Shown piece after piece: positions 1 through 64,000 of a DNA stretch of 64,000 nucleotides. Made by a program: the position numbers and the translations under genes. The DNA lies in NCBI GenBank assembly GCA_943737045.1, contig CALSFV010000017.1, positions 1,116,001 through 1,180,000 of the forward strand, read 5' to 3'. How positions within the stretch are numbered: the stretch's first letter is position 1; the number at the start of each line of letters is the position of its first letter. The DNA is from Parapristionchus giblindavisi (lineage: Eukaryota; Nematoda; Chromadorea; Rhabditida; Diplogasteridae). The notes under the pieces are model-generated. The model had not been told where the DNA came from. It searched no databases and saw only the letters and a program-made list of their open reading frames with translations.

Positions 1-2
1 AG

Positions 3-297
3 TGTCCTTATCTTCGCTTTCCTTGCTGTCCTTGCCAACCTTTCATCTTCCCAATACCTTGCGGTAAGTAAATCAATACTATTATCAATATTTCAATAAT
101 CAATCAATATCATAATTCAGGCCTACCCATCAGCTTACGTTTCTCCCTATGGAGCTTACTATGGATACCCAAGACTCGGATACTCTGCCTGGGGATATCC
201 CGGATACGCCGCGTGGTGGGGATCAAATAGAAATGGAGCTCCAGGAGTTACCCCTACTGAGGGAAGTCCCGCCCCTTCTGGATTGACTCGCCAATAA
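3..297 (+). CDS. Small secreted Tyr/Gly/Pro-rich peptide, 5'-truncated by window edge (copy A)
   Basis: Two exons are visible (3-63 and 121-297); the first exon lies upstream of the window. The exon order is inferred from the inverted copy at 6629-7019, whose intron matches this one almost base for base. The visible protein begins with the hydrophobic core of a signal peptide ending SSSQ, followed by a mature part rich in Tyr, Gly, Pro and Trp (for example VSPYGAYYGYPRLGY) and a Pro/Ser/Gly tail ending GLTRQ. The donor GTAAGT at 64 and the acceptor TTCAG at 116-120 are clear. An AATAAA lies near 376. I do not recognise the family. The composition recalls nematode epidermal or antimicrobial-type YG-rich peptides, but no function is shown by sequence. 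Confidence 0.75.
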
Positions 298-1284
298 GAA
301 GAACTACGATCTATGACTACACTCTGACTGTATAATATTGTGACGAACGAATATTGACCATGATTATTGATCGATAATAAAATAAAGAAATTTCTATGCG
401 TTGATACAAATATTTAACAAAAAAAATATAAGAAATATGCATAATCTAGTCGCACTATGTGGCTTTCATAGCATTGGGTTAATTTAAAAAAAAAGAAAAA
501 AAGAGGTTGTCAAAGAGAAGATGATTTCATTGTGGAACACACACTATTCTTGTTTAAGCTATTCATCTTTGAATGCCCGGCAAGCAGGAGTACACTAAAT
601 TTGAAGTAGTTTACGGTGGTTTTTGCTTTCAAAATGAAGAGAAGACTATGAAAGGCATTCAACTTGTGCAGCATAATGGGCATTGCCCTTTCTAATCTCT
701 TTGTGTAATGTACATATTATTTAATTTTGTGTAAAAGTCCATGCAAAGGCTTTGTGCTTTGTGCCTAACATTATTATGAACAGATTGTCGTTAGTCATCA
801 TTATTTTCTTTATCTCTTTCTCATCGATGAAAATTATTTATGATATTTTATTATTTATAATATTCAACCATGAAAAAGGTATCTTGACTGTTTCTGTTGA
901 TGAAGATCTATCAAGATCTATCGTTGACAAACATTGAATGATTCTATTTAAATAATCATTTTATTTATTTATTTATTTGTTTGTTTCACTTTTTAATTAT
1001 TGATTTATTCGTTATCGAAATTATTTAACTGGAGCAATTACGCGATCTTCATCAAGAAAAATAATACGACCGTGAATTCAGAAATTGTCAAAAACAATTG
1101 GTTCATTTTTTCGAACAAAAAAAAACAAACAAAAAGCAACGCAAAGCAATTGTGCACGAATAATTCTAAATTCTCCAAAGCGGGACACACAAATAATTCG
1201 TATCTAATAATTTGTACCTAAAATAATTCGTATCTATCTAACAATATAGAAGCATAGCAATTTAAATAGTTCAATAATATGCGT
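298..1284. other. AT-rich spacer without a recognisable gene
   Basis: This holds the 3' untranslated region of copy A (to about 410), then AT-rich DNA with a short TTTA microsatellite near 960-985. The short open frames here have no coding character. Confidence 0.6.
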
Positions 1285-1939
1285 GTAGATATTAGTGTTG
1301 TTAGATCGAATAAAATTTAGTCTCGACTAAATTTGCATTTTTAGTCGAGACTAAAAATCATTCGAAAATATTTTTTTCATTTTAGTCTCGACTAAATGGT
1401 CAAATAGACTAATATTCGCGACTAAATTTGCATTTAGTCTCGAATAATATTTTCGAATATATTCGAGAATAGACATTCATTTTCCATTAGTTTTTGGTGC
1501 TGACTGGTCCGCATCTTCTCTTCTTTGTAATGGAAGGGTTTTCCCTAATAGATGAAGCCAATCATATGTTTGTTTTTTTAAATGTTTTCTTTAATGTGTT
1601 ATCATGTACTCAGATGGAAATGTGATCTTTGTGTATGGAAACAGAAAAGATTTGGAAAAACAACTTCAAATTTCAATAATTACAGAAAAGCGGTAAGTTT
1701 TTTTGAAACCGTTATATTTCTGAATATCTCTATTTTAGCAGCATAAACTAGTCAGATCTGCTAATCCTGAGCGCCAGACTGGATTTGTTGAGTTAATGAC
1801 TACATTAATCGTCTGTAATGTGCTGAGTTTTAATATTCTCACATCGCCATACTTTCGAAATCTTATCTCCTTTCTTGGTATTAGGTTGAGTCATAAGTCT
1901 TGTCGCATTTTTGGCACTTTAAACAAATTTAAATAACTT

Positions 1940-4466
1940 TATCTCGGCGAAAGCAAATCAATCAAAGTAAGCGCCGTCTGTGTCGACGCACTTCCTTCAA
2001 AGTTCGGGTAGCTTGGGGATACTGTGCTCCCAGAAGGACGGCTGCTAGGAGGCAAAGTACAGTGCGCGACATAATGATAAGACACCCCTAAAATTTTGAG
2101 ATTCTGACCGAATGGCGAATGAAAATCAAAAGAGGTATATACCATTTGTATCCACTCCTTGGATAACTAAGGTAGCCCACGTATGAGGAAATTCAATTTC
2201 TCGGTCAACGAGAAAATAATGATTTTCCGAAATTTTACCGCGACATAATGATAAGACACCCTGATTTTTTTCATGAAGTGCAATTTTTTTCAAACTTCTG
2301 CATAACAGCAATAGGGCAACAATAGGTTAATAATCGATGTTATGCCCCATTCTCCAGATTAGGCCAAAGGTGAGATTGGGCATGCTTCCATAGAGGGCAG
2401 AAAACAATTGCCGCTCGATGTCGTCCCACTCTGTTTTGATGAAAGCCTTTAGTTCGGCAACGGGTGCATACTGTTTGTTGTTCTTGTACACACGACGAAC
2501 CATGATGCCCCATATGTTCTACATGTGGTTTATATCGGGGGAACCCGTCGGGCATGGATGAACAGGGATGTTCTTGACTGTGAACAATGATTTCGAGGGG
2601 TGTTGGCATGAATGGATGCACTGTCTTTCTTCGAGACCAGATGGTGGGCACGGTTCTTGCTCATGAACAGAACAAGGGTAGTCTGGTGCATCACGTGATA
2701 CTCCGGATAGTCCATCCTGCTGGAGCTGAAGGAGATGGGCGGCATGTCAAATCTTAGGAACCCGCCCCAGTACGGTACATCATATTTTTTCAAAAATTTT
2801 CAAATTATCGGTTTCTGGTTGCATTCACTGATAAGAACAAGTTCAACCATTATATTCCTGACGGCTATAACTGCTTCTGACATGATTTTCTCAACGAACC
2901 GCGTTATTTCAGCTGGAGGAACTTCGGTCATGTTCTGGGCGCGTTCCTAAAATTTGACATGCCGCCCATCTCCTTCAGCTCCAGCAGGATGGACTATCCG
3001 GAGTATCACGTGATGCACCAGACTACCCTTGTTCTGTTCATGAGCAAGAACCGTGCCCACCATCTGGTCTCGAAGAAAGACAGTGCATCCATTCATGCCA
3101 ACACCCCTCGAAATCATTGTTCACAGTCAAGAACATCCCTGTTCATCCATGCCCGACGGGTTCCCCCGATATAAACCACATGTAGAACATATGGGGCATC
3201 ATGGTTCGTCGTGTGTACAAGAACAACAAACAGTATGCACCCGTTGCCGAACTAAAGGCTTTCATCAAAACGGAGTGGGACGACATCGAGCGGCAATTGT
3301 TTTCTGCCCTCTATGGAAGCATGCCGAATCTCAACTTTGGCCTAATCTCGAGAATGGGCCATAACATCGATTATTAACCTATTGTTTCCCTATTGCTGTT
3401 ATGCAGAAGTTTGAAAAAAATTGCACTTCATGAAAAAAAATCAGGGTGTCTTATCATTATGTCGCGGTAAAATTTCGGAAAATCATTATTTTCTCGTTGA
3501 CCGAGAAATTGAATTTCCTCATACGTGGGCTACCTTAGTTATCCAAGGAGTGGATACAAATGGTATATACCTCTTTTGATTTTCATTCGCCATTCGGTCA
3601 GAATCTCAAAATTTTAGGGGTGTCTTATCATTATGTCGCGCACTGTAGTTGGTCAGCCAGATTTCGACATCCAGCTGATTATTGAAGTGTACTCCCCCGA
3701 GAGTGCACTGCATATCGACAAACAAGCGGTAATCGCTAGGAGCCAAGTCGGGCGAATAGGACGGCTGGGGGACGACGTGCCAGCCAAGGTCTAACATGGC
3801 CTTTTTGATCGTCCTTACCACATGGGGTTAGGCGTTGCCGTGCTGGAAGTGAATCCGATCGAGCAGCCAGGGAACGGAAGGGTCCTTGGACTTCAGGGTC
3901 TGTAGTTTGCGAGAGTATACCGCGACCATAATAGTCGACACCTGCGAGAGCAGCTCCCAATACACTACACCGCCTCTGCCCCTCCATTAAGACAGCATGA
4001 TCTTTTTCTGGTGAAGTTCGGATTTTGCGATGAAATTGGGCTGCTCATCTCCATCGATCCACTGAGCCCGGAGGACTACGTTGTCGTAAGGGATCCACTT
4101 TTCATCTCCAGTCATGATCCCGTCGATGCAAGCAATTATACGAGCGTACGAAATTAGATTCAGACACGGGTTCGCACGGTTTCACTTCTGCTTGTCCGAC
4201 AGTCGGAGGGGTAACCATAGATCCAATTTCTGGACCTTGCCAAGATCCTGTAGGCAACCAATGATGGTGGGTTGGTTTACCCTAAGACTCGTCGCCATAT
4301 CACGGGTGGTAGCATAGGGGTCCGCTTGGACGTGATGCTCCAGCACGTCCAAGTCCAGCTCGGGGGCCGTCCGGACCTTTGACGTCGTACTCCCTTCTTC
4401 GAAGCGTTTGAACCAATGTTGCACAGTGCGCGTACTAGAGGCCTTAGTGTTGTATACTACCGCCAT
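1940..4466 (-). pseudogene. mariner transposase, degenerate and split
   Basis: Read on the minus strand, the N-terminal helix-turn-helix region includes VQHWFKRFEEGS and GKVQKLDLWLP. The first catalytic Asp block reads TGDEKWI. The second Asp block, usually QDNARPH, reads QHGNA followed by a stop, so the Asp is lost. The third block YSPDLAPSDYRLF is intact. The C-terminal end resumes beyond the inner insertion at about 2059-1940 with WEHSIPKLPELWKEV. In-frame stops and the lost Asp show it is inactive. Confidence 0.85.
2060..3645. mobile_element. Tc1-like palindromic (foldback) element T1
   Basis: Ends are CAGTGCGCGACATAATG and its complement, flanked by TA at 2058-2059 and 3646-3647. Two arms of about 0.7 kb are near-perfect inverted copies around a unique centre at about 2757-2960. 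Each arm encodes the C-terminal third of a Tc1-type transposase, with LQQDG at its start and [17 protein letters not shown] later. A second copy (T2) lies at 33819-36621. The element appears non-autonomous. Confidence 0.9.
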
Positions 4467-5941
4467 ACGGATGTGGACATCGGGATGTTTGAGCTAGAAT
4501 AGGAAAAAAACAACATGACGTGTCACATGTGCACAAAAGTGGGAACGAATCCGAGAGGCGTTTCAGCTACAAGACTCGACGTAGGCACAATTCACTAGTA
4601 CGCTCAAAGAGTAGTAGTAGTGGCTTATATAGTGCCAGAACGGACGGGGTAATTGATAACGTACGACTGAGCAGTGATAGCACAAACATACCCCTCCAAA
4701 ATGCGACAAGACTTATGACTCAACCTAATAATTTACTTCTCTTTTAAAAAAATCAAACGTTCTGCATTGTTATACACTGTCCTTTAGATCCCGGAGTCAG
4801 CATTCCCTCTAGACAGCTTATGTCTGCCAAATGCATCCCAGACCGTGCTAAGAAAATAAGGGAAAATATTTTAAAAGTTTTTTGTTTTGTAGAATATGTC
4901 GTTTTATTCATGAAATTTTATCAGGAAGTAGCTGATACAGAAGGGTCAATTAGTAGTGACGTATGGACTTCTAAAAATTCTAAGGTATTCAAGCTGTGAC
5001 TATTTATAAAAATATTTTAATAACCAACATCAGATAAGTTTTGTTGGGATGATATACTCATTCGTGGATTCAAAATTTCAAAGGAAAAGCTACGTTGACA
5101 GAATCAGTTAGTTCTTAAATTTAAAAACAAATAAATTTCCAATTTAGAACGATGAAATTAGTCGATACAAACTATTAGTATTGGATAATAGACCTGAATT
5201 GAATAGCTCTCCCTTGGAATGGTATTTTTTCATTGATTACTATTCTGATCTGAAATTAAGGTGGAGAGTAAACAAAACTAAATTACCTGTCTTAGCAGCC
5301 CAAATACTTTTATCTTTGAAGCCGACAAGTTCTTGTGTAGAAAGGCTTTTCTCTTTATCTACATTTGTTGCAAATAATAACAAAAGAAATCGGTAATCTT
5401 TTATATCATTTTCAATAAGTTGGTAATGCATCAATTTTAATTCATTATAAACTTCTAGAATGCTACCTGAACGAATGCAAGACTTGATAGAAATACAGGG
5501 CAATGCCAAAATGCAGATGGATCCGAAGTAAGTAAAAATTTTAATATTTACACAGTTTTCATTATTCATTGTTCAGTGCCATGTTCTACGAAGAAGATGT
5601 GATGAGCGAATGGAGTGAAGGGATGAGTTCGGAAGAGAGAGATGAAGGAGAGAAGAAAGAATTGGAAGAAACCAATATGCCCCATGTAGAGATCGACTAT
5701 CCCAACGAGGAAATTGTTTAGTATTTCGATGTCACCAATAAATTGTTGAAATTGTTAATTTTATCGCATTTTGAACACTTTTATTCGCGAATAAATGCAA
5801 ATTTATTCTCGACTAAATTTTAGTCTCGAATAAAATGTCATTTTTAGTCGAGACTAAAATGACCGCTCGACTAAAAAGCTAAATTTTATTCGACCGAAAA
5901 TATTCGCAGAATACATTCGACTAAACAACACTAGTAGATAT

Positions 5942-6628
5942 TTTTGTTGCTTGTTCACTTTTTATTTGCTGTAGAACAGTAATATCAGGTATATTTACAT
6001 TTGGTGCTATTGAAAAATTAATGGCCTATTATGTGTTCATTATTATTATATATATAAACTTCGATTAGGGCGCACCGACATGTCCCCATTGATTGATTGG
6101 AAAGTCTTTCATTTCAAATCGATCAATAATCATGATCAATACATATTCGTTCGTCATAATATAATACAGTCAGATAGTAGGCATAGATCGTAATTATTCT
6201 TATTGACCATTTAGTTATGTATATTATGAAGAATGTGGAAAGTGCGATAGTGATTCGTACTCGTATGAATTCTCGACTGCCCCTCTTCTGTGTGTTCCAG
6301 TATCGATTGAATTATTTTTTTGCAGTTTATTCCTATGAATCTACTTCTTCAAAAACAACATTAGTAACTCTATCGGAGGTGGAATGTACAATGAGACATT
6401 CCTTCAATTTCTCCTGCTATTGAGTAGTAATTGAATTTGATAAGTTTCTTTTGGTAAAAGAAAATGTTATAGAGCATTGTAAGCCCGTTATGTATGTACA
6501 TAAACTTAGACATGACACAATTGAATAATAGGAAATTCTTTTTATTTTTTATCGATCAATAATCATGATCAATATTCGTTCTTCACAATATTATACAGTC
6601 ATATTGTAGTCATAGATCGTAATTCTTC
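5942..6628. other. Spacer with degraded gene-end copy
   Basis: Apart from the third gene-end copy at 6086-6215 and the copy-B 3' untranslated region (about 6540-6628), nothing recognisable is present. Confidence 0.5.
6086..6215 (-). pseudogene. Third, 3'-end-only copy of the secreted-peptide gene
   Basis: On the minus strand this stretch matches the last codons and 3' untranslated region of copies A and B (the CGATCTATG, CTGTAT and TGATCGAT landmarks in the same order and spacing), with several substitutions. The coding exons are absent. It lies next to copy B and looks like the remnant of an older duplication. Confidence 0.65.
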
Positions 6629-7019
6629 TTATTGAGGAGTCAATCCAGAAGGGGCGGGACTTCCCTCAGTAGGGGTAACTCCTGGAGCTCCATTTCTATT
6701 GGATCCCCACCACGCGGCGTATCCGGGATATCCCCAGGCAGAGTATCCGAGTCTTGGGTATCCATAGTAAGCTCCATAGGGAGAAACGTAAGCTGATGGG
6801 TAGGCCTGAATTATGATATTGATTGATTATTGAAATATTGATAATAGTATTGATTTACTTACCGCTAGGTATTGAGAAGATGAAAGGTTGGCAAGGACAG
6901 CAAGGAAAGCCACAATAATGACGCTGAAATATTGTATTAGGGGATACTGTAATGGGAGTACTGTATGAATATGAGAGTACGGTATAAAACGACTACTGTA
7001 CTTACATCTTAGAGTTCAT
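6629..7019 (-). CDS. Small secreted Tyr/Gly/Pro-rich peptide (copy B, complete)
   Basis: Three exons (7019-7006, 6923-6863, 6805-6629) encode 83 residues. The start is MNSKIVIIVAFLAVLANLSS, a textbook signal peptide with predicted cleavage after the Ser run. The mature part repeats short Tyr/Gly/Pro units (VSPYGAYYGYPR, YSAWGYPGYAAWW) and ends in SPAPSGLTPQ. Introns use GTAAG donors and TTTCAG or TTCAG acceptors. It is the inverted paralogue of copy A: exons 2-3 and the intron between them are nearly identical, and the final residues differ only as LTPQ against LTRQ. The family is unrecognised; a secreted structural or defence peptide is possible but not shown. Confidence 0.85.
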
Positions 7020-7305
7020 TATAGAAGTAGTTGATTCAGATGAAAACTGATGTCTTTACCGTCCTTCACCGTGTCTTATATACAACCCTCTGGCAAAGTT
7101 CTTTTACCCTCTTCTGTTTGACAACTCTACAAACATATGTATTGCTCTCGTACTCAGTGTCAGTAGTTTGTGCGAACATAGTGAACAGAGAAATTTTATT
7201 TTTCTCAGTGATGTTTTGCGCCTTTGCTATATCACGCCTGTCACGTAAGGATCGAGACAAAATCGTGTTGTGACCGGACAAAATATAACCCCTATTATAT
7301 TGACT

Positions 7306-7693
7306 ATTTTTGGATAGCCCTGACAGTGCCGGAGAAGATAGCGTTTTTTTGTCTAAGATCAATTTCGAAGAAGATAGACGCCGTTGACTGTCGGAATTTG
7401 TGGAAACGTCTTGATTTTCACCCGCAATAGCTCGCTTTGGAATGGGAATAGCGAAAATATCACAAAGACATGAATTGTAGAAAGTTCTCAGGAGAATCGA
7501 ACAGAAATTACAAAATCGATTTTTCACCAACTTCTGCGAGCTATCGCGAGTTATCCAAAGCGAGCCATTGCGAGTGAAAGTCAAGACTTTTCCACACATT
7601 CCGACAGTCAACGGCGTCTATCTTCGTCGAAATTGATCTGAGACAAAAAATCGAAACGTTTTCTTCTGCGTCACTGTCAGGGCTATCCAAAAA
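7306..7693. mobile_element. Foldback MITE, about 390 bp
   Basis: Arms at 7306-7440 and 7552-7693 are inverted copies beginning TTTTTGGATAGCCCTGACAGTG-like sequence, with a 110-bp loop. No transposase is present. The target-site duplication is not clear, so the superfamily is unassigned. Confidence 0.75.
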
Positions 7694-8036
7694 TTATTTA
7701 TATCAGTTTTTCATTTTTTTCATTGTCCGTTAGTTGTATCGTTCCTTGCGCGACACGCATGATAAGTTATGTGATTTGTTATGTAATGGTAAATAAATGT
7801 TGTAGCCCGAAGATACAGTAACCCAGCTCTTGTGAATAGTACAAAGTGCTGGTTGAATACAATATTCTCGAATAAGTTAGGGCGAAGTGTTCTCACGCGT
7901 CTGAACGTGTTTAACTTTGTGTAATTATCAAAATATTCACAAGTCTATGTGTTGCATCAATGTATTACTGTGCCGTTTTACTTATCGTATATCACTTCAC
8001 AAAACAGAAGTTTAGTATATGTTCATTTGGAATGAA

Positions 8037-9447
8037 AGGTATGGCATAGTAGCCAAAAAAAGAAATGAGTAGGCCCTCCGGACTGAATTGTCCTTGAATT
8101 ATCAATTGCCTAGCAGTGATCTCCTGCAGTATTCTGTGTCTCTTGAAGAACTTGATTTGACTTTACCTTTTAATTATAAGTGCATACACCTGACAATCAG
8201 TATTTTAATCTTCCCACTGTGGAACTTATCACTTTTTAAGATAATGAACATCTGGTCGTTTTGCATTCTGATAGAGCCCTTCATCGTTGAGCCCATATTG
8301 GTAGATCAGAAAAGGTACGTGAATCAGAATCTTTTATCGATTGGTTGCTTCTTAGTGATTTCGACCATAGAAAGCTATTTCATTTACCTTCAAAATCCAT
8401 TTTTCTAAATTCTGAAAAGAATAAATATTTACAAAAAAAATGCGTAAATTCCAGTGAATCTCAGTGGTTGATTGTTTTCTGTATTCATGGAGGCTTTGCC
8501 ATCGTCGCTGGAGTCATTTTCCTCTTTACAGCTGATGCGAGGTTACATCGAGATCTAAATAATATGCCATTAGGCTAGGTCGACTCTCATTGTCGACTTT
8601 GTCCCTTGTCAATTTGATCATGATTTCTCCGAACTGAGACACACAAACTATGTTCAGACGGAGGCAGAGCAAACCTCGGCTATTCCTGAAAACTATTGTC
8701 AATTCCATTTCAGACCAGCACTGTGGACAGAAGAAAAGGATGAATTCGAAACGAGTTCACTGTCGGATTCTAAAGATACGGAATGTATTGATAAATTATC
8801 GATTACGGAAAGATTTTGAATTAACATAATTAAATTGATTATCGAACGATAACTTTGTTGAAATTTCATTGTCAACACAATGAAATATTGAATAAACTGA
8901 TTTAATTTTATTATTTTGCGTAAATTAACTTTGGTTTATGAGCACAGATTGGAGAGTGCGAACCTGTAAGGGATTTTGAACTTTATCTTATCTGGCGTGC
9001 AGAAGTCGCAAAAAATGAAAACGAAGAGAGAGTGTGTAAAACAAGGAGAGTTTTATTTTCTTTTTGCAGCTTTTAATAATTTATGCATTACAATGACTAC
9101 TTATAATTTTGAACAGTAGAGAAGTATTGTATTTTTCTCTTCGTCTGAAAACCCTTCAATTAGAACATATTAGAGAAAGAGAGAAATGACGAGAGAGAGC
9201 ACGCGTAACGAGAGAGACTCTCTCGACTCTGTCTGAGTTGCGAAAAGAAAAGAAAACTATGTCCTCTCGTTGAGATGTGCTCTTGGCATTCTGCCAACAA
9301 TACGTTGTTGCATCGAATGGATGCTCCTTTATCTCTAACCTCTTTTGATATGCATTGCATCGTGAATGATCTTATTCTCGAGTATACGAGGAAGAAGTCT
9401 TATTCCATCTTTTTCAGACAATTCGTCTGTGAGTACTAGAAATATTT
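8037..9447 (+). repeat. Left arm of a 1.41 kb inverted duplication
   Basis: This stretch is a near-identical reverse complement of 10218-11628 (paired positions sum to 19665), with a 770-bp loop. It carries duplicated last exons of the SLC17-type gene but none of the upstream exons. Confidence 0.95.
8241..8819 (+). pseudogene. Inverted, 5'-truncated copy of the last three SLC17-type exons
   Basis: Exon copies at 8241-8314, 8455-8541 and 8714-8819 reproduce the transporter C-terminus (IMNIWSFCILIEPF, SQWLIVFCIHGGF, PALWTEEKDEFE) with intact splice sites and stop. No N-terminal exons, promoter or start codon precede them, so this is a gene fragment. Its near identity to the functional arm implies recent duplication, ongoing gene conversion or an assembly artefact. 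Confidence 0.85.
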
Positions 9448-9643
9448 TTTTAAATTGTTTTTGTATTCGTTTAAAAATATTGTTCCTTCAACATTAATTA
9501 TTTTGAAATGTTTGATCTTTGAACTTCTCATTTGTCCCTTTGTTAAATTTTACGAATCGCAATCCTCATGTCCTGGACAATTTTTAATGATGAAAGATAA
9601 CAGATAAGTGATTGATTTTAGGCTATTTTGAAGTTTGGACGAA

Positions 9644-10330
9644 ATGAACGATGATTCGTCAAGTGCAAGGGACACAATCGGAGTAAATGAACCTCCTCCA
9701 AGCTATGATAACCTGTCCGGAGTGAGTTTCAATCATCGGTGAACGTTTTGAAAGTCCAGGTTGCAACCAATCATCGTGATAGACGAATATCGTACTGACA
9801 ATTACATTATATTTAGGTGGTTCCATGTGAGCCTCTGCCCGTGACTTATTCAACTTTCCACCCTCAAACACATTATCATCCAATCTCCGTTCAACCAGGA
9901 GCGGTGCCGAGTCAACAAGGTATTTTTTTTACAAAAAAAGGTGATAAAAAGGCTGATAGTACATAGTTTGTTCTTGGGGTTCAATAAAAAATTCTACTAA
10001 CAATATATGTAAATATATAAATATTGTAAATTTATGACGGATTGCTCGTAAACTTAATTACGTTCAACTAGCTCAGTGTCAGGAATTTAAATTTTGATGA
10101 ATGTTTTAATTTAATTTATTCCAGTTGTTTCCAGATCTCGTTTGTCGTCGTACTCTACGGTCCGGTCTGTCGATATCATCTCATCCTCTCGATTATCTCG
10201 TAGATCTCGATACAAAAAAATATTTCTAGTACTCACAGACGAATTGTCTGAAAAAGATGGAATAAGACTTCTTCCTCGTATACTCGAGAATAAGATCATT
10301 CACGATGCAATGCATATCAAAAGAGGTTAG
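9644..10330 (+). CDS. PPxY-motif protein, probably truncated by the inverted duplication
   Basis: The proposed exons are 9644-9721, 9817-9919 and 10125-10330, giving 128 residues. An acceptor (TTTTAG, about 9617-9622) lies about 24 bp upstream of the ATG, as expected for trans-splicing. The N-terminus is acidic and Ser-rich and contains EPPPSYDNLSG, a PPxY motif of the kind bound by WW domains. Exon 2 is Pro/His/Tyr-rich (TYSTFHPQTHYHP). Phases agree across both introns. The third exon is Arg/Ser-rich and from 10218 onward runs into the inverted arm, so its end may not be the ancestral one. Small PPxY membrane proteins such as the BRI3/LITAF type start similarly, but the Cys-rich membrane-anchoring part is not seen. 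Confidence is moderate for exons 1-2 and low for exon 3. Confidence 0.4.
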
Positions 10331-11628
10331 AGATAAAGGAGCATCCATTCGATGCAACAACGTATTGTTGGCAGAATGCCAAGAGCACATCTCAACGAGA
10401 GGACATAGTTTTCTTTTCTTTTCGCAACTCAGACAGAGTCGAGAGAGTCTCTCTCGTTACGCGTGCTCTCTCTCGTCATTTCTCTCTTTCTCTAATATGT
10501 TCTAATTGAAGGGTTTTCAGACGAAGAGAAAAATACAATACTTCTCTACTGTTCAAAATTATAAGTAGTCATTGTAATGCATAAATTATTAAAAGCTGCA
10601 AAAAGAAAATAAAACTCTCCTTGTTTTACACACTCTCTCTTCGTTTTCATTTTTTGCGACTTCTGCACGCCAGATAAGATAAAGTTCAAAATCCCTTACA
10701 GGTTCGCACTCTCCAATCTGTGCTCATAAACCAAAGTTAATTTACGCAAAATAATAAAATTAAATCAGTTTATTCAATATTTCATTGTGTTGACAATGAA
10801 ATTTCAACAAAGTTATCGTTCGATAATCAATTTAATTATGTTAATTCAAAATCTTTCCGTAATCGATAATTTATCAATACATTCCGTATCTTTAGAATCC
10901 GACAGTGAACTCGTTTCGAATTCATCCTTTTCTTCTGTCCACAGTGCTGGTCTGAAATGGAATTGACAATAGTTTTCAGGAATAGCCGAGGTTTGCTCTG
11001 CCTCCGTCTGAACATAGTTTGTGTGTCTCAGTTCGGAGAAATCATGATCAAATTGACAAGGGACAAAGTCGACAATGAGAGTCGACCTAGCCTAATGGCA
11101 TATTATTTAGATCTCGATGTAACCTCGCATCAGCTGTAAAGAGGAAAATGACTCCAGCGACGATGGCAAAGCCTCCATGAATACAGAAAACAATCAACCA
11201 CTGAGATTCACTGGAATTTACGCATTTTTTTTGTAAATATTTATTCTTTTCAGAATTTAGAAAAATGGATTTTGAAGGTAAATGAAATAGCTTTCTATGG
11301 TCGAAATCACTAAGAAGCAACCAATCGATAAAAGATTCTGATTCACGTACCTTTTCTGATCTACCAATATGGGCTCAACGATGAAGGGCTCTATCAGAAT
11401 GCAAAACGACCAGATGTTCATTATCTTAAAAAGTGATAAGTTCCACAGTGGGAAGATTAAAATACTGATTGTCAGGTGTATGCACTTATAATTAAAAGGT
11501 AAAGTCAAATCAAGTTCTTCAAGAGACACAGAATACTGCAGGAGATCACTGCTAGGCAATTGATAATTCAAGGACAATTCAGTCCGGAGGGCCTACTCAT
11601 TTCTTTTTTTGGCTACTATGCCATACCT
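10218..11628 (-). repeat. Right arm of the 1.41 kb inverted duplication (contains the functional gene end)
   Basis: It holds the last three exons and 3' flank of the SLC17-type gene. The outer edge lies within a base or two of the donor site of the preceding exon (11627/11626). Confidence 0.95.
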
Positions 11629-14600
11629 GTGACATGGTGAAGTGGGCATGTTGTCTTGATCGTAGCGTTGTGCATTTATTGAAACCCGCAGTGTTGAAAC
11701 CGGTGAAACACAGGGCGACGGTCTGAAATTTCCAGGGATTTCACAAAATACTACCCGCACTAGCAGTGATCCATATTGATTGTAATCCTAACAATCCATT
11801 CGTACTCAAATGACGTTTCCGATAATGTTTCGCGATAAAGTATGAACTGTACAATCAACTCACAATAGATATTACACACAATAGTTGTTGTGAATTCGGT
11901 ACAAACGCCAGTCCGATCATGAAAACTCCGGAAACGATCAAAGCTAATGTATTGAATATCTTTACATTGACAGTGGCACTGACACAACTGAAACATATTG
12001 TGAAAAAAATCAAAATGGTGCTTTTTCCCTTTCATCAAGTGGTGAGAGGGCGAAATAATTAACAAAACGTCGCTGGTTTGATCAATCAGACGCTGACAAT
12101 GTAGTCTTTTCGTAATGAAAATAGTCTTTTTGATAGTGTGGTGGTGAGAATACATGGGCATAACTCGCCTCAACATGTCACTGCTTACTCCTGACAATAA
12201 TTTGGCGGCGAATTGAGCGATGACTGGCACAGCCGATAAGAATCCTACAAGACATCTACAATATTGTTTGAATCTTAGCAGGATGGCAAAAATATTTCTC
12301 AAAGACTAGAGTTACTCTGATATTTTTACGCATTCATAGTCAGTGAAGTAGTAATGAAAATACTTATAACAAAACATCGAAAAATCACCTGAGCTGAATA
12401 TGTTATACTCCAAGTAGTCATTGAAATAGATGGGCTCATACTGAGCTACGAGCTGAAAGATCAAAGATCAAAGATCATTACACAAACTACAGTAAGCAAC
12501 CTGTACGTACAGTAGATCAGCGAATGCCGACAGCCAATTGGTCAAGATGGGAACATCTTTGAGCACTTGACGATAAGGGACGGGGTCCCGAATGGATTTC
12601 TGAAAGGTACGGTAATCGTTTCTTTATCGATCGAAACGTATCCATACTACAGTAATATACGGAAAATGAGACCTTTTCCAATTTGCCTCTCTTGATTCTT
12701 TCCAATTCTGATGAAGCGACGCATGCATGAACGGACGGAGTATCTCTGACAGCGAAAGTTGCACAATTGATTACCAATATTGAAATTTTTTTTAAATCTA
12801 ACAACACGTTGCTCATTTATGTAAAACATTCGTCTTTATTTGTGTAAAGCACGAAAAATATCATTTGATGATCTTTTTTTCTATAATTATATAATAGTAT
12901 TAGGTATACTTACCTATAGATGAGAAACCACAATCCGAACAGAACAGCACAAACTATGGCATGAACATAGTAGACCCATGGCCATCCCATCGAAGAATTG
13001 GAACAGATGGCACCTGGAAAAAGTTGCAAAACATTAGGCCTCAGAAGAGGTCGAACTGGCGAATTTCAAAGTATATGACAAAGTGCCACAACACAAAAAT
13101 AAAAGACTAAGTTATTAAACCTGACACCGGCATCGTGAAGATATTCGACAGTTGGGTGCAGCCTAAAAATCCGTTGTCAAGCCATATTTCATTTCAACTT
13201 ATGTTTAGACAAATGATACATAACACGATGTATTAATAAAAACATTACAGTTTCGTGAAAATTCCGTACGATTGCATTATTAGGAGTGTCATCTGCCCAA
13301 AATATGTAAAACAGTTTTACCTGTGAGAAAAGCGAGAAATATTCCATGTTCTCCTAAGGGAGCCCAGTCTGCAGTTACCATGCCTATCACGAGAAAAGTT
13401 GTTGAAAAAGCGACTCCCTGAGTATCGATTGATTGATCAGAGGATATCGTATCTCTTAAAACCTGGACGATTCTTGCCGCGAGGAATCCCCAGAAACCGA
13501 GTGAATACGCTACAGGAACCACAGCCGTGGATACTGTAATCGTGGGATACTGTAGATATGGACAATCGATATAATCACGAACCAATCGATATTGCTCCGG
13601 CAGAAACAAAGGAGTAGCGACCGGAGAAGTTCTGCAAAAAGGGTACTTATAATTAAAGGGATCTCTTCTCTACCTCTATCTCTCCATAGGTTCTCTCTAG
13701 AGATCTCTACGGTCTCTTCACTTGACACACTATTTCGTCGTTCACCCTCCATAGCGATAACAGATATTTATCATTCATTCATATTTATTTTGACTCTGCG
13801 AAAAATGCTTGAAAACATTTTCGATGTGAACATTTTGACTTTGTTGGATCGATGAAACACATTTCAACTCACACAAACTCGAAGAGTAATAAGTATGGCC
13901 CACTCAAAAAGTTTTAAATCATGAATATAAAACTCGAATATCTTTGAGAATTTCTTACATTGAATACAATGAGATATGGTATACTGGATAGAAGTGCGCC
14001 TATGGCCGATGCTGACTGTAGTACTGTCTCTTCCAGTCGAGTGAACGGAGCTGAACGGATGAATAATTTACTAATTTCGGTTGATATTGGCCAAAAAAAA
14101 AAGAAATTAACGGCAGACCACGAGCTAATTTGAAACTTTGGCAAAGCGCTTTCTTTGTTTACGAGAAGTACATCACAATGAGTGCTTTAAAGAAAAGTTT
14201 ATTTTACTCAATATTTTTTAAACGATCAGTAAAATAATACAGCTCATCTTGGTGAAGTTGGCTTCGCTCTGATCTTGATCGATTGGTTCTGGACAAATCT
14301 TAGTGAAATTATAGATGTTCATATTTGCAAGGATCGACGAACAACATAGTGTTGCTATTATAAGAATCTGAAATGAAAAGTTTGTAAAAAACAGCAAATC
14401 TTCATGATTATTCCCCCGTTTTATGTTCGTTTTGGTTTGATGCATTCACCAACTACATTCGGAAATCCTAAATGTTCTTTTCTAATTAATATTGTTCAGT
14501 ATCTTCGAAATTCTGATTTGGTGATCATGACAGATGAATTACCCAAAATCAATGATTATTTTCTAATATAATCAAATCAATCAATCAGCCAACCAATAAA

Positions 14601-14764
14601 CCTTTATTATTAACACTCATTGGTGTGCTGGAATATGGATATTAACCATAGGTCATTTGACTTATTCCACCATTTTTTTCTTTGAGTGCAATATTAAATA
14701 TATTCAATCATCTCACATAAATACGAAAAAGCCTCACCACATATCTAAAGAATGGTAACTCCAT
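10846..14764 (-). CDS. SLC17-type major facilitator superfamily transporter
   Basis: Seventeen exons give about 472 residues, the usual length of SLC17 (sialin/phosphate/vesicular glutamate-like) organic-anion transporters: 14764-14738, 14367-14241, 14050-13959, 13631-13583, 13533-13463, 13417-13321, 13162-13121, 13013-12914, 12745-12673, 12599-12501, 12452-12389, 12244-12154, 11987-11864, 11722-11627, 11424-11351, 11210-11124, 10951-10846. All phases agree. Diagnostic stretches in order are FTRLEETVLQSASAIGALLS, GFWGFLAARIVQ, TQLSNIFTMPVSG, SMGWPWVYYVHA, KSIRDPVPYRQV, LVAQYEPIYF, FTGFNTAGFNKC and a C-terminal PALWTEE. Twelve transmembrane segments are expected. An acceptor TTTGTCCAG abuts the ATG, suggesting SL1 trans-splicing. 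The substrate cannot be assigned. The intron at 13418-13462 is 45 bp and open in frame, so it could be retained. Confidence 0.88.
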
Positions 14765-16533
14765 CTGGACAAAAAAGAAGGACGTTCAAATTCACAACTT
14801 CAACCTCTGCAGTGTATTTCAAAAGCTATAAAAATAATATAAAAGCAAAAGAGGAATGAAATCTGCATAATTAATCTGAATCAGTTTAAGTCTTTTGAAG
14901 TAGTCTCTAAGTGTCCGAAAATGAAATATCCACAGCTGTAAACGAATGAAAAATAATGTGGAATGTTTAGCAGAATTACTGATAAGGACGATCAAAAACG
15001 TGATCGTTGTCAAAATGAGATAACGGAGATCACAATTTAACAATTTTCTCAAATGAATCGTCGATCTTTAATCCTGTGACGAGAATTGTGAATGTGATAA
15101 AGAGATTAAAATATGTATCGATGGTCAACTAGAAAGAATTAATGCACTCAGAGAAAGAATACATTGCTAGTGTACCCGAGTGCATGCAACGCAAAAGGTA
15201 AGGCTTTCAAGGCTTTAAATTTTAGGAAGAGAAAAACGCTGAAATCAATAAAATATGTAATTCTGAAATCCTAACTGTTTATGGGTTTGCGCACAGGGAT
15301 GGATAAGACAGGGTTCTTTTCTCTGAATGAAGAATGACTTGAAGGTCAATTAGAGCAGTATGAAATTTATAGTCTTGAAGACCATGACGTCCGAATATGT
15401 TAGGACGGTTGAAAAATTGTGTTATTGCAGTCATTATTTACATAATCGTATCAAAGCAAGGACACCCTCACTGTTCTGCCATTTTTGCTCTCGCATTCCA
15501 AGAACGACCATTTATCATCATGAAATGCACCCACGCTAGGAAAGAGATGAATCAGTGTTTTTTTAAAGATTATGTATATTCAAAAATTATTATAGATCGA
15601 TGCTGTACAATGTTCTTATTAATTTCTGTACATATGCAAAATATAAAATATAAATACACCAATTATTATCCCGCTCTTTCGAGGGGATTCCAAAAAATGA
15701 GTAATACTCATAGTTTGATCCTCTGCACGGAAATCTTTAGTAAAAGGCGAAAGATTTTCTCGGATAATTGCAGAGGATCTAGAGATAGTTTGGACAAAAA
15801 AGAAGAGGTCATGAATAGCGAGTAAGGCGCACCCCAGACGGGGTTGATAGCATAGGGAGAGTGCGTGCACGCTAGAGGAGAGTGATAGTGCAAACAGGGA
15901 GGCTAGAGCGAGAGAGATGTTTAGTAACATGAGTGTGCATTTCTCGTTTCTCGATTTCTCAGCTATTTCGAAAAATTCAAGAAAATGTTATTTTTTGCAA
16001 AATTCTGTTGTGTTGTTACCGTAATTGGTGATGCGATTTATTGCGTTGTAGAAATTAAATGAGTAGATGACGTACATGGTACTAAAGTCACTAAAGTACG
16101 TTTCTATTGTAAAGTACCTTATTTACCTTGCCGTAACTTAATTTACGTTAGCATGCCTTAATTTAGCTTTATTTGCTTAACTATTCCTAACTTATTCCTT
16201 ATGACTTAACTTAAGCCTTAACTTATAACTTGAGTAATGACGACTTGACTTAACATGACTTATGAGCAAACTTGGTATGTTTTGGAGCCGACAAAGCCCC
16301 GCCCACGGCCGCTAAGTTCAAGTCAGTGCCAAACCCGTCTGGGGTTTGCCGAGCACTTTAATGGCACTATATATATCCTATTGACGTATGCATGAATGTC
16401 TGGCCCACATCAAGGTGGGCCGACACAACCACAAAACAACAAAACCAAACTTTTTCGTGTCTGATAATGAGCTTATTATTAGATTGGAAATTTTTTTATG
16501 GATGACCTTTGTTGTGCTCTATGAGGCCATTAA
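14765..16533. other. Intergenic DNA without a supported gene
   Basis: The upstream region of the transporter lies here. A plus-strand open frame at 15397-15825 has no coding character or splice context. From about 16100 to 16270 there is a degenerate run of ACTTAA/CTTAAG-like hexamers; similar runs occur in rme-8 introns near 24240-24320 and 24990-25080. Confidence 0.55.
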
Positions 16534-17982
16534 GACACCGGCTCAGTGAGATTCCAGGTAGTGCCGGACATCGACCTCACCGATTTGGCTCAAAATTTTT
16601 TTGTGGACACCCCCATGACCCCCTATCACAAAATGGGTATTCATTTGGGCTGGGTCCTTGAAACACAGATGTGGCGGGTTCTCGAAATTTGAAAATTCGA
16701 TTTTCGCCAAAAAAAAGTGGAGCGACCTAGGTCCAATATTAGTGTGGAATAATTGCATATATGCCTATGCAACAAAAACTCGCTATTGGACGGTCCGGAT
16801 ATCCGATCGCAAACTGATTTTTTACCTCCTCAAAACATTCTAAATTTAATTACAATTTTAAAACAAAAAACGGCAGCCCAATTTTAGCCTCATTTTATAG
16901 AGCAAAAAATTCCGCATCGAATAAGGCAAAAAAATCAAAAATCGATCGCCCCGTGTTTTGAGATAAATGAACCTGAAGATGACCCGAAAATATTTTTGTT
17001 TTCAAACCCCCTCATGTTTGTACTCATATTGAAGAGCTCGTCGAGTAGAACAACTTTCATGTTGAACGTTTTGTCTGAAACTCATGTACAAGAGAAATAC
17101 ATGAATTAACATTTATTGTATCCAAATATATTGTATCGCTTGTATCTTAAGAACAAACGACTTTCATAGAATACGACCAACATGAAAAATGATGTGCTCG
17201 ACGAGTTCTTTAAAATGAGTATAAACATGGCAAGGTTTCGACAACTTTTTTTTCATGACCACTTTAGAGGCCATGTTTTTCAGAATAGGGGCCAACAATT
17301 TTTTTTCGTTAAACATCAAATTAAGTATGGATTTTTGAGTTCTACAATATAGGCGTAATCACTTTGTGCACAAAAAATATTTTACTTTCGATTTACTCTA
17401 AATTGACTGAAAAACTGTGAGAATAAATTAAACTCTTGTATTTCTCTTGTACATGAGTTTCAGACAAAACGTTCAACATGAAAGTTGTTCTACTCGACGA
17501 GCTCTTCAATATGAGTACAAACATGAGGGGGTTTGAAAACAAAAATATTTTCGGGTCATCTTCAGGTTCATTTATCTCAAAACACGGGGCGATCGATTTT
17601 TGATTTTTTTGCCTTATTCGATACGGATTTCTGCCGTTTTTTGTTTTAAAATTTTAATTAAATTTAGAATGTTTTGAGGAGATAAAAAAATCAGTTTGCG
17701 ATCGGATATCCGGACCGTCCAATAGCGAGTTTTTGTTGCATAGGCATATTTGTAATTATTCCACACTAATATTGGACCTAGGTCGCTCCACTTTTTTGGC
17801 GAAAATCGAGTTTTCAAATTTCGAGAACCCGCCACATCTGTGTTTCAAGGACCCAGCCCAAATGATTACCCATTTTGTGATAGGGGACCATGGGGGTATC
17901 CACAAAAAAATTTTGAGCCAAATCGGTGAGGTCGATGTCCGGGGTCAGTGGCTCAACCCTCGAATCTTACTGAGCCGGTGTC
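16534..17982. mobile_element. TTAA-flanked palindromic element P1
   Basis: TTAA sits at 16530-16533 and 17983-17986. Ends read GACACCGGCTCAGTGAGATT on the left and the near complement on the right. Arms of about 550 bp pair, with a unique centre at about 17105-17440. No transposase is seen. Terminal sequence is clearly related to P2 (19467-21684), so the two are one family. TTAA targeting is known for piggyBac elements, but the ends are not standard piggyBac ends. Confidence 0.85.
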
Positions 17983-17986
17983 TTAA

Positions 17987-18319
17987 GCATGTCGGACTAT
18001 GTTAGCGTCGATAAACCTTGTTATTGGTGGAAAAGAGATAAAAAGAGAAAACATTTTCTTATATTTTTTTATAATTTGTTCTCGAATTTCTAAAATTGAT
18101 AAATCTCGTTCGAGAAATGTTCAACTATGGAATTCTACAAAATTTTCTAATGTCATAATGGAAATATAGATAAAATGTGCTACTTTGTATTGAATACTTT
18201 AAATTCTTCACAGAACTTTATCCGAACCAAACAAAAATAAATTATCCGAACCACAAAACAATGGATGAAAGGGGTTCAATCGATATTCGTCAATCGATCG
18301 ATAATCCATAATTTATTGA
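17987..18319. other. Spacer between P1 and the Cys-rich peptide gene
   Basis: AT-rich, with no feature seen beyond the 3' flank of the Cys-rich gene. Confidence 0.5.
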
Positions 18320-18761
18320 TTAGCGGCCATAGGGAGGAGCGTATCCTCCAACGGGAGCGGAGTAGCTAAAACATTATTGATTAGATTCTAATTATCGATT
18401 AGTTTTAGATTACAGATTATAAAGTATGCTTTTCTACTACTATTTAAATAAATTCTCATCTATAACTAAGAAAAGTTAGTAGCCCTTGTGTAGATAATGC
18501 ATTGTGTTTACCTCATGCATGGGATCTGTCCAGCACAGCTTGATCCTGAACAGCACGATGATCCACCGATACAAGCGATGGTGGTTGAGATGAAGGAGAG
18601 GAGAAGGAGGAAGGAGAGGATCTGTGAATAATTTATTTAATAAATAAATAAATAAGTATTAAAATGCTGTCTAAATACCTTTTTAAATGAATATGGACAA
18701 TACTTGATTGAATTGTAAACGTAAAAATAGAAAATTCATGTGAGCTCACCTTGGCGAACAT
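18320..18761 (-). CDS. Small Cys-rich secreted peptide
   Basis: Three exons (18761-18750, 18621-18512, 18365-18320) encode 55 residues. The start MFAKILSFLLLLSFISTTIA is a signal peptide. The mature peptide has five Cys in a Gly/Ser-rich stretch (CIGGSSCCSGSSC and a later PC) followed by a YSAPVGGYAPPYGR tail. Donors are GTGAGC and GTAAAC; acceptors are CACAG and TTTAG. An AATAAA follows the stop within about 10 bp. The family is unrecognised. Its size and design fit nematode secreted defence or cuticle-associated peptides, which is inference only. Confidence 0.8.
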
Positions 18762-19352
18762 ATTAGAATAGAAGATGAAGTGTGTTCTCTGCCGATCTAC
18801 AATCGTTTATATACCCCGAGGGGATGGATGACCGGTGTAGTACATCCATTAGTTCTATTGATGACCGGGTGGCGTAGGCAAATGGGATGTTTTATCCTCT
18901 GTTCGCGCACTTTTTGTACTCTTTGCTATACTCTTATACTACGCCGAATAGTGACCGGAATGAAGTCGTGTACAGTGGAGAGCCCGCTGTTGTTAGCATA
19001 CGTGATTATAGTTGATCTTTGATCTCTAGTACTATGTTGATGTTTGATCTTTTCCCTGGTACTGGTGAGGGACTATTGCCAATTTTTTTAATGCAAGAAT
19101 TACACCAGTAGCTCGTTCATAATCTATTCATTGCTTTTTACTTCGAAGAAAGTTGGGTTTTAAGGTTTGATCTTTGATCTCTATTGTTACATAAATGCAG
19201 AATTCCTTGCAGAGACACAAACAAATCAGCCTTGTCAATCATTTATTTACAAGACACAGAGTCGAACCACAAAACATCAAATTAATGAGATACATTCGGA
19301 ATGAAAGTGTACTGTAGCGATAAATCAATCAATAGTAGTGTGGCTACAGTAA
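18762..19352. other. Promoter-side spacer with GATCTTT heptamer runs
   Basis: This is upstream DNA of the Cys-rich peptide gene and 3' flank of the SNRNP27 gene. TTGATCTTTGATC runs occur near 19012-19024 and 19160-19178. No gene was found. Confidence 0.5.
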
Positions 19353-22300
19353 TCAGGCAATCCAGTCGAGAGGCCGATTGAATCCTCCCTTTCTGTTCAT
19401 GTACTGTCGATATCTACGCTGTTTGTTGATCTTCACCTCGCCAACGTCGTTTCCATCAACCTTTAAGAGACCGGCTCGGTAAGACTCGAGCATTTTGACC
19501 CCCTGCCGGACATTCGCGAGGACTTTCGATCTGGGCCTCAATACTTTCATCATAGACACATACCGGGGGGAGACCGATGAAAGCTATAGAGAAAATGCCC
19601 TTAGGCTCAAACCCGGCTCAAATATGTCACATTAAGTAAAAAATTGAAAAATTCATAACTTTTCAATCGTGATAGCTAGGACTTTTATTTCTTTTTATTA
19701 GTGAATAACATGTCATGCACTCTTACAAACATAGCTGAACAGCAATATCATATCGTTTCGAATATGTTTTTTCGTGTCTGATTTTCAGATTTTTTTTCTT
19801 CTATCCTCGTTGAAGAGATACTGCAAGAAACTTCATAGTGCATATTGTAGCCCTGACGATTATGTACATGGTGGTCATATTCCCTTGGCCAGCCAGTTTG
19901 TCATAAGCCTCGAGAATTGCAACTGAATGTGAGATATGTGCAAATTTCAAAAATCGAAAATTAAATTTCTTGAAATTCGCAAGAGTAAGAGGTAGCTTTA
20001 GTATGTCATTATACTTGTAGTAATGCGAGTGCACAGGAAAAATATACAAATAGACTCGGACTACATTTTAAAAAAATTTAGAAAAATCATTATTTTATTT
20101 TTATTTTTTCAACCCCCACATTCAGTCGACCGTCAAGGCAAGTTGATTCATAGGGCGGATGGTGGCTGTTGCATGTGCGTTTGCAGAAACGACTGCAACG
20201 TGAAGAATCGTCGTTTCGCAGATCTCGAATTTATTTTTTTTATATATCAAACTTGAATATTTATATGTTTCTTTCATATAAATCGGTTGGAAGGTAGCGT
20301 ACTGCATCCAAAGCTATACCATTTCTATCAGTAGGAGTATACGGTATTGAACTACTGTAATCGCCAGAAATCGCGAACTGATTTTTTTTTCAGTCGACCG
20401 ATGATTCTCAACCATGACCCCGGGTTCATGGTTGAGAATGGATGAGGTCGAAAAATTCATGATGATCCCAGACCAAATATTATTTAGCATTATATCAACA
20501 GTGGGCCAACTTTTATTTTTATGGATACCATAGCTCGAATTACCGTAATCTAGCTACCGTATCCTATAATAATGTGGTGAGATTCTCGGAAAATTCAGGT
20601 GTGTGCATTACTAGTACGGTAATTCGAGTTATGGTATCCATAAAAATAAAAGTTGGCTCACTGTTGATATAATGCCGCATAGTATTTGGTCTGGAATCAT
20701 CATGAATTTTTCGACCTCAGCCTTTCTCAACCATGAACCCCGGGTCATGGTCGAGAATCATGGGTCGACTGAAAAAAAATTAATTCGCGATTCCTGGCAG
20801 TTACGGTAGCACAATAGCATACACACCTACTGATAACAATGGTACAACTTAGGTTGCCATAGGCCACCTTCCAACCGATTTATATGAAAGAAACATATAA
20901 ATAATCAAGTTTGATATATAAAAAAATAAATTCGAGATCTGCGAAACGACGATTCTTCACGTGGCAGTCGTCTCTGCAAACGCACATGCATCAGTCACCA
21001 TCCGCCCTATGAATCAACTTGTCTTGACGGTCGACTGAATGTGGGAGTTGAAAAAATAAAAATAAAATAATTATTTTTCTCAATTTTTTTAAAATGTAGT
21101 CCGAGTCTATTTGTATATTTTTCCTATGTACGCTCATCACTACGAGTAAAATGGCATAATAAAGCTACCTCTTACTCTTGCGAATTTCAAGAAATTTAAT
21201 TTTCGATTTTTGAAATTTGCACATATCTCACATTCAGTTGCAATTCTCGAGGCTTATGACAAACTGGCTAGCCAAGGGAATATGACCACTATGTACATAA
21301 TCGTCAGGGCTACAATATGCACTATGAATTTTCTTGCAGTATCTCTTCAACGAGGATAGAAGAAAAAAAATCTGAAAATCAGACACGAAAAAACATATTC
21401 GAAACGATATGATATTGCTGTTCAGCTATGTTTGTAAAAGTGCATGACATGTTATTCGCTAATAAAAAGAAATAAAAGTCCTAGCTATCACGATTGAAAA
21501 GTTATGAATTTTTCAATTTTTTACTTAATGTGACATATTTGAGCCGGGTTTGAGCCTAAGGGCATTTTCTCTATAGCTTTCATCGGTCTCCCCCCGGTAT
21601 GTGTCTATGATGAAAGTATTGAGGCCCAGATCGAAATTCCTCGCGAATGTCCGGACCATGCTCGAGTCTTACCGAGCCGGTCTCTTAATAATAATGAAAA
21701 CTAATACGATCATTCGATGAAATATTATTATTTCAACAAAATAAATAAAGACAATCAAAATCAGAAACACAAAATCAACATGTTCGCGTTATTCTTCACA
21801 ATTGGATTGTTTAAGAATGATGTGACTCATTACTTTCAAATTATAACAAAACTCCAACCTTCTTATTCTTAGTGGTATCAAAACCTCCAAATCCCATCAT
21901 CTTGGCCACCTCATCATCGATTCCAGATATTGATGAGAGATCCACTGGGGGTGCTGAAATGAATACATTTATAAATATGCCGGGATTACGACAATTTGCA
22001 GACAAGCATCACTGAATGGATCATCACTATTCTATTTAGAGCGCTTGAAACATGAATGATACAGGTGCATATGCATCATTACACATCATTAACAATCATA
22101 TGTAATGATAGTGCAAACATGCAGTAATTGTAGTAAAAGGAGCTCAAAATCTGAATTAAGATGTCTACAGACATAATATCTGCGGTATCCGTTAAATCTA
22201 AACCACTACAAAAGATGAATTTGGGGTACTGTATCCTATCAATCTAGAGTAAAGCAATCGATTAGACTACCGTATTCCATGAATTACTGTAATCTACAGT

Positions 22301-23675
22301 ATGCCTTACCATCATGTGATCTGGATCTCTTCCTATCTCTTCTATCATCTCGATCTCTATCACTTCTTCTATCATCTCTGTCCCTTTTGTCTCGGTCTCC
22401 ACGCGATTCACGCTCGTCCCTTTTCTCTTTGAATCTGAATAAAAATAAAAGCAATAAAAGCATATGAATACTAAAAATCAGTGACTGCCTGGAATGTCTG
22501 AACTTTACGAGTAGTTTCTTCGTTAAAAAATATCTGGGTAGCCTCTTGGATAGTCATTGAATTTGAAATTTATAAATAATATTAATATTGCAAATTATTA
22601 ATATTATTATTTTTAAAACAAAAGAGTAGTTTACGCATGAAATTATTTCGCACAACTTGCTACAAAAATCAAAGAAAATGAAAGGTACAACACCTATCTC
22701 AAACTGTTCTTATCGGATACAAAGAGATTACATCCATTCCTAGATGAGTCTTTTTTCAGCTCGTGAAATCTGCCCACTATAAGTGACAAGAATTCCGCAT
22801 TATCCATAATACAATCCATTTCTCGATCTACTTTACACTCAAATAATTATAAAAGATTGTGGAGAAAATTAATGATGAAAAGTAAGAAATTCAATTTCTG
22901 ATATATCTGTTCTAGGCAGCAAATCGCTTGAAACAGAATATATCCTATCTGAATGTTCACAGTTAGTAATAAACGACTTACACTCTCTTCTCGGGTGTTC
23001 GACTCCTCCGCCGATCAGAGCCACGTTCACGACTGCGATCACGACGACGATCTCTGAAAATAACATACTCATAAAAGAAATTTAAATAATCTTAAAATTA
23101 CAATTTCCTCAGTTTACAAAGAAATTAGAGTTAAAGTAATGAAAGAATGGTTTTAAAGTAGGTTGTGTTAGAAAAGAAACTATGTAAAGACTTAATATCT
23201 AGAGATAAAAACGATCCAGTGTTTCGGCCCTGGTCCTAGACACTGGACCGGCCCGTGTGATTTAAATAATCTTAAAATTACAATTTCCTCAGTTTACAAA
23301 GAAATAGATAACGGGCAGTCAGAGCAGCGTTCAATAGAACATTAATTTCACGAATCCTGCTACTCATTCTTTAGATTCTGAATAAAAGCGAATTGACTAT
23401 TATGGAAAGTTACGCAAAGATGTACGCGTTATAATCAAAGTATACAAAACAAGTTACAAATACAAATCACGCAATAAGTACCTGTCTCGGTCTCTTCCAC
23501 TATCCCTCTCATCTCTTCCTCGTTCTCTGTCTTCCCTGCTTCTGCTTCTACGTTCACGTTCTCTTTCACGTGGAGACCGCGAGCGAGAACGACGACGACG
23601 CTCTAGAACATTGAAGTTAATTCAACAAAATCAAAGAAATATCTCACCTCTACTCCTACTGCGGCTTCGAGCCAT
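19353..23675 (-). CDS. snrp-27: U4/U6.U5 tri-snRNP 27 kDa protein (SNRNP27 orthologue)
   Basis: Six exons (23675-23648, 23602-23482, 23053-22982, 22434-22310, 21953-21859, 19460-19353) give 182 residues in phase. The N-terminus MARSRSRSR is followed by a long Arg/Ser/Asp/Glu-rich tract ([36 protein letters not shown]), an acidic linker with [18 protein letters not shown], and the strongly conserved tail [21 protein letters not shown] that defines SNRNP27. In animals this protein is part of the U4/U6.U5 tri-snRNP, and the C. elegans homologue influences 5' splice-site choice. The last exon is separated from the rest by a 2.4 kb intron nearly filled by palindrome P2. The gene is divergent from rme-8, with about 490 bp between the start codons. 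Confidence 0.93.
19467..21684. mobile_element. TTAA-flanked palindromic element P2 in the last SNRNP27 intron
   Basis: TTAA sits at 19463-19466 and 21685-21688. Ends read GAGACCGGCTCGGTAAGACT and its complement. The two arms pair over almost the whole 2.2 kb, leaving only about 70 nt unpaired at the centre (about 20545-20615). No transposase is encoded. The right end on the gene strand lies directly against the acceptor of the last exon. Confidence 0.9.
23081..23305. repeat. 45-bp direct repeat flanking about 135 bp
   Basis: A stretch starting with ATTTAAATAATCTTAAAA at about 23081 recurs at about 23261. The DNA between ends in a small hairpin (CCAGTGTTTCGG...TAGACACTGG). It lies in an intron of the SNRNP27 gene. 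Confidence 0.7.
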
Positions 23676-24165
23676 TATGGACTGGAACTGAAAGTGGAAA
23701 GAGTTATCGGCGAGAAATAGATAAAACATATAAGCAACACAATGATTTAAATTTTTTAAAAAATGGAACAAAAATTCGAAAATAAATGCCCAGTCATCCG
23801 GAACCGTGAAATCGCGAGAAAGCAAGAAATTAGTAAAAATCGCCTCAACTTTTTGTAGTTACGGTAAATACACGTAAATTACTCTTCAACTGGTTTCCAA
23901 ATTGCACTTTGATTTTCGCCCATTTTCGTAAATTTTCCTTTTATGTTCATGTTCTATGGCATCAGCCTATAGTGTCTTATATGATTAGTTACCTAAGTAT
24001 CACATAGCAACGATGTTTTCTCTTTTGAAAACTGGTTTCTAGCTAAGGAAAAGTCAGTTCGCGCTGATCGGCTTACTCATACCTTTTGATCATCATCGAT
24101 ATCGTGCTAGTTGATGTGATAGTTGGCATGATTCAGATGGAATAGGAAGGAAACGAAACGAAATC
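23676..24165. promoter_or_regulatory. Divergent promoter region of SNRNP27 and rme-8
   Basis: About 490 bp separates the two start codons, and both promoters must lie here or upstream. No clear TATA box or operator was seen, so this is assigned by position only. Confidence 0.4.
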
Positions 24166-27023
24166 ATGGTCATCACAAACTTTTGCGTCGATAATCGCGA
24201 TGTGATATGTCATCTCGTCACGAAACATTCATGGAAGGGCAAGTAAGTACTTCGTCTTAAGTTACTTTAAGTCACACATACTTAATCACTAAGTCTTAAG
24301 TCTGTTAAGGTCATAGGTAATCCTTCATTCTTAGGTACAAACGAGTGTTCTCGATCGGTACGCTCGCCATTACAACGTACAATCCCCAGACGTTGGAGAT
24401 CACTAATCAGGTAACGAATGATTCTATCGATTGAATATTGTATAATGACAAATATTGATTGGTTTGATTGATTTGTTTATCGTACAGTGCACTTTAACAG
24501 TTGATCAGCTGTATACTGATAAGGGTTCTCATCGTAATATAAAATGATTACGTACTATTTACGGCTCATATTACTTAGGTATGAGTAAAAGTCTTCACAT
24601 TTCTTGCTATGAATCCAGTTCACTTTAGTCATATTTGATTGACAGGTCGCTTCCTCGATCGATCGCCTATATTTCATAAACACTCTGGGTTTATATGATC
24701 ACTGGAACGGCGAGAGAGTGTACGAAAACGAGAGAGTGTCAGACAATGAGAGATACTAATCATCGATTGATTGCAGTGGGAGTACAGTGACTTCGCTCTG
24801 ATCAAGCCATCGCCCAAGAACGCGAACACTGGAGATGGAAAGGTTGGAACGAGATTGTTGAAGGGGAAAAAAGACGATTGAACATCGCCTCAATCTAGAA
24901 ACTATACACGCAAAATACCATAGTGATCACATCACACACGTTATTATGAGTCAAATTACTGTTAGTGAATATACAGTAGCTAAGTCTTAGAGATAAGGCC
25001 TACCTTAAATTATTCACTAAGATCAGTCTTAAACATTAAGGATAAGTTCGACCTAATGACTTAACTTATCGATTAAGGACGAGTTCATGATCCACACTAC
25101 GAAGGGAAAGAAGGATTCGATGAGATTCTCCGCTGAGAACGCTGCTGACATCATCACTGATGTACTCCTTCAGTGTGCTGCAGCTGCTGAAGAGAAGGAG
25201 ACACTGCAGTTTGTAAGTCATACGGTAGTCTAGTTTATGCACGGTAGTCGTGGAATACGGTAATCTAGTTTATATACGGTAGCCATGGAATTCCGGAGTC
25301 TTGTTTATATACGGTATATGGTAGTCTGCTTTTGGGATACAGTATCTACATCTTTATAATACAAATATATGCTGTTATCAGTCTAATGAAACTTACGGCG
25401 ACCACCGAGAAAAAAGTTTGCTACATCATTGATCTCCTTTACCCACTAATTATCGATTACCTCGTTAATTAATAAGCAGTTAATTAGATGTTCATTCCAA
25501 TCAATTTGCAGAATGGCTTCAAGCAGAGTTGGTCGGATCGTCGAGTTCCCGTCGTGCTGCGAATCGGAGCTGCTGCACTAGAACAGGTTACTAATTGATC
25601 TTATTGATTTTCTGGTACCTTAATTATTGATTGATCCATGGTATCGAAGTATTTTTCAGCTCGATAACAGAGGCATCGTCTACGGTCGCTATCCATATCG
25701 ATTGATTCGTAACATTGGAAAGGTAATCAATCGATCAATGAAATGTTTTGATGTTTAACCGATGTCAGAAGATAAAAGGCAGGAATCAGGAAAATGTTAG
25801 GACCTCTTTATCCAGAATCTAGGATTTTGTTGGACTATAAAAATTGTAGAAAAATACTGGAAAGCGCTCTTCACAAAAAATCTCAACATTGGGAGTCTTT
25901 TCGGATAAACTGCGAGACCTCCTTCAGACGACACATTCGCTACCTATCATTTAAACTCTGATCTTTATTCTTTGCTTGCAGATTTCCGATTGTCCTGGAG
26001 GCTTTGTCGTTGATGTGGGAGAGCAACGAAGAAGGGTGAGCTATTTATTTATTGATTTATTTACTGATCGACAGACTCATTGATCACATGACAATATTAA
26101 TGAATGTTGTATGATATATGATCCATTTTGTTTGGCGCGTGAATGTGTATCGTAGAACCCTTATAAAAACTTGGTATATGAACATAATGAAACCGCGATC
26201 TGCCGGGTTGATCCAGGGAATGTTTGAGAGAGTTGAAGAAAGCACTGATCGTCTTGTATTTTGCTCATAAGTGGGCACGCTGGGGGGGGGGGGGGGGGGG
26301 GGTAAGGCTGTGCGCAAACCGGGGAATTGTAATGCAAGGCTATGCGCATGGCAATTTTTTTGCAGATATGACTGCAAATTTTTCAATTTTTGCGAGGCAA
26401 AGCTATCCGCTAGACCCCGCAAGAGAAGGCTAGGCTGTGCGCAAAAAGAATTCGTTTTCACGCGCCCACCTATGATTTTGCTGTTTTCTGATTGTGAATA
26501 TATAAATAAAATTTATTTATTTATTTATTTTTATTTATGCTAATATTTCCATATTCAGCATATCTTCGCATCAGCCCAGATGGAGGATATCATCCGTGCA
26601 GTTCGATCAACTGCTGCAAAGAACATTGGAGTATCGATTGCGATTGGAAGGGAGTCACTCACTCTAGATGATGTAGTCAGAACGAGACTCGGATTGTGCA
26701 GGTAGATCAGTGATTGATTTTCGATTGATTGATTAGGGTAAATTGGAATCGCTTGCTAGGGTCCCTAGAGCGTAGGTCATATTGACAGTGTCCCGTTGAC
26801 TTCGTGTTTCGGCAAATGGCCTTATGGTGAGCGAAGTGGTTCTGACAATGACTTCTTGGAATACTGACTTGACTGAAAATAGTAATAATTGTTGCTGTAT
26901 TTTTAAAAGTATTTCACATGTTTATACACTGAATCATATCTATTAATTTTTTTTTCATTTTGCACATTTACGATAAAAAAAACTATTGATTAATGATGAA
27001 AGAAAATAAATAAATACCTATTG

Positions 27024-27075
<52 letters not shown>

Positions 27076-30000
27076 TACTTGTTTTTCAGTCGTGATGAGT
27101 GTCTGACATCGTACATGGAGAGGGACGTACAGAAGTTCTCCGTCCGTCACGACACACCCGCCCGTCGTCTCCTCTGTCTCAGTGAGACGTGCTTGATCGA
27201 GAGAGATCCCAAGAGCTATGCGGCCATCTGTGCCACGCCACTCAAACAGGTATTGGTATACGGTAGAAGTGAATAGGGTTGCTGTAAGTGTGAATGAAGG
27301 TTACGGTAGATGATTAGAGGGACTGGGTTATGGTAACCGAATGAGAGTAGCGGTATACTTGGGATAATGCTATGTTCAAAAGTTGCACAAAAAAGAAAAG
27401 CGGAGAAAACTCTTCTCGTTTTACACACTCTCTCGTCTATTTTTTTTTGTTTCGTTCCTTTTCTCTTCTTTTGAACATCGCATAATTGAAAGTCGTGGTT
27501 AAGGCATATTATGAGTTGAGTTTTATCGATTATTTTCAATCAATATTATATGTTTCTTCATCTCAGATCGTTTGTATCGTCCGTATCCAGAAGGATCCTC
27601 AGCAGTTTGTCATCGAGTACGAGAACGGAGAGGGACGCGTGTACGCAGCGGCCGACAGGTGATAAACGTCGCCTCGACTTGACGCACACAGCGCACCATC
27701 CATCGCTCCAAATTCAACACAAGCTTAATTTCAGAGATCTTATCGTAGCGTCACTTGTGGATGGAGCGAGAGCTGCGGGCAATGAGGTAAGGATGTTAAG
27801 TTATTCTATTATTAAAGGCAACACCCCGAGCTATGCTTGCTGTCCGCTCTGGCAACACTCTCTTGTAGACAATCAAAGCGAGAGAGCATAACCAGAGCGG
27901 TAAGCTTTCCATATTTTCGAAATCATCTTTTTCTTGTACTCTGTCCTGTCAGATTCTCGTTTCGTGATTATGCTTTGGGTGGGATCTTTAATTTTTTTCC
28001 AATACATTCAGATGAATCGTATGCATACATAATCGATATTATCTCTGTATCAATCAATATATTCTTTCTAACTCACAGGTATTCGTGACGGGACATCGAT
28101 TTGATCGATCGCTTCGTCTCATTCAACATACGGCAAAGTTGGACGCGGAGGGCGAGAGTCAGTGCATGCGACACATCATTGCACCACCACGTGAGTACGA
28201 TAAGTCGGCTACCGTAAGCTGTGATGCACCGTCAAATCGGTTACCGTTTCCTACAATGGCCTTGAAATCGCCGCGATATTTGTATGACACTAGTGAAAGT
28301 TATCTTCTATTTGAAGAAATTAGCAATTTCTATTTTCTTGGTGCAGATAGGACCTGGTTGTTTATTGTTTCATGATTTCTTCAAGTACTATGAAATCTAG
28401 GTATAGTTGATAATTTCGAATTGTGTGCTGGTACACTGCGTTTCTTCTGTGGTTCGTTTGTTGGGTTTACAAAATTATTTCACAACACGTGATGTGCCGC
28501 ACTCCATCATTAAACTACCGTATCGATCGATATTATAAACTACCGTAATCCTCCTACCGTATCCCTCTCATTCAGCCGGTCTCAAGCGTGCTGATCTCAT
28601 TCGACGCTTCAACTCCAACATTCCCTACAATGGACTTACGTACGCCAAGGTCGAGGAGGTACGGTAGATTGGCGATATTGATTATTGAATCACTGTTTTT
28701 ATCACATTGTTCACACATTATTGAGGTTTTGTGTTGCCAGAAACATGCGGGTTGACATCTGGCATTTCTAGAGTTGGTATTAGTTTGAAGCAGTTTTTTT
28801 GCATTATAAATCATGAATGGGCATAATTATTATCAATATTTATTGTAATATTATTGTACACTAAATGTATTTGTCAACGTCCTTTTCTTTCCAGAGTTTC
28901 TTCGGTGAAAACAAGGAACGCGTGATCGTTGGCTGTCTGGAGGCCGTTCTATCGGAGAACTACGCCAAGGTATGGCCAGTGGCCATGGAAAGGATTCATT
29001 GTGACCTGTCTGTGGCCATTTGATTATTAATTCTACTTTTACTGCAATCTTTATTATTATTCTACCTAAAAATAATATTTTTTTTTCAAATATATATAAC
29101 GGTTTTCATGCAATTTGAGACATAGTGCGATGCTTTTTTGTTTATCATTTAATTAAACTTGAATTTTTATGAGAATTTTAAAATATTTATTAAAATAATT
29201 TCCTTCAAAGGATGAGCCATCGGCCATTCACAAGTGCGAGGCGCAATTGTCGTGCCTGCGACGTCTCTTCGCCAGTAAGGCCGGATTCCACTCGTTCACG
29301 GAGGTCAACGGGTAAGCGATGTCACGATGGGTTATAGATGCTGAAACTGAAATTCACCTTGTTGAGATCTGTTATTGTGTATAATACTGTACTCTTTTAT
29401 CAATGCAGTACTTTTTTTTGTAAACTCCAGTGCCGTATCCTTGTGCACTATCCACTTACAATCAAAATTTCCCAAAAATCGAAAATAAGCTAGCTATTCC
29501 ACCTATGCTTACAATACAATATGCTAAACAATACAGTAATAAGTAATATGAATATATGTCTAATATATGTATTCAACCCAGTATGATCTTACAGTATCCG
29601 TGAGAAGCTCGGAGCCATGGTGACACGTGTGCTAGCATGGAAGTCGGCCGAGATGGATCACGCCGTGGTCGAGATGCTCACCGCCCTCATGCATCCCATG
29701 CACGATCAGTACAATCTGCGCACTGAACAGCTCAATAAGGTATACGGTAGTTCAATCGGGGCACTTCTAATTCAGGGGGATGCGTGATTAGCGATGGCAT
29801 GTGGTTGTCCTGACATGCGCACACACATTTTAAGATGAAATTTCGTTTGGATACCCGAAAAATACTAAAATTTCAATTAAAACATTATTTTATGTGTGTG
29901 GATACTTACATATAAAATTCTAAAATTTGCGTGCGATTATGATCACGATGTATATCTGCAGGCGAGTCTGCTGTCGTCTCCATCATTCGTTGAACATCTT

Positions 30001-33000
30001 CTCGATCTACTCGTTCAACATGTGGTGAGTAGGACTATTTCTTCTTGAATGATTGGTTATATGAATAACCCAATAAAACAAGAGATAACCTTGGCGATGT
30101 GAAAACTATGTGTGCTACTGTAGAAACGTGAAAATGACGTGTGCATTATCGCAGATGACAGTATGCCGTAGATATTTACTTATTTATTCCATGAAATATA
30201 ATGAGGATGAGCTAGATGCAAGAGTAGAAAAGGGATAGATGGATATCCATCGCATAAGGCGGTATTTATATACGAAATAGTTACAATTATTTATGATAAG
30301 GAAACGATTAACCACCTCAAACGATGATATAACAACATTATTTTCCATTATCAGGAACGACAAACAGGATGGTTGGTTGTATCATCGATGCTTGACTTCC
30401 TCACCTACGCAGTATGTGCGCCATATTCGGAGACGACTAGTGGAGAGACGTTCGATATGATACTAAAGGTAGTACGGTAGGATGGGATGGGGATACGGTA
30501 GGATTACGAGGAAGCACGGATACGGTACACGAATATGCTGGCGTCGATCGATTGGTCGAAACCACAAAATGAGCGCTATTTACGATCTTTGGTAATTAAA
30601 ATCTGGATGGCTGCAATGTTGCCAGTTGTTGATTCTGTGTTTCTATCATGCTTCAACTTTTATGTTTTCCCAGTTCCCATGATTGCTGAAATATGAGTCA
30701 CCTACGATGATTTTGAAACGTTGTGCCATGCCCCCGCCGACGCCACTCCGCTGTAAGGGAGAGTGCGTTTTAAATAATTGCTCGGATAGAGAAGAAAGTC
30801 AAATATAATTAATAATGGCAATGTAGCAACCAAACAGATTTCATGACTTTTTTCGTTTCATATGTTTTAAGTTTCCCGCATTAGTATTTCGATGATTTCA
30901 GATGGTTGCAGCGCGAGGTCGCGCATTCTACTCGCTCTTCCAGGCCAAATCTATGACCATTGTTAAAGGTACGCCTGTGATTATTGATTTTTCGAATCAA
31001 TGATATGCAAGAGTCACCTTATATCGGTCCATTTGGTGATTGCTTGTTGAATTACTCTATTGATTTTTCGTACTTGATTAATTTCTGTACATATGGTTAT
31101 CGATTGATTGATATTCAGGCGCTGGTATGGTGATGAGAGCGATCATCGAGGAGAGTGACGTAGAGACAAGCAAATCGATGCAGACTCTCGCGCTCACTCA
31201 GGGTACGGTAGGGGAGTCATCGGGAACTGACTTTATTTTTTGGTCTTCAATCTTTCCGTGATGTTTAATAACAAGATGAAATTTCATCTATGGTACAGTA
31301 AATTGATCTTTGATTCTTTGAGAGTCTGATCTTTGATCGTTTGAGAGTCTGATCTTTGGTCTTTCAGGTGCATTCCTCTCCCATCTGGAGATGGCTCTTC
31401 TCACAACGGGTCGTGATCTACGAGTACTCACGAATCGACAGCTCTCTGGTCATTTGATCGGCCTATGGATAGCCGATAATCAACCCGCAAATGATCTGCT
31501 CAGTCGATGTTTGGTGAGTGATCTTTGATCTTTATTAGACTATTAGTCTATCTAAATAATAGTTTAGCAAATTTGAATTTTTAAATATTTGATCATCTTT
31601 TTTGCATTCATGTAACACATTATCTCCTTGTCTACCTATATACCAGCCGAATGATATTGTGAGGGGAGAGCAGTATAGGTATCCATGAACAGTGGCAAAC
31701 CGTTTTCCGACAAACGTGACGTCACATGCGTAGGCGGAGGATTTTCGGCAAACGCCTCGCCTACTGTTGTGACGTCACGTTCGGTAATCAATTTGCCAAC
31801 GTTCATGGATATGGTCTCAGAAGATGCACGTTATAAGAAGGAGAATGTATTTGTCATAGGTCGAAAAGTAGGTTGCAAACTACGAAGCCTGACCGCATTT
31901 TGAGTCCAAAATTCCCAAAAAAATCGAAAGACCTGACCGCATTTGGAAGAATTATTGATTACCTGACCGCACTTGTCCCTAAAATTCCCGAAAAATCGAA
32001 AAACCTGACCGCATTTTGAAAATGTGTAACGTAGCTATTCGACCTATAGTATTTGTGATCAACCCGTCATGTTCATGTTTCATACTGCCCATAACTTGAC
32101 TTTGGTGCACTTTTCGTTGATGATAATCCGAATACACCGCACATAAATATTGTTGTATAATATATAAAATCTATAGTTGTGTAATACTTATTCGTTCAGC
32201 CCCGTGGTCTACTCGACTTCCTTCTCTCACACGACAAGGTTCCCGTGTCGGAGATGGACCTTCTCGTGCCCCGGAACAATCTAGAAGCTGCAACCAATGA
32301 ACAGAACAAGAGTGTTGTCAAGGTGATTATCGATTGATTATATTGATTTATTGGGTAGTATAAGATATAAAAAACACTATCTGAGAGAATTCAACAACTG
32401 AGATATTTTTTGGTATCGATGAAAAATAGATTTTTCTTTTTTATGTATGATAATTACAGGCTCTATGAGTGTAGTTCACTGGTACTTGGAAATTCCTTCC
32501 AATTGAAAATTCGCTTCAGGAGGTGACCACACCACGATTTGGCGCCTTTTCCTAAAAAGTTTCTTTCGTATCCAATCGATTCGGGAGTTGGTGCACTCGA
32601 CTCCTTGGCTAATTCTAAGAAACTATTGTCGAGGAGAGTTTTTCGATCAACGCACAACGAAGGCTGGAATTGGGAATTTTCGAAAAAAAATTCACATTAA
32701 ATTAATTCTCACTATTTTCCCATGGCGAATGCAAATTTTTTATTTGCTCATTAGCTTCTCCATATTATATTACATCTTTAGTTTAAAATTCATAATTTTT
32801 AAAAAATACAATTCATGTGAAATAATCATTTTTATAACGAACGTCGTGAATTATGGTGTGCTCCTACAGTAATCCCTAATCGGTTAATTTGGTTTTTTGT
32901 TAGTTTTAAGCGTATTTTCAGCCCTTTTCTTTACAATGTTAGAGGTATATGCCTATTCTGCACCATCGGAGTGCAGTTGCACGGTATATGTGATGATCAC

Positions 33001-36000
33001 ATTGCTAATCGTACTTGTACTGTACGTGTATTGTAATTTACGTGCTCTCTCTTATTCTCTGATCAGTCTATAAAACCTATAAGAAAGAGTACGGAACAGC
33101 ATGAGTATGGTAACTACTACGCAAGCTGGCTCGGATACGAAAGTGAATAAAATTTACAGTACATGTACGATCAGCAATGTGATCATCACATATACCGTGC
33201 AGCTGCACTCCGATGGTGCAGAATAATCATATACGTTTAACATTGTAAAGAAAAACCGCTGAAAATATGCTTAAAACTAACGAAAAACAAAATTAACCGA
33301 ATAGGGATTACTGTAGGAGCACACCATAATTCACGACTTTCGTTATAAAAATGATTATTTCACATGAATTGTATTTTTTTAAAATTATGAATTTTAAACT
33401 AAAGATGCAATATAATATGGAGAAGCTAATGAGCAAATAAAAAATTTGCATTCGCCATGGGAAAACAGTGAGAATTAATTTAATGTGAATTTTTTTTCGA
33501 AAATTCCCAATTCCGGCCTTTGTTGTGCGTTGATCGAAAAATTCTCCTCGACAATAGTTTTTTAGAATTAGCCAAGGAGTCGAGTACACCAACTCCCGAA
33601 TGGATTGGATACGAAAGAAACTTTTTAGGAAAAGGCGCCAAATCGTGGTGTGGTCACCTCCTGAAGCGAATTTTCAATTGGAAGGAATTTCCAAGTACCA
33701 GTGAACTACACTCATGGAGCCTGTAATTATCATACATAAAACAGAAAAATCTATTTTTCATCGATACCGCACCTATGTCGATTTTCTCAGATAGCGTGTT
33801 ATAACATGTTGTACCCTACAGTGCGCGACATAATGATAAGACACCCCTAAAATTTTGAGATTCTGACCGAATGGCGAATGAAAATCAAAAGAGGTATATA
33901 CCATTTGAATCCACTCCTTGGATAACTAAGGTAGCCCACGTATGAGGAAATTCAATTTCCCGGTCAACGAGAAAATAATGATTTTCCGAAATTTTACCGC
34001 GACATAATGATAAGACACCCTGATTTTTTTCATGAAGTGCAATTTTTTTCAAACTTCTGCATAGCAGCAATAGGGCAACAATAGGTTAATAATCGATGTT
34101 ATGCCCCATTCTCCAGATTAGGCCAAAGGTGAGATTGGGCATGCTTCCATAGAGGGCAGAAAACAATTGCCACTCGATGTCGTCCCACTCCTTTTTGATG
34201 AAAGCCTTCAATTCGGCAACGGGTGCATACTGTTTGTTGTTCTTGTACACACGACGAACCATGATGCCCCATATGCTCTACATGTGGTTTATATCGGGGA
34301 GACCCGTCGGGCATGGGAGAACAGGGATGTTCTTGACTGCGAACAATGATTTCGAGGGGTGTTGGCATGAATGGATGCATTGTCTTTCTTCGAGACCAGA
34401 TGATGTACACGGTTCTTGCTCATGAATAGAACAAGGGTAGTCTGGTGCATCACGTGATACTCCGGATAGTCCATCCTGCTGGAGCTGAAGGAGATGGGTG
34501 GCTTGTTGAATTTTAGGAACGCGCCCAGAACATGACCGAAGTTCCTGCAGCTGAAATACCGCGGTTCGTTGAGAAAATCATGTCAGAAGCAGTTATAGCC
34601 ATCGGAAATATAAGGGTTGAACTTGTTCTTATCAGTGAATGCAATCAGAAACCGATAATTTGAAAATTTTTGAAAAAAATATAATGTACCGTATTGGGGG
34701 CGGGTTCCTAAAATTTGACATGCCGCCCATCTCCTTCAGCTCCAGCAGGATGGACTATCCGGAGTATCACGTGATGCACCAGACTACCCTTGTTCTGTTC
34801 ATGAGCAAGAACCGTGCACATCATCTGGTCTCGAAGAAAGACAATGCATCCATTCATGCCAACACCCCTCGAAATCATTGTTCGCAGTCAAGAACATCCC
34901 TGTTCTCCCATGCCCGACGGGTCTCCCCGATATAAACCACATGTAGAGCATATGGGGCATCATGGTTCGTCGTGTGTACAAGAACAACAAACAGTATGCA
35001 CCCGTTGCCGAATTGAAGGCTTTCATCAAAAAGGAGTGGGACGACATCGAGTGGCAATTGTTTTCTGCCCTCTATGGAAGCATGCCCAATCTCACCTTTG
35101 GCCTAATCTGGAGAATGGGGCATAACATCGATTATTAACCTATTGTTGCCCTATTGCTGTTATGCAGAAGTTTGAAAAAAAATGCACTTCATGAAAAAAA
35201 TCAGGGTGTCTTATCATTATGTCGCGGTAAAATTTCGGAAAATCATTATTTTCTCGTTGACCGGGAAATTGAATTTCCTCATACGTGGGCTACCTTACAA
35301 GGGAAGTCTTTTTAGTCTCAGTGAGACTTTTGCATAAGAGTATTTTTCCTCGATAAGTATTGGTAATATATGGACGAAACCAAAAAATTAGCTGCAGCCA
35401 TGCACTTTCAGATTTTATATAATTAATTGAAGTTTGTGAAAAAATTCTTCATTTTTTGAAGAAAAAAGGCACTGTGTAGGCGAAAAGAAGTGTATGAAAC
35501 AAGGCACTCCTGAAAGAACATTGACAACATGGCGGCGTGGTGTAGTGGTAGTATGTGCTCTTCTAGATCGGGATGTGGTTAGTTCGAGTACACCTATGGA
35601 CAGTTTACTTTTGCTCATTTTTATCAGCTTCGGACTTGTACTTTCGATCGAAAAAATAAAAAAATTTTTTTTTCATTTTATTCTCTACATTTTACTTTTC
35701 GTGCACTTTTCTCCTTCCGTTTACTTTTTCATTATTTTCGATATTTATCCGATATCTAATATCTTCTGCGAATTTTTTCAACATGACATATTATTAAAAT
35801 TATACATGCCAAATAGTATTTCAACAACAATGGTATCTGCCAAAAAACAATTCCAGTACAATCGACGATCACATATGTATCGAACATTTGATCAAAGAAT
35901 ACTTGGGACAGGGTTTCTCACAGATTACAACAAGATCTTTGGGGGAAAACATCTTTATGCTTCTACCGGAGTGAGAAAATGAGTGGGATGTGTATGTGGT

Positions 36001-39000
36001 ATATCCAGATATATCGAGACTTGGCAAAGGCATATTTGTGAGATGCATGGAAAAGAGGGGATTTGATCTGGTGGTAGATAAGAGATGTCATCTTGAGCAC
36101 GCACATACGTTTTGAAAGTTGAGAATAAAATGAAAAAAATTGTTTTTAAAATTTTTTCGATCGAAAGTACAAGTCCGAAGCTGATAAAAATGAGCAAAAG
36201 TAAAATGTCCATAGGTGTACTCGAACTAACCACATCCCGATCTAGAAGAGCACATACTACCACTACACCACGCCGACATGTTGTCAATGTTCTTTCAGGA
36301 GTGCCTTGTTTCACACACTTCTTTTCGCCTACACAGTGCCTTTTTTCTTCAAAAAATGAAGAATTTTTTCACAAACTTCAATTAATTTTATAAAATCTGA
36401 AAGTGCATGGCTGCAGCTAATTTTTTGGTTCCGTCCATATATTACCTATACCTATCGAGGAAAAATAGTCTCGTTCAAAAGTCTAAAAGATATTTCTCAT
36501 ACTTCCCTTGTTAGTTATCCAAGGAGTGGATACAAATGGTATATACCTCTTTTGATTTTCATTCGCCATTCGGTCAGAATCTCAAAATTTTAGGGGTGTC
36601 TTATCATTATGTCGCGCACTGTATTCTCTCGATAACATATTTGATCTTTGATCTTTGCCTGCAGTGTTTTGTCGTACTGCAGGTAAACTCGGTCCAAAAT
36701 GATCCTAGCTACAATTCAATTTTCGAATTTCCGGGTGCTTTTTTAAAGCTTGTAAACTTGCCGATTTCGAGTTTCTACTCTTTATTAAAGCGCCATGAAT
36801 TCTCTACTCGATAATATGAATGCAAATCTCACCTAAGTAATCAATAATGGCTGATGTATTCTTAGGAACACGTTGATCATGTTCGTGTCACAGCAGAGGC
36901 TGCCGTTCACAAGTTTGTCGCCAATTGGGATCTCGAACGAAAGCTCAACTTTACGATGCCTACGAGAAAGGAGGTTAGTGATGGTCATGGGTAATGTGCC
37001 TTGCTGCTAATTTTGACCTTTGTTTTGGCCGATGAAAGGGTGAATGATGATGAAACTCACCTCTAGATTGTCTAATTGCAATCTAATTTTTGGACATATT
37101 GCTAAAAAGTAACGTTGATCCCTGTCCTAGCAGTGATCTCGAATTCGTGTGCCTTGAATAATCTTTTATCGCTGATGTAGATTGGTGTTCATATTGAAAA
37201 GCACTTGAGATCATTGCTTAAGAGTTCATTCTTGATGATGAGCATGAAACGACGATCAGCCGGGTCTTGTCACTGTTTCTCATCGTCTTCACTTATTCAG
37301 GAGAAGGCAACCGCTCAGCAGCCCGTCATTCTGCGTAAACGACGTCAACGGATCAAGGGAGAGGTACGGTTGATTATCGATTGGAACAATGTACAGTAGT
37401 ACTACAGATTATTGATTTGTCTGATATTGTTTGGTGGAGAGACTATTTGATGAGCTTTTCGTTTTTATCAATGAACAAATTTTATCAAGGGTAATTATTA
37501 ATTGATTATTGACTAATTTATCAATAATCAATAATTGATCAATGGTGAATTATTGATTGCGCAATACATATACAAAAATATTGAATGATAATTCAGGTTA
37601 ACTGGAAGCTCTTCTCGTACCAATTCGCTCGTGATCACGCAAAGGCTGATCTGATATGGAATGAGAAGACGAGAGAGGAGTTCAGGTGAGAGAGTACCAG
37701 ACAGTCAGAGAGAATGATTAGAGAGTGGTTGAGTATGAGAGAGTTTGGCTGCTACGTTTAATGATTCATAAGATAAGTGTTTTACGGCATTGTTTTACCC
37801 AAAATTCACTCAAAAATGAAAATAATTTTGCCACAATTTACTCAAAAAAATTTGCATTACACCCACTCGGTTTTAATTTCCAGCGAAAATTCGCCCACAT
37901 ATGATTCATAAGTTCATGAGCATTTCACAAATTTCATTACAAAAAAACTGTTCTTGTTTGTGAAGAGAATATTGCATGTTTCAGTAAAAAAGAATCAATA
38001 AATGTAATGAATCAATCAATAAATGAAATTAATCAATCAATGCATGAGAAGAATCAATCGATAATTGCAGACACTCGATTCTGTCTGAAGTGCGCGCACT
38101 GGAGAGCGAGAAGGAGCAGATGATGTCGAAGACGCCCATCTCGTGGAACCACACCGAGTTCCAGGTAGGGTCCATTGGTCTTCAGTTGCTGCGTTTATCG
38201 ATTGACTGAAACGTGAATATAGCTGATGCGAGTTTCATTTTTAATTTGTTTGATGATTCGAATTTGCTCCCTACTATTATCTTTCTGATAACATTTCGAT
38301 TTATTTGTACGGTGTGAAACTAGGAAATGATGGGTGTATATATTTATCCGGTTTTAGGCTTAAAATTGGTTTCCCTCGTTTCTTCTGTCTTTACTAATAT
38401 AATATGAGACATGAATGCGACGGGTGTCTCCACTTGACCATCGAAGATTCGCTTTCATTGTAACAGTGATGGTCTATCAATATCCCAGGCCAAATGCGTG
38501 TACCTAGATTTTGGGTCAAAACGCGTGTGGGTAACCCGAATTTGAGATAAAACCCCAAAATCGTGAAAATTTCAAGAAAATCTCAATTTATCGTCCAATT
38601 TTGCGAGTGGGTAACCATGAAAGGCAAATTTTTGCGGGTGGGTCTATCCCATGGGATAGCCCATGTCTGCATTGTAATCATACATTTTCGGTACCCTCGC
38701 CGTTTTTTTATATAGTGGGTCAATTCTCGAAATAGGGTGGGTTGATTCACAAAATTTGTTATTTTCGCTTAAAAAAATCATTTTTAGCTTCTTTTTCATC
38801 AAGTGGCCTAAAATGGTCCTTATATAGTGAATCAATCCTCGCATTGCGAGGGTATGAAAATGTACGATTGTAATTGTATGGCTTTAGAACCGTTTGTCGC
38901 TTTCTTTGTCTACGAGAGAGTGTTGCCAGAGCGAAGAGTAAAATTAGCTTGTAGGTCTTTACATAGGTCGAAAAGTATGTTACAAAGTACCAAGCCTGAC

Positions 39001-42000
39001 CGCATTTTGAGCCTGCATTTCCCAAAAAATCGAAAAACCTGACCGCATTTGGAGACAAAATTTCACAAAAATCGAAAAACCTGACCGCATTTTGAGCCAA
39101 GTTTGCCTAAAATTGAAAAACCTGACCGCATTTTAAAATCCGATAACCTAGCTATTCGACCTATGGGTCTTTAATGCATCATACATCATAAAAATGTTTC
39201 TACAGCCAAGGGACGAGTGAAAATTAAATAAATGGCAAAACTGAAAAGAAAGCTTAATCTGTAAATATCAATCACTCAATCTTTGGCATTGTCAGGTTCG
39301 GGTGAAAATTATATGATCTAAAAATTAAATGAATTGTACGTTGAATTCAAATCTATATTTTATTTAGTTTATTTTCAACTTGTAAATTATAATGACTATA
39401 TTCTCTCTCATTGTCAGGTTGACTACCCCTCATTGGAGAGTGAGATCAAGATTGGCGACTACTATCTACGTCTACTACTGCAGGAAGGAGAGGATGAAGC
39501 CACGCCCATTCATGATGCGTTAGTACACATTTATATTTTATTATTTAAATATGCAAACTGTTAATATTCGTCTAAGATTGGATCGTGTTGATTTTATGTT
39601 TCACTAGGTTGAGATAATTAGTAAATGCTGCTGTTGCGCGATTCAAGCTGTAGTTCTCACAATGAGATCTCATAACATATTTTCTTCATCGATACTTCTC
39701 CATTTAATTATTTATTTATTTCATCAAATATAAATGTTTATAATCACATTAGTAACACAGGGAAGAGGGAATGGATTTCCGTCGCTTATACGCGGTTTCG
39801 GATTGGGCTCGGTGGCAGTTTTCTAAGGAAGGGGTTCAGGGACGAATTAGAGAAACTTTAATGATGTTGTTCAGAGTGGGTTACGGTAGGCAGTTGTGCA
39901 ACATATTTTATATGCGACCCTTAGTCTAATTCTGTCGTGATATTTTGATCTTTGATCTTTCTTTTTCCAGTGTGAACTTCTTCTCGGCAGTCTACCATCG
40001 GTTCTTGCTACCGTCTCGAGTGGATCTTCGATGCGTGTGTCTGTCAGCTATGGCCATTGCATACGAACGGTATGATGGAGAGAGGGTTACTGTAGTCAGA
40101 GTGGGTTACGGTAGAGATATTGTTGGGAACCGTAACCGTTCGTTAGCTGGTGCTAGGCGTTGTCTGAGAAGAGATTGATCTGTTAGCGAAATAGTATTGA
40201 TTGATTTATAATTGATTACAGTAGCCACATCACGATCGGATCGTTTCCGGACGCCAAACATTTTGTCGAGCTGCTGCGGAAGAGTACGATACCTGCGGAA
40301 CGTGATCGATTGGTAGGATGGATGATTTTATACACTTTTATTTTAAATATGTGGGAACTAACTCAGAAGTGCTTTATTGTTTCTTTTCTTATGGGTTTGC
40401 TGAAACCTGAAAGTGAGGGGTGAGGAGACTAGTCTCTTTGTCGTGTAATTCGTTCTTGACAATTGGTGTTTTGTAGACCAAACCACTAAGGTTAAGCTGC
40501 ATTTACATATGAGCAAGATCAGTTCCTCCCTGGGCAGTCCCATCTATTCCCCTTTGGTCTTGAAAGCCGTGATACATGCCTATGTTGAAGTGACTGATTG
40601 GCCCTTTTACTGAACAAGTTTAAATGTTTTCATATTGTAGATCTGTAGTATGTGAGTGATTATGAATGAGATGGTTTCAAAGATCAATCTATCCATGACT
40701 TTAAACGGCATGATTCACATACTGACGCTTGGTATATTCGCAGGTGCTCTTACTGTCAAAGCTCGCCCTCAACAAGGAGAACGCCCGAGAGCTCGTCAAT
40801 GCGGATCTGGCTCCCCAGCTCGTCGACTTGGCGGTGCTTGCCCATCTTCACGTCCAGAGGGCCAAGATCCAGGTACTTACTTACAGCACCTGGAGCTAGA
40901 GCGAGAGCTCCATTGCGTCATTTAAGACTTGATAGCGCAATGAACAGTAGTTGCCTTTTTCGGATTCAGTTTTGCATCCAGAAACCTTTGACAGAAAAAA
41001 ATTCGCTGATCTTTGATCTTTCTCTTGTAGAATCAATCGAACGTAATCGAAGCATCGGCAGAACAGATGGCGGAGGGTGGCGCCCTCGAGTGGTACTACA
41101 ACGATAAGGACTCCCAGAGACAGGGACCGTTCTCGTTTGATAAGGTACTGTAGGATTTGTTGGGTTACGGTAGGATTGTGTGGGGTACGGTATTGTGGCA
41201 TAAAGTTCTTGTCGTAGGCAAGTGATTTCTGTATTTCGAGCAACACAATTCTTTCGAATGCCTTGTTCAAAAGATAAAATCAATGTTTTACACATTCTCT
41301 CGCCTCTTTAGTATGTTTGGAGAAAGAGTATAAAGGACTTTAGATATACTTGCGAGACTTGTGGATTTCATGTTTCTGACTCCTTCTATTTGACATTGAT
41401 ATAATGCGCGATATTATACACGAATATTTCTTCGAAAAGTACGCTACAAACAACGAAGCGTGGCTGTATTGTGGGATTTTAAAACCCCTTTCCGCATTTT
41501 TGAAAAGTATTTGACCTATGGTCTGATTGACGTCCATACAATGATGTTCCCTTCCAGATGAAGGAATTGTACGCGGAGAAGGTGATCTTCGAGCGTACAG
41601 CCATCTGGGCGAGTGGAATGACCCAGTGGCAGTCACTCTCCGCTGTCCCACAATTCCGATGGACCGTATGCTGTCAGCAGGTAAGAGCGTGGTAGAGGCC
41701 ACTCGTGTATTTCGAGACCTAACAAGGGAACCTTTCGGTCTCGTTTTCATCACATGAAATGGCAATAGCATGACTGAAAGAAGTGTTCGATGCTGATTAG
41801 GAATCTGTTTTAAAACGTCGCCCAATCGGGCTGAGCTTCGAGAAAATCGATGTTGAAATTTAGGGGGTCGATTTGAAAATTCGCGAGGTCTCCTACACAA
41901 CAAATCCCGATGGGTTCGCTAACTCATCTATCAAACACGAAACCAACTGGCCGTGTAGTGTAGTGGATAAGGTGTCTGTATTGACTTTTGGCTGTCAGGG

Positions 42001-45000
42001 GTTCGATCCCCTTGCAGCAGTTTTCTTTTGCTGATTTTGTAGTTGTCAAGATCAACCGTTCAAGCTTGTTTGTCAGTGTACATCACTATGTATTGAGTTT
42101 CTCTTTGATGCTGGCTTGCGCTCTCTTCTATGCCATTAAAAGGCCTTTGCGCTTCAACCTATATCATGACGATCACACCTTCAATCGTCGTTGTCTTTCT
42201 CGCAGAATTCTGCCCTCCATCGTTGGATCCTTCTGACCACAATCGAAAGGATAGAAAGCTCGCTCAAGTCATCATCTCCAACCTTCGAGCTAATGATTCA
42301 TAGAGATAGATAATAGATAAGATATAGAGTAACCGATAAAGTGTGTTCTATTTACTGATTTCTTTTAAGAAAAAATATCACAGTAAAACATTTTAATCTT
42401 TCGGCAAGAACAAAATCAGCAAAAGAAAAATGCTGCAAGGGGGATCGAACTCCAGACAGCCAAAAGTCAATGCAGCCACCTTATCCACTACACTACACAG
42501 CCAGTTGGTTTCGAGTTTGATAGATGTGTTAGCGAACCCATCGGGATTTGTTGTGTAGGAGACCTCGCAAATTTTCAAATCACCCCCCCAAATTTCAACA
42601 TCGATTTTCTCGAAGCTCAGCCCGATTGGGCGACGTTTTAAAACAGATTCCTAATCAGCATCGAACACTTCTTTCAGTCATGCTATTGCCATTTCATGTG
42701 ATGAAAACGAGACCGAAAGGTTCCCTTGTAAGGTGTACTTATCAGACTTGAAAGTCTACTTCAAGTTAGACGTAAGTCTACTTCAAGTGATGTATATATA
42801 CTGTAATGCATTTCTTCAAATGCTCTTTCACTTGAAGTAGACTTAAGGCAAACTTCAAGTCAATGACTTATTTTAAGTAGGCTTCATGTTTTGAAATACC
42901 AGAGGCCAAACGAGTTTGGCCAGGTGCATAAGTGGGCGGAGTGTGACAGCTTTGCATTCAACTAGACGACATTGTTTGTAGGCTCCTCCTGTTGCGGGGA
43001 CGGGTGAACAGTGTGGTGCAGTGCCGCTCTACAATCTGACCCAACTGGCTACCGTATGTCTGGATATTCTCACACAAATGGCTTCGTTCTTCCCCTCGAG
43101 GTAGGAGACACTATTGATTTATGCCCATTTCTGAAATTGTCGGTATAATTTATCACCGAATTACATACATTGGACAACAAGTAAACCTGTGGAATTGGTG
43201 TTCCGAGATCTTCATATACTTGATGAATTTTGATTTTTTTAAATTCGATTTTGTGCTCTTTTTCAGGGATATCAACGGTTGTGTCGTGCGGCCGATGCCC
43301 AAGATCAAGAAGGTATGCTTGTCGAATGTCTGATCCCTCTGACGACCCACCGTACTCTTACCGTGTCGTTGTAATATCTGTCCTTGCAGGTGCTCACCGA
43401 GCCTGCGCTGCTCTACCAGATTGTTCAGCTGCTGCTGACGTACGATCCACAGATTGTCCATCGAGTAGCCACTCTACTGTACATGATCATGCAGGTACGG
43501 TAATAGAAGATTACTGTAGAAGTTGAATCCCCCCTTTGAGATAATGTATCCATTCAGTTTAATATACTGGTCAAACTTCTCTTTTAGGAACCATGACCAT
43601 TGATTGTATATTAATTGTATTTAGGCTCCACCCCTTCTCAGATTATTGATTGGTTGGGTATTGATTGATTATTCAGGACAATCCATTCCTGCCTCGTCTG
43701 TACCTCTCTGGCGTCTTCTTCTTCATTCTCATGTACAACGGCTCGAATGTGTTGCCTGTGGCTCGTTTCCTCCACTACACCCATCTCAAGCAGGCCTTCC
43801 GATCCGCCATTGTGAGTACGGTAGCGACGGCGCCGCGTCAGTCTGATGCGTTGCGGTTTTGGGATCTACTACAGTATAATCTATAATAACCTCTACTATA
43901 GCCACGATTGGGGACTCAATGCCAGTCGGTGCTCGCTCCACTGCTTCCCGAAGCCGCCACGTACTACCTCGAGGAGTATGGCCCCGAGAAGTATGCTGAG
44001 GTACGGTAGCTCATGTACACTATAATGGTTATTGATTGTCTAAAATCGCCACTTCCATAGAGACGATGAGAAGTAAATCGATCGAAACACAAATTTGGCT
44101 GTCTTAGCGAATCGTGTCTGGAATGTTTTGTCAGAGCTCTTTTGTGTGAACGTCGAAAAATGTGACGTCACAACATCTTTGGCAAACGGCGAACGCGTAT
44201 GACGTCACATTAGTCGAGACATACGGTCTCTGGATTCTAAACCCGAGTCCGATCAGAGAATCATGAACCAAATGTAACAATTGTGATTATAGGTGTTCCT
44301 GGGTGAATTCGACAATCCGGAGATCATTTGGAATACTGAGATGAGACGTCATCTCATTGAGAGAATCGCCCTTCATGTGTCTGACTTTACCGGAAGACTC
44401 ACGAGTAATGTCAAGGTACGAACAGTTTATTCGGTTACGGTGCTATTTTTTTAAATTTTCGATGCCGTTTGTTATCGATTAGAGGTGTGGTTTATTAGTT
44501 GTGTTTTATGTATTTTATTTATCTTACTTTGAATAAATGTGACAACAAGTATTGCCAGTTTGGCTATATTCAAGTACCAATTGTAAACTGTTTAGCCATC
44601 GTAAAATTGTGATTCATACATTTCGAAATACGAATCAATCTCCAGCCTCCTTCATGATCTACCATTACAGGCACTCTACCAATACTGCCCCATTCCACTC
44701 ATCGATTATCCCGAATTGGATCATGAACTCTTCTGTCACGTCTACTATCTGCGTCATTTGTGCGATCGTCAGCGATTCCCTGATTGGCCGATCCGAGATC
44801 CGGTCAGTCATAGTAATCATAATGTTTTAGAGGTACACCCGATCTAATTTTAATCTCTCCGCGGGAGTAAAATTAGCTCGGGTGTACCCTTAGTAGGTTC
44901 ATACATTTTCGGTACCCTCGCCGTTTATTTTTATTTAGATCATGTTAACACATTGTGATTGCGCAATGTGTTAACATGATCTTTTTGTTAGTTTGAGCGC

Positions 45001-45860
45001 GTTGTACTGTGTAGTTTGATCTTTGATCTCTCATCAGATTCCCTTCCATTGTAGTTTGATCTTTGATCTCTCATCAGATTCCCTTCCTCCGTTCGTGTCT
45101 CGCCGCATGGCACGAAGAGATTGAGAAGAAACCACCAGCGATGAGTGTAGAGGACGCCGCACACGTACTCGGACTCAAAACTGATGATGAGTTAGTTGAT
45201 CTTTGATCTTTTAACCATAGTTGATCTTTGATCTTTGATCTTTTTAACCATGATTGTTTTTCGGTCTTTTTAACCATAATCTTTGATATATGATCTATTG
45301 TACCTCACTTTTGTCTTTCTACATCGGAAATGCATTCGTCCCAGTGGTTTCTAGTTTCGCCCTCTTTAGTTGTGCTCCTCCCCCCTCAGTAATAAGTTCT
45401 GATAAGCCATAATTTGTGCACACATACATTTACTTTCCAAACTCGTTGACTTCTCGTTTCTTGGTTATTACATCTATTGGATATTCCGATGCTGTTTTGA
45501 TCCGTGCCTCTAACTGTTTTCATATAGTCAATCGTATGTATTGCAGTGCATGGCGCGATCAATCGACCATCCGTCGTGCCTACTTCAAATTGGCCGCCAA
45601 GTACCATCCTGACAAGAATCCCGAGGGTCGCGAGATGTTCGAGAAGATCAATGCCGCCTATGAGGTATACGGTATTTGTCTGGGTACGGTAGCGGTGGAT
45701 TTTGTACGGTACCTATGTGTAATGTACGGCTAACGTTGGATATTTAGTATAAATTTTACTAGTAAAGATCAAAGATCAAAGTGTGAAAGGGCTTTGTACA
45801 AGAACATTTGTTCTATTGTGGCAATTAATGTGATAAATGGCAAGAGATTTAATAATAATG

Positions 45861-45897
<37 letters not shown>

Positions 45898-48800
45898 TAA
45901 TAAACGTTTGCAGTTGCTGTCATCTGGCGCTGGCGCCGGAGGAGCGCCGGATCCGAAGCGAATCGCTCTGTGTCTGCGAGCACAATCGATAATCTACTCG
46001 AGACACTCGGAAGGTACGGTAGTCGATTGTTATTATTGATCCTGAACATTGTCTAATCATTGGAATAGTCGTCATTCATACAAATGGAATCGAGGGCCTA
46101 TTACACGGCAGCGGGAAAGCCGACCGTATAACTGGGAGAGGGTGGCTAATTTTTTGGGTTGACTTACTGTGTTTAGTGCTTATGATTGCGGAATGGTAAA
46201 TAATACAAGTCGAAAATCTTATTAGTTCGTTCCGATGAACTTGGCAAAGTGCCAGAAGGTTTACTATTTGACTTACAAAAGCAATTCTACAGTAGAAAGT
46301 CAAGTGATTCAGGGATTCAAATTCTACAGTATAAAGTCAAGTGATTCAGGTATTTAAATTTTGCCTGATTTTCAAGTTTTTCCCTGATGTTGGTAATTTT
46401 TTCATTGATATCATGCACGTGATTTACCCTGAATTTCCTGATTTTCACTTAGACTTCATATTTTTGTAGTTACTTATTCGCCATTTTTTTACATGTGGGT
46501 CGGTGCAGCCGCTGCCGTGCTATTAGATATTTTGTAAATGAACCATTGTTGACTTGTGATAGAAACATGAAAAGGGCTGGTAGTGAAAGTGGACATGTAT
46601 GGATTTTCACTATCGCGCATTCTCCTTTTTTACTGATGTATCGGTAAATCAATCAATAGTGTGAACTATTTCAAGTGTTTATTTTTGTATTTAGATTTAA
46701 AAATATATACAATTATTTTTTGCAGAATTATCCGCGTACAAATACGCCGGATACGGTCAACTGATCAAGACGATCGATATGGAAGCAAAGGACTCCACTC
46801 TATTCCAGAAGGTTATTAATTTATTGTATTTAAATATTGAAAGAAGGAGGAATTTCCTGTAAACGGTCTATGCAAGTGTGTCTGAAATGTCAATGGTACA
46901 CCCCGAGCTTATTGTATTCTCCGCTCTGGCAGCATTCTCTCGTAGAAAATGAAAGACAGAGCGCATTGCCAGAGCGGAGAGTTTCAAATTAGCTCGGTGA
47001 GTGTCTTTAATGAACACTAATGTGGTATTCAAAAGTCACGAAAATAAAGTTACGGGGGAAATGTGTTAGAGTGCAAAAAACTAGGAGAGTATATTTGTTT
47101 TTCTTTCTTTTCCTTTTCTTTTTAAATAGAGTATTAATGATTGATTTCAGGGAGGCGGTGAGTTGTTGTCATCTGCGATCGAACTAGCCAATCACACTCT
47201 TATGAGTTCTGCACTCAATGCTGAACAACTGAGAAGAGATCAGGGATTGGAGGTAGGCTTTTGGTGAATTTATCGTTCCACTGTCCGAGATCATGCAGTA
47301 CTGTAGTGTCCTGTGATCATAACTGAGCGCTCTCATGAAAGACACTCTTGTTATCCTCGAGGAGGACCAAGGGGGGGGGGCGACTATGGTTTAGGAATTT
47401 GGTGCGAAATGAAGAAAAAATCTGAATGAAATGCTTATTTGGGCAGCTATTCTAATGCTCGATGTCGACTGATAAGTCAATGACAACAAGTGAAATTCAT
47501 GTTTCGGGCTGCTTATGACTTTCTCTTATTTTGATGATGACCGATGGACCTTGTAGCATCGTTATCTATTGCATATCGTATTCAGGCGCTGATGACGGCG
47601 TTTGATCGATGCGTTCCGATGGTTACCGCGGCGTCCACTCCCGACGAAATGCCCGTACAGGTATTTGATCTTTGATCTTTGTAATTTGATAATTTTATCT
47701 CTGTTGTGTAGTTTGATCTCTAGGCAACATGGCCTAGTAATCATAATCAAATTTATTTGTGTTTGACCTTTGTAGTGTAGTTTGATCTTTGATCTTTGAT
47801 CTTTCGTCATGCGACTATCATCCTCCCTACTACAGGTATGCGAGCACGTGTGCAACTGCTTCGGTACTGCAGCTCGCTTCGAGGGATGCAGGGCTCGCAT
47901 CGCCGAGATGCCTACGATATTCGGCAATCTGTGCAGACTGCTACAGTTCCCGGTAAGGTTACGGTATTGATACAGGATTACGGTAGCTTTACTGGATATA
48001 TTATATTGATACCGTATACAATAGAACTGCACTCTTTAATGAAACAAAATATTAGAGAGAAGTCGAAATGATTCGAATATTTTGATGAATATTATGAGAA
48101 TGGTAAAGGGAGCGTCGTAGGAAATTGGTGCTTTCATTGAATTGTCTAGAATATGGCCAAATCTTGATCACTGATATGATATATTGTCAATTGCAGCAAT
48201 TGAGTCGTCTTGGTTCTGCTGCTGCTGAGTGTGTGTGTTCTCTCGCTGTGTGCACTCTACTACAGACTCAGCTATTCCAGGTACTGTAATCAGCCACTAA
48301 ATGGGTTCCCTGAAGTCCTGTCAGTCTAAAAATTGACCTTTTTAAAGTGATTTTGAATCCGAGAAAAAGGTTAGGGTAGGTTACGGTAGTCAACCATTAT
48401 TGATCGATACTTTGCCGTATCCATAGTCAGGGTTTTCCACTTGGAACCCATTAAGCTCCTAATTATGTGTACGTAGGCGAAAAGTAATGCTAGTTAACTG
48501 AACTTCGTAGGCACGTGGGGTATTAGCACCTACAACTATCAGGTTTTGTCAGGATTTCGAAAATGAAGTGTTCATAGGTTTAAATCGTTGTTTGTTTCAG
48601 TCTGGTGTGCTGTGGCAGCTCATTCCGCAGCTGTTCCATTACGATTACACGTTGGATGAGGGAGGTGAGTTAGATGGTTACGGTTGTCTTGGATTACTGT
48701 AGCTTTGGCCATGATTATCGATTGAACATACCGTAATCTGTGCAGGTGTCTCGCACTCGGAGAGCACTAACAAGCAGACGATGGCTAACAAAGTGGCTAG

Positions 48801-51800
48801 GAGCAGTCTCGAAGCGCTCGCCTGTCTGGCAGGTACGGTAGATGTCTCCTTAAACCTACCGTAATCTGGGAACAATCAAATTTCATGCCCTCATCATGCG
48901 AGGATTGACCCACCATATAAAGCGTTGAGCGAAATATTACAATTCATGAAAAAAATTTTTTTCTATTTATATTAAATGTATGGGAACGATTTGTTTAGGA
49001 TTCCGCGAGGAAACACCCGATAACGATGGTGTGCAGAACAGTCTGAGAGCACTATTGACTCCTTATGTGTGCAAATGCATGCGGACGATGGATAATGATG
49101 CGGTGAGTGATCAATACTACCGTAATAGTTGAGTCCCCTCATGTAGACGGCTCACAGTAGGGTGATCATGCCAGAATGATCTCTAGGGAGATCATGCCAG
49201 AATGATCTCCCCTCACTATCGTTATTCCTTATGAACCCTTCCACGAAAAAAAGGGGCGGAGTCTTGGAGTTTTGTCTCTCGCCGACTATTATTCGAATCC
49301 CTGTAAGCCTGTGGTTTCGTGTTTCTGAGAAGTGTGAATAATAAGATTTGTGGTACTGAATTCAATATCGATTTCAACGACGTTTCAATATGATTTTTTT
49401 AAAGTTAACATATTCTCGACTACAACATTTATGGTTTATTTCGCTTGTAGGTACTCAAACTACTCAACAGTAACACGGAGAATCCGTATCTCATCTGGGA
49501 CAATGGAACGAGGGCTGAGTTATTGGAGTTTGTGGAGAGACATAGGACCAATAATGAACAGACGGTGGGTGATTTTATGATTTTTTTTCTCATTTGAAAC
49601 TCTGCTCTGACAATCCTCTCTCACTCTTCTTTTTTACGAGAGAGTGTAGCCAGAGCGGAGGGTAAAGTTAGCTCGGATGTTCCTTTGAAAAATTGAAATG
49701 TATTTCAGCAGAACTGAAGGTGTTCTGCTAGCATTTTAGTTTCTCATTGACATTACTGTAGTCTGAGAAAACGAATGAATAATATAGATAAATTAATGGA
49801 TAAAATCAATCAATAATGTATTCAGAGTGAGCTATTCGGTGCTGAATTCCGTCTATCAGTCCATTCAAAGGAGCTCATCGTGGGTGAATTGTTCGTACGA
49901 ATCTACAACGAACAACCACAGTTTGCACTTACGGTAAGTTGATCCTGGAGTTCATGCCAGGGTAGTTGACTTATGCGTTAAGTCAGACTAAGGTTGGAAA
50001 GAACCTTTTGGAAAGTCTGCTTCTGAATTAGCTTCAAAATATGGATTTTTTATATTCGGGCAAACAAGATGAATTCATGTTTCTCTTAGCTTTAATAGTT
50101 TTCTTGTATTCATCTTTTGTCAATTTTAGTAATTCATACTTATTGTTAGTTCGCTTTATATGTTGTATAATAGTACTTCAGCCTAACTAATTAAGTAGTT
50201 TTCCTTGATTTAATAGTTTAGTTGTAGAATTAAAACAATTTTACACTTTCATAAAAAAATAAATCTAGTTTTACTTATTCTTGTACCTCTTTTAATAATA
50301 TTAATTTAATTGATTGAAAATAGTTATAATCTGTGAATCATATCATGAAAAATAGCCAAAAAAATATTACTATTTATCTTAATTTGACAGGATGCGAAGT
50401 CGACATGCGTTGATCTACTCGATTACATAGCCAAGTATTCGGAGGAGTTGACAGGAAGAAAGAAGAAAAGTCTAAATGGATCGATAGCCAATGGATCCAT
50501 GAATGGAAGTGCTGAGAGTGGAGGTCAGTGTTATATTTGAAGTTAGATGTGGTTTCTGCCTGTTGATTTTGTGTTCCGGACAATTCATTTAATTATCGGA
50601 GCGATAGCTATTGCAATTTACATAATTTATTGTCTATTTATTGAAATAATAAACTTACTTGAATATAAAGTTGATGCTTTCGATAATGGGCGATATTACT
50701 GTTCGGTTCTTTGATTATCGAGGTTGATCTTTGATCTTTGATCTCTCAGATCTGCTTATCGATTGGAAGGAAGCCTCAGCGTGTGGTTCGTCCATTAGTA
50801 CAGAGGAGCGCGTGCGCATGACGATGCAGGCTCTCGCAACGCTCATCGAGAATAATCCGGGTACGGTAGATTTATTGATTGATTATGGTTTTACGAAATT
50901 GTTCAAGCTGATGAAGGCCATAGCATGTTCACTTAAAACCAGCGTTTTCTATGAAAATTTTTGTTAGCTTTATTATTTGTATTCGAGCCGGTGAATTTCG
51001 GTTTTGCGAGTTTCATGTAAAATGTATGGTTCATCTATAATAGTGGTCATCTCTTATTCTTTACATTGGTAATCATTATTTTACAGGAGTAGAGATACTG
51101 TTGATTGGTCATCTTCAGATGCTGGTATGCTATCTCAGGTTTGTTTCTCGGTTTTTTTTGGTTTCGGGTTATAAAGTAACTTGCGTGAAAACTACTACTA
51201 TTTATATGCTGCAAAGCTCCTTTCGTAGACTAACAAGAATGGAGTGTATCAAACCATAATTTATTGAATGGTATCCCCTTGTTTTCCAGAGCTCGTTTCT
51301 ATCCACAGCTACAGTATGCCGCCCTTACCGTACTGTCGCTTGCCGCTACGAACAAGTGAGTTTCTAAAGATTACTGTAACCAATCGATATCAATCAATAA
51401 CTGTCTTCTCCATTCAGGGAATGCGTGCACGATTTGGCTACAGTCAAAGCGTGCTCAGGCATCTTTACGCTTATGGTCGATCGGGAAGATGGTACTGTAG
51501 TAATACATTTATTGATTATGTGGGATTTTATTGATTGACTCATTCCAGCTATTGCCCCATCGCTGCGCGCTCTCATTGCTCTGGCTGCCAACGTGCAAAT
51601 CGTCAAGGAGATGTTGGAATACGGTAAGTGGAAGACATTATCGATTGATTTGTAGGCGGAGTCTTATATCTTATTATTATTCAGTAAATAAAACATTAAC
51701 GAAATAAACGAGCACGATGGGAGCGAGAGAGTTGGAAAGAAAGTATGAGAGAGTTTGGCCATTGCTTTGGAAATTTTGTTTGGTTGGGGGTTATTTGAGG

Positions 51801-54800
51801 GAATTATAAAGTAAAATCATAGTATGCATAAAACGGATCGATCGATTGAATATAATAGATGATTATCGATTGATTGTACAGGTGGTCTGCTGTACATTCT
51901 TCGTGTGATCATCCAACGACCGAACGAGGCTACGGCTGGACTGAGATTATCTGCTGCTGAACTATTGGCAAAGCTGCAAGTCAGTTCTTTTCATGCGTTT
52001 TACCTGTTAAAATCTTGTTCAAAAGGCGTTGTAAAAAGTGGAATCTACTATTCTTTTATCGATTTTGAACAGATTATTTATAACATTGATTTATTACCTG
52101 TTAAAAAATACAGTGCGCATAATAATACTTTTACTTTTATATGTTTTATATCTGAAACGTTATTGTGCATGCTTACTGAAATTGTAGACTACAATAAATT
52201 AAATAATGTATTGTAGGCGGACAAGTTGACGGGTCCACGTTGGCAACGTTTCATCGTCAAATTCCTTCCACCCATATTCGCTGACGCATTCAGAGACTCC
52301 CCAACCACTGCGTATGATTTATTGATTTTAGGACTTTCAGTCCTTTTCCAATTATTGATTTTTAGTGAATTATCGATTTTTAGAATTCAATAATCGTCAT
52401 TGTAGCTTGTCGATGTTCGATTCAACAAGTGAGAATCCAGAATTGATCTGGAACGACGCGTCGAGAATGGCTGTGAAAGCTGCTGTGGAGAAGTCACTGA
52501 AGGAACTGGCTGAGAGACAACGAGTTGATGACGAGGCCAAATGGGATATGGTAAAGAGATTACGGTAGTTGTGGTGGGGGTTACGGTAGTGATGAGGCCA
52601 AATGGGATATGGTAAGGAGATTACGGTAGTTGTGGTGGGGGTTACGGTAGTGATGAGGCCAAATGGGATATGGTAAGGAGATTACGGTAGTTGTGGGGGG
52701 GGGGGGGGGTAAATTAGTTACAATGGCTGTCGTAATTGTGGTGCTAGTGGATTGTGTTTGTTATAGAGTTTGAGAGAAACATGATTATTGTTTAGTGACA
52801 ACTATTGATTATCGTGTTTGTGTTTTACAATCCGAATGAACTTCATCTATTTACAGTCACTGGTGGCAGCGGATGATTGGTGTGCGTATGGTGATTCCGT
52901 ATCCGGCGAATTGGTTGTGGGCGGAGTCTTCATCCGGCTCTTCATCGCCAATCCCGGATGGGCCGTGCGACACCCGCGACAGTTTGCCACCGAACTCATT
53001 GAGAAGGTAGGTAGTACTACGATAGTTACACTACTGAGCGGATCATGAACTGACTTTAATGATTACGGTAATAAATCGATTGATATTCAGGCGCTCGAAT
53101 CTATGCGTGCCAAGCCGAATACGGTAGCGGCGGGAGATTTGAATACGCTGACAACTGCCTTTGTGGAATTGATACGACACCATCCCAATACTGCTGATCA
53201 GGTGAGGAATTATTGATTAATTTCCCGTGTTTGGGGGGAATAGAAAACATTGAATAATAGCACATCTGGGTAGACTAGGTAATCTAGGCAGATCGCTGTT
53301 TTGGTGTCTCAATTAATGGAACAGATTACTGGTTCTTTTAATACTCGATGTGCTTGTTAGGTAAAGAACACCTATTTCTGTTTCATAATTTCAGTTGCCC
53401 GCCCAAGGGTATCTTCCTCAGTTCTGTACAGCAATGACATCGGCGACACCGACAACAGCCCGAGCGGCCATTCTGATGCTCCATCAATTGGCGGAAAATA
53501 CGGTAAATATATGATAATTGCCTGTTGAATTGTGGTTGCAGTGTAGTTATAGCAGAGGTGCGGTACAACTGTTGCCGGTATTCATTTTGGGGATGGAATA
53601 TGCGTTCTCTAACTCTTTATCAATAAAAAAATCAATATTGTAAATGAGACTGAATTGTGTTCTTGACAGGTGTGCGCTGATGCATTTGGTCGACTGAATT
53701 GTATTGAGGGTATCAAGAAGTGCATGGAGATACAGCCAAGTGAGTATTTTCTTTTATTTTCATAAATATCGGTAAGAAACGAAACGAAAAGGCGAGAGAC
53801 TTATTCTTTTTGCGACTTTCGAACAGAGCAAAAGTAATGGGAACAGTGAGTGGGTGAGAGGTTTCATGCTACTGTAATGTGACTGTTACCCGACGGTCTC
53901 TCCATTTTACACACTACTTCGCTGTTCTCTAAAAACATTCGACGATCTCAGCTTGATTCGTAATGGTGGTTTCTCGCATTGGTTACTGTAAAGAATCAAT
54001 AAGTTAAGTACTGTAATTCTCAATCAATAAATCGATTTCAGCTCTTATGCATGAGGCCGCACACGCTCTCAAATGTCTGATGAAGAGGAATAACACGGGA
54101 GATCTCGCTGCGCAGCTGCTGTCAACGGGAATGATCGATTTCCTGCTGCGGGTTCTGGCTGGAAAAGTGGATGGTACGGTATTTTTAGGGGCTATAATTA
54201 GAGTGGATATGTTTTATTGATTGATGTGTATTTGGTGGAAATACATCTTATTGTTGGATTCATAGAGTTCCTCGGTTGGTTTGAGTTTGATTACGGTATT
54301 ATCGATTGATTATTGATTGATTTCAGGTGCAAATTCGCCAGCAGCACGAGCAGAGATTGTTGATGCACTCAAGGTGATTGCGGGTTTCAACTTTGTTTTA
54401 TATTTTGAACAATCATCTTATTGTTAATCGAATTGCATTCTGTTCTCAATTGAAATATCATATTTTCCATGTCGAAGTTAGAATCAGTAATTAATATTAT
54501 TATTGTTGTTATTGTTATTCCATTCTACTTGAGAGTGCATGTCTTGATCTGGACAAGGGAAGTGAGATATCGGCCAAGTTGGACGCATCTCCCGTCTGGG
54601 CTCAGTACAAGGATCAACGACACGATCTGTTCCTACCCGCGGCGAGGACCCATGCCATACAAGGTTGGTGTATGGTGTGGTGGTGTCGAGTGAATGGGAA
54701 ACGGCGTCGGGGTTACTGTAATTTGATAAGTTCCTCTTTCTTGTTCGCCAAAGCAATACCCGCTGATTTTCTGTTACTAGTTGTTTTCAATTGTAGCTTA

Positions 54801-54966
54801 TTTCATAATTGAATTGGTTTATAGAAATTTTCGATCTGTCAATCAATAATCTCTACTCTTAGGTGGCTCTTCTGGTGTCGCTGGTTATCTCACCGAAGGC
54901 ATGTTCAATCCTCCACCAATCAATAATGTGCCACCACCAATGGACAATGCCCCGCCCCCACTCTAA
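24166..54966 (+). CDS. rme-8: RME-8 / DNAJC13, endosomal J-domain protein, complete
   Basis: RME-8 is a large peripheral endosomal protein that recruits Hsc70 through its J domain and acts with SNX-1/retromer in endosomal sorting and clathrin dynamics. Sixty-nine exons in consistent phase give about 2282 residues. The start [20 protein letters not shown] matches the PH-like N-terminus. A GYF-type block ([19 protein letters not shown]) lies near 980-1035. The J domain is near 1305-1370 with HPD at about 1350-1352. Four IWN-type repeats lie near 779, 1219, 1657 (IWDN) and 1965, and the tail is Pro-rich. Exon starts/ends: 24166-24242, 24335-24410, 24777-24842, 25078-25212, 25512-25586, 25660-25722, 25982-26035, 26559-26701, 27090-27249, 27567-27658, 27735-27786, 28079-28190, 28576-28658, 28895-28969, 29211-29311, 29595-29739, 29962-30024, 30355-30468, 30902-30968, 31119-31202, 31368-31513, 32200-32322, 36866-36973, 37301-37363, 37597-37685, 38071-38164, 39418-39518, 39971-40069, 40222-40312, 40744-40872, 41031-41144, 41558-41680, 42982-43100, 43267-43312, 43390-43494, 43677-43811, 43902-44000, 44293-44415, 44671-44802, 45078-45190, 45547-45664, 45914-46013, 46726-46811, 47151-47252, 47586-47660, 47836-47952, 48197-48280, 48601-48664, 48746-48832, 48999-49102, 49451-49564, 49826-49933, 50391-50523, 50750-50860, 51087-51138, 51290-51355, 51418-51491, 51549-51623, 51882-51979, 52217-52311, 52406-52550, 52857-53006, 53091-53201, 53395-53502, 53670-53739, 54042-54173, 54327-54373, 54534-54663, 54863-54966. 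Individual edges may be off by a base. Exons 34 (46 nt) and 55 (52 nt) are unusually small. Confidence 0.95.
26282..26302. repeat. Homopolymer G run in rme-8 intron 7
   Basis: About 21 consecutive G on the plus strand. Such runs are prone to sequencing error and can form G-quadruplexes on the coding strand of the intron RNA. Confidence 0.9.
27025..27076. repeat. ATT microsatellite in rme-8 intron 8
   Basis: About 17 perfect ATT units end just before the acceptor of exon 9, so they form most of its pyrimidine-rich tract. Confidence 0.95.
27366..27487. mobile_element. Short inverted-repeat MITE with GTTTTACACACTCTC core
   Basis: Ends ATGTTCAAAAG and CTTTTGAACATCGCAT are inverted copies. The interior contains a GTTTTACACACTCTC motif also found near 10620-10640 (minus-gene 3' flank), 41280-41305 and 61030-61048. 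Confidence 0.55.
27821..27905. mobile_element. Small palindromic MITE, CCGAGC/GCTCTGGC family
   Basis: Starts ACACCCCGAGCTA and contains CCGCTCTGGCAACACTCTC with its inverted partner AACCAGAGCGG. Relatives lie at 46895-47005, 49603-49682 and, in minimal form, 44832-44889. Confidence 0.6.
31674..31815. mobile_element. Palindromic MITE with paired TGACGTCA sites, rme-8 intron 21
   Basis: Ends TATCCATGAAC and GTTCATGGATA are inverted copies. TGACGTCA octamers lie at 31717-31724 and 31770-31777. The insertion is absent from the second rme-8 copy, whose intron runs directly from the left to the right flank. Confidence 0.7.
31855..32048. mobile_element. hAT-like MITE (CATAGGTCGAA family), rme-8 intron 21
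   Basis: Ends CATAGGTCGAA and TTCGACCTATA, with an 8-bp duplication GTATTTGT at 31847-31854 and 32049-32056. The second rme-8 copy has the empty site with a single GTATTTGT (near 57300). The interior is a short tandem array of CCTGACCGCATTT units. Confidence 0.92.
32371..33799. mobile_element. Palindromic element in rme-8 intron 22
   Basis: Arms of about 0.6 kb pair around a centre near 33090. Ends resemble ACACTATCTGAGA and its complement, flanked by TATAA on both sides (32366-32370 and 33800-33804). The second rme-8 copy lacks it. Open frames in the arms (such as 32588-32872) are mirrored in both arms and show no family signature. Confidence 0.8.
35531..35600 (+). ncRNA. tRNA-like module in H1 left arm
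   Basis: An A-box-like TGGTGTAGTGG and a B-box core AGTTCGAGTAC lie at normal tRNA spacing. A mirrored copy is at about 36211-36276 on the minus strand. The acceptor stem is not convincing, so it is tRNA-like rather than a tRNA gene. Confidence 0.5.
36211..36276 (-). ncRNA. tRNA-like module in H1 right arm
   Basis: Inverted copy of the left-arm module, with the same A-box and B-box-like blocks. Confidence 0.5.
38682..38862. mobile_element. MITE with TACATTTTCGG ends, rme-8 intron 26
   Basis: Ends TACATTTTCGGTACCCTCGC and GCGAGGGTATGAAAATGTA pair. The interior repeats a TATATAGTGGGTC-like unit. A relative lies at 58624-58808, and half-elements near 44902 and 48885. Confidence 0.75.
38962..39165. 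mobile_element. hAT-like MITE (CATAGGTCGAA family), rme-8 intron 26
   Basis: Same ends as the copy at 31855, with a different 8-bp duplication GGTCTTTA at 38954-38961 and 39166-39173, and the same internal CCTGACCGCATTT array. Diverged relatives appear near 41420-41520 and 62390-62490. Confidence 0.92.
41949..42020 (+). ncRNA. tRNA-like module in H2 left arm (best tRNA likeness)
   Basis: TAGTGTAGTGGATAAGG resembles a D-arm/A-box and GGGTTCGATCCCC a T-arm/B-box with a good stem. Between them TTGAC and GTCAG can form an anticodon-type stem with an 8-nt loop. The acceptor stem is weak. Confidence 0.55.
42431..42504 (-). ncRNA. tRNA-like module in H2 right arm
   Basis: Inverted partner of the left-arm module with a few changes in the T-stem and the anticodon-stem region. 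Confidence 0.5.
44832..44889. mobile_element. Minimal 58-bp palindromic MITE, rme-8 intron 39
   Basis: Almost perfect hairpin from GGTACACCCGA to its complement. The same end sequence appears in longer members at 27821 and 46895. Confidence 0.7.
45011..45090. repeat. 40-bp tandem duplication of a splice acceptor (rme-8 exon 40)
   Basis: Two adjacent 40-bp units each contain TTGATCTTTGATC, the CATCAG acceptor and the first exon bases ATTCCCTTCC. The downstream CAG at 45075-45077 keeps the RME-8 frame. Use of the upstream one at 45035-45037 would add 40 nt and shift frame. Confidence 0.9.
45851..45903. repeat. AAT microsatellite near the end of rme-8 intron 41
   Basis: Imperfect AAT/GAT run ending about 10 bp before the acceptor of exon 42. 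Confidence 0.9.
46895..47005. mobile_element. Palindromic MITE, CCGAGC/GCTCTGGC family, rme-8 intron 43
   Basis: Contains CCGCTCTGGC and the inverted GCCAGAGCGG, within GGTACACCCCGAG-type ends. Confidence 0.6.
52531..52713. repeat. 61-bp minisatellite built from an rme-8 exon end and splice donor
   Basis: Three tandem units each contain the last codons of exon 61 (GAGGCCAAATGGGATATG), its donor GTAAAG or GTAAGG, and two TTACGGTAG motifs. The third unit degrades into a G run of about 13. The first donor at 52551 keeps the frame; the others do not. Confidence 0.92.
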
Positions 54967-55917
54967 GTGATGACGTCATTGATCGATCGATCGATAATCT
55001 GTCTGTCTGTCTGTAACTCTTGCGTACTCGTCCACTCGTATTTTTGTCAATCGATATCCACGCACAAGTTGTTATTCTGTACAAACCTTTCGTCCTATTT
55101 ATTGTGCCTATTTGCCTTATTATTTTCTACTTTATTTTATTTTGTTAATTAATTTTTGCGTGTTGTATTCATCCAGAATATTCTATTCAGAGTAACTTAT
55201 ATTATAATTATCGATTTTTCACTCAGTTTCTTATCCTTGATTATATCGCCCATTCTCGCTCTTATCCACTCTCTGCACAGTGCCTTGCAATAATTGTTCA
55301 CAATATCTGGGTACCCATCACTCCTTTCCGTTTTGTATACAGTATCCCACAGATGTATTCTAGAGATTTTATTGATTGATTCGTCAGTCAAAATGTTCAT
55401 TTATTGATTCATCCATTCATGCTTATCTCGATCGCTTCATCCCACATAATTCATCCATCCATCATCATCTCTCGTTTTCCATTTTGAATATTGATTTATC
55501 GATTGAAATCTGAATATCTATACATATTTATCATAGAGTAGTTAATATATATCGTAATTCTTGCTGATCATTCATTATCCAGTGACTGTATTGTATTCGA
55601 TCCGATTGATCATTTTGATTACAGTATAATTTAAGATGTAAGAAGATGTGATAGGAGAGTGATTTTACGGTTTTTAAATTGTTTTTAATGAATAATAAAA
55701 AAGGTGAATGTATTGGTGGTGTGGTCTTCTGCATTATTGAGGTTTGAGAAAGATTTGTTTTTTTTGGGGTTCAACCCCCAAAGACTTGTAAGAAATCCCA
55801 AGTTTGAGGTGACACAAGGACAGACACTGGCCAGAGTGTTGAATGCTTTCCGATATAATCAATTTTATAATTGTTTATATGTTTTAATTATTGGAGATAG
55901 TATTCACAAAATCTATA
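54967..55917. other. rme-8 3' untranslated region and flank up to the duplication breakpoint
   Basis: AT-rich DNA follows the stop codon. An AATAAA lies at about 55694. No further gene was seen before the second rme-8 copy begins near 55918. Confidence 0.65.
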
Positions 55918-58623
55918 TATGCTACTACAGAAACGTGAAAATGACGTGTGCATAATTGCCAATGACAGTATGCCGTAGATATGAAATAGTTATCCAGTTG
56001 CGATAAGGAAACAACCAACTCTCAAGCAACGATATAACAACATTATCCATTATCAGGAACGACAAACGGGATGGTTGGTTGTGGCATCGATGCTTGACTT
56101 CCTCACCTACGCTGTGTGTGCACCATACTCGGAGACTACTAGTGGAGAGACATTCGATATGATTCTCAAGGTAGTACGGTAGGATGGGATGGGGATACGG
56201 TAGGATTACGAGGAAGCAGGGATATGGTAGACAAATATATACGTGTTTTATTGATTGGTCGAAACCACAAAATGAGGGCTATTTACGATCGGTGATAATG
56301 ACATAAGTCTTCATTATGACACGTTGATTCTGTGTTTCTATCATGCTTCAACTTTTATGTTTTTCCAGTTCCCTTGATTACTTATCTAATTGCGAGAAGA
56401 GTTTCACAATTTTAGAGATTGTACGCTCAATTTATGAATGTCAAATATAATTAATAATGGCAGTGTAGCAACCGAACGAGTTTCATAGACTTTTTTTTCG
56501 TTTTACATGGTTTTGAGTTCCCCGCATTAGGATCTCGATCATTTCAGATGGTTGCAGCTCGCGGTCGCGCATTCTACTCGCTCTTCCAGGCCAAATCTAT
56601 GACCATTGTTAAAGGTATACGCCTGTGATTATTGATTTTTCAATGAATGATATACAAGAGTCACCGTATATCGGTCCATTTGGTGATTGCTTGTTGGATT
56701 ACTCTATTGATTTTTCGTACTTGATTGATTACAGTACAGTATGATTGTGATTTGTGATTATCGATTGATTGATTGATATTCAGGTGATGGTATGGTGATG
56801 AGAGCGATCATCGAGGAGAGTGATGTGGAGACGAGCAAATCGATGCAGACACTCGCGCTCACTCAGGGTACGGTAGGGGACTAATCGGGAACTGACTTTA
56901 TTTTTTATCCCTGATCTTTGTGGTGTATAATAACAAGATGAAATTATTTGGTACTGTAAATTGATCTTTGATCTCTTTGACGAGAGTCTGATCTTTGATC
57001 TTTTGAGAGTCTGATCTTTGATCTTTTGGGAGTCTGATCTTTGATCTTTCAGGTGCATTCCTCTCCCATCTAGAGATGGCTCTTCTCACAACGGGTCGTG
57101 ATCTACGAGTACTCACGAATCGACAGCTCTCTGGTCATTTGATTGGCCTATGGATAGCCCGCCAATGATCTGCTCAGTCGATGTTTGGTGAGTGATCTTT
57201 GATCTTTGATCTTTGGCATATTCGTGTAACACATTATTTCGCTGTATGTCTATGTATCAGTGGGAACAGTGTGAGGAAAGCAGGAGATACACGTTATAAG
57301 TGTATTTGTGATCAACCCGTCAAGTTCATGTTTCATGCTGCCCTTAACGTGACTTTGGTGCACTTTTTGTCGATGAAATTCCGAAAAAGTTGTGTATAAC
57401 TTATTCGTTCAGCCCCGTGGTCTACTCGACTTCCTTCTCTCACACGACAAGGTACCCGTATCGGAGATGGACCTACTCGTGCCTCGGAACAATCTAGAAG
57501 TTGCTACAAATGAGCAGAACAAGAGTGTTGTCAAGGTGATTATCGATTGATTATATTGATTTATTGGGTAGTATAAGATAAAACATGTTTTACCCTATTC
57601 AATAGATAACATATTTGATATTTGTTCTTTAACTCTGCCCAAAATAATCCCAGCTACAATTGAACTTTCGAGTTTCCGGGTGCTTTTTTAAAGCTTGGAA
57701 ACTTGCCGATTTCGAGTTTCTACTCTTTTTTAAAGATCCATGAATTATCTACTCGATAATCTCTCCAAATTAATCAATAATGATTGATGTATTCAAAGGA
57801 ACACGTTGATCATGTTCGTGTGACGGCAGAGGCTGCGGTGCACAAGTTTGTCACCAATTGGGATCTCGAACGAAAGCTCAACTTTACGATGCCTACGAGG
57901 AAGGAGGTTCATATAATAATTAATAATTTATGCGTTTTACAAGAAAACACGGTACAGAAGAGAGAAATATAATATATAGATTGATTGTTAGTGGGTAATG
58001 TGCCTTGCTGCTAATTTTTATCTTTGTTTTGGCCCCTGAATCATGGAACTTACTTCTGGACTGTCTAATCACTCCAATTTTTGTGGCATATTGCTAATAT
58101 ATAGTATTTTGCTAATGAATATCATGTCGATTACCAAAGTTCAAGTGGAGATTCACTGTTTCTTACGAGTTCATTCTTGATGATATAATGAGCATGAAAC
58201 GGCGATCAGCCGGGTCTTGTCACTGTTTCTCATCGTCTTCCCTTATTCAGGAGAAGGCGACCGCCCAGCAGCCCGTCATTCTGCGCAAACGACGTCAGCG
58301 AATCAAGGGAGAAGTACGGTTGATTATCGATTGGTGTAACAGTAGATATAGTAGTATTACAGATTATTGATTGTTTGGTGGAGAGACTATTTCTTGAGCG
58401 TTTCGTGTTAATCAATGAGTAAAGCATATTAGCTAGGATAAATACTAATTGATTGATTTATCGATCAATAATTGATCAAAATGAATTGCTCGAAATACGA
58501 AAATATGGATTGATTATTCAGGTTAACTGGAAGCTTTTCTCGTACCAATTCGCTCGTGATCACGCAAAGGCTGATCTGATATGGAATGGGAAGACGAGAG
58601 AGGAGTTCAGGTGAGAGAGTGCC

Positions 58624-58808
58624 AGGCATACATTTTCATATCCTTACAAGGTGAGGATCGACCCACTCTATACGGCTCATTTTCAGGGTCGACCCACTAT
58701 ATAGAACTCATTTTTTTAATGTGAAAGATTACAAATTAAGCCAAAATAACGATTTTTCTAAATCGACCCACTATATAAAAATAATTCGGTGAGGGCACCG
58801 AAAATGTA
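58624..58808. mobile_element. MITE with TACATTTTC ends, second rme-8 copy
   Basis: Ends TACATTTTCATATCC and GGCACCGAAAATGTA; the interior has three GACCCACTATATA-type units. It is absent from the matching intron of the first copy. Confidence 0.7.
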
Positions 58809-61279
58809 TGGTGCCAGTCAGAAATACGGACTAGAGAGTGTGTGAGAAAGAGAGAATGTCTGCTATATTTAGTGATTCATAAGCTTTTTTTTTACACTAC
58901 TCGCTTTTTTTCCAACGAGAGAGTAAATCAATAAATGGAATGTATCAATCGATAATTGCAGACATTCGATTCTCTCTGAAGTGCGTGCACTGGAGAGTGA
59001 AAAGGAGCAGATGATGTCGAAGACGCCCATCTCGTGGAACCACACCGAGTTCCAGGTAGGGTACATTGGTCTGCAGTTACTCCGTTTATGGATTGACTGA
59101 AACGTGAACGCTGCTGGTGCGAGTTTCTTGTTTTCTGATTCGAATTTTCACCGTCCTATTATCTTTCTGATAACATTTCGATTTATCTGTACAGCGTGAA
59201 ACTAGGAAATTATGGGTGTATAAATTAAATAAATTGTACAATGAATTCAAATCTGTGGTTATTTATTTATTTTATTTATTTAGTTTACTTGTAAATTATA
59301 ATGGCTATATTCTCTCTCATTGTCAGGTCGTCTACCCCTCATTGGAAAGTGAGATCAAGATTGGCGACTACTATCTGCGTCTACTGCTTCAGGAAGGAGA
59401 GGAGGAAGCCACGCCCATTCATGATGCGTTAGTACACATTTATATTATTTATAATTTAAATATTTTTATAAATCCATTTTTTTTTCAAGTAGAGCAAGCT
59501 AAGAAACAAGGCAGTTTAGCTCACTTTCAATGTTCGACCAGGAGCGGATCACGTTGATTTTATGTTTCACTAGGTTGAGATAATTAGTAATTGCTGCTGT
59601 TGCGCGATTCATGCTATCTGTCCGACAATGAGATATCATAACATGTTTTCTTAATCGATACTTCTGATAAGTTGCGGAATAGATTTTATATGCGACAATT
59701 AGTCTAATTCTGTTGTGATATTTTGATCTTTGATCTTTTTTTCCAGAGTGAACTTCTTCTCGGCAGTCTACCATCGATTCTTGCTACCGTCTCGTGTGGA
59801 TCTTCGATGTGTGTGTCTGTCAGCCATGGCGATAGCCTACGAACGGTATGATGGAGAGAGGGTTACTGTAGTCAGAGTGGGTTACGGTAGAGATATTGTT
59901 GGGAACCTTAACCGTTCGTTAGCTGGTGCGAGGCGTTGTCTGAGAAGAGATTGATCTGTTAGCGAAATAGTATTGATTGATTAATAATTGATTACAGTAG
60001 CTACATCACGATCGGATCGTTTCCGGACGCCAAACACTTTGTTGAGCTGCTGCGGAAGAGTACGATACCTGCGGAACGTGATCGATTGGTAGGATGGATG
60101 ATTTTATACACTTATATTTTAAATATGTGGGAACTAACTCTTTATTAGAAGTGCTTTATTGTTCCTTTTCTTTTGGGTGCTGAAACCTGAAAGTGAGGGG
60201 TGATGAGACTAGTCTCTTTGTCGTGTAATTCGTTCTTGACAATAGGTGCGTTGTAGACCAAACCACTAGGGTTAAGCCGCCCCTACATATGAGCAAGATC
60301 AGTTCCTCCCTGGGCAGTTCCATCTATTCCCCTTTGGTCTTGAAAGCCGTGATACATGCCTAGGTTGAAGTGAATGATTGGCCCTTTTAATGAACAAGTT
60401 TAAATGTCTTCATATTGTAAATCTGTAGTATGTGAGTGACTATGAATGAGATGATTTCAAAGATCAATCTATCCTTGATTTAAAATGGCACGACTCACAT
60501 ACTGACGCTTGGTATATTCGTAGGTACTCCTACTGTCGAAGCTCGCCCTAAACAAGGAGAACGCCCGAGAGCTCGTCAATGCGGATCTGGCTCCCCAGCT
60601 CGTCGACTTGGCGGTGCTCGCCCATCTTCACGTCCAGAGGGCCAAGATCCAGGTACTTACTTGCAGCTGCTAGAGCTCCATTGCATCATTTAAGACTCGA
60701 TAGCTCATTGTCAGTTTTACACCCAGAATCCTTTGATAACAAAGAAAAATATTCGCTGATCTTTGATCTTTCTCTTACAGAATCAATCGAACGTAATCGA
60801 AGCATCGGCAGAACAGATGGCAGAGGGTGGCGCCCTCGAGTGGTACTACAATGATAAGGACTCCCAGAGACAGGGACCGTTCTCGTTTGATAAGGTACGG
60901 TAGGATTCAGTAGGGTACGGAACGATTGAGTACGGTGCTATGGCATAAAGTTCTTGTCGTAGGCAAGTGATTACTGTATTTCGAGCAACAAAAGTCCTTC
61001 GAATGCTCTGTTCAAAAAATAAAATCAATGTTTTACACATTCTCACGCCTCTTTACAAGGGAAGCGTAAGAAATATCTTTTAGACCTATTGACGAGAGTA
61101 TTTTTCCTCGATAGCTATAGGCAATATAAGGTCGGAACCAAAAAATCAGCGGCTGGCATGTACTTTCCGATATTATATAATTAATCAAATTTTGTACTTT
61201 CGAACGCGCTGTTTTCAGGCTGTGTGTGCTATGAAATAAGGCTCCCCTGATAGAGCCCTTGACAGAGCAGTGAGAACAT

Positions 61280-61346
61280 GGCGACGTGGTGCAGTGGCAG
61301 CTTGTTCTCTTCTTGATCACTATGTGAGTGGTTCGAATACACCTAT
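61280..61346 (+). ncRNA. tRNA-like module in H3 left arm
   Basis: A-box-like TGGTGCAGTGG and B-box-like GGTTCGAATAC at tRNA-like spacing. The flanking ACATGGCG and ACACCTATGGAC match H1. Confidence 0.5.
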
Positions 61347-61973
61347 GGACATTTTTCTTTTGCGAATTTTTAAACGTTCCGGACTTGTAATTTTGATCAG
61401 AAAAAAAAATTTAAAATCTTTTTTCACAATTTTTATGTAGCTGTTGAACTTGAATTTTATCATTTAGGAAAACAAAAAATAAAGCAACATTTCGTTTACC
61501 AGCATAGTGATCATTTAATTTTGAGAGAGTTCATCTGTACCAAGCGGCTACGGAATAATAATATTTTGATAACTTGTGCATACAATGTTTGGTCAAACTT
61601 TCTAAACTAGTCTTCCTGTCCACAGGGACAATTAATCAGTGAGATTATTTACGAAATGCTCCAAATGTGAATGAATAGCCAATTGCAATACGGCTAAGTT
61701 ATGGCCATAGGTTTATGAAAAAAATATAATATTACGCCCGTTGATAGGTTTGGATTCACCTTTTAGACTCTACCGATGTCCCCGTGCAAAACTCTCTCAA
61801 AATTAAATGATCACTATGCTGGTAAACGAAATGTTGCTTTATTTTTTGTTTTCCTAAATGATAAAATTCAAGTTCAACAGCTACATAAAAATTGTGAAAA
61901 AAAGATTTTAAATTTTTTTCTGATCAAAATTACAAGTCCGGAACGTTTAAAATTAGCAAAAGAAAAATATCCA

Positions 61974-62041
61974 TAGGTATATTCGAACCACTCACATAGT
62001 GATCAAGAAGAGAACAAGCTACCACTACACCACGTCGCCAT
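61974..62041 (-). ncRNA. tRNA-like module in H3 right arm
   Basis: Inverted partner of the left-arm module with the same B-box core and a slightly changed A-box. Confidence 0.5.
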
Positions 62042-62654
62042 GTTCTCACTGCTCTGTTAAGGGCTCTATCAGGGGAGCCTTATTTCATCGCCTACACAGC
62101 CTGAAAACAGCGCGTTCGAAAGTACAAAATTTGATTAATTATATAAAATCGGAAAGTGCATGCCAGCCGCTGATTTTTTGGTTCCGACCTTATATTGCCT
62201 ATAGCTATCGAGGAAAAATACTCTCGTCAATAGGTCTAAAAGATATTTTTTACACTTCCCTTGTTAGTCTGTTTGGAGAAAGAGTATAAAGGACTTTAGA
62301 TATGCTTGCGAGACTTGTGGATTTCATGTTTCTGACTCCTTCTATTTGACATTGATATAATGCGCGATATTATATACGAATATTTCTTTGAAAAGTACGT
62401 TACAAACAACGAAGCGTGGCGGTATTGTGGGATTTTGAAAACCCTTTCCGCATTTTTGAAAAGATGTAACGTAGAAAAACCCATGGTCTGATTGACGTCC
62501 ATGGTGTTCGCTTTCCAGATGAAGGAATTGTACGCGGAGAAGGTTATCTTCGAGCGTACAGCCGTCTGGGCGAGTGGCATGACACAGTGGCAGTCACTCT
62601 CCGCTGTCCCACAATTCCGATGGACCGTATGCTGTCAGCAGGTAAGAGCTCGGC

Positions 62655-62812
62655 ATAGACCAGAGGCCGTATGCATGAACATTGGCAAACTTTTTGTCGA
62701 CGAACAAGACGTTGCAAACGTAGACAGAGACCCTTTATCTAAGATCCTCCAGCTCGCTTGTATCCTCGCGTTTGTCGACAAACAATTTGTTCATACATAT
62801 GGTCTCTGACGG
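62655..62812. mobile_element. Palindromic MITE, second rme-8 copy intron 32
   Basis: Ends AGACCAGAGGCCGTATG and CATATGGTCTCTGA are near complements. Internal arms include GTTTGTCGACAAAC-like sequence. Terminal similarity to the element at 31674 suggests a related family. Confidence 0.6.
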
Positions 62813-63519
62813 GTTTTGAAATGTTCGGAGTAGCGCAGCTTTGTACTCAACTAAACGAATTTATTTGTAGGCTCCTCCTGTTGCGGGGACGGGCGAGCAG
62901 TGTGGTGCGGTGCCTCTCTACAATCTGACCCAACTGGCTACCGTATGCCTGGATATTCTCACACAGATGGCTTCGTTCTTCCCCTCAAGGTAGGAGAGAT
63001 TATTGATTTGTATCTATTTCTGAAATTGTCGCTATAATTTATCACCGAATTACACACAGTGGACAACAAGTAAACCTGTGGAATTGGTGTCTCCGAGATC
63101 TTCACATAGATGATGAATTTTGAATTTTTTTATTCGATTTTGTGCTCTTTTTCAGGGATATCAACGGTTGTGTCGTGCGGCCCATGCCCAAGATCAAGAA
63201 GGTGCGTACGGCTTTGCACTTGTCGAATGTCTGACTCCTCTAACGACCCACCGTACTCTTACCGTATCGTTGTCATCTCTATGTACTTGCAGGTGCTCAC
63301 CGAGCCTGCTCTGCTCTACCAGATTGTTCAGCTGCTGCTCACATATGATCCACAGATCGTCCATCGAGTAGCCACTCTACTGTACATGATTATGCAGGTA
63401 CGGTAATAGGAGATTACTGTAGAATCCCCCCCCCCCCCCTCTGGGATATTGTGGCCATTCAGTTTAATAAACAATTTGAGCTTGATCTCTTTTAGGAACC
63501 ATAACCAGGTTACCGATTG

Positions 63520-63660
63520 GGCACTACTTCAGAATAGGGTACCAGTACACCGGGCAAGTCCGAAAGGACGTGAAAAATGAAATTAACACAAAGGAAAGGA
63601 CGTTTATATTAGGCAATTATACTATTATTTTGGACTGGTACCCTATTCTGAAGTAGTGCC
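63520..63660. mobile_element. hAT-like MITE, 141 bp, second rme-8 copy intron 35
   Basis: Ends GGCACTACTTCAGAATAGGG and its complement, flanked by the 8-bp duplication ACCGATTG at 63512-63519 and 63661-63668. It is absent from the matching intron of the first copy. Confidence 0.88.
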
Positions 63661-64000
63661 ACCGATTGATTGGTAACGAATTCTGATTAGGCTCCCCTCT
63701 TTTTTCAGGTTATTGATTGGTTGGGTATTGATTGATTATTCAGGACAATCCGTTCCTACCTCGTTTGTACCTCTCTGGCGTCTTCTTCTTCATTCTCATG
63801 TACAACGGCTCGAATGTGCTGCCTGTGGCTCGTTTCCTCCATTATACCCATCTGAAACAGGCCTTCCGATCCGCTATTGTGAGTACTGTAACGAACGCGA
63901 CGCGTCAGTCGGATGCGTCGCGGTTTTGGGATCTACTACAGTATAATCGATAATAATCTCTACTACAGCCACGATTGGGGACTCAATGCCAGTCGGTGCT

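Follow-up and report, generated by a model that had tools for sequence, protein, structure and literature searches.

The terminal inverted repeats (TIRs) of Tc4/Tc5-type DNA transposons appear each to carry an inward-reading RNA polymerase III (Pol III) type 2 unit, with boxes under selection and with TFIIIC and Pol III assembling at the element ends, a reading to which, taken whole, we give a probability of roughly 0.6. All of the DNA evidence comes from a single genome and centers on three fold-back elements, H1, H2 and H3, in a 64 kb window (the whole stretch of DNA analyzed), together with relatives of these elements elsewhere in that genome. The promoter-like module lies at a near-fixed place in the arms and persisted while most of the arm around it changed, a pattern suggesting that the elements make use of the tRNA-gene machinery of the cell. 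An initial annotation of the window had described Harbinger-like foldbacks with an inverted pair of tRNA-like modules, and is partly supported.

Three fold-back elements of the Tc4/Tc5 group

H1, H2 and H3, taken here as non-coding in the window, and their parts are as follows; the right-arm TTTTGC motifs were read from the sequence.

35298..36510, no strand: H1, Tc4/Tc5-type fold-back element (inverted repeat; ends CAAGGGAA/TTCCCTTG)
35295-35297 and 36511-36513: H1 TTA duplications
35538..35548, + strand: H1 left-arm A box, TGGTGTAGTGG
35581..35591, + strand: H1 left-arm B box, AGTTCGAGTAC (family consensus GGTTCGAGTAC)
35609..35614, + strand: H1 left-arm TTTTGC in the T-run region, putative Pol III terminator
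36260..36270, - strand: H1 right-arm A box, TGGTGTAGTGG
36217..36227, - strand: H1 right-arm B box, AGTTCGAGTAC
36194..36199, - strand: H1 right-arm TTTTGC motif
41723..42728, no strand: H2, Tc4/Tc5-type fold-back element (inverted repeat)
41720-41722 and 42729-42731: H2 TAA duplications
41956..41966, + strand: H2 left-arm A box, TAGTGTAGTGG
42000..42010, + strand: H2 left-arm B box, GGTTCGATCCC, complete consensus match
42021..42031, + strand: H2 left-arm T-run and TTTTGC
42485..42495, - strand: H2 right-arm A box, TAGTGTAGTGG
42441..42451, - strand: H2 right-arm B box, AGTTCGATCCC
42419..42424, - strand: H2 right-arm TTTTGC motif
61056..62263, no strand: H3, Tc4/Tc5-type fold-back element (inverted repeat)
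61053-61055 and 62264-62266: H3 TTA duplications
61287..61297, + strand: H3 left-arm A box, TGGTGCAGTGG
61330..61340, + strand: H3 left-arm B box, GGTTCGAATAC
61358..61363, + strand: H3 left-arm TTTTGC motif
62022..62032, - strand: H3 right-arm A box, TGGTGTAGTGG
61979..61989, - strand: H3 right-arm B box, two mismatches to the consensus
61956..61961, - strand: H3 right-arm TTTTGC motif

H1, H2 and H3 are best explained as non-coding elements within a large and diverse group of Tc4/Tc5 DNA transposons, not as Harbinger elements, because copies duplicate TNA and coding relatives carry Transp_Tc5_C (Tc5_C) and DDE_1 domains. Target-site duplications were counted over 63 elements, with 16 set aside (8 one-armed, 8 without an exact end). 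Identical 3-mers, all TNA, flank 42 of the 47 elements with two exact ends, while the flanking 3-mers differ in the other 5; a C precedes and a G follows the duplication in 30 of the 42. The empty H1 target, CTTAG, has an exact match near window position 2148 and a match with a single substitution near 33907. PIF/Harbinger elements duplicate TWA (TTA/TAA), and membership of that family, as given in the initial annotation, is ruled out by TGA or TCA in 19 of the 42 duplications and by the Tc5_C/DDE_1 transposase.

A profile search of the genome returned at least 148 Transp_Tc5_C matches, compared to at least 4 for the Harbinger-type DDE_Tnp_4, and none of the four DDE_Tnp_4 loci has a Tc4-type end or a module. 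The open reading frame (ORF) of L102, an element whose arms are by eye of the H1/H3 type, matches both Tc5_C (42.3 bits) and DDE_1 (22.3 bits, with a cut-off of 22). The L101 ORF matches Tc5_C at 47.5 bits with DDE_1 below the cut-off at 17.6 bits, and the L104 ORF matches Tc5_C only. For the H2 family, a Tc5_C match at C259:270356-270502 falls inside the H2 copy L052. The genome-wide search with the DDE_1 profile, run without a working positive control, gave no match, yet the same profile is above cut-off in the translated L102 ORF. A scan of IMG/VR for relatives of the L102 ORF returned none.

A Pol III promoter-like module in the arms

Each of the six arms of H1-H3 has, as first annotated, an A-box-like block paired with a GTTCGA core at tRNA spacing, with 44 or 45 nt from the A box to GTTC in every arm and with the leftmost base of the core at 35582 (+), 36221 (-), 42001 (+), 42445 (-), 61331 (+) and 61983 (-). 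The A-box sequence TGGTGCAGTGG given for H3 is correct for its left arm only, as the right arm has TGGTGTAGTGG. GTTCGA alone is frequent, occurring at 31 places on the two strands of the window. A strict scan, allowing at most one mismatch summed over the A and B boxes, finds three matches in the window (both H2 arms and the H3 left arm) and none in ten Markov windows; both H1 arms and the H3 right arm fail through B-box mismatches. Because each element is an inverted repeat with arms 92-96% identical, finding the module in its second arm adds no independent evidence; independent support comes instead from comparison among unrelated arm groups.

A broader sample was drawn as 28 loci picked by Transp_Tc5_C alone, out of the at least 148 matches. 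The module is present in the C-terminal-side end of 25 of these (24 by best match, and L092 separately), mostly 199-244 nt from the terminus, against a background of 20/560 in Markov controls and 3/28 on the opposite strand. The three scan failures are L083, with the A box deleted, L089, with two A-box mismatches, and L100, with a spacing of 40. L089 also belongs to group S8 (L079, L080, L087, L089 and L097), in which the module is weak (TGGTGTAGTGT/TGTTCAATCCC). Where two ends were read, coding and non-coding elements hold the module in both, with some exceptions; the L104 left end fails the scan at one mismatch. A control set of 18 loci of other transposons (59 kb) gave one match, which is an H1-type (Tc4-type) arm split by insertion of the other transposon at that locus.

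The box letters vary yet fit the consensus (TAGCCAAGTGG, TGGTCGAGTGG, TGGCGCAGTGG, TGGTGTACTGG), a fit that partly reflects how the boxes were picked, since they were found by scanning for that consensus. TTTT follows within 40 nt of the B box in all 25 modules, compared to AAAA in 3, and TTTTGC is found in 24, the exception being L092, which was scored at a site outside its element. In coding elements from three groups the inverted repeat stops shortly past the T-run, at 326-348 nt. At the level of sequence, these modules contain every part of a Pol III type 2 promoter: the two boxes, their tRNA spacing and a terminator-like T-run.

The modules resemble tRNA genes in box consensus, near-tRNA spacing and the T-run after the B box, but differ from them in having no Rfam tRNA match where scanned and no kept T-stem outside the box. 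The Rfam tRNA model gave no match in the window modules (E up to 5) or in the modules of eight loci (E up to 10; L081-L100 lay outside the scan), while a true tRNA beside one element scored 51.3 bits in the same eight-locus scan. ARAGORN reported no tRNA in the window; at a very loose setting it proposed tRNAs for 24 of 27 modules, in part on the wrong strand, and these were not used. Across the 27 modules, T-stem pairs outside the B box number 43/81 against a null of 39.3 ± 3.3, and acceptor-stem pairs 109/189, slightly above the null of 93.7 ± 7.3. The cloverleaf is not kept, and a tRNA gene or tRNA pseudogene read as RNA was rejected on the lack of an Rfam match where scanned and of a T-stem. 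Separately, a reading of the B box as a CENP-B box was dropped after comparison by eye with that motif.

Conservation between and within arm groups

Nine arm groups give 36 pairs, although the groups are not all independent because B, E and I have a stretch upstream of the module in common. For the upstream arm, the observed score is equalled or exceeded by 5 or more of 200 shuffles in 33 of the 36 pairs; for the module this happens in 3, so that it beats the shuffles in 33. The median z between groups is 0.5 for the upstream arm and 6.5 for the module. A word count that makes no use of the boxes found 29 eight-letter words in at least eight of the nine groups, against 0-1 in eight shuffled sets, and 28 of the 29 are in register with the terminus, the A core, the B core or TTTTGC. 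Word counting thus gives four common motifs: the terminus, the A box, the B box and TTTTGC in a T-run. An eight-letter A-core word is in register in seven of the nine groups, and the B-box word is missing from S8. The view that the module is kept despite differing interiors is thereby borne out, with retention between otherwise unrelated arms far beyond chance.

Within families the picture differs. Excess conservation of the boxes among family members, which the initial annotation had set as a test, was not found, as box identity is not clearly above that of the arm. Only 12 of 37 H1 arms have the A and the B box both at consensus quality. An excess over neighboring arm sequence is thus seen between families and not within them; the conservation signal between families is without a counterpart within families.

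Proposed mechanism and alternatives

Reading inward, each TIR unit consists of an A box, a B box ∼44 nt further on, and a T-run with TTTTGC near the position of a tRNA-gene end. We infer that the boxes are under selection as DNA targets of TFIIIC/Pol III, since both they and the T-run persist and the pairing of a cloverleaf does not. In the most likely mechanism, TFIIIC would assemble at both ends of active elements, and Pol III would probably do the same beside it, since the terminator is kept. The predicted product is a short RNA of ∼90-100 nt, the same from both arms. The ends may in this way be kept open or clustered, and so be usable by the transposase even in silent chromatin. Single dead copies would not be maintained, and their boxes would decay within families.

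The alternative that fares best, though we consider it unlikely, is that the ends bind TFIIIC without being transcribed and, in the manner of extra-TFIIIC sites in C. elegans, hold off heterochromatin as insulators or tethers. It is consistent with the loss of RNA structure in the modules and has a precedent in the 504 such sites described in C. elegans, many of them in repeats (PMC6950938), but pure binding has no need of a T-run, which is on the transcript strand in 25/25 modules (AAAA in 3/25).

The blocks could also be inner, subterminal transposase-binding sites that resemble tRNA promoter boxes by chance. Inner binding repeats occur in other Tc/mariner elements, and the module has a near-fixed position, is found in both ends and tracks the transposase groups. 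We nevertheless regard this as improbable, as the two blocks agree with the general Pol III consensus, are spaced as in a tRNA gene and are followed by a T-run near the tRNA-gene end, and the fit holds across module-bearing elements whose transposases are often only 30-45% identical in the C-terminal domain.

A passive relic, descended from a tRNA gene or tRNA-derived SINE that was picked up by an ancestral element and then copied without function, would account for the decayed boxes in one group and several copies and for the lack of excess conservation within families. A neutral relic should diverge like the arm, however, and with the arm unaligned in 33/36 pairs and the module aligned in 33/36, this alternative is very doubtful. 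Finally, a Harbinger element with twin promoters making complementary RNA across the loop, as first proposed, is right about both modules reading inward but has almost nothing left in its favor, given the TNA duplications, the Tc5-type transposase and T-runs soon after the B box inside both arms, from which short identical RNAs rather than complementary ones are predicted; complementary RNA would need read-through past the arm T-runs and the loop.

Relation to known systems

Caenorhabditis Tc4/Tc5 elements (the TcMar-Tc4 group) insert at C|TNA|G with duplication of TNA, and Tc4 has a fold-back shape (PMC11071193); the elements here are alike in both the TNA duplication at CTNAG and the fold-back shape, and their coding relatives have the Transp_Tc5_C and DDE_1 domains. 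At 48% and 44% identity, the nearest organism-named proteins come from C. brenneri, which makes a nematode the probable source of the genome. In the literature searched, with most subscription papers outside its scope, we found no report of Pol III A/B boxes in Tc4/Tc5 ends. Cut-and-paste transposons are usually viewed as a Pol II gene flanked by two ends that bind transposase. tRNA-derived SINEs also have internal A and B boxes, but there the boxes stand at the head of a retroposed unit; the boxes here lie within TIRs, in elements that move by cut and paste and have fixed TNA duplications.

The extra-TFIIIC sites of C. elegans have a Box-A in 90% and a Box-B in 87% of cases, and 225 overlap repeats, 214 of these being CeRep3 (PMC6950938). 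Like the modules, they are dispersed A and B boxes, often in repeats, that are not active tRNA genes (PMC6950938). CeRep3 differs in being described there as suspected tRNA pseudogenes, with no link to transposon ends noted in that account, and the main text makes no mention of Tc5 (PMC6950938). We suggest, as a tentative idea that may well prove too broad, that nematode (perhaps ecdysozoan) Tc4/Tc5 elements inherited from their ancestor a functional Pol III unit in each terminal repeat, through which TFIIIC/Pol III is assembled at the two ends, and that dead copies of such ends are a main source of dispersed nematode TFIIIC sites, CeRep3 included. If such a unit is kept in both ends across this deeply diverged group, a host machine would take part in transposition or survival of the elements, which would in turn supply nematode genomes with a mobile source of TFIIIC sites. 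The origin of many non-tRNA TFIIIC sites in C. elegans becomes directly testable with public ChIP data.

Family assignment of the fold-back elements

Three fold-back transposons, H1, H2 and H3, lie in the window, within a genome of 251 Mb in 703 contigs. Their limits were read from the sequence.

35298-36510: H1, fold-back element, inverted repeat
41723-42728: H2, fold-back element, inverted repeat
61056-62263: H3, fold-back element, inverted repeat

The initial annotation called these elements Harbinger-like. Harbinger target duplications are TWA. We sampled 60 further copies for target-site duplications (20 among the top matches of each family), giving 63 elements together with H1-H3, and two exact CAAGGGAA/TTCCCTTG ends are present in 47. 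Identical 3-mers flank 42 of these 47, all of the form TNA (TGA 12, TAA 12, TTA 11, TCA 7), with a C before and a G after the duplication in 30 of the 42. Harbinger membership is ruled out by these duplications, which include TGA and TCA and follow C|TNA|G, as given for Tc4 in PMC11071193, instead of TWA. Transposase domains agree, with at least 148 scored genome matches to Transp_Tc5_C vs. at least four to the Harbinger-type DDE_Tnp_4. The element read from loci L102 and L094 combines H1/H3-type arms, recognised by eye, with an open reading frame containing DDE_1 and Tc5_C, and a Tc5_C match lies inside an H2 copy (L052). Caenorhabditis brenneri supplies the nearest organism-named proteins, at 48% and 44% identity, which makes a nematode likely.

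An outer palindrome (33817-36623; arms of ∼710 nt, 33817-34526 vs. 34698-35297 plus 36514-36623) carries H1 in its right arm. The left arm of this palindrome holds an unoccupied H1 target, CTTAG with one substitution, near 33907, and an exact one occurs near window position 2148. At two other copies (L029:118-1330 and L047:372-1403), the flanks are mutually inverted (TAA on one side, TTA on the other, and the bases next to them mirrored), as if the inverted duplication that makes the fold-back had extended into neighbouring DNA.

An inward-reading module in the element ends

All six arms of H1-H3 contain an A-box-like block followed at 44-45 nt by a GTTCGA core, both on the inward-reading strand, so the tRNA-like spacing noted in the initial annotation is real. 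A strict box scan of the window matched both H2 arms and the H3 left arm and nothing else, with no matches in 10 Markov control windows; B boxes with two mismatches are found in H1 and in the H3 right arm. A module in each arm of an element is expected from the inverted repeat itself, whose arms are 92-96% identical.

We then scanned 28 of the at least 148 Tc5_C matches, selected on this domain only: the top eight (L073-L080) plus 20 picked for spread from about the next 55 (L081-L100). The C-terminal-side end carries an inward-reading module in 25 of the 28, 24 by best hit plus L092, where the best-scoring box site lies outside the element and the end module was found separately. The three failures, L083 (A box deleted), L089 (two A-box mismatches) and L100 (spacing of 40), each retain a module remnant recognisable by eye. 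Controls gave 20/560 (Markov) and 3/28 (opposite strand). The module lies 199-244 nt from the terminus, except in L080 (189) and L085 (177); the terminus of L094 is altered and gave no distance. Both ends have a module with at most one mismatch in L073, L074, L075, L076 and L078, in the coding elements L101/L088 and L103/L077, and in L102/L094. L079 and L080 show at both ends only the weak form of arm group S8 (L079, L080, L087, L089, L097), and the left end of L104 gave no score at this threshold, with boxes and TTTTGC visible by eye.

Among 18 control loci of other transposons (14 DDE_3, 4 DDE_Tnp_4; 59 kb), the scan found one match, in L111. Here (1014-2988) an H1-type arm is interrupted: 1014-1086 holds its first 73 nt, the remainder starts at 2688, and the ∼1.6 kb between them contains a DDE_3 transposase match; the module thus belongs to a Tc4-type arm entered by another transposon. 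In control locus L107, an S8-type arm is present for 142 nt, which stops short of the module. The module is a trait of the Tc4/Tc5 group in this genome.

Conservation within and between arm groups

The initial annotation proposed testing for excess conservation of the boxes among family members, a test that failed: in 37 arms from each of the H1, H2 and H3 families, box conservation does not exceed that of the arm, with 84%, 26% and 13% of same-shaped windows, respectively, equalling or surpassing it. Arms in which neither box falls below the consensus number 12, 25 and 29 of the 37.

A comparison of eight representative arms (S4-S7 being further arms of this set) shows greater likeness within groups in the module than upstream of it.

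Likeness of module and upstream region in pairs of arms
H1/H3: module 0.86, upstream 0.73
H2/S6: module 0.90, upstream 0.80
H2/S5: module 0.83, upstream 0.74
S5/S6: module 0.86, upstream 0.71
S4/S7: module 0.94, upstream 0.82

Between groups, we compared one arm from each of nine (H1, H2, L074, L079, L082, L086, L088, L093, L095) in 36 pairs with 200 shuffles each, taking as chance level at least five shuffles reaching the observed score. Upstream regions were at chance level in 33 of the 36 pairs vs. three for the module (median z 0.5 and 6.5). The three alignable upstream pairs all fall among H2, L082 and L095, whose similarity thus extends beyond the module. The claim that the module is kept despite a differing interior stands between groups, but not within families. 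Tc5_C domains are often only 30-45% identical between groups.

Because the alignment windows had been anchored on the A box, we added a box-free test of eight-letter words containing three or more G or C, counting a word as shared when it matches with at most one mismatch. A single word occurs in all nine groups and 28 in eight; eight shuffled sets give 0-1. All but one of the 29, the scattered TTTTCAGC, are in register with four motifs: the terminus, the A core (GTAGTGGT at +4 from the A box in 7/9 groups), the B core (GGTTCGAT at +42 to +45 in 8/9, L079 lacking it) and TTTTGC (TTTTGCAG at +68 to +73 in 8/9). In H1, TTTTGCAG matches elsewhere, and TTTTGCTC is in register at the TTTTGC position. 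Conservation between groups, together with its lack of excess within families, is compatible with long-term selection acting on active elements while dead copies decay.

Putative terminator and RNA structure

TTTT follows the B box within 40 nt in all 25 scored modules (AAAA in 3), at about the position expected for the end of a tRNA gene. In 24 of them TTTTGC comes within 45 nt; only the L092 site, which lies outside its element, lacks it. This hexamer, ∼25 nt past the B boxes in L073-L100, is kept as strongly as the boxes, which exceeds the need for a plain T-run. Of 14 elements, eight have an inverted repeat that stops at 319-348 nt, soon after TTTTGC at ∼301-313 nt, and five have one that extends to 394-505 nt. 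The repeat of L104/L093 stops at 273 nt, inside the B box, so the two arms differ past this box, yet both keep TTTTGC.

The tRNA-like description holds for boxes and spacing, but not for the RNA. Rfam yielded no tRNA match in the modules scanned, those in the window and at eight loci, and T-stem pairing outside the B box is at null level (43/81 pairs, null 39.3 ± 3.3; 27 modules). Acceptor pairing in the same number of modules, which are related sequences, is slightly above null (109/189, null 93.7 ± 7.3). Judged by sequence, the unit is one of putative promoter and terminator signals, not a tRNA.

Proposed function

A partial literature search turned up no description of Pol III boxes at Tc4/Tc5 ends. 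The elements are of a known kind, and what appears new is their pair of terminal Pol III-type units. The best reading of these motifs is that TFIIIC would assemble, together with Pol III, at both ends of active elements. The chief rival, by analogy with C. elegans extra-TFIIIC sites, is TFIIIC binding without transcription. In PMC6950938, Box-A is reported for 90% and Box-B for 87% of those sites, most having both, and CeRep3 repeats overlap 214 of 504. Pol III is included in the proposed assembly because the T-run is kept.

Divergent promoters giving complementary RNAs had also been suggested. Both promoters would indeed read inward, but each would reach a T-run within its own arm, and the two arms would yield one identical RNA of roughly 90-100 nt, so that complementary RNA needs read-through. 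Assembly of TFIIIC and Pol III may serve to open the ends, cluster them or insulate the element, or may produce a useful RNA.

Features outside the modules

A true tRNA gene match (51.3 bits) lies at L079:2401-2472, ∼120 nt beyond the end of the Tc4/Tc5-type element. Further A/B modules occur beyond the element ends at L075:2957 (TGGCGCAGTGG/GGTTCGATCCC) and in the flank of the L092 element (TGGCTTAGTGG/GGTTCGATTCC); these may be tRNA genes or fragments of other element ends. In the window, a hairpin at 63524-63656 matches mir-1263 weakly (34.5 bits vs. a gathering score of 95) and is probably another small palindromic repeat.
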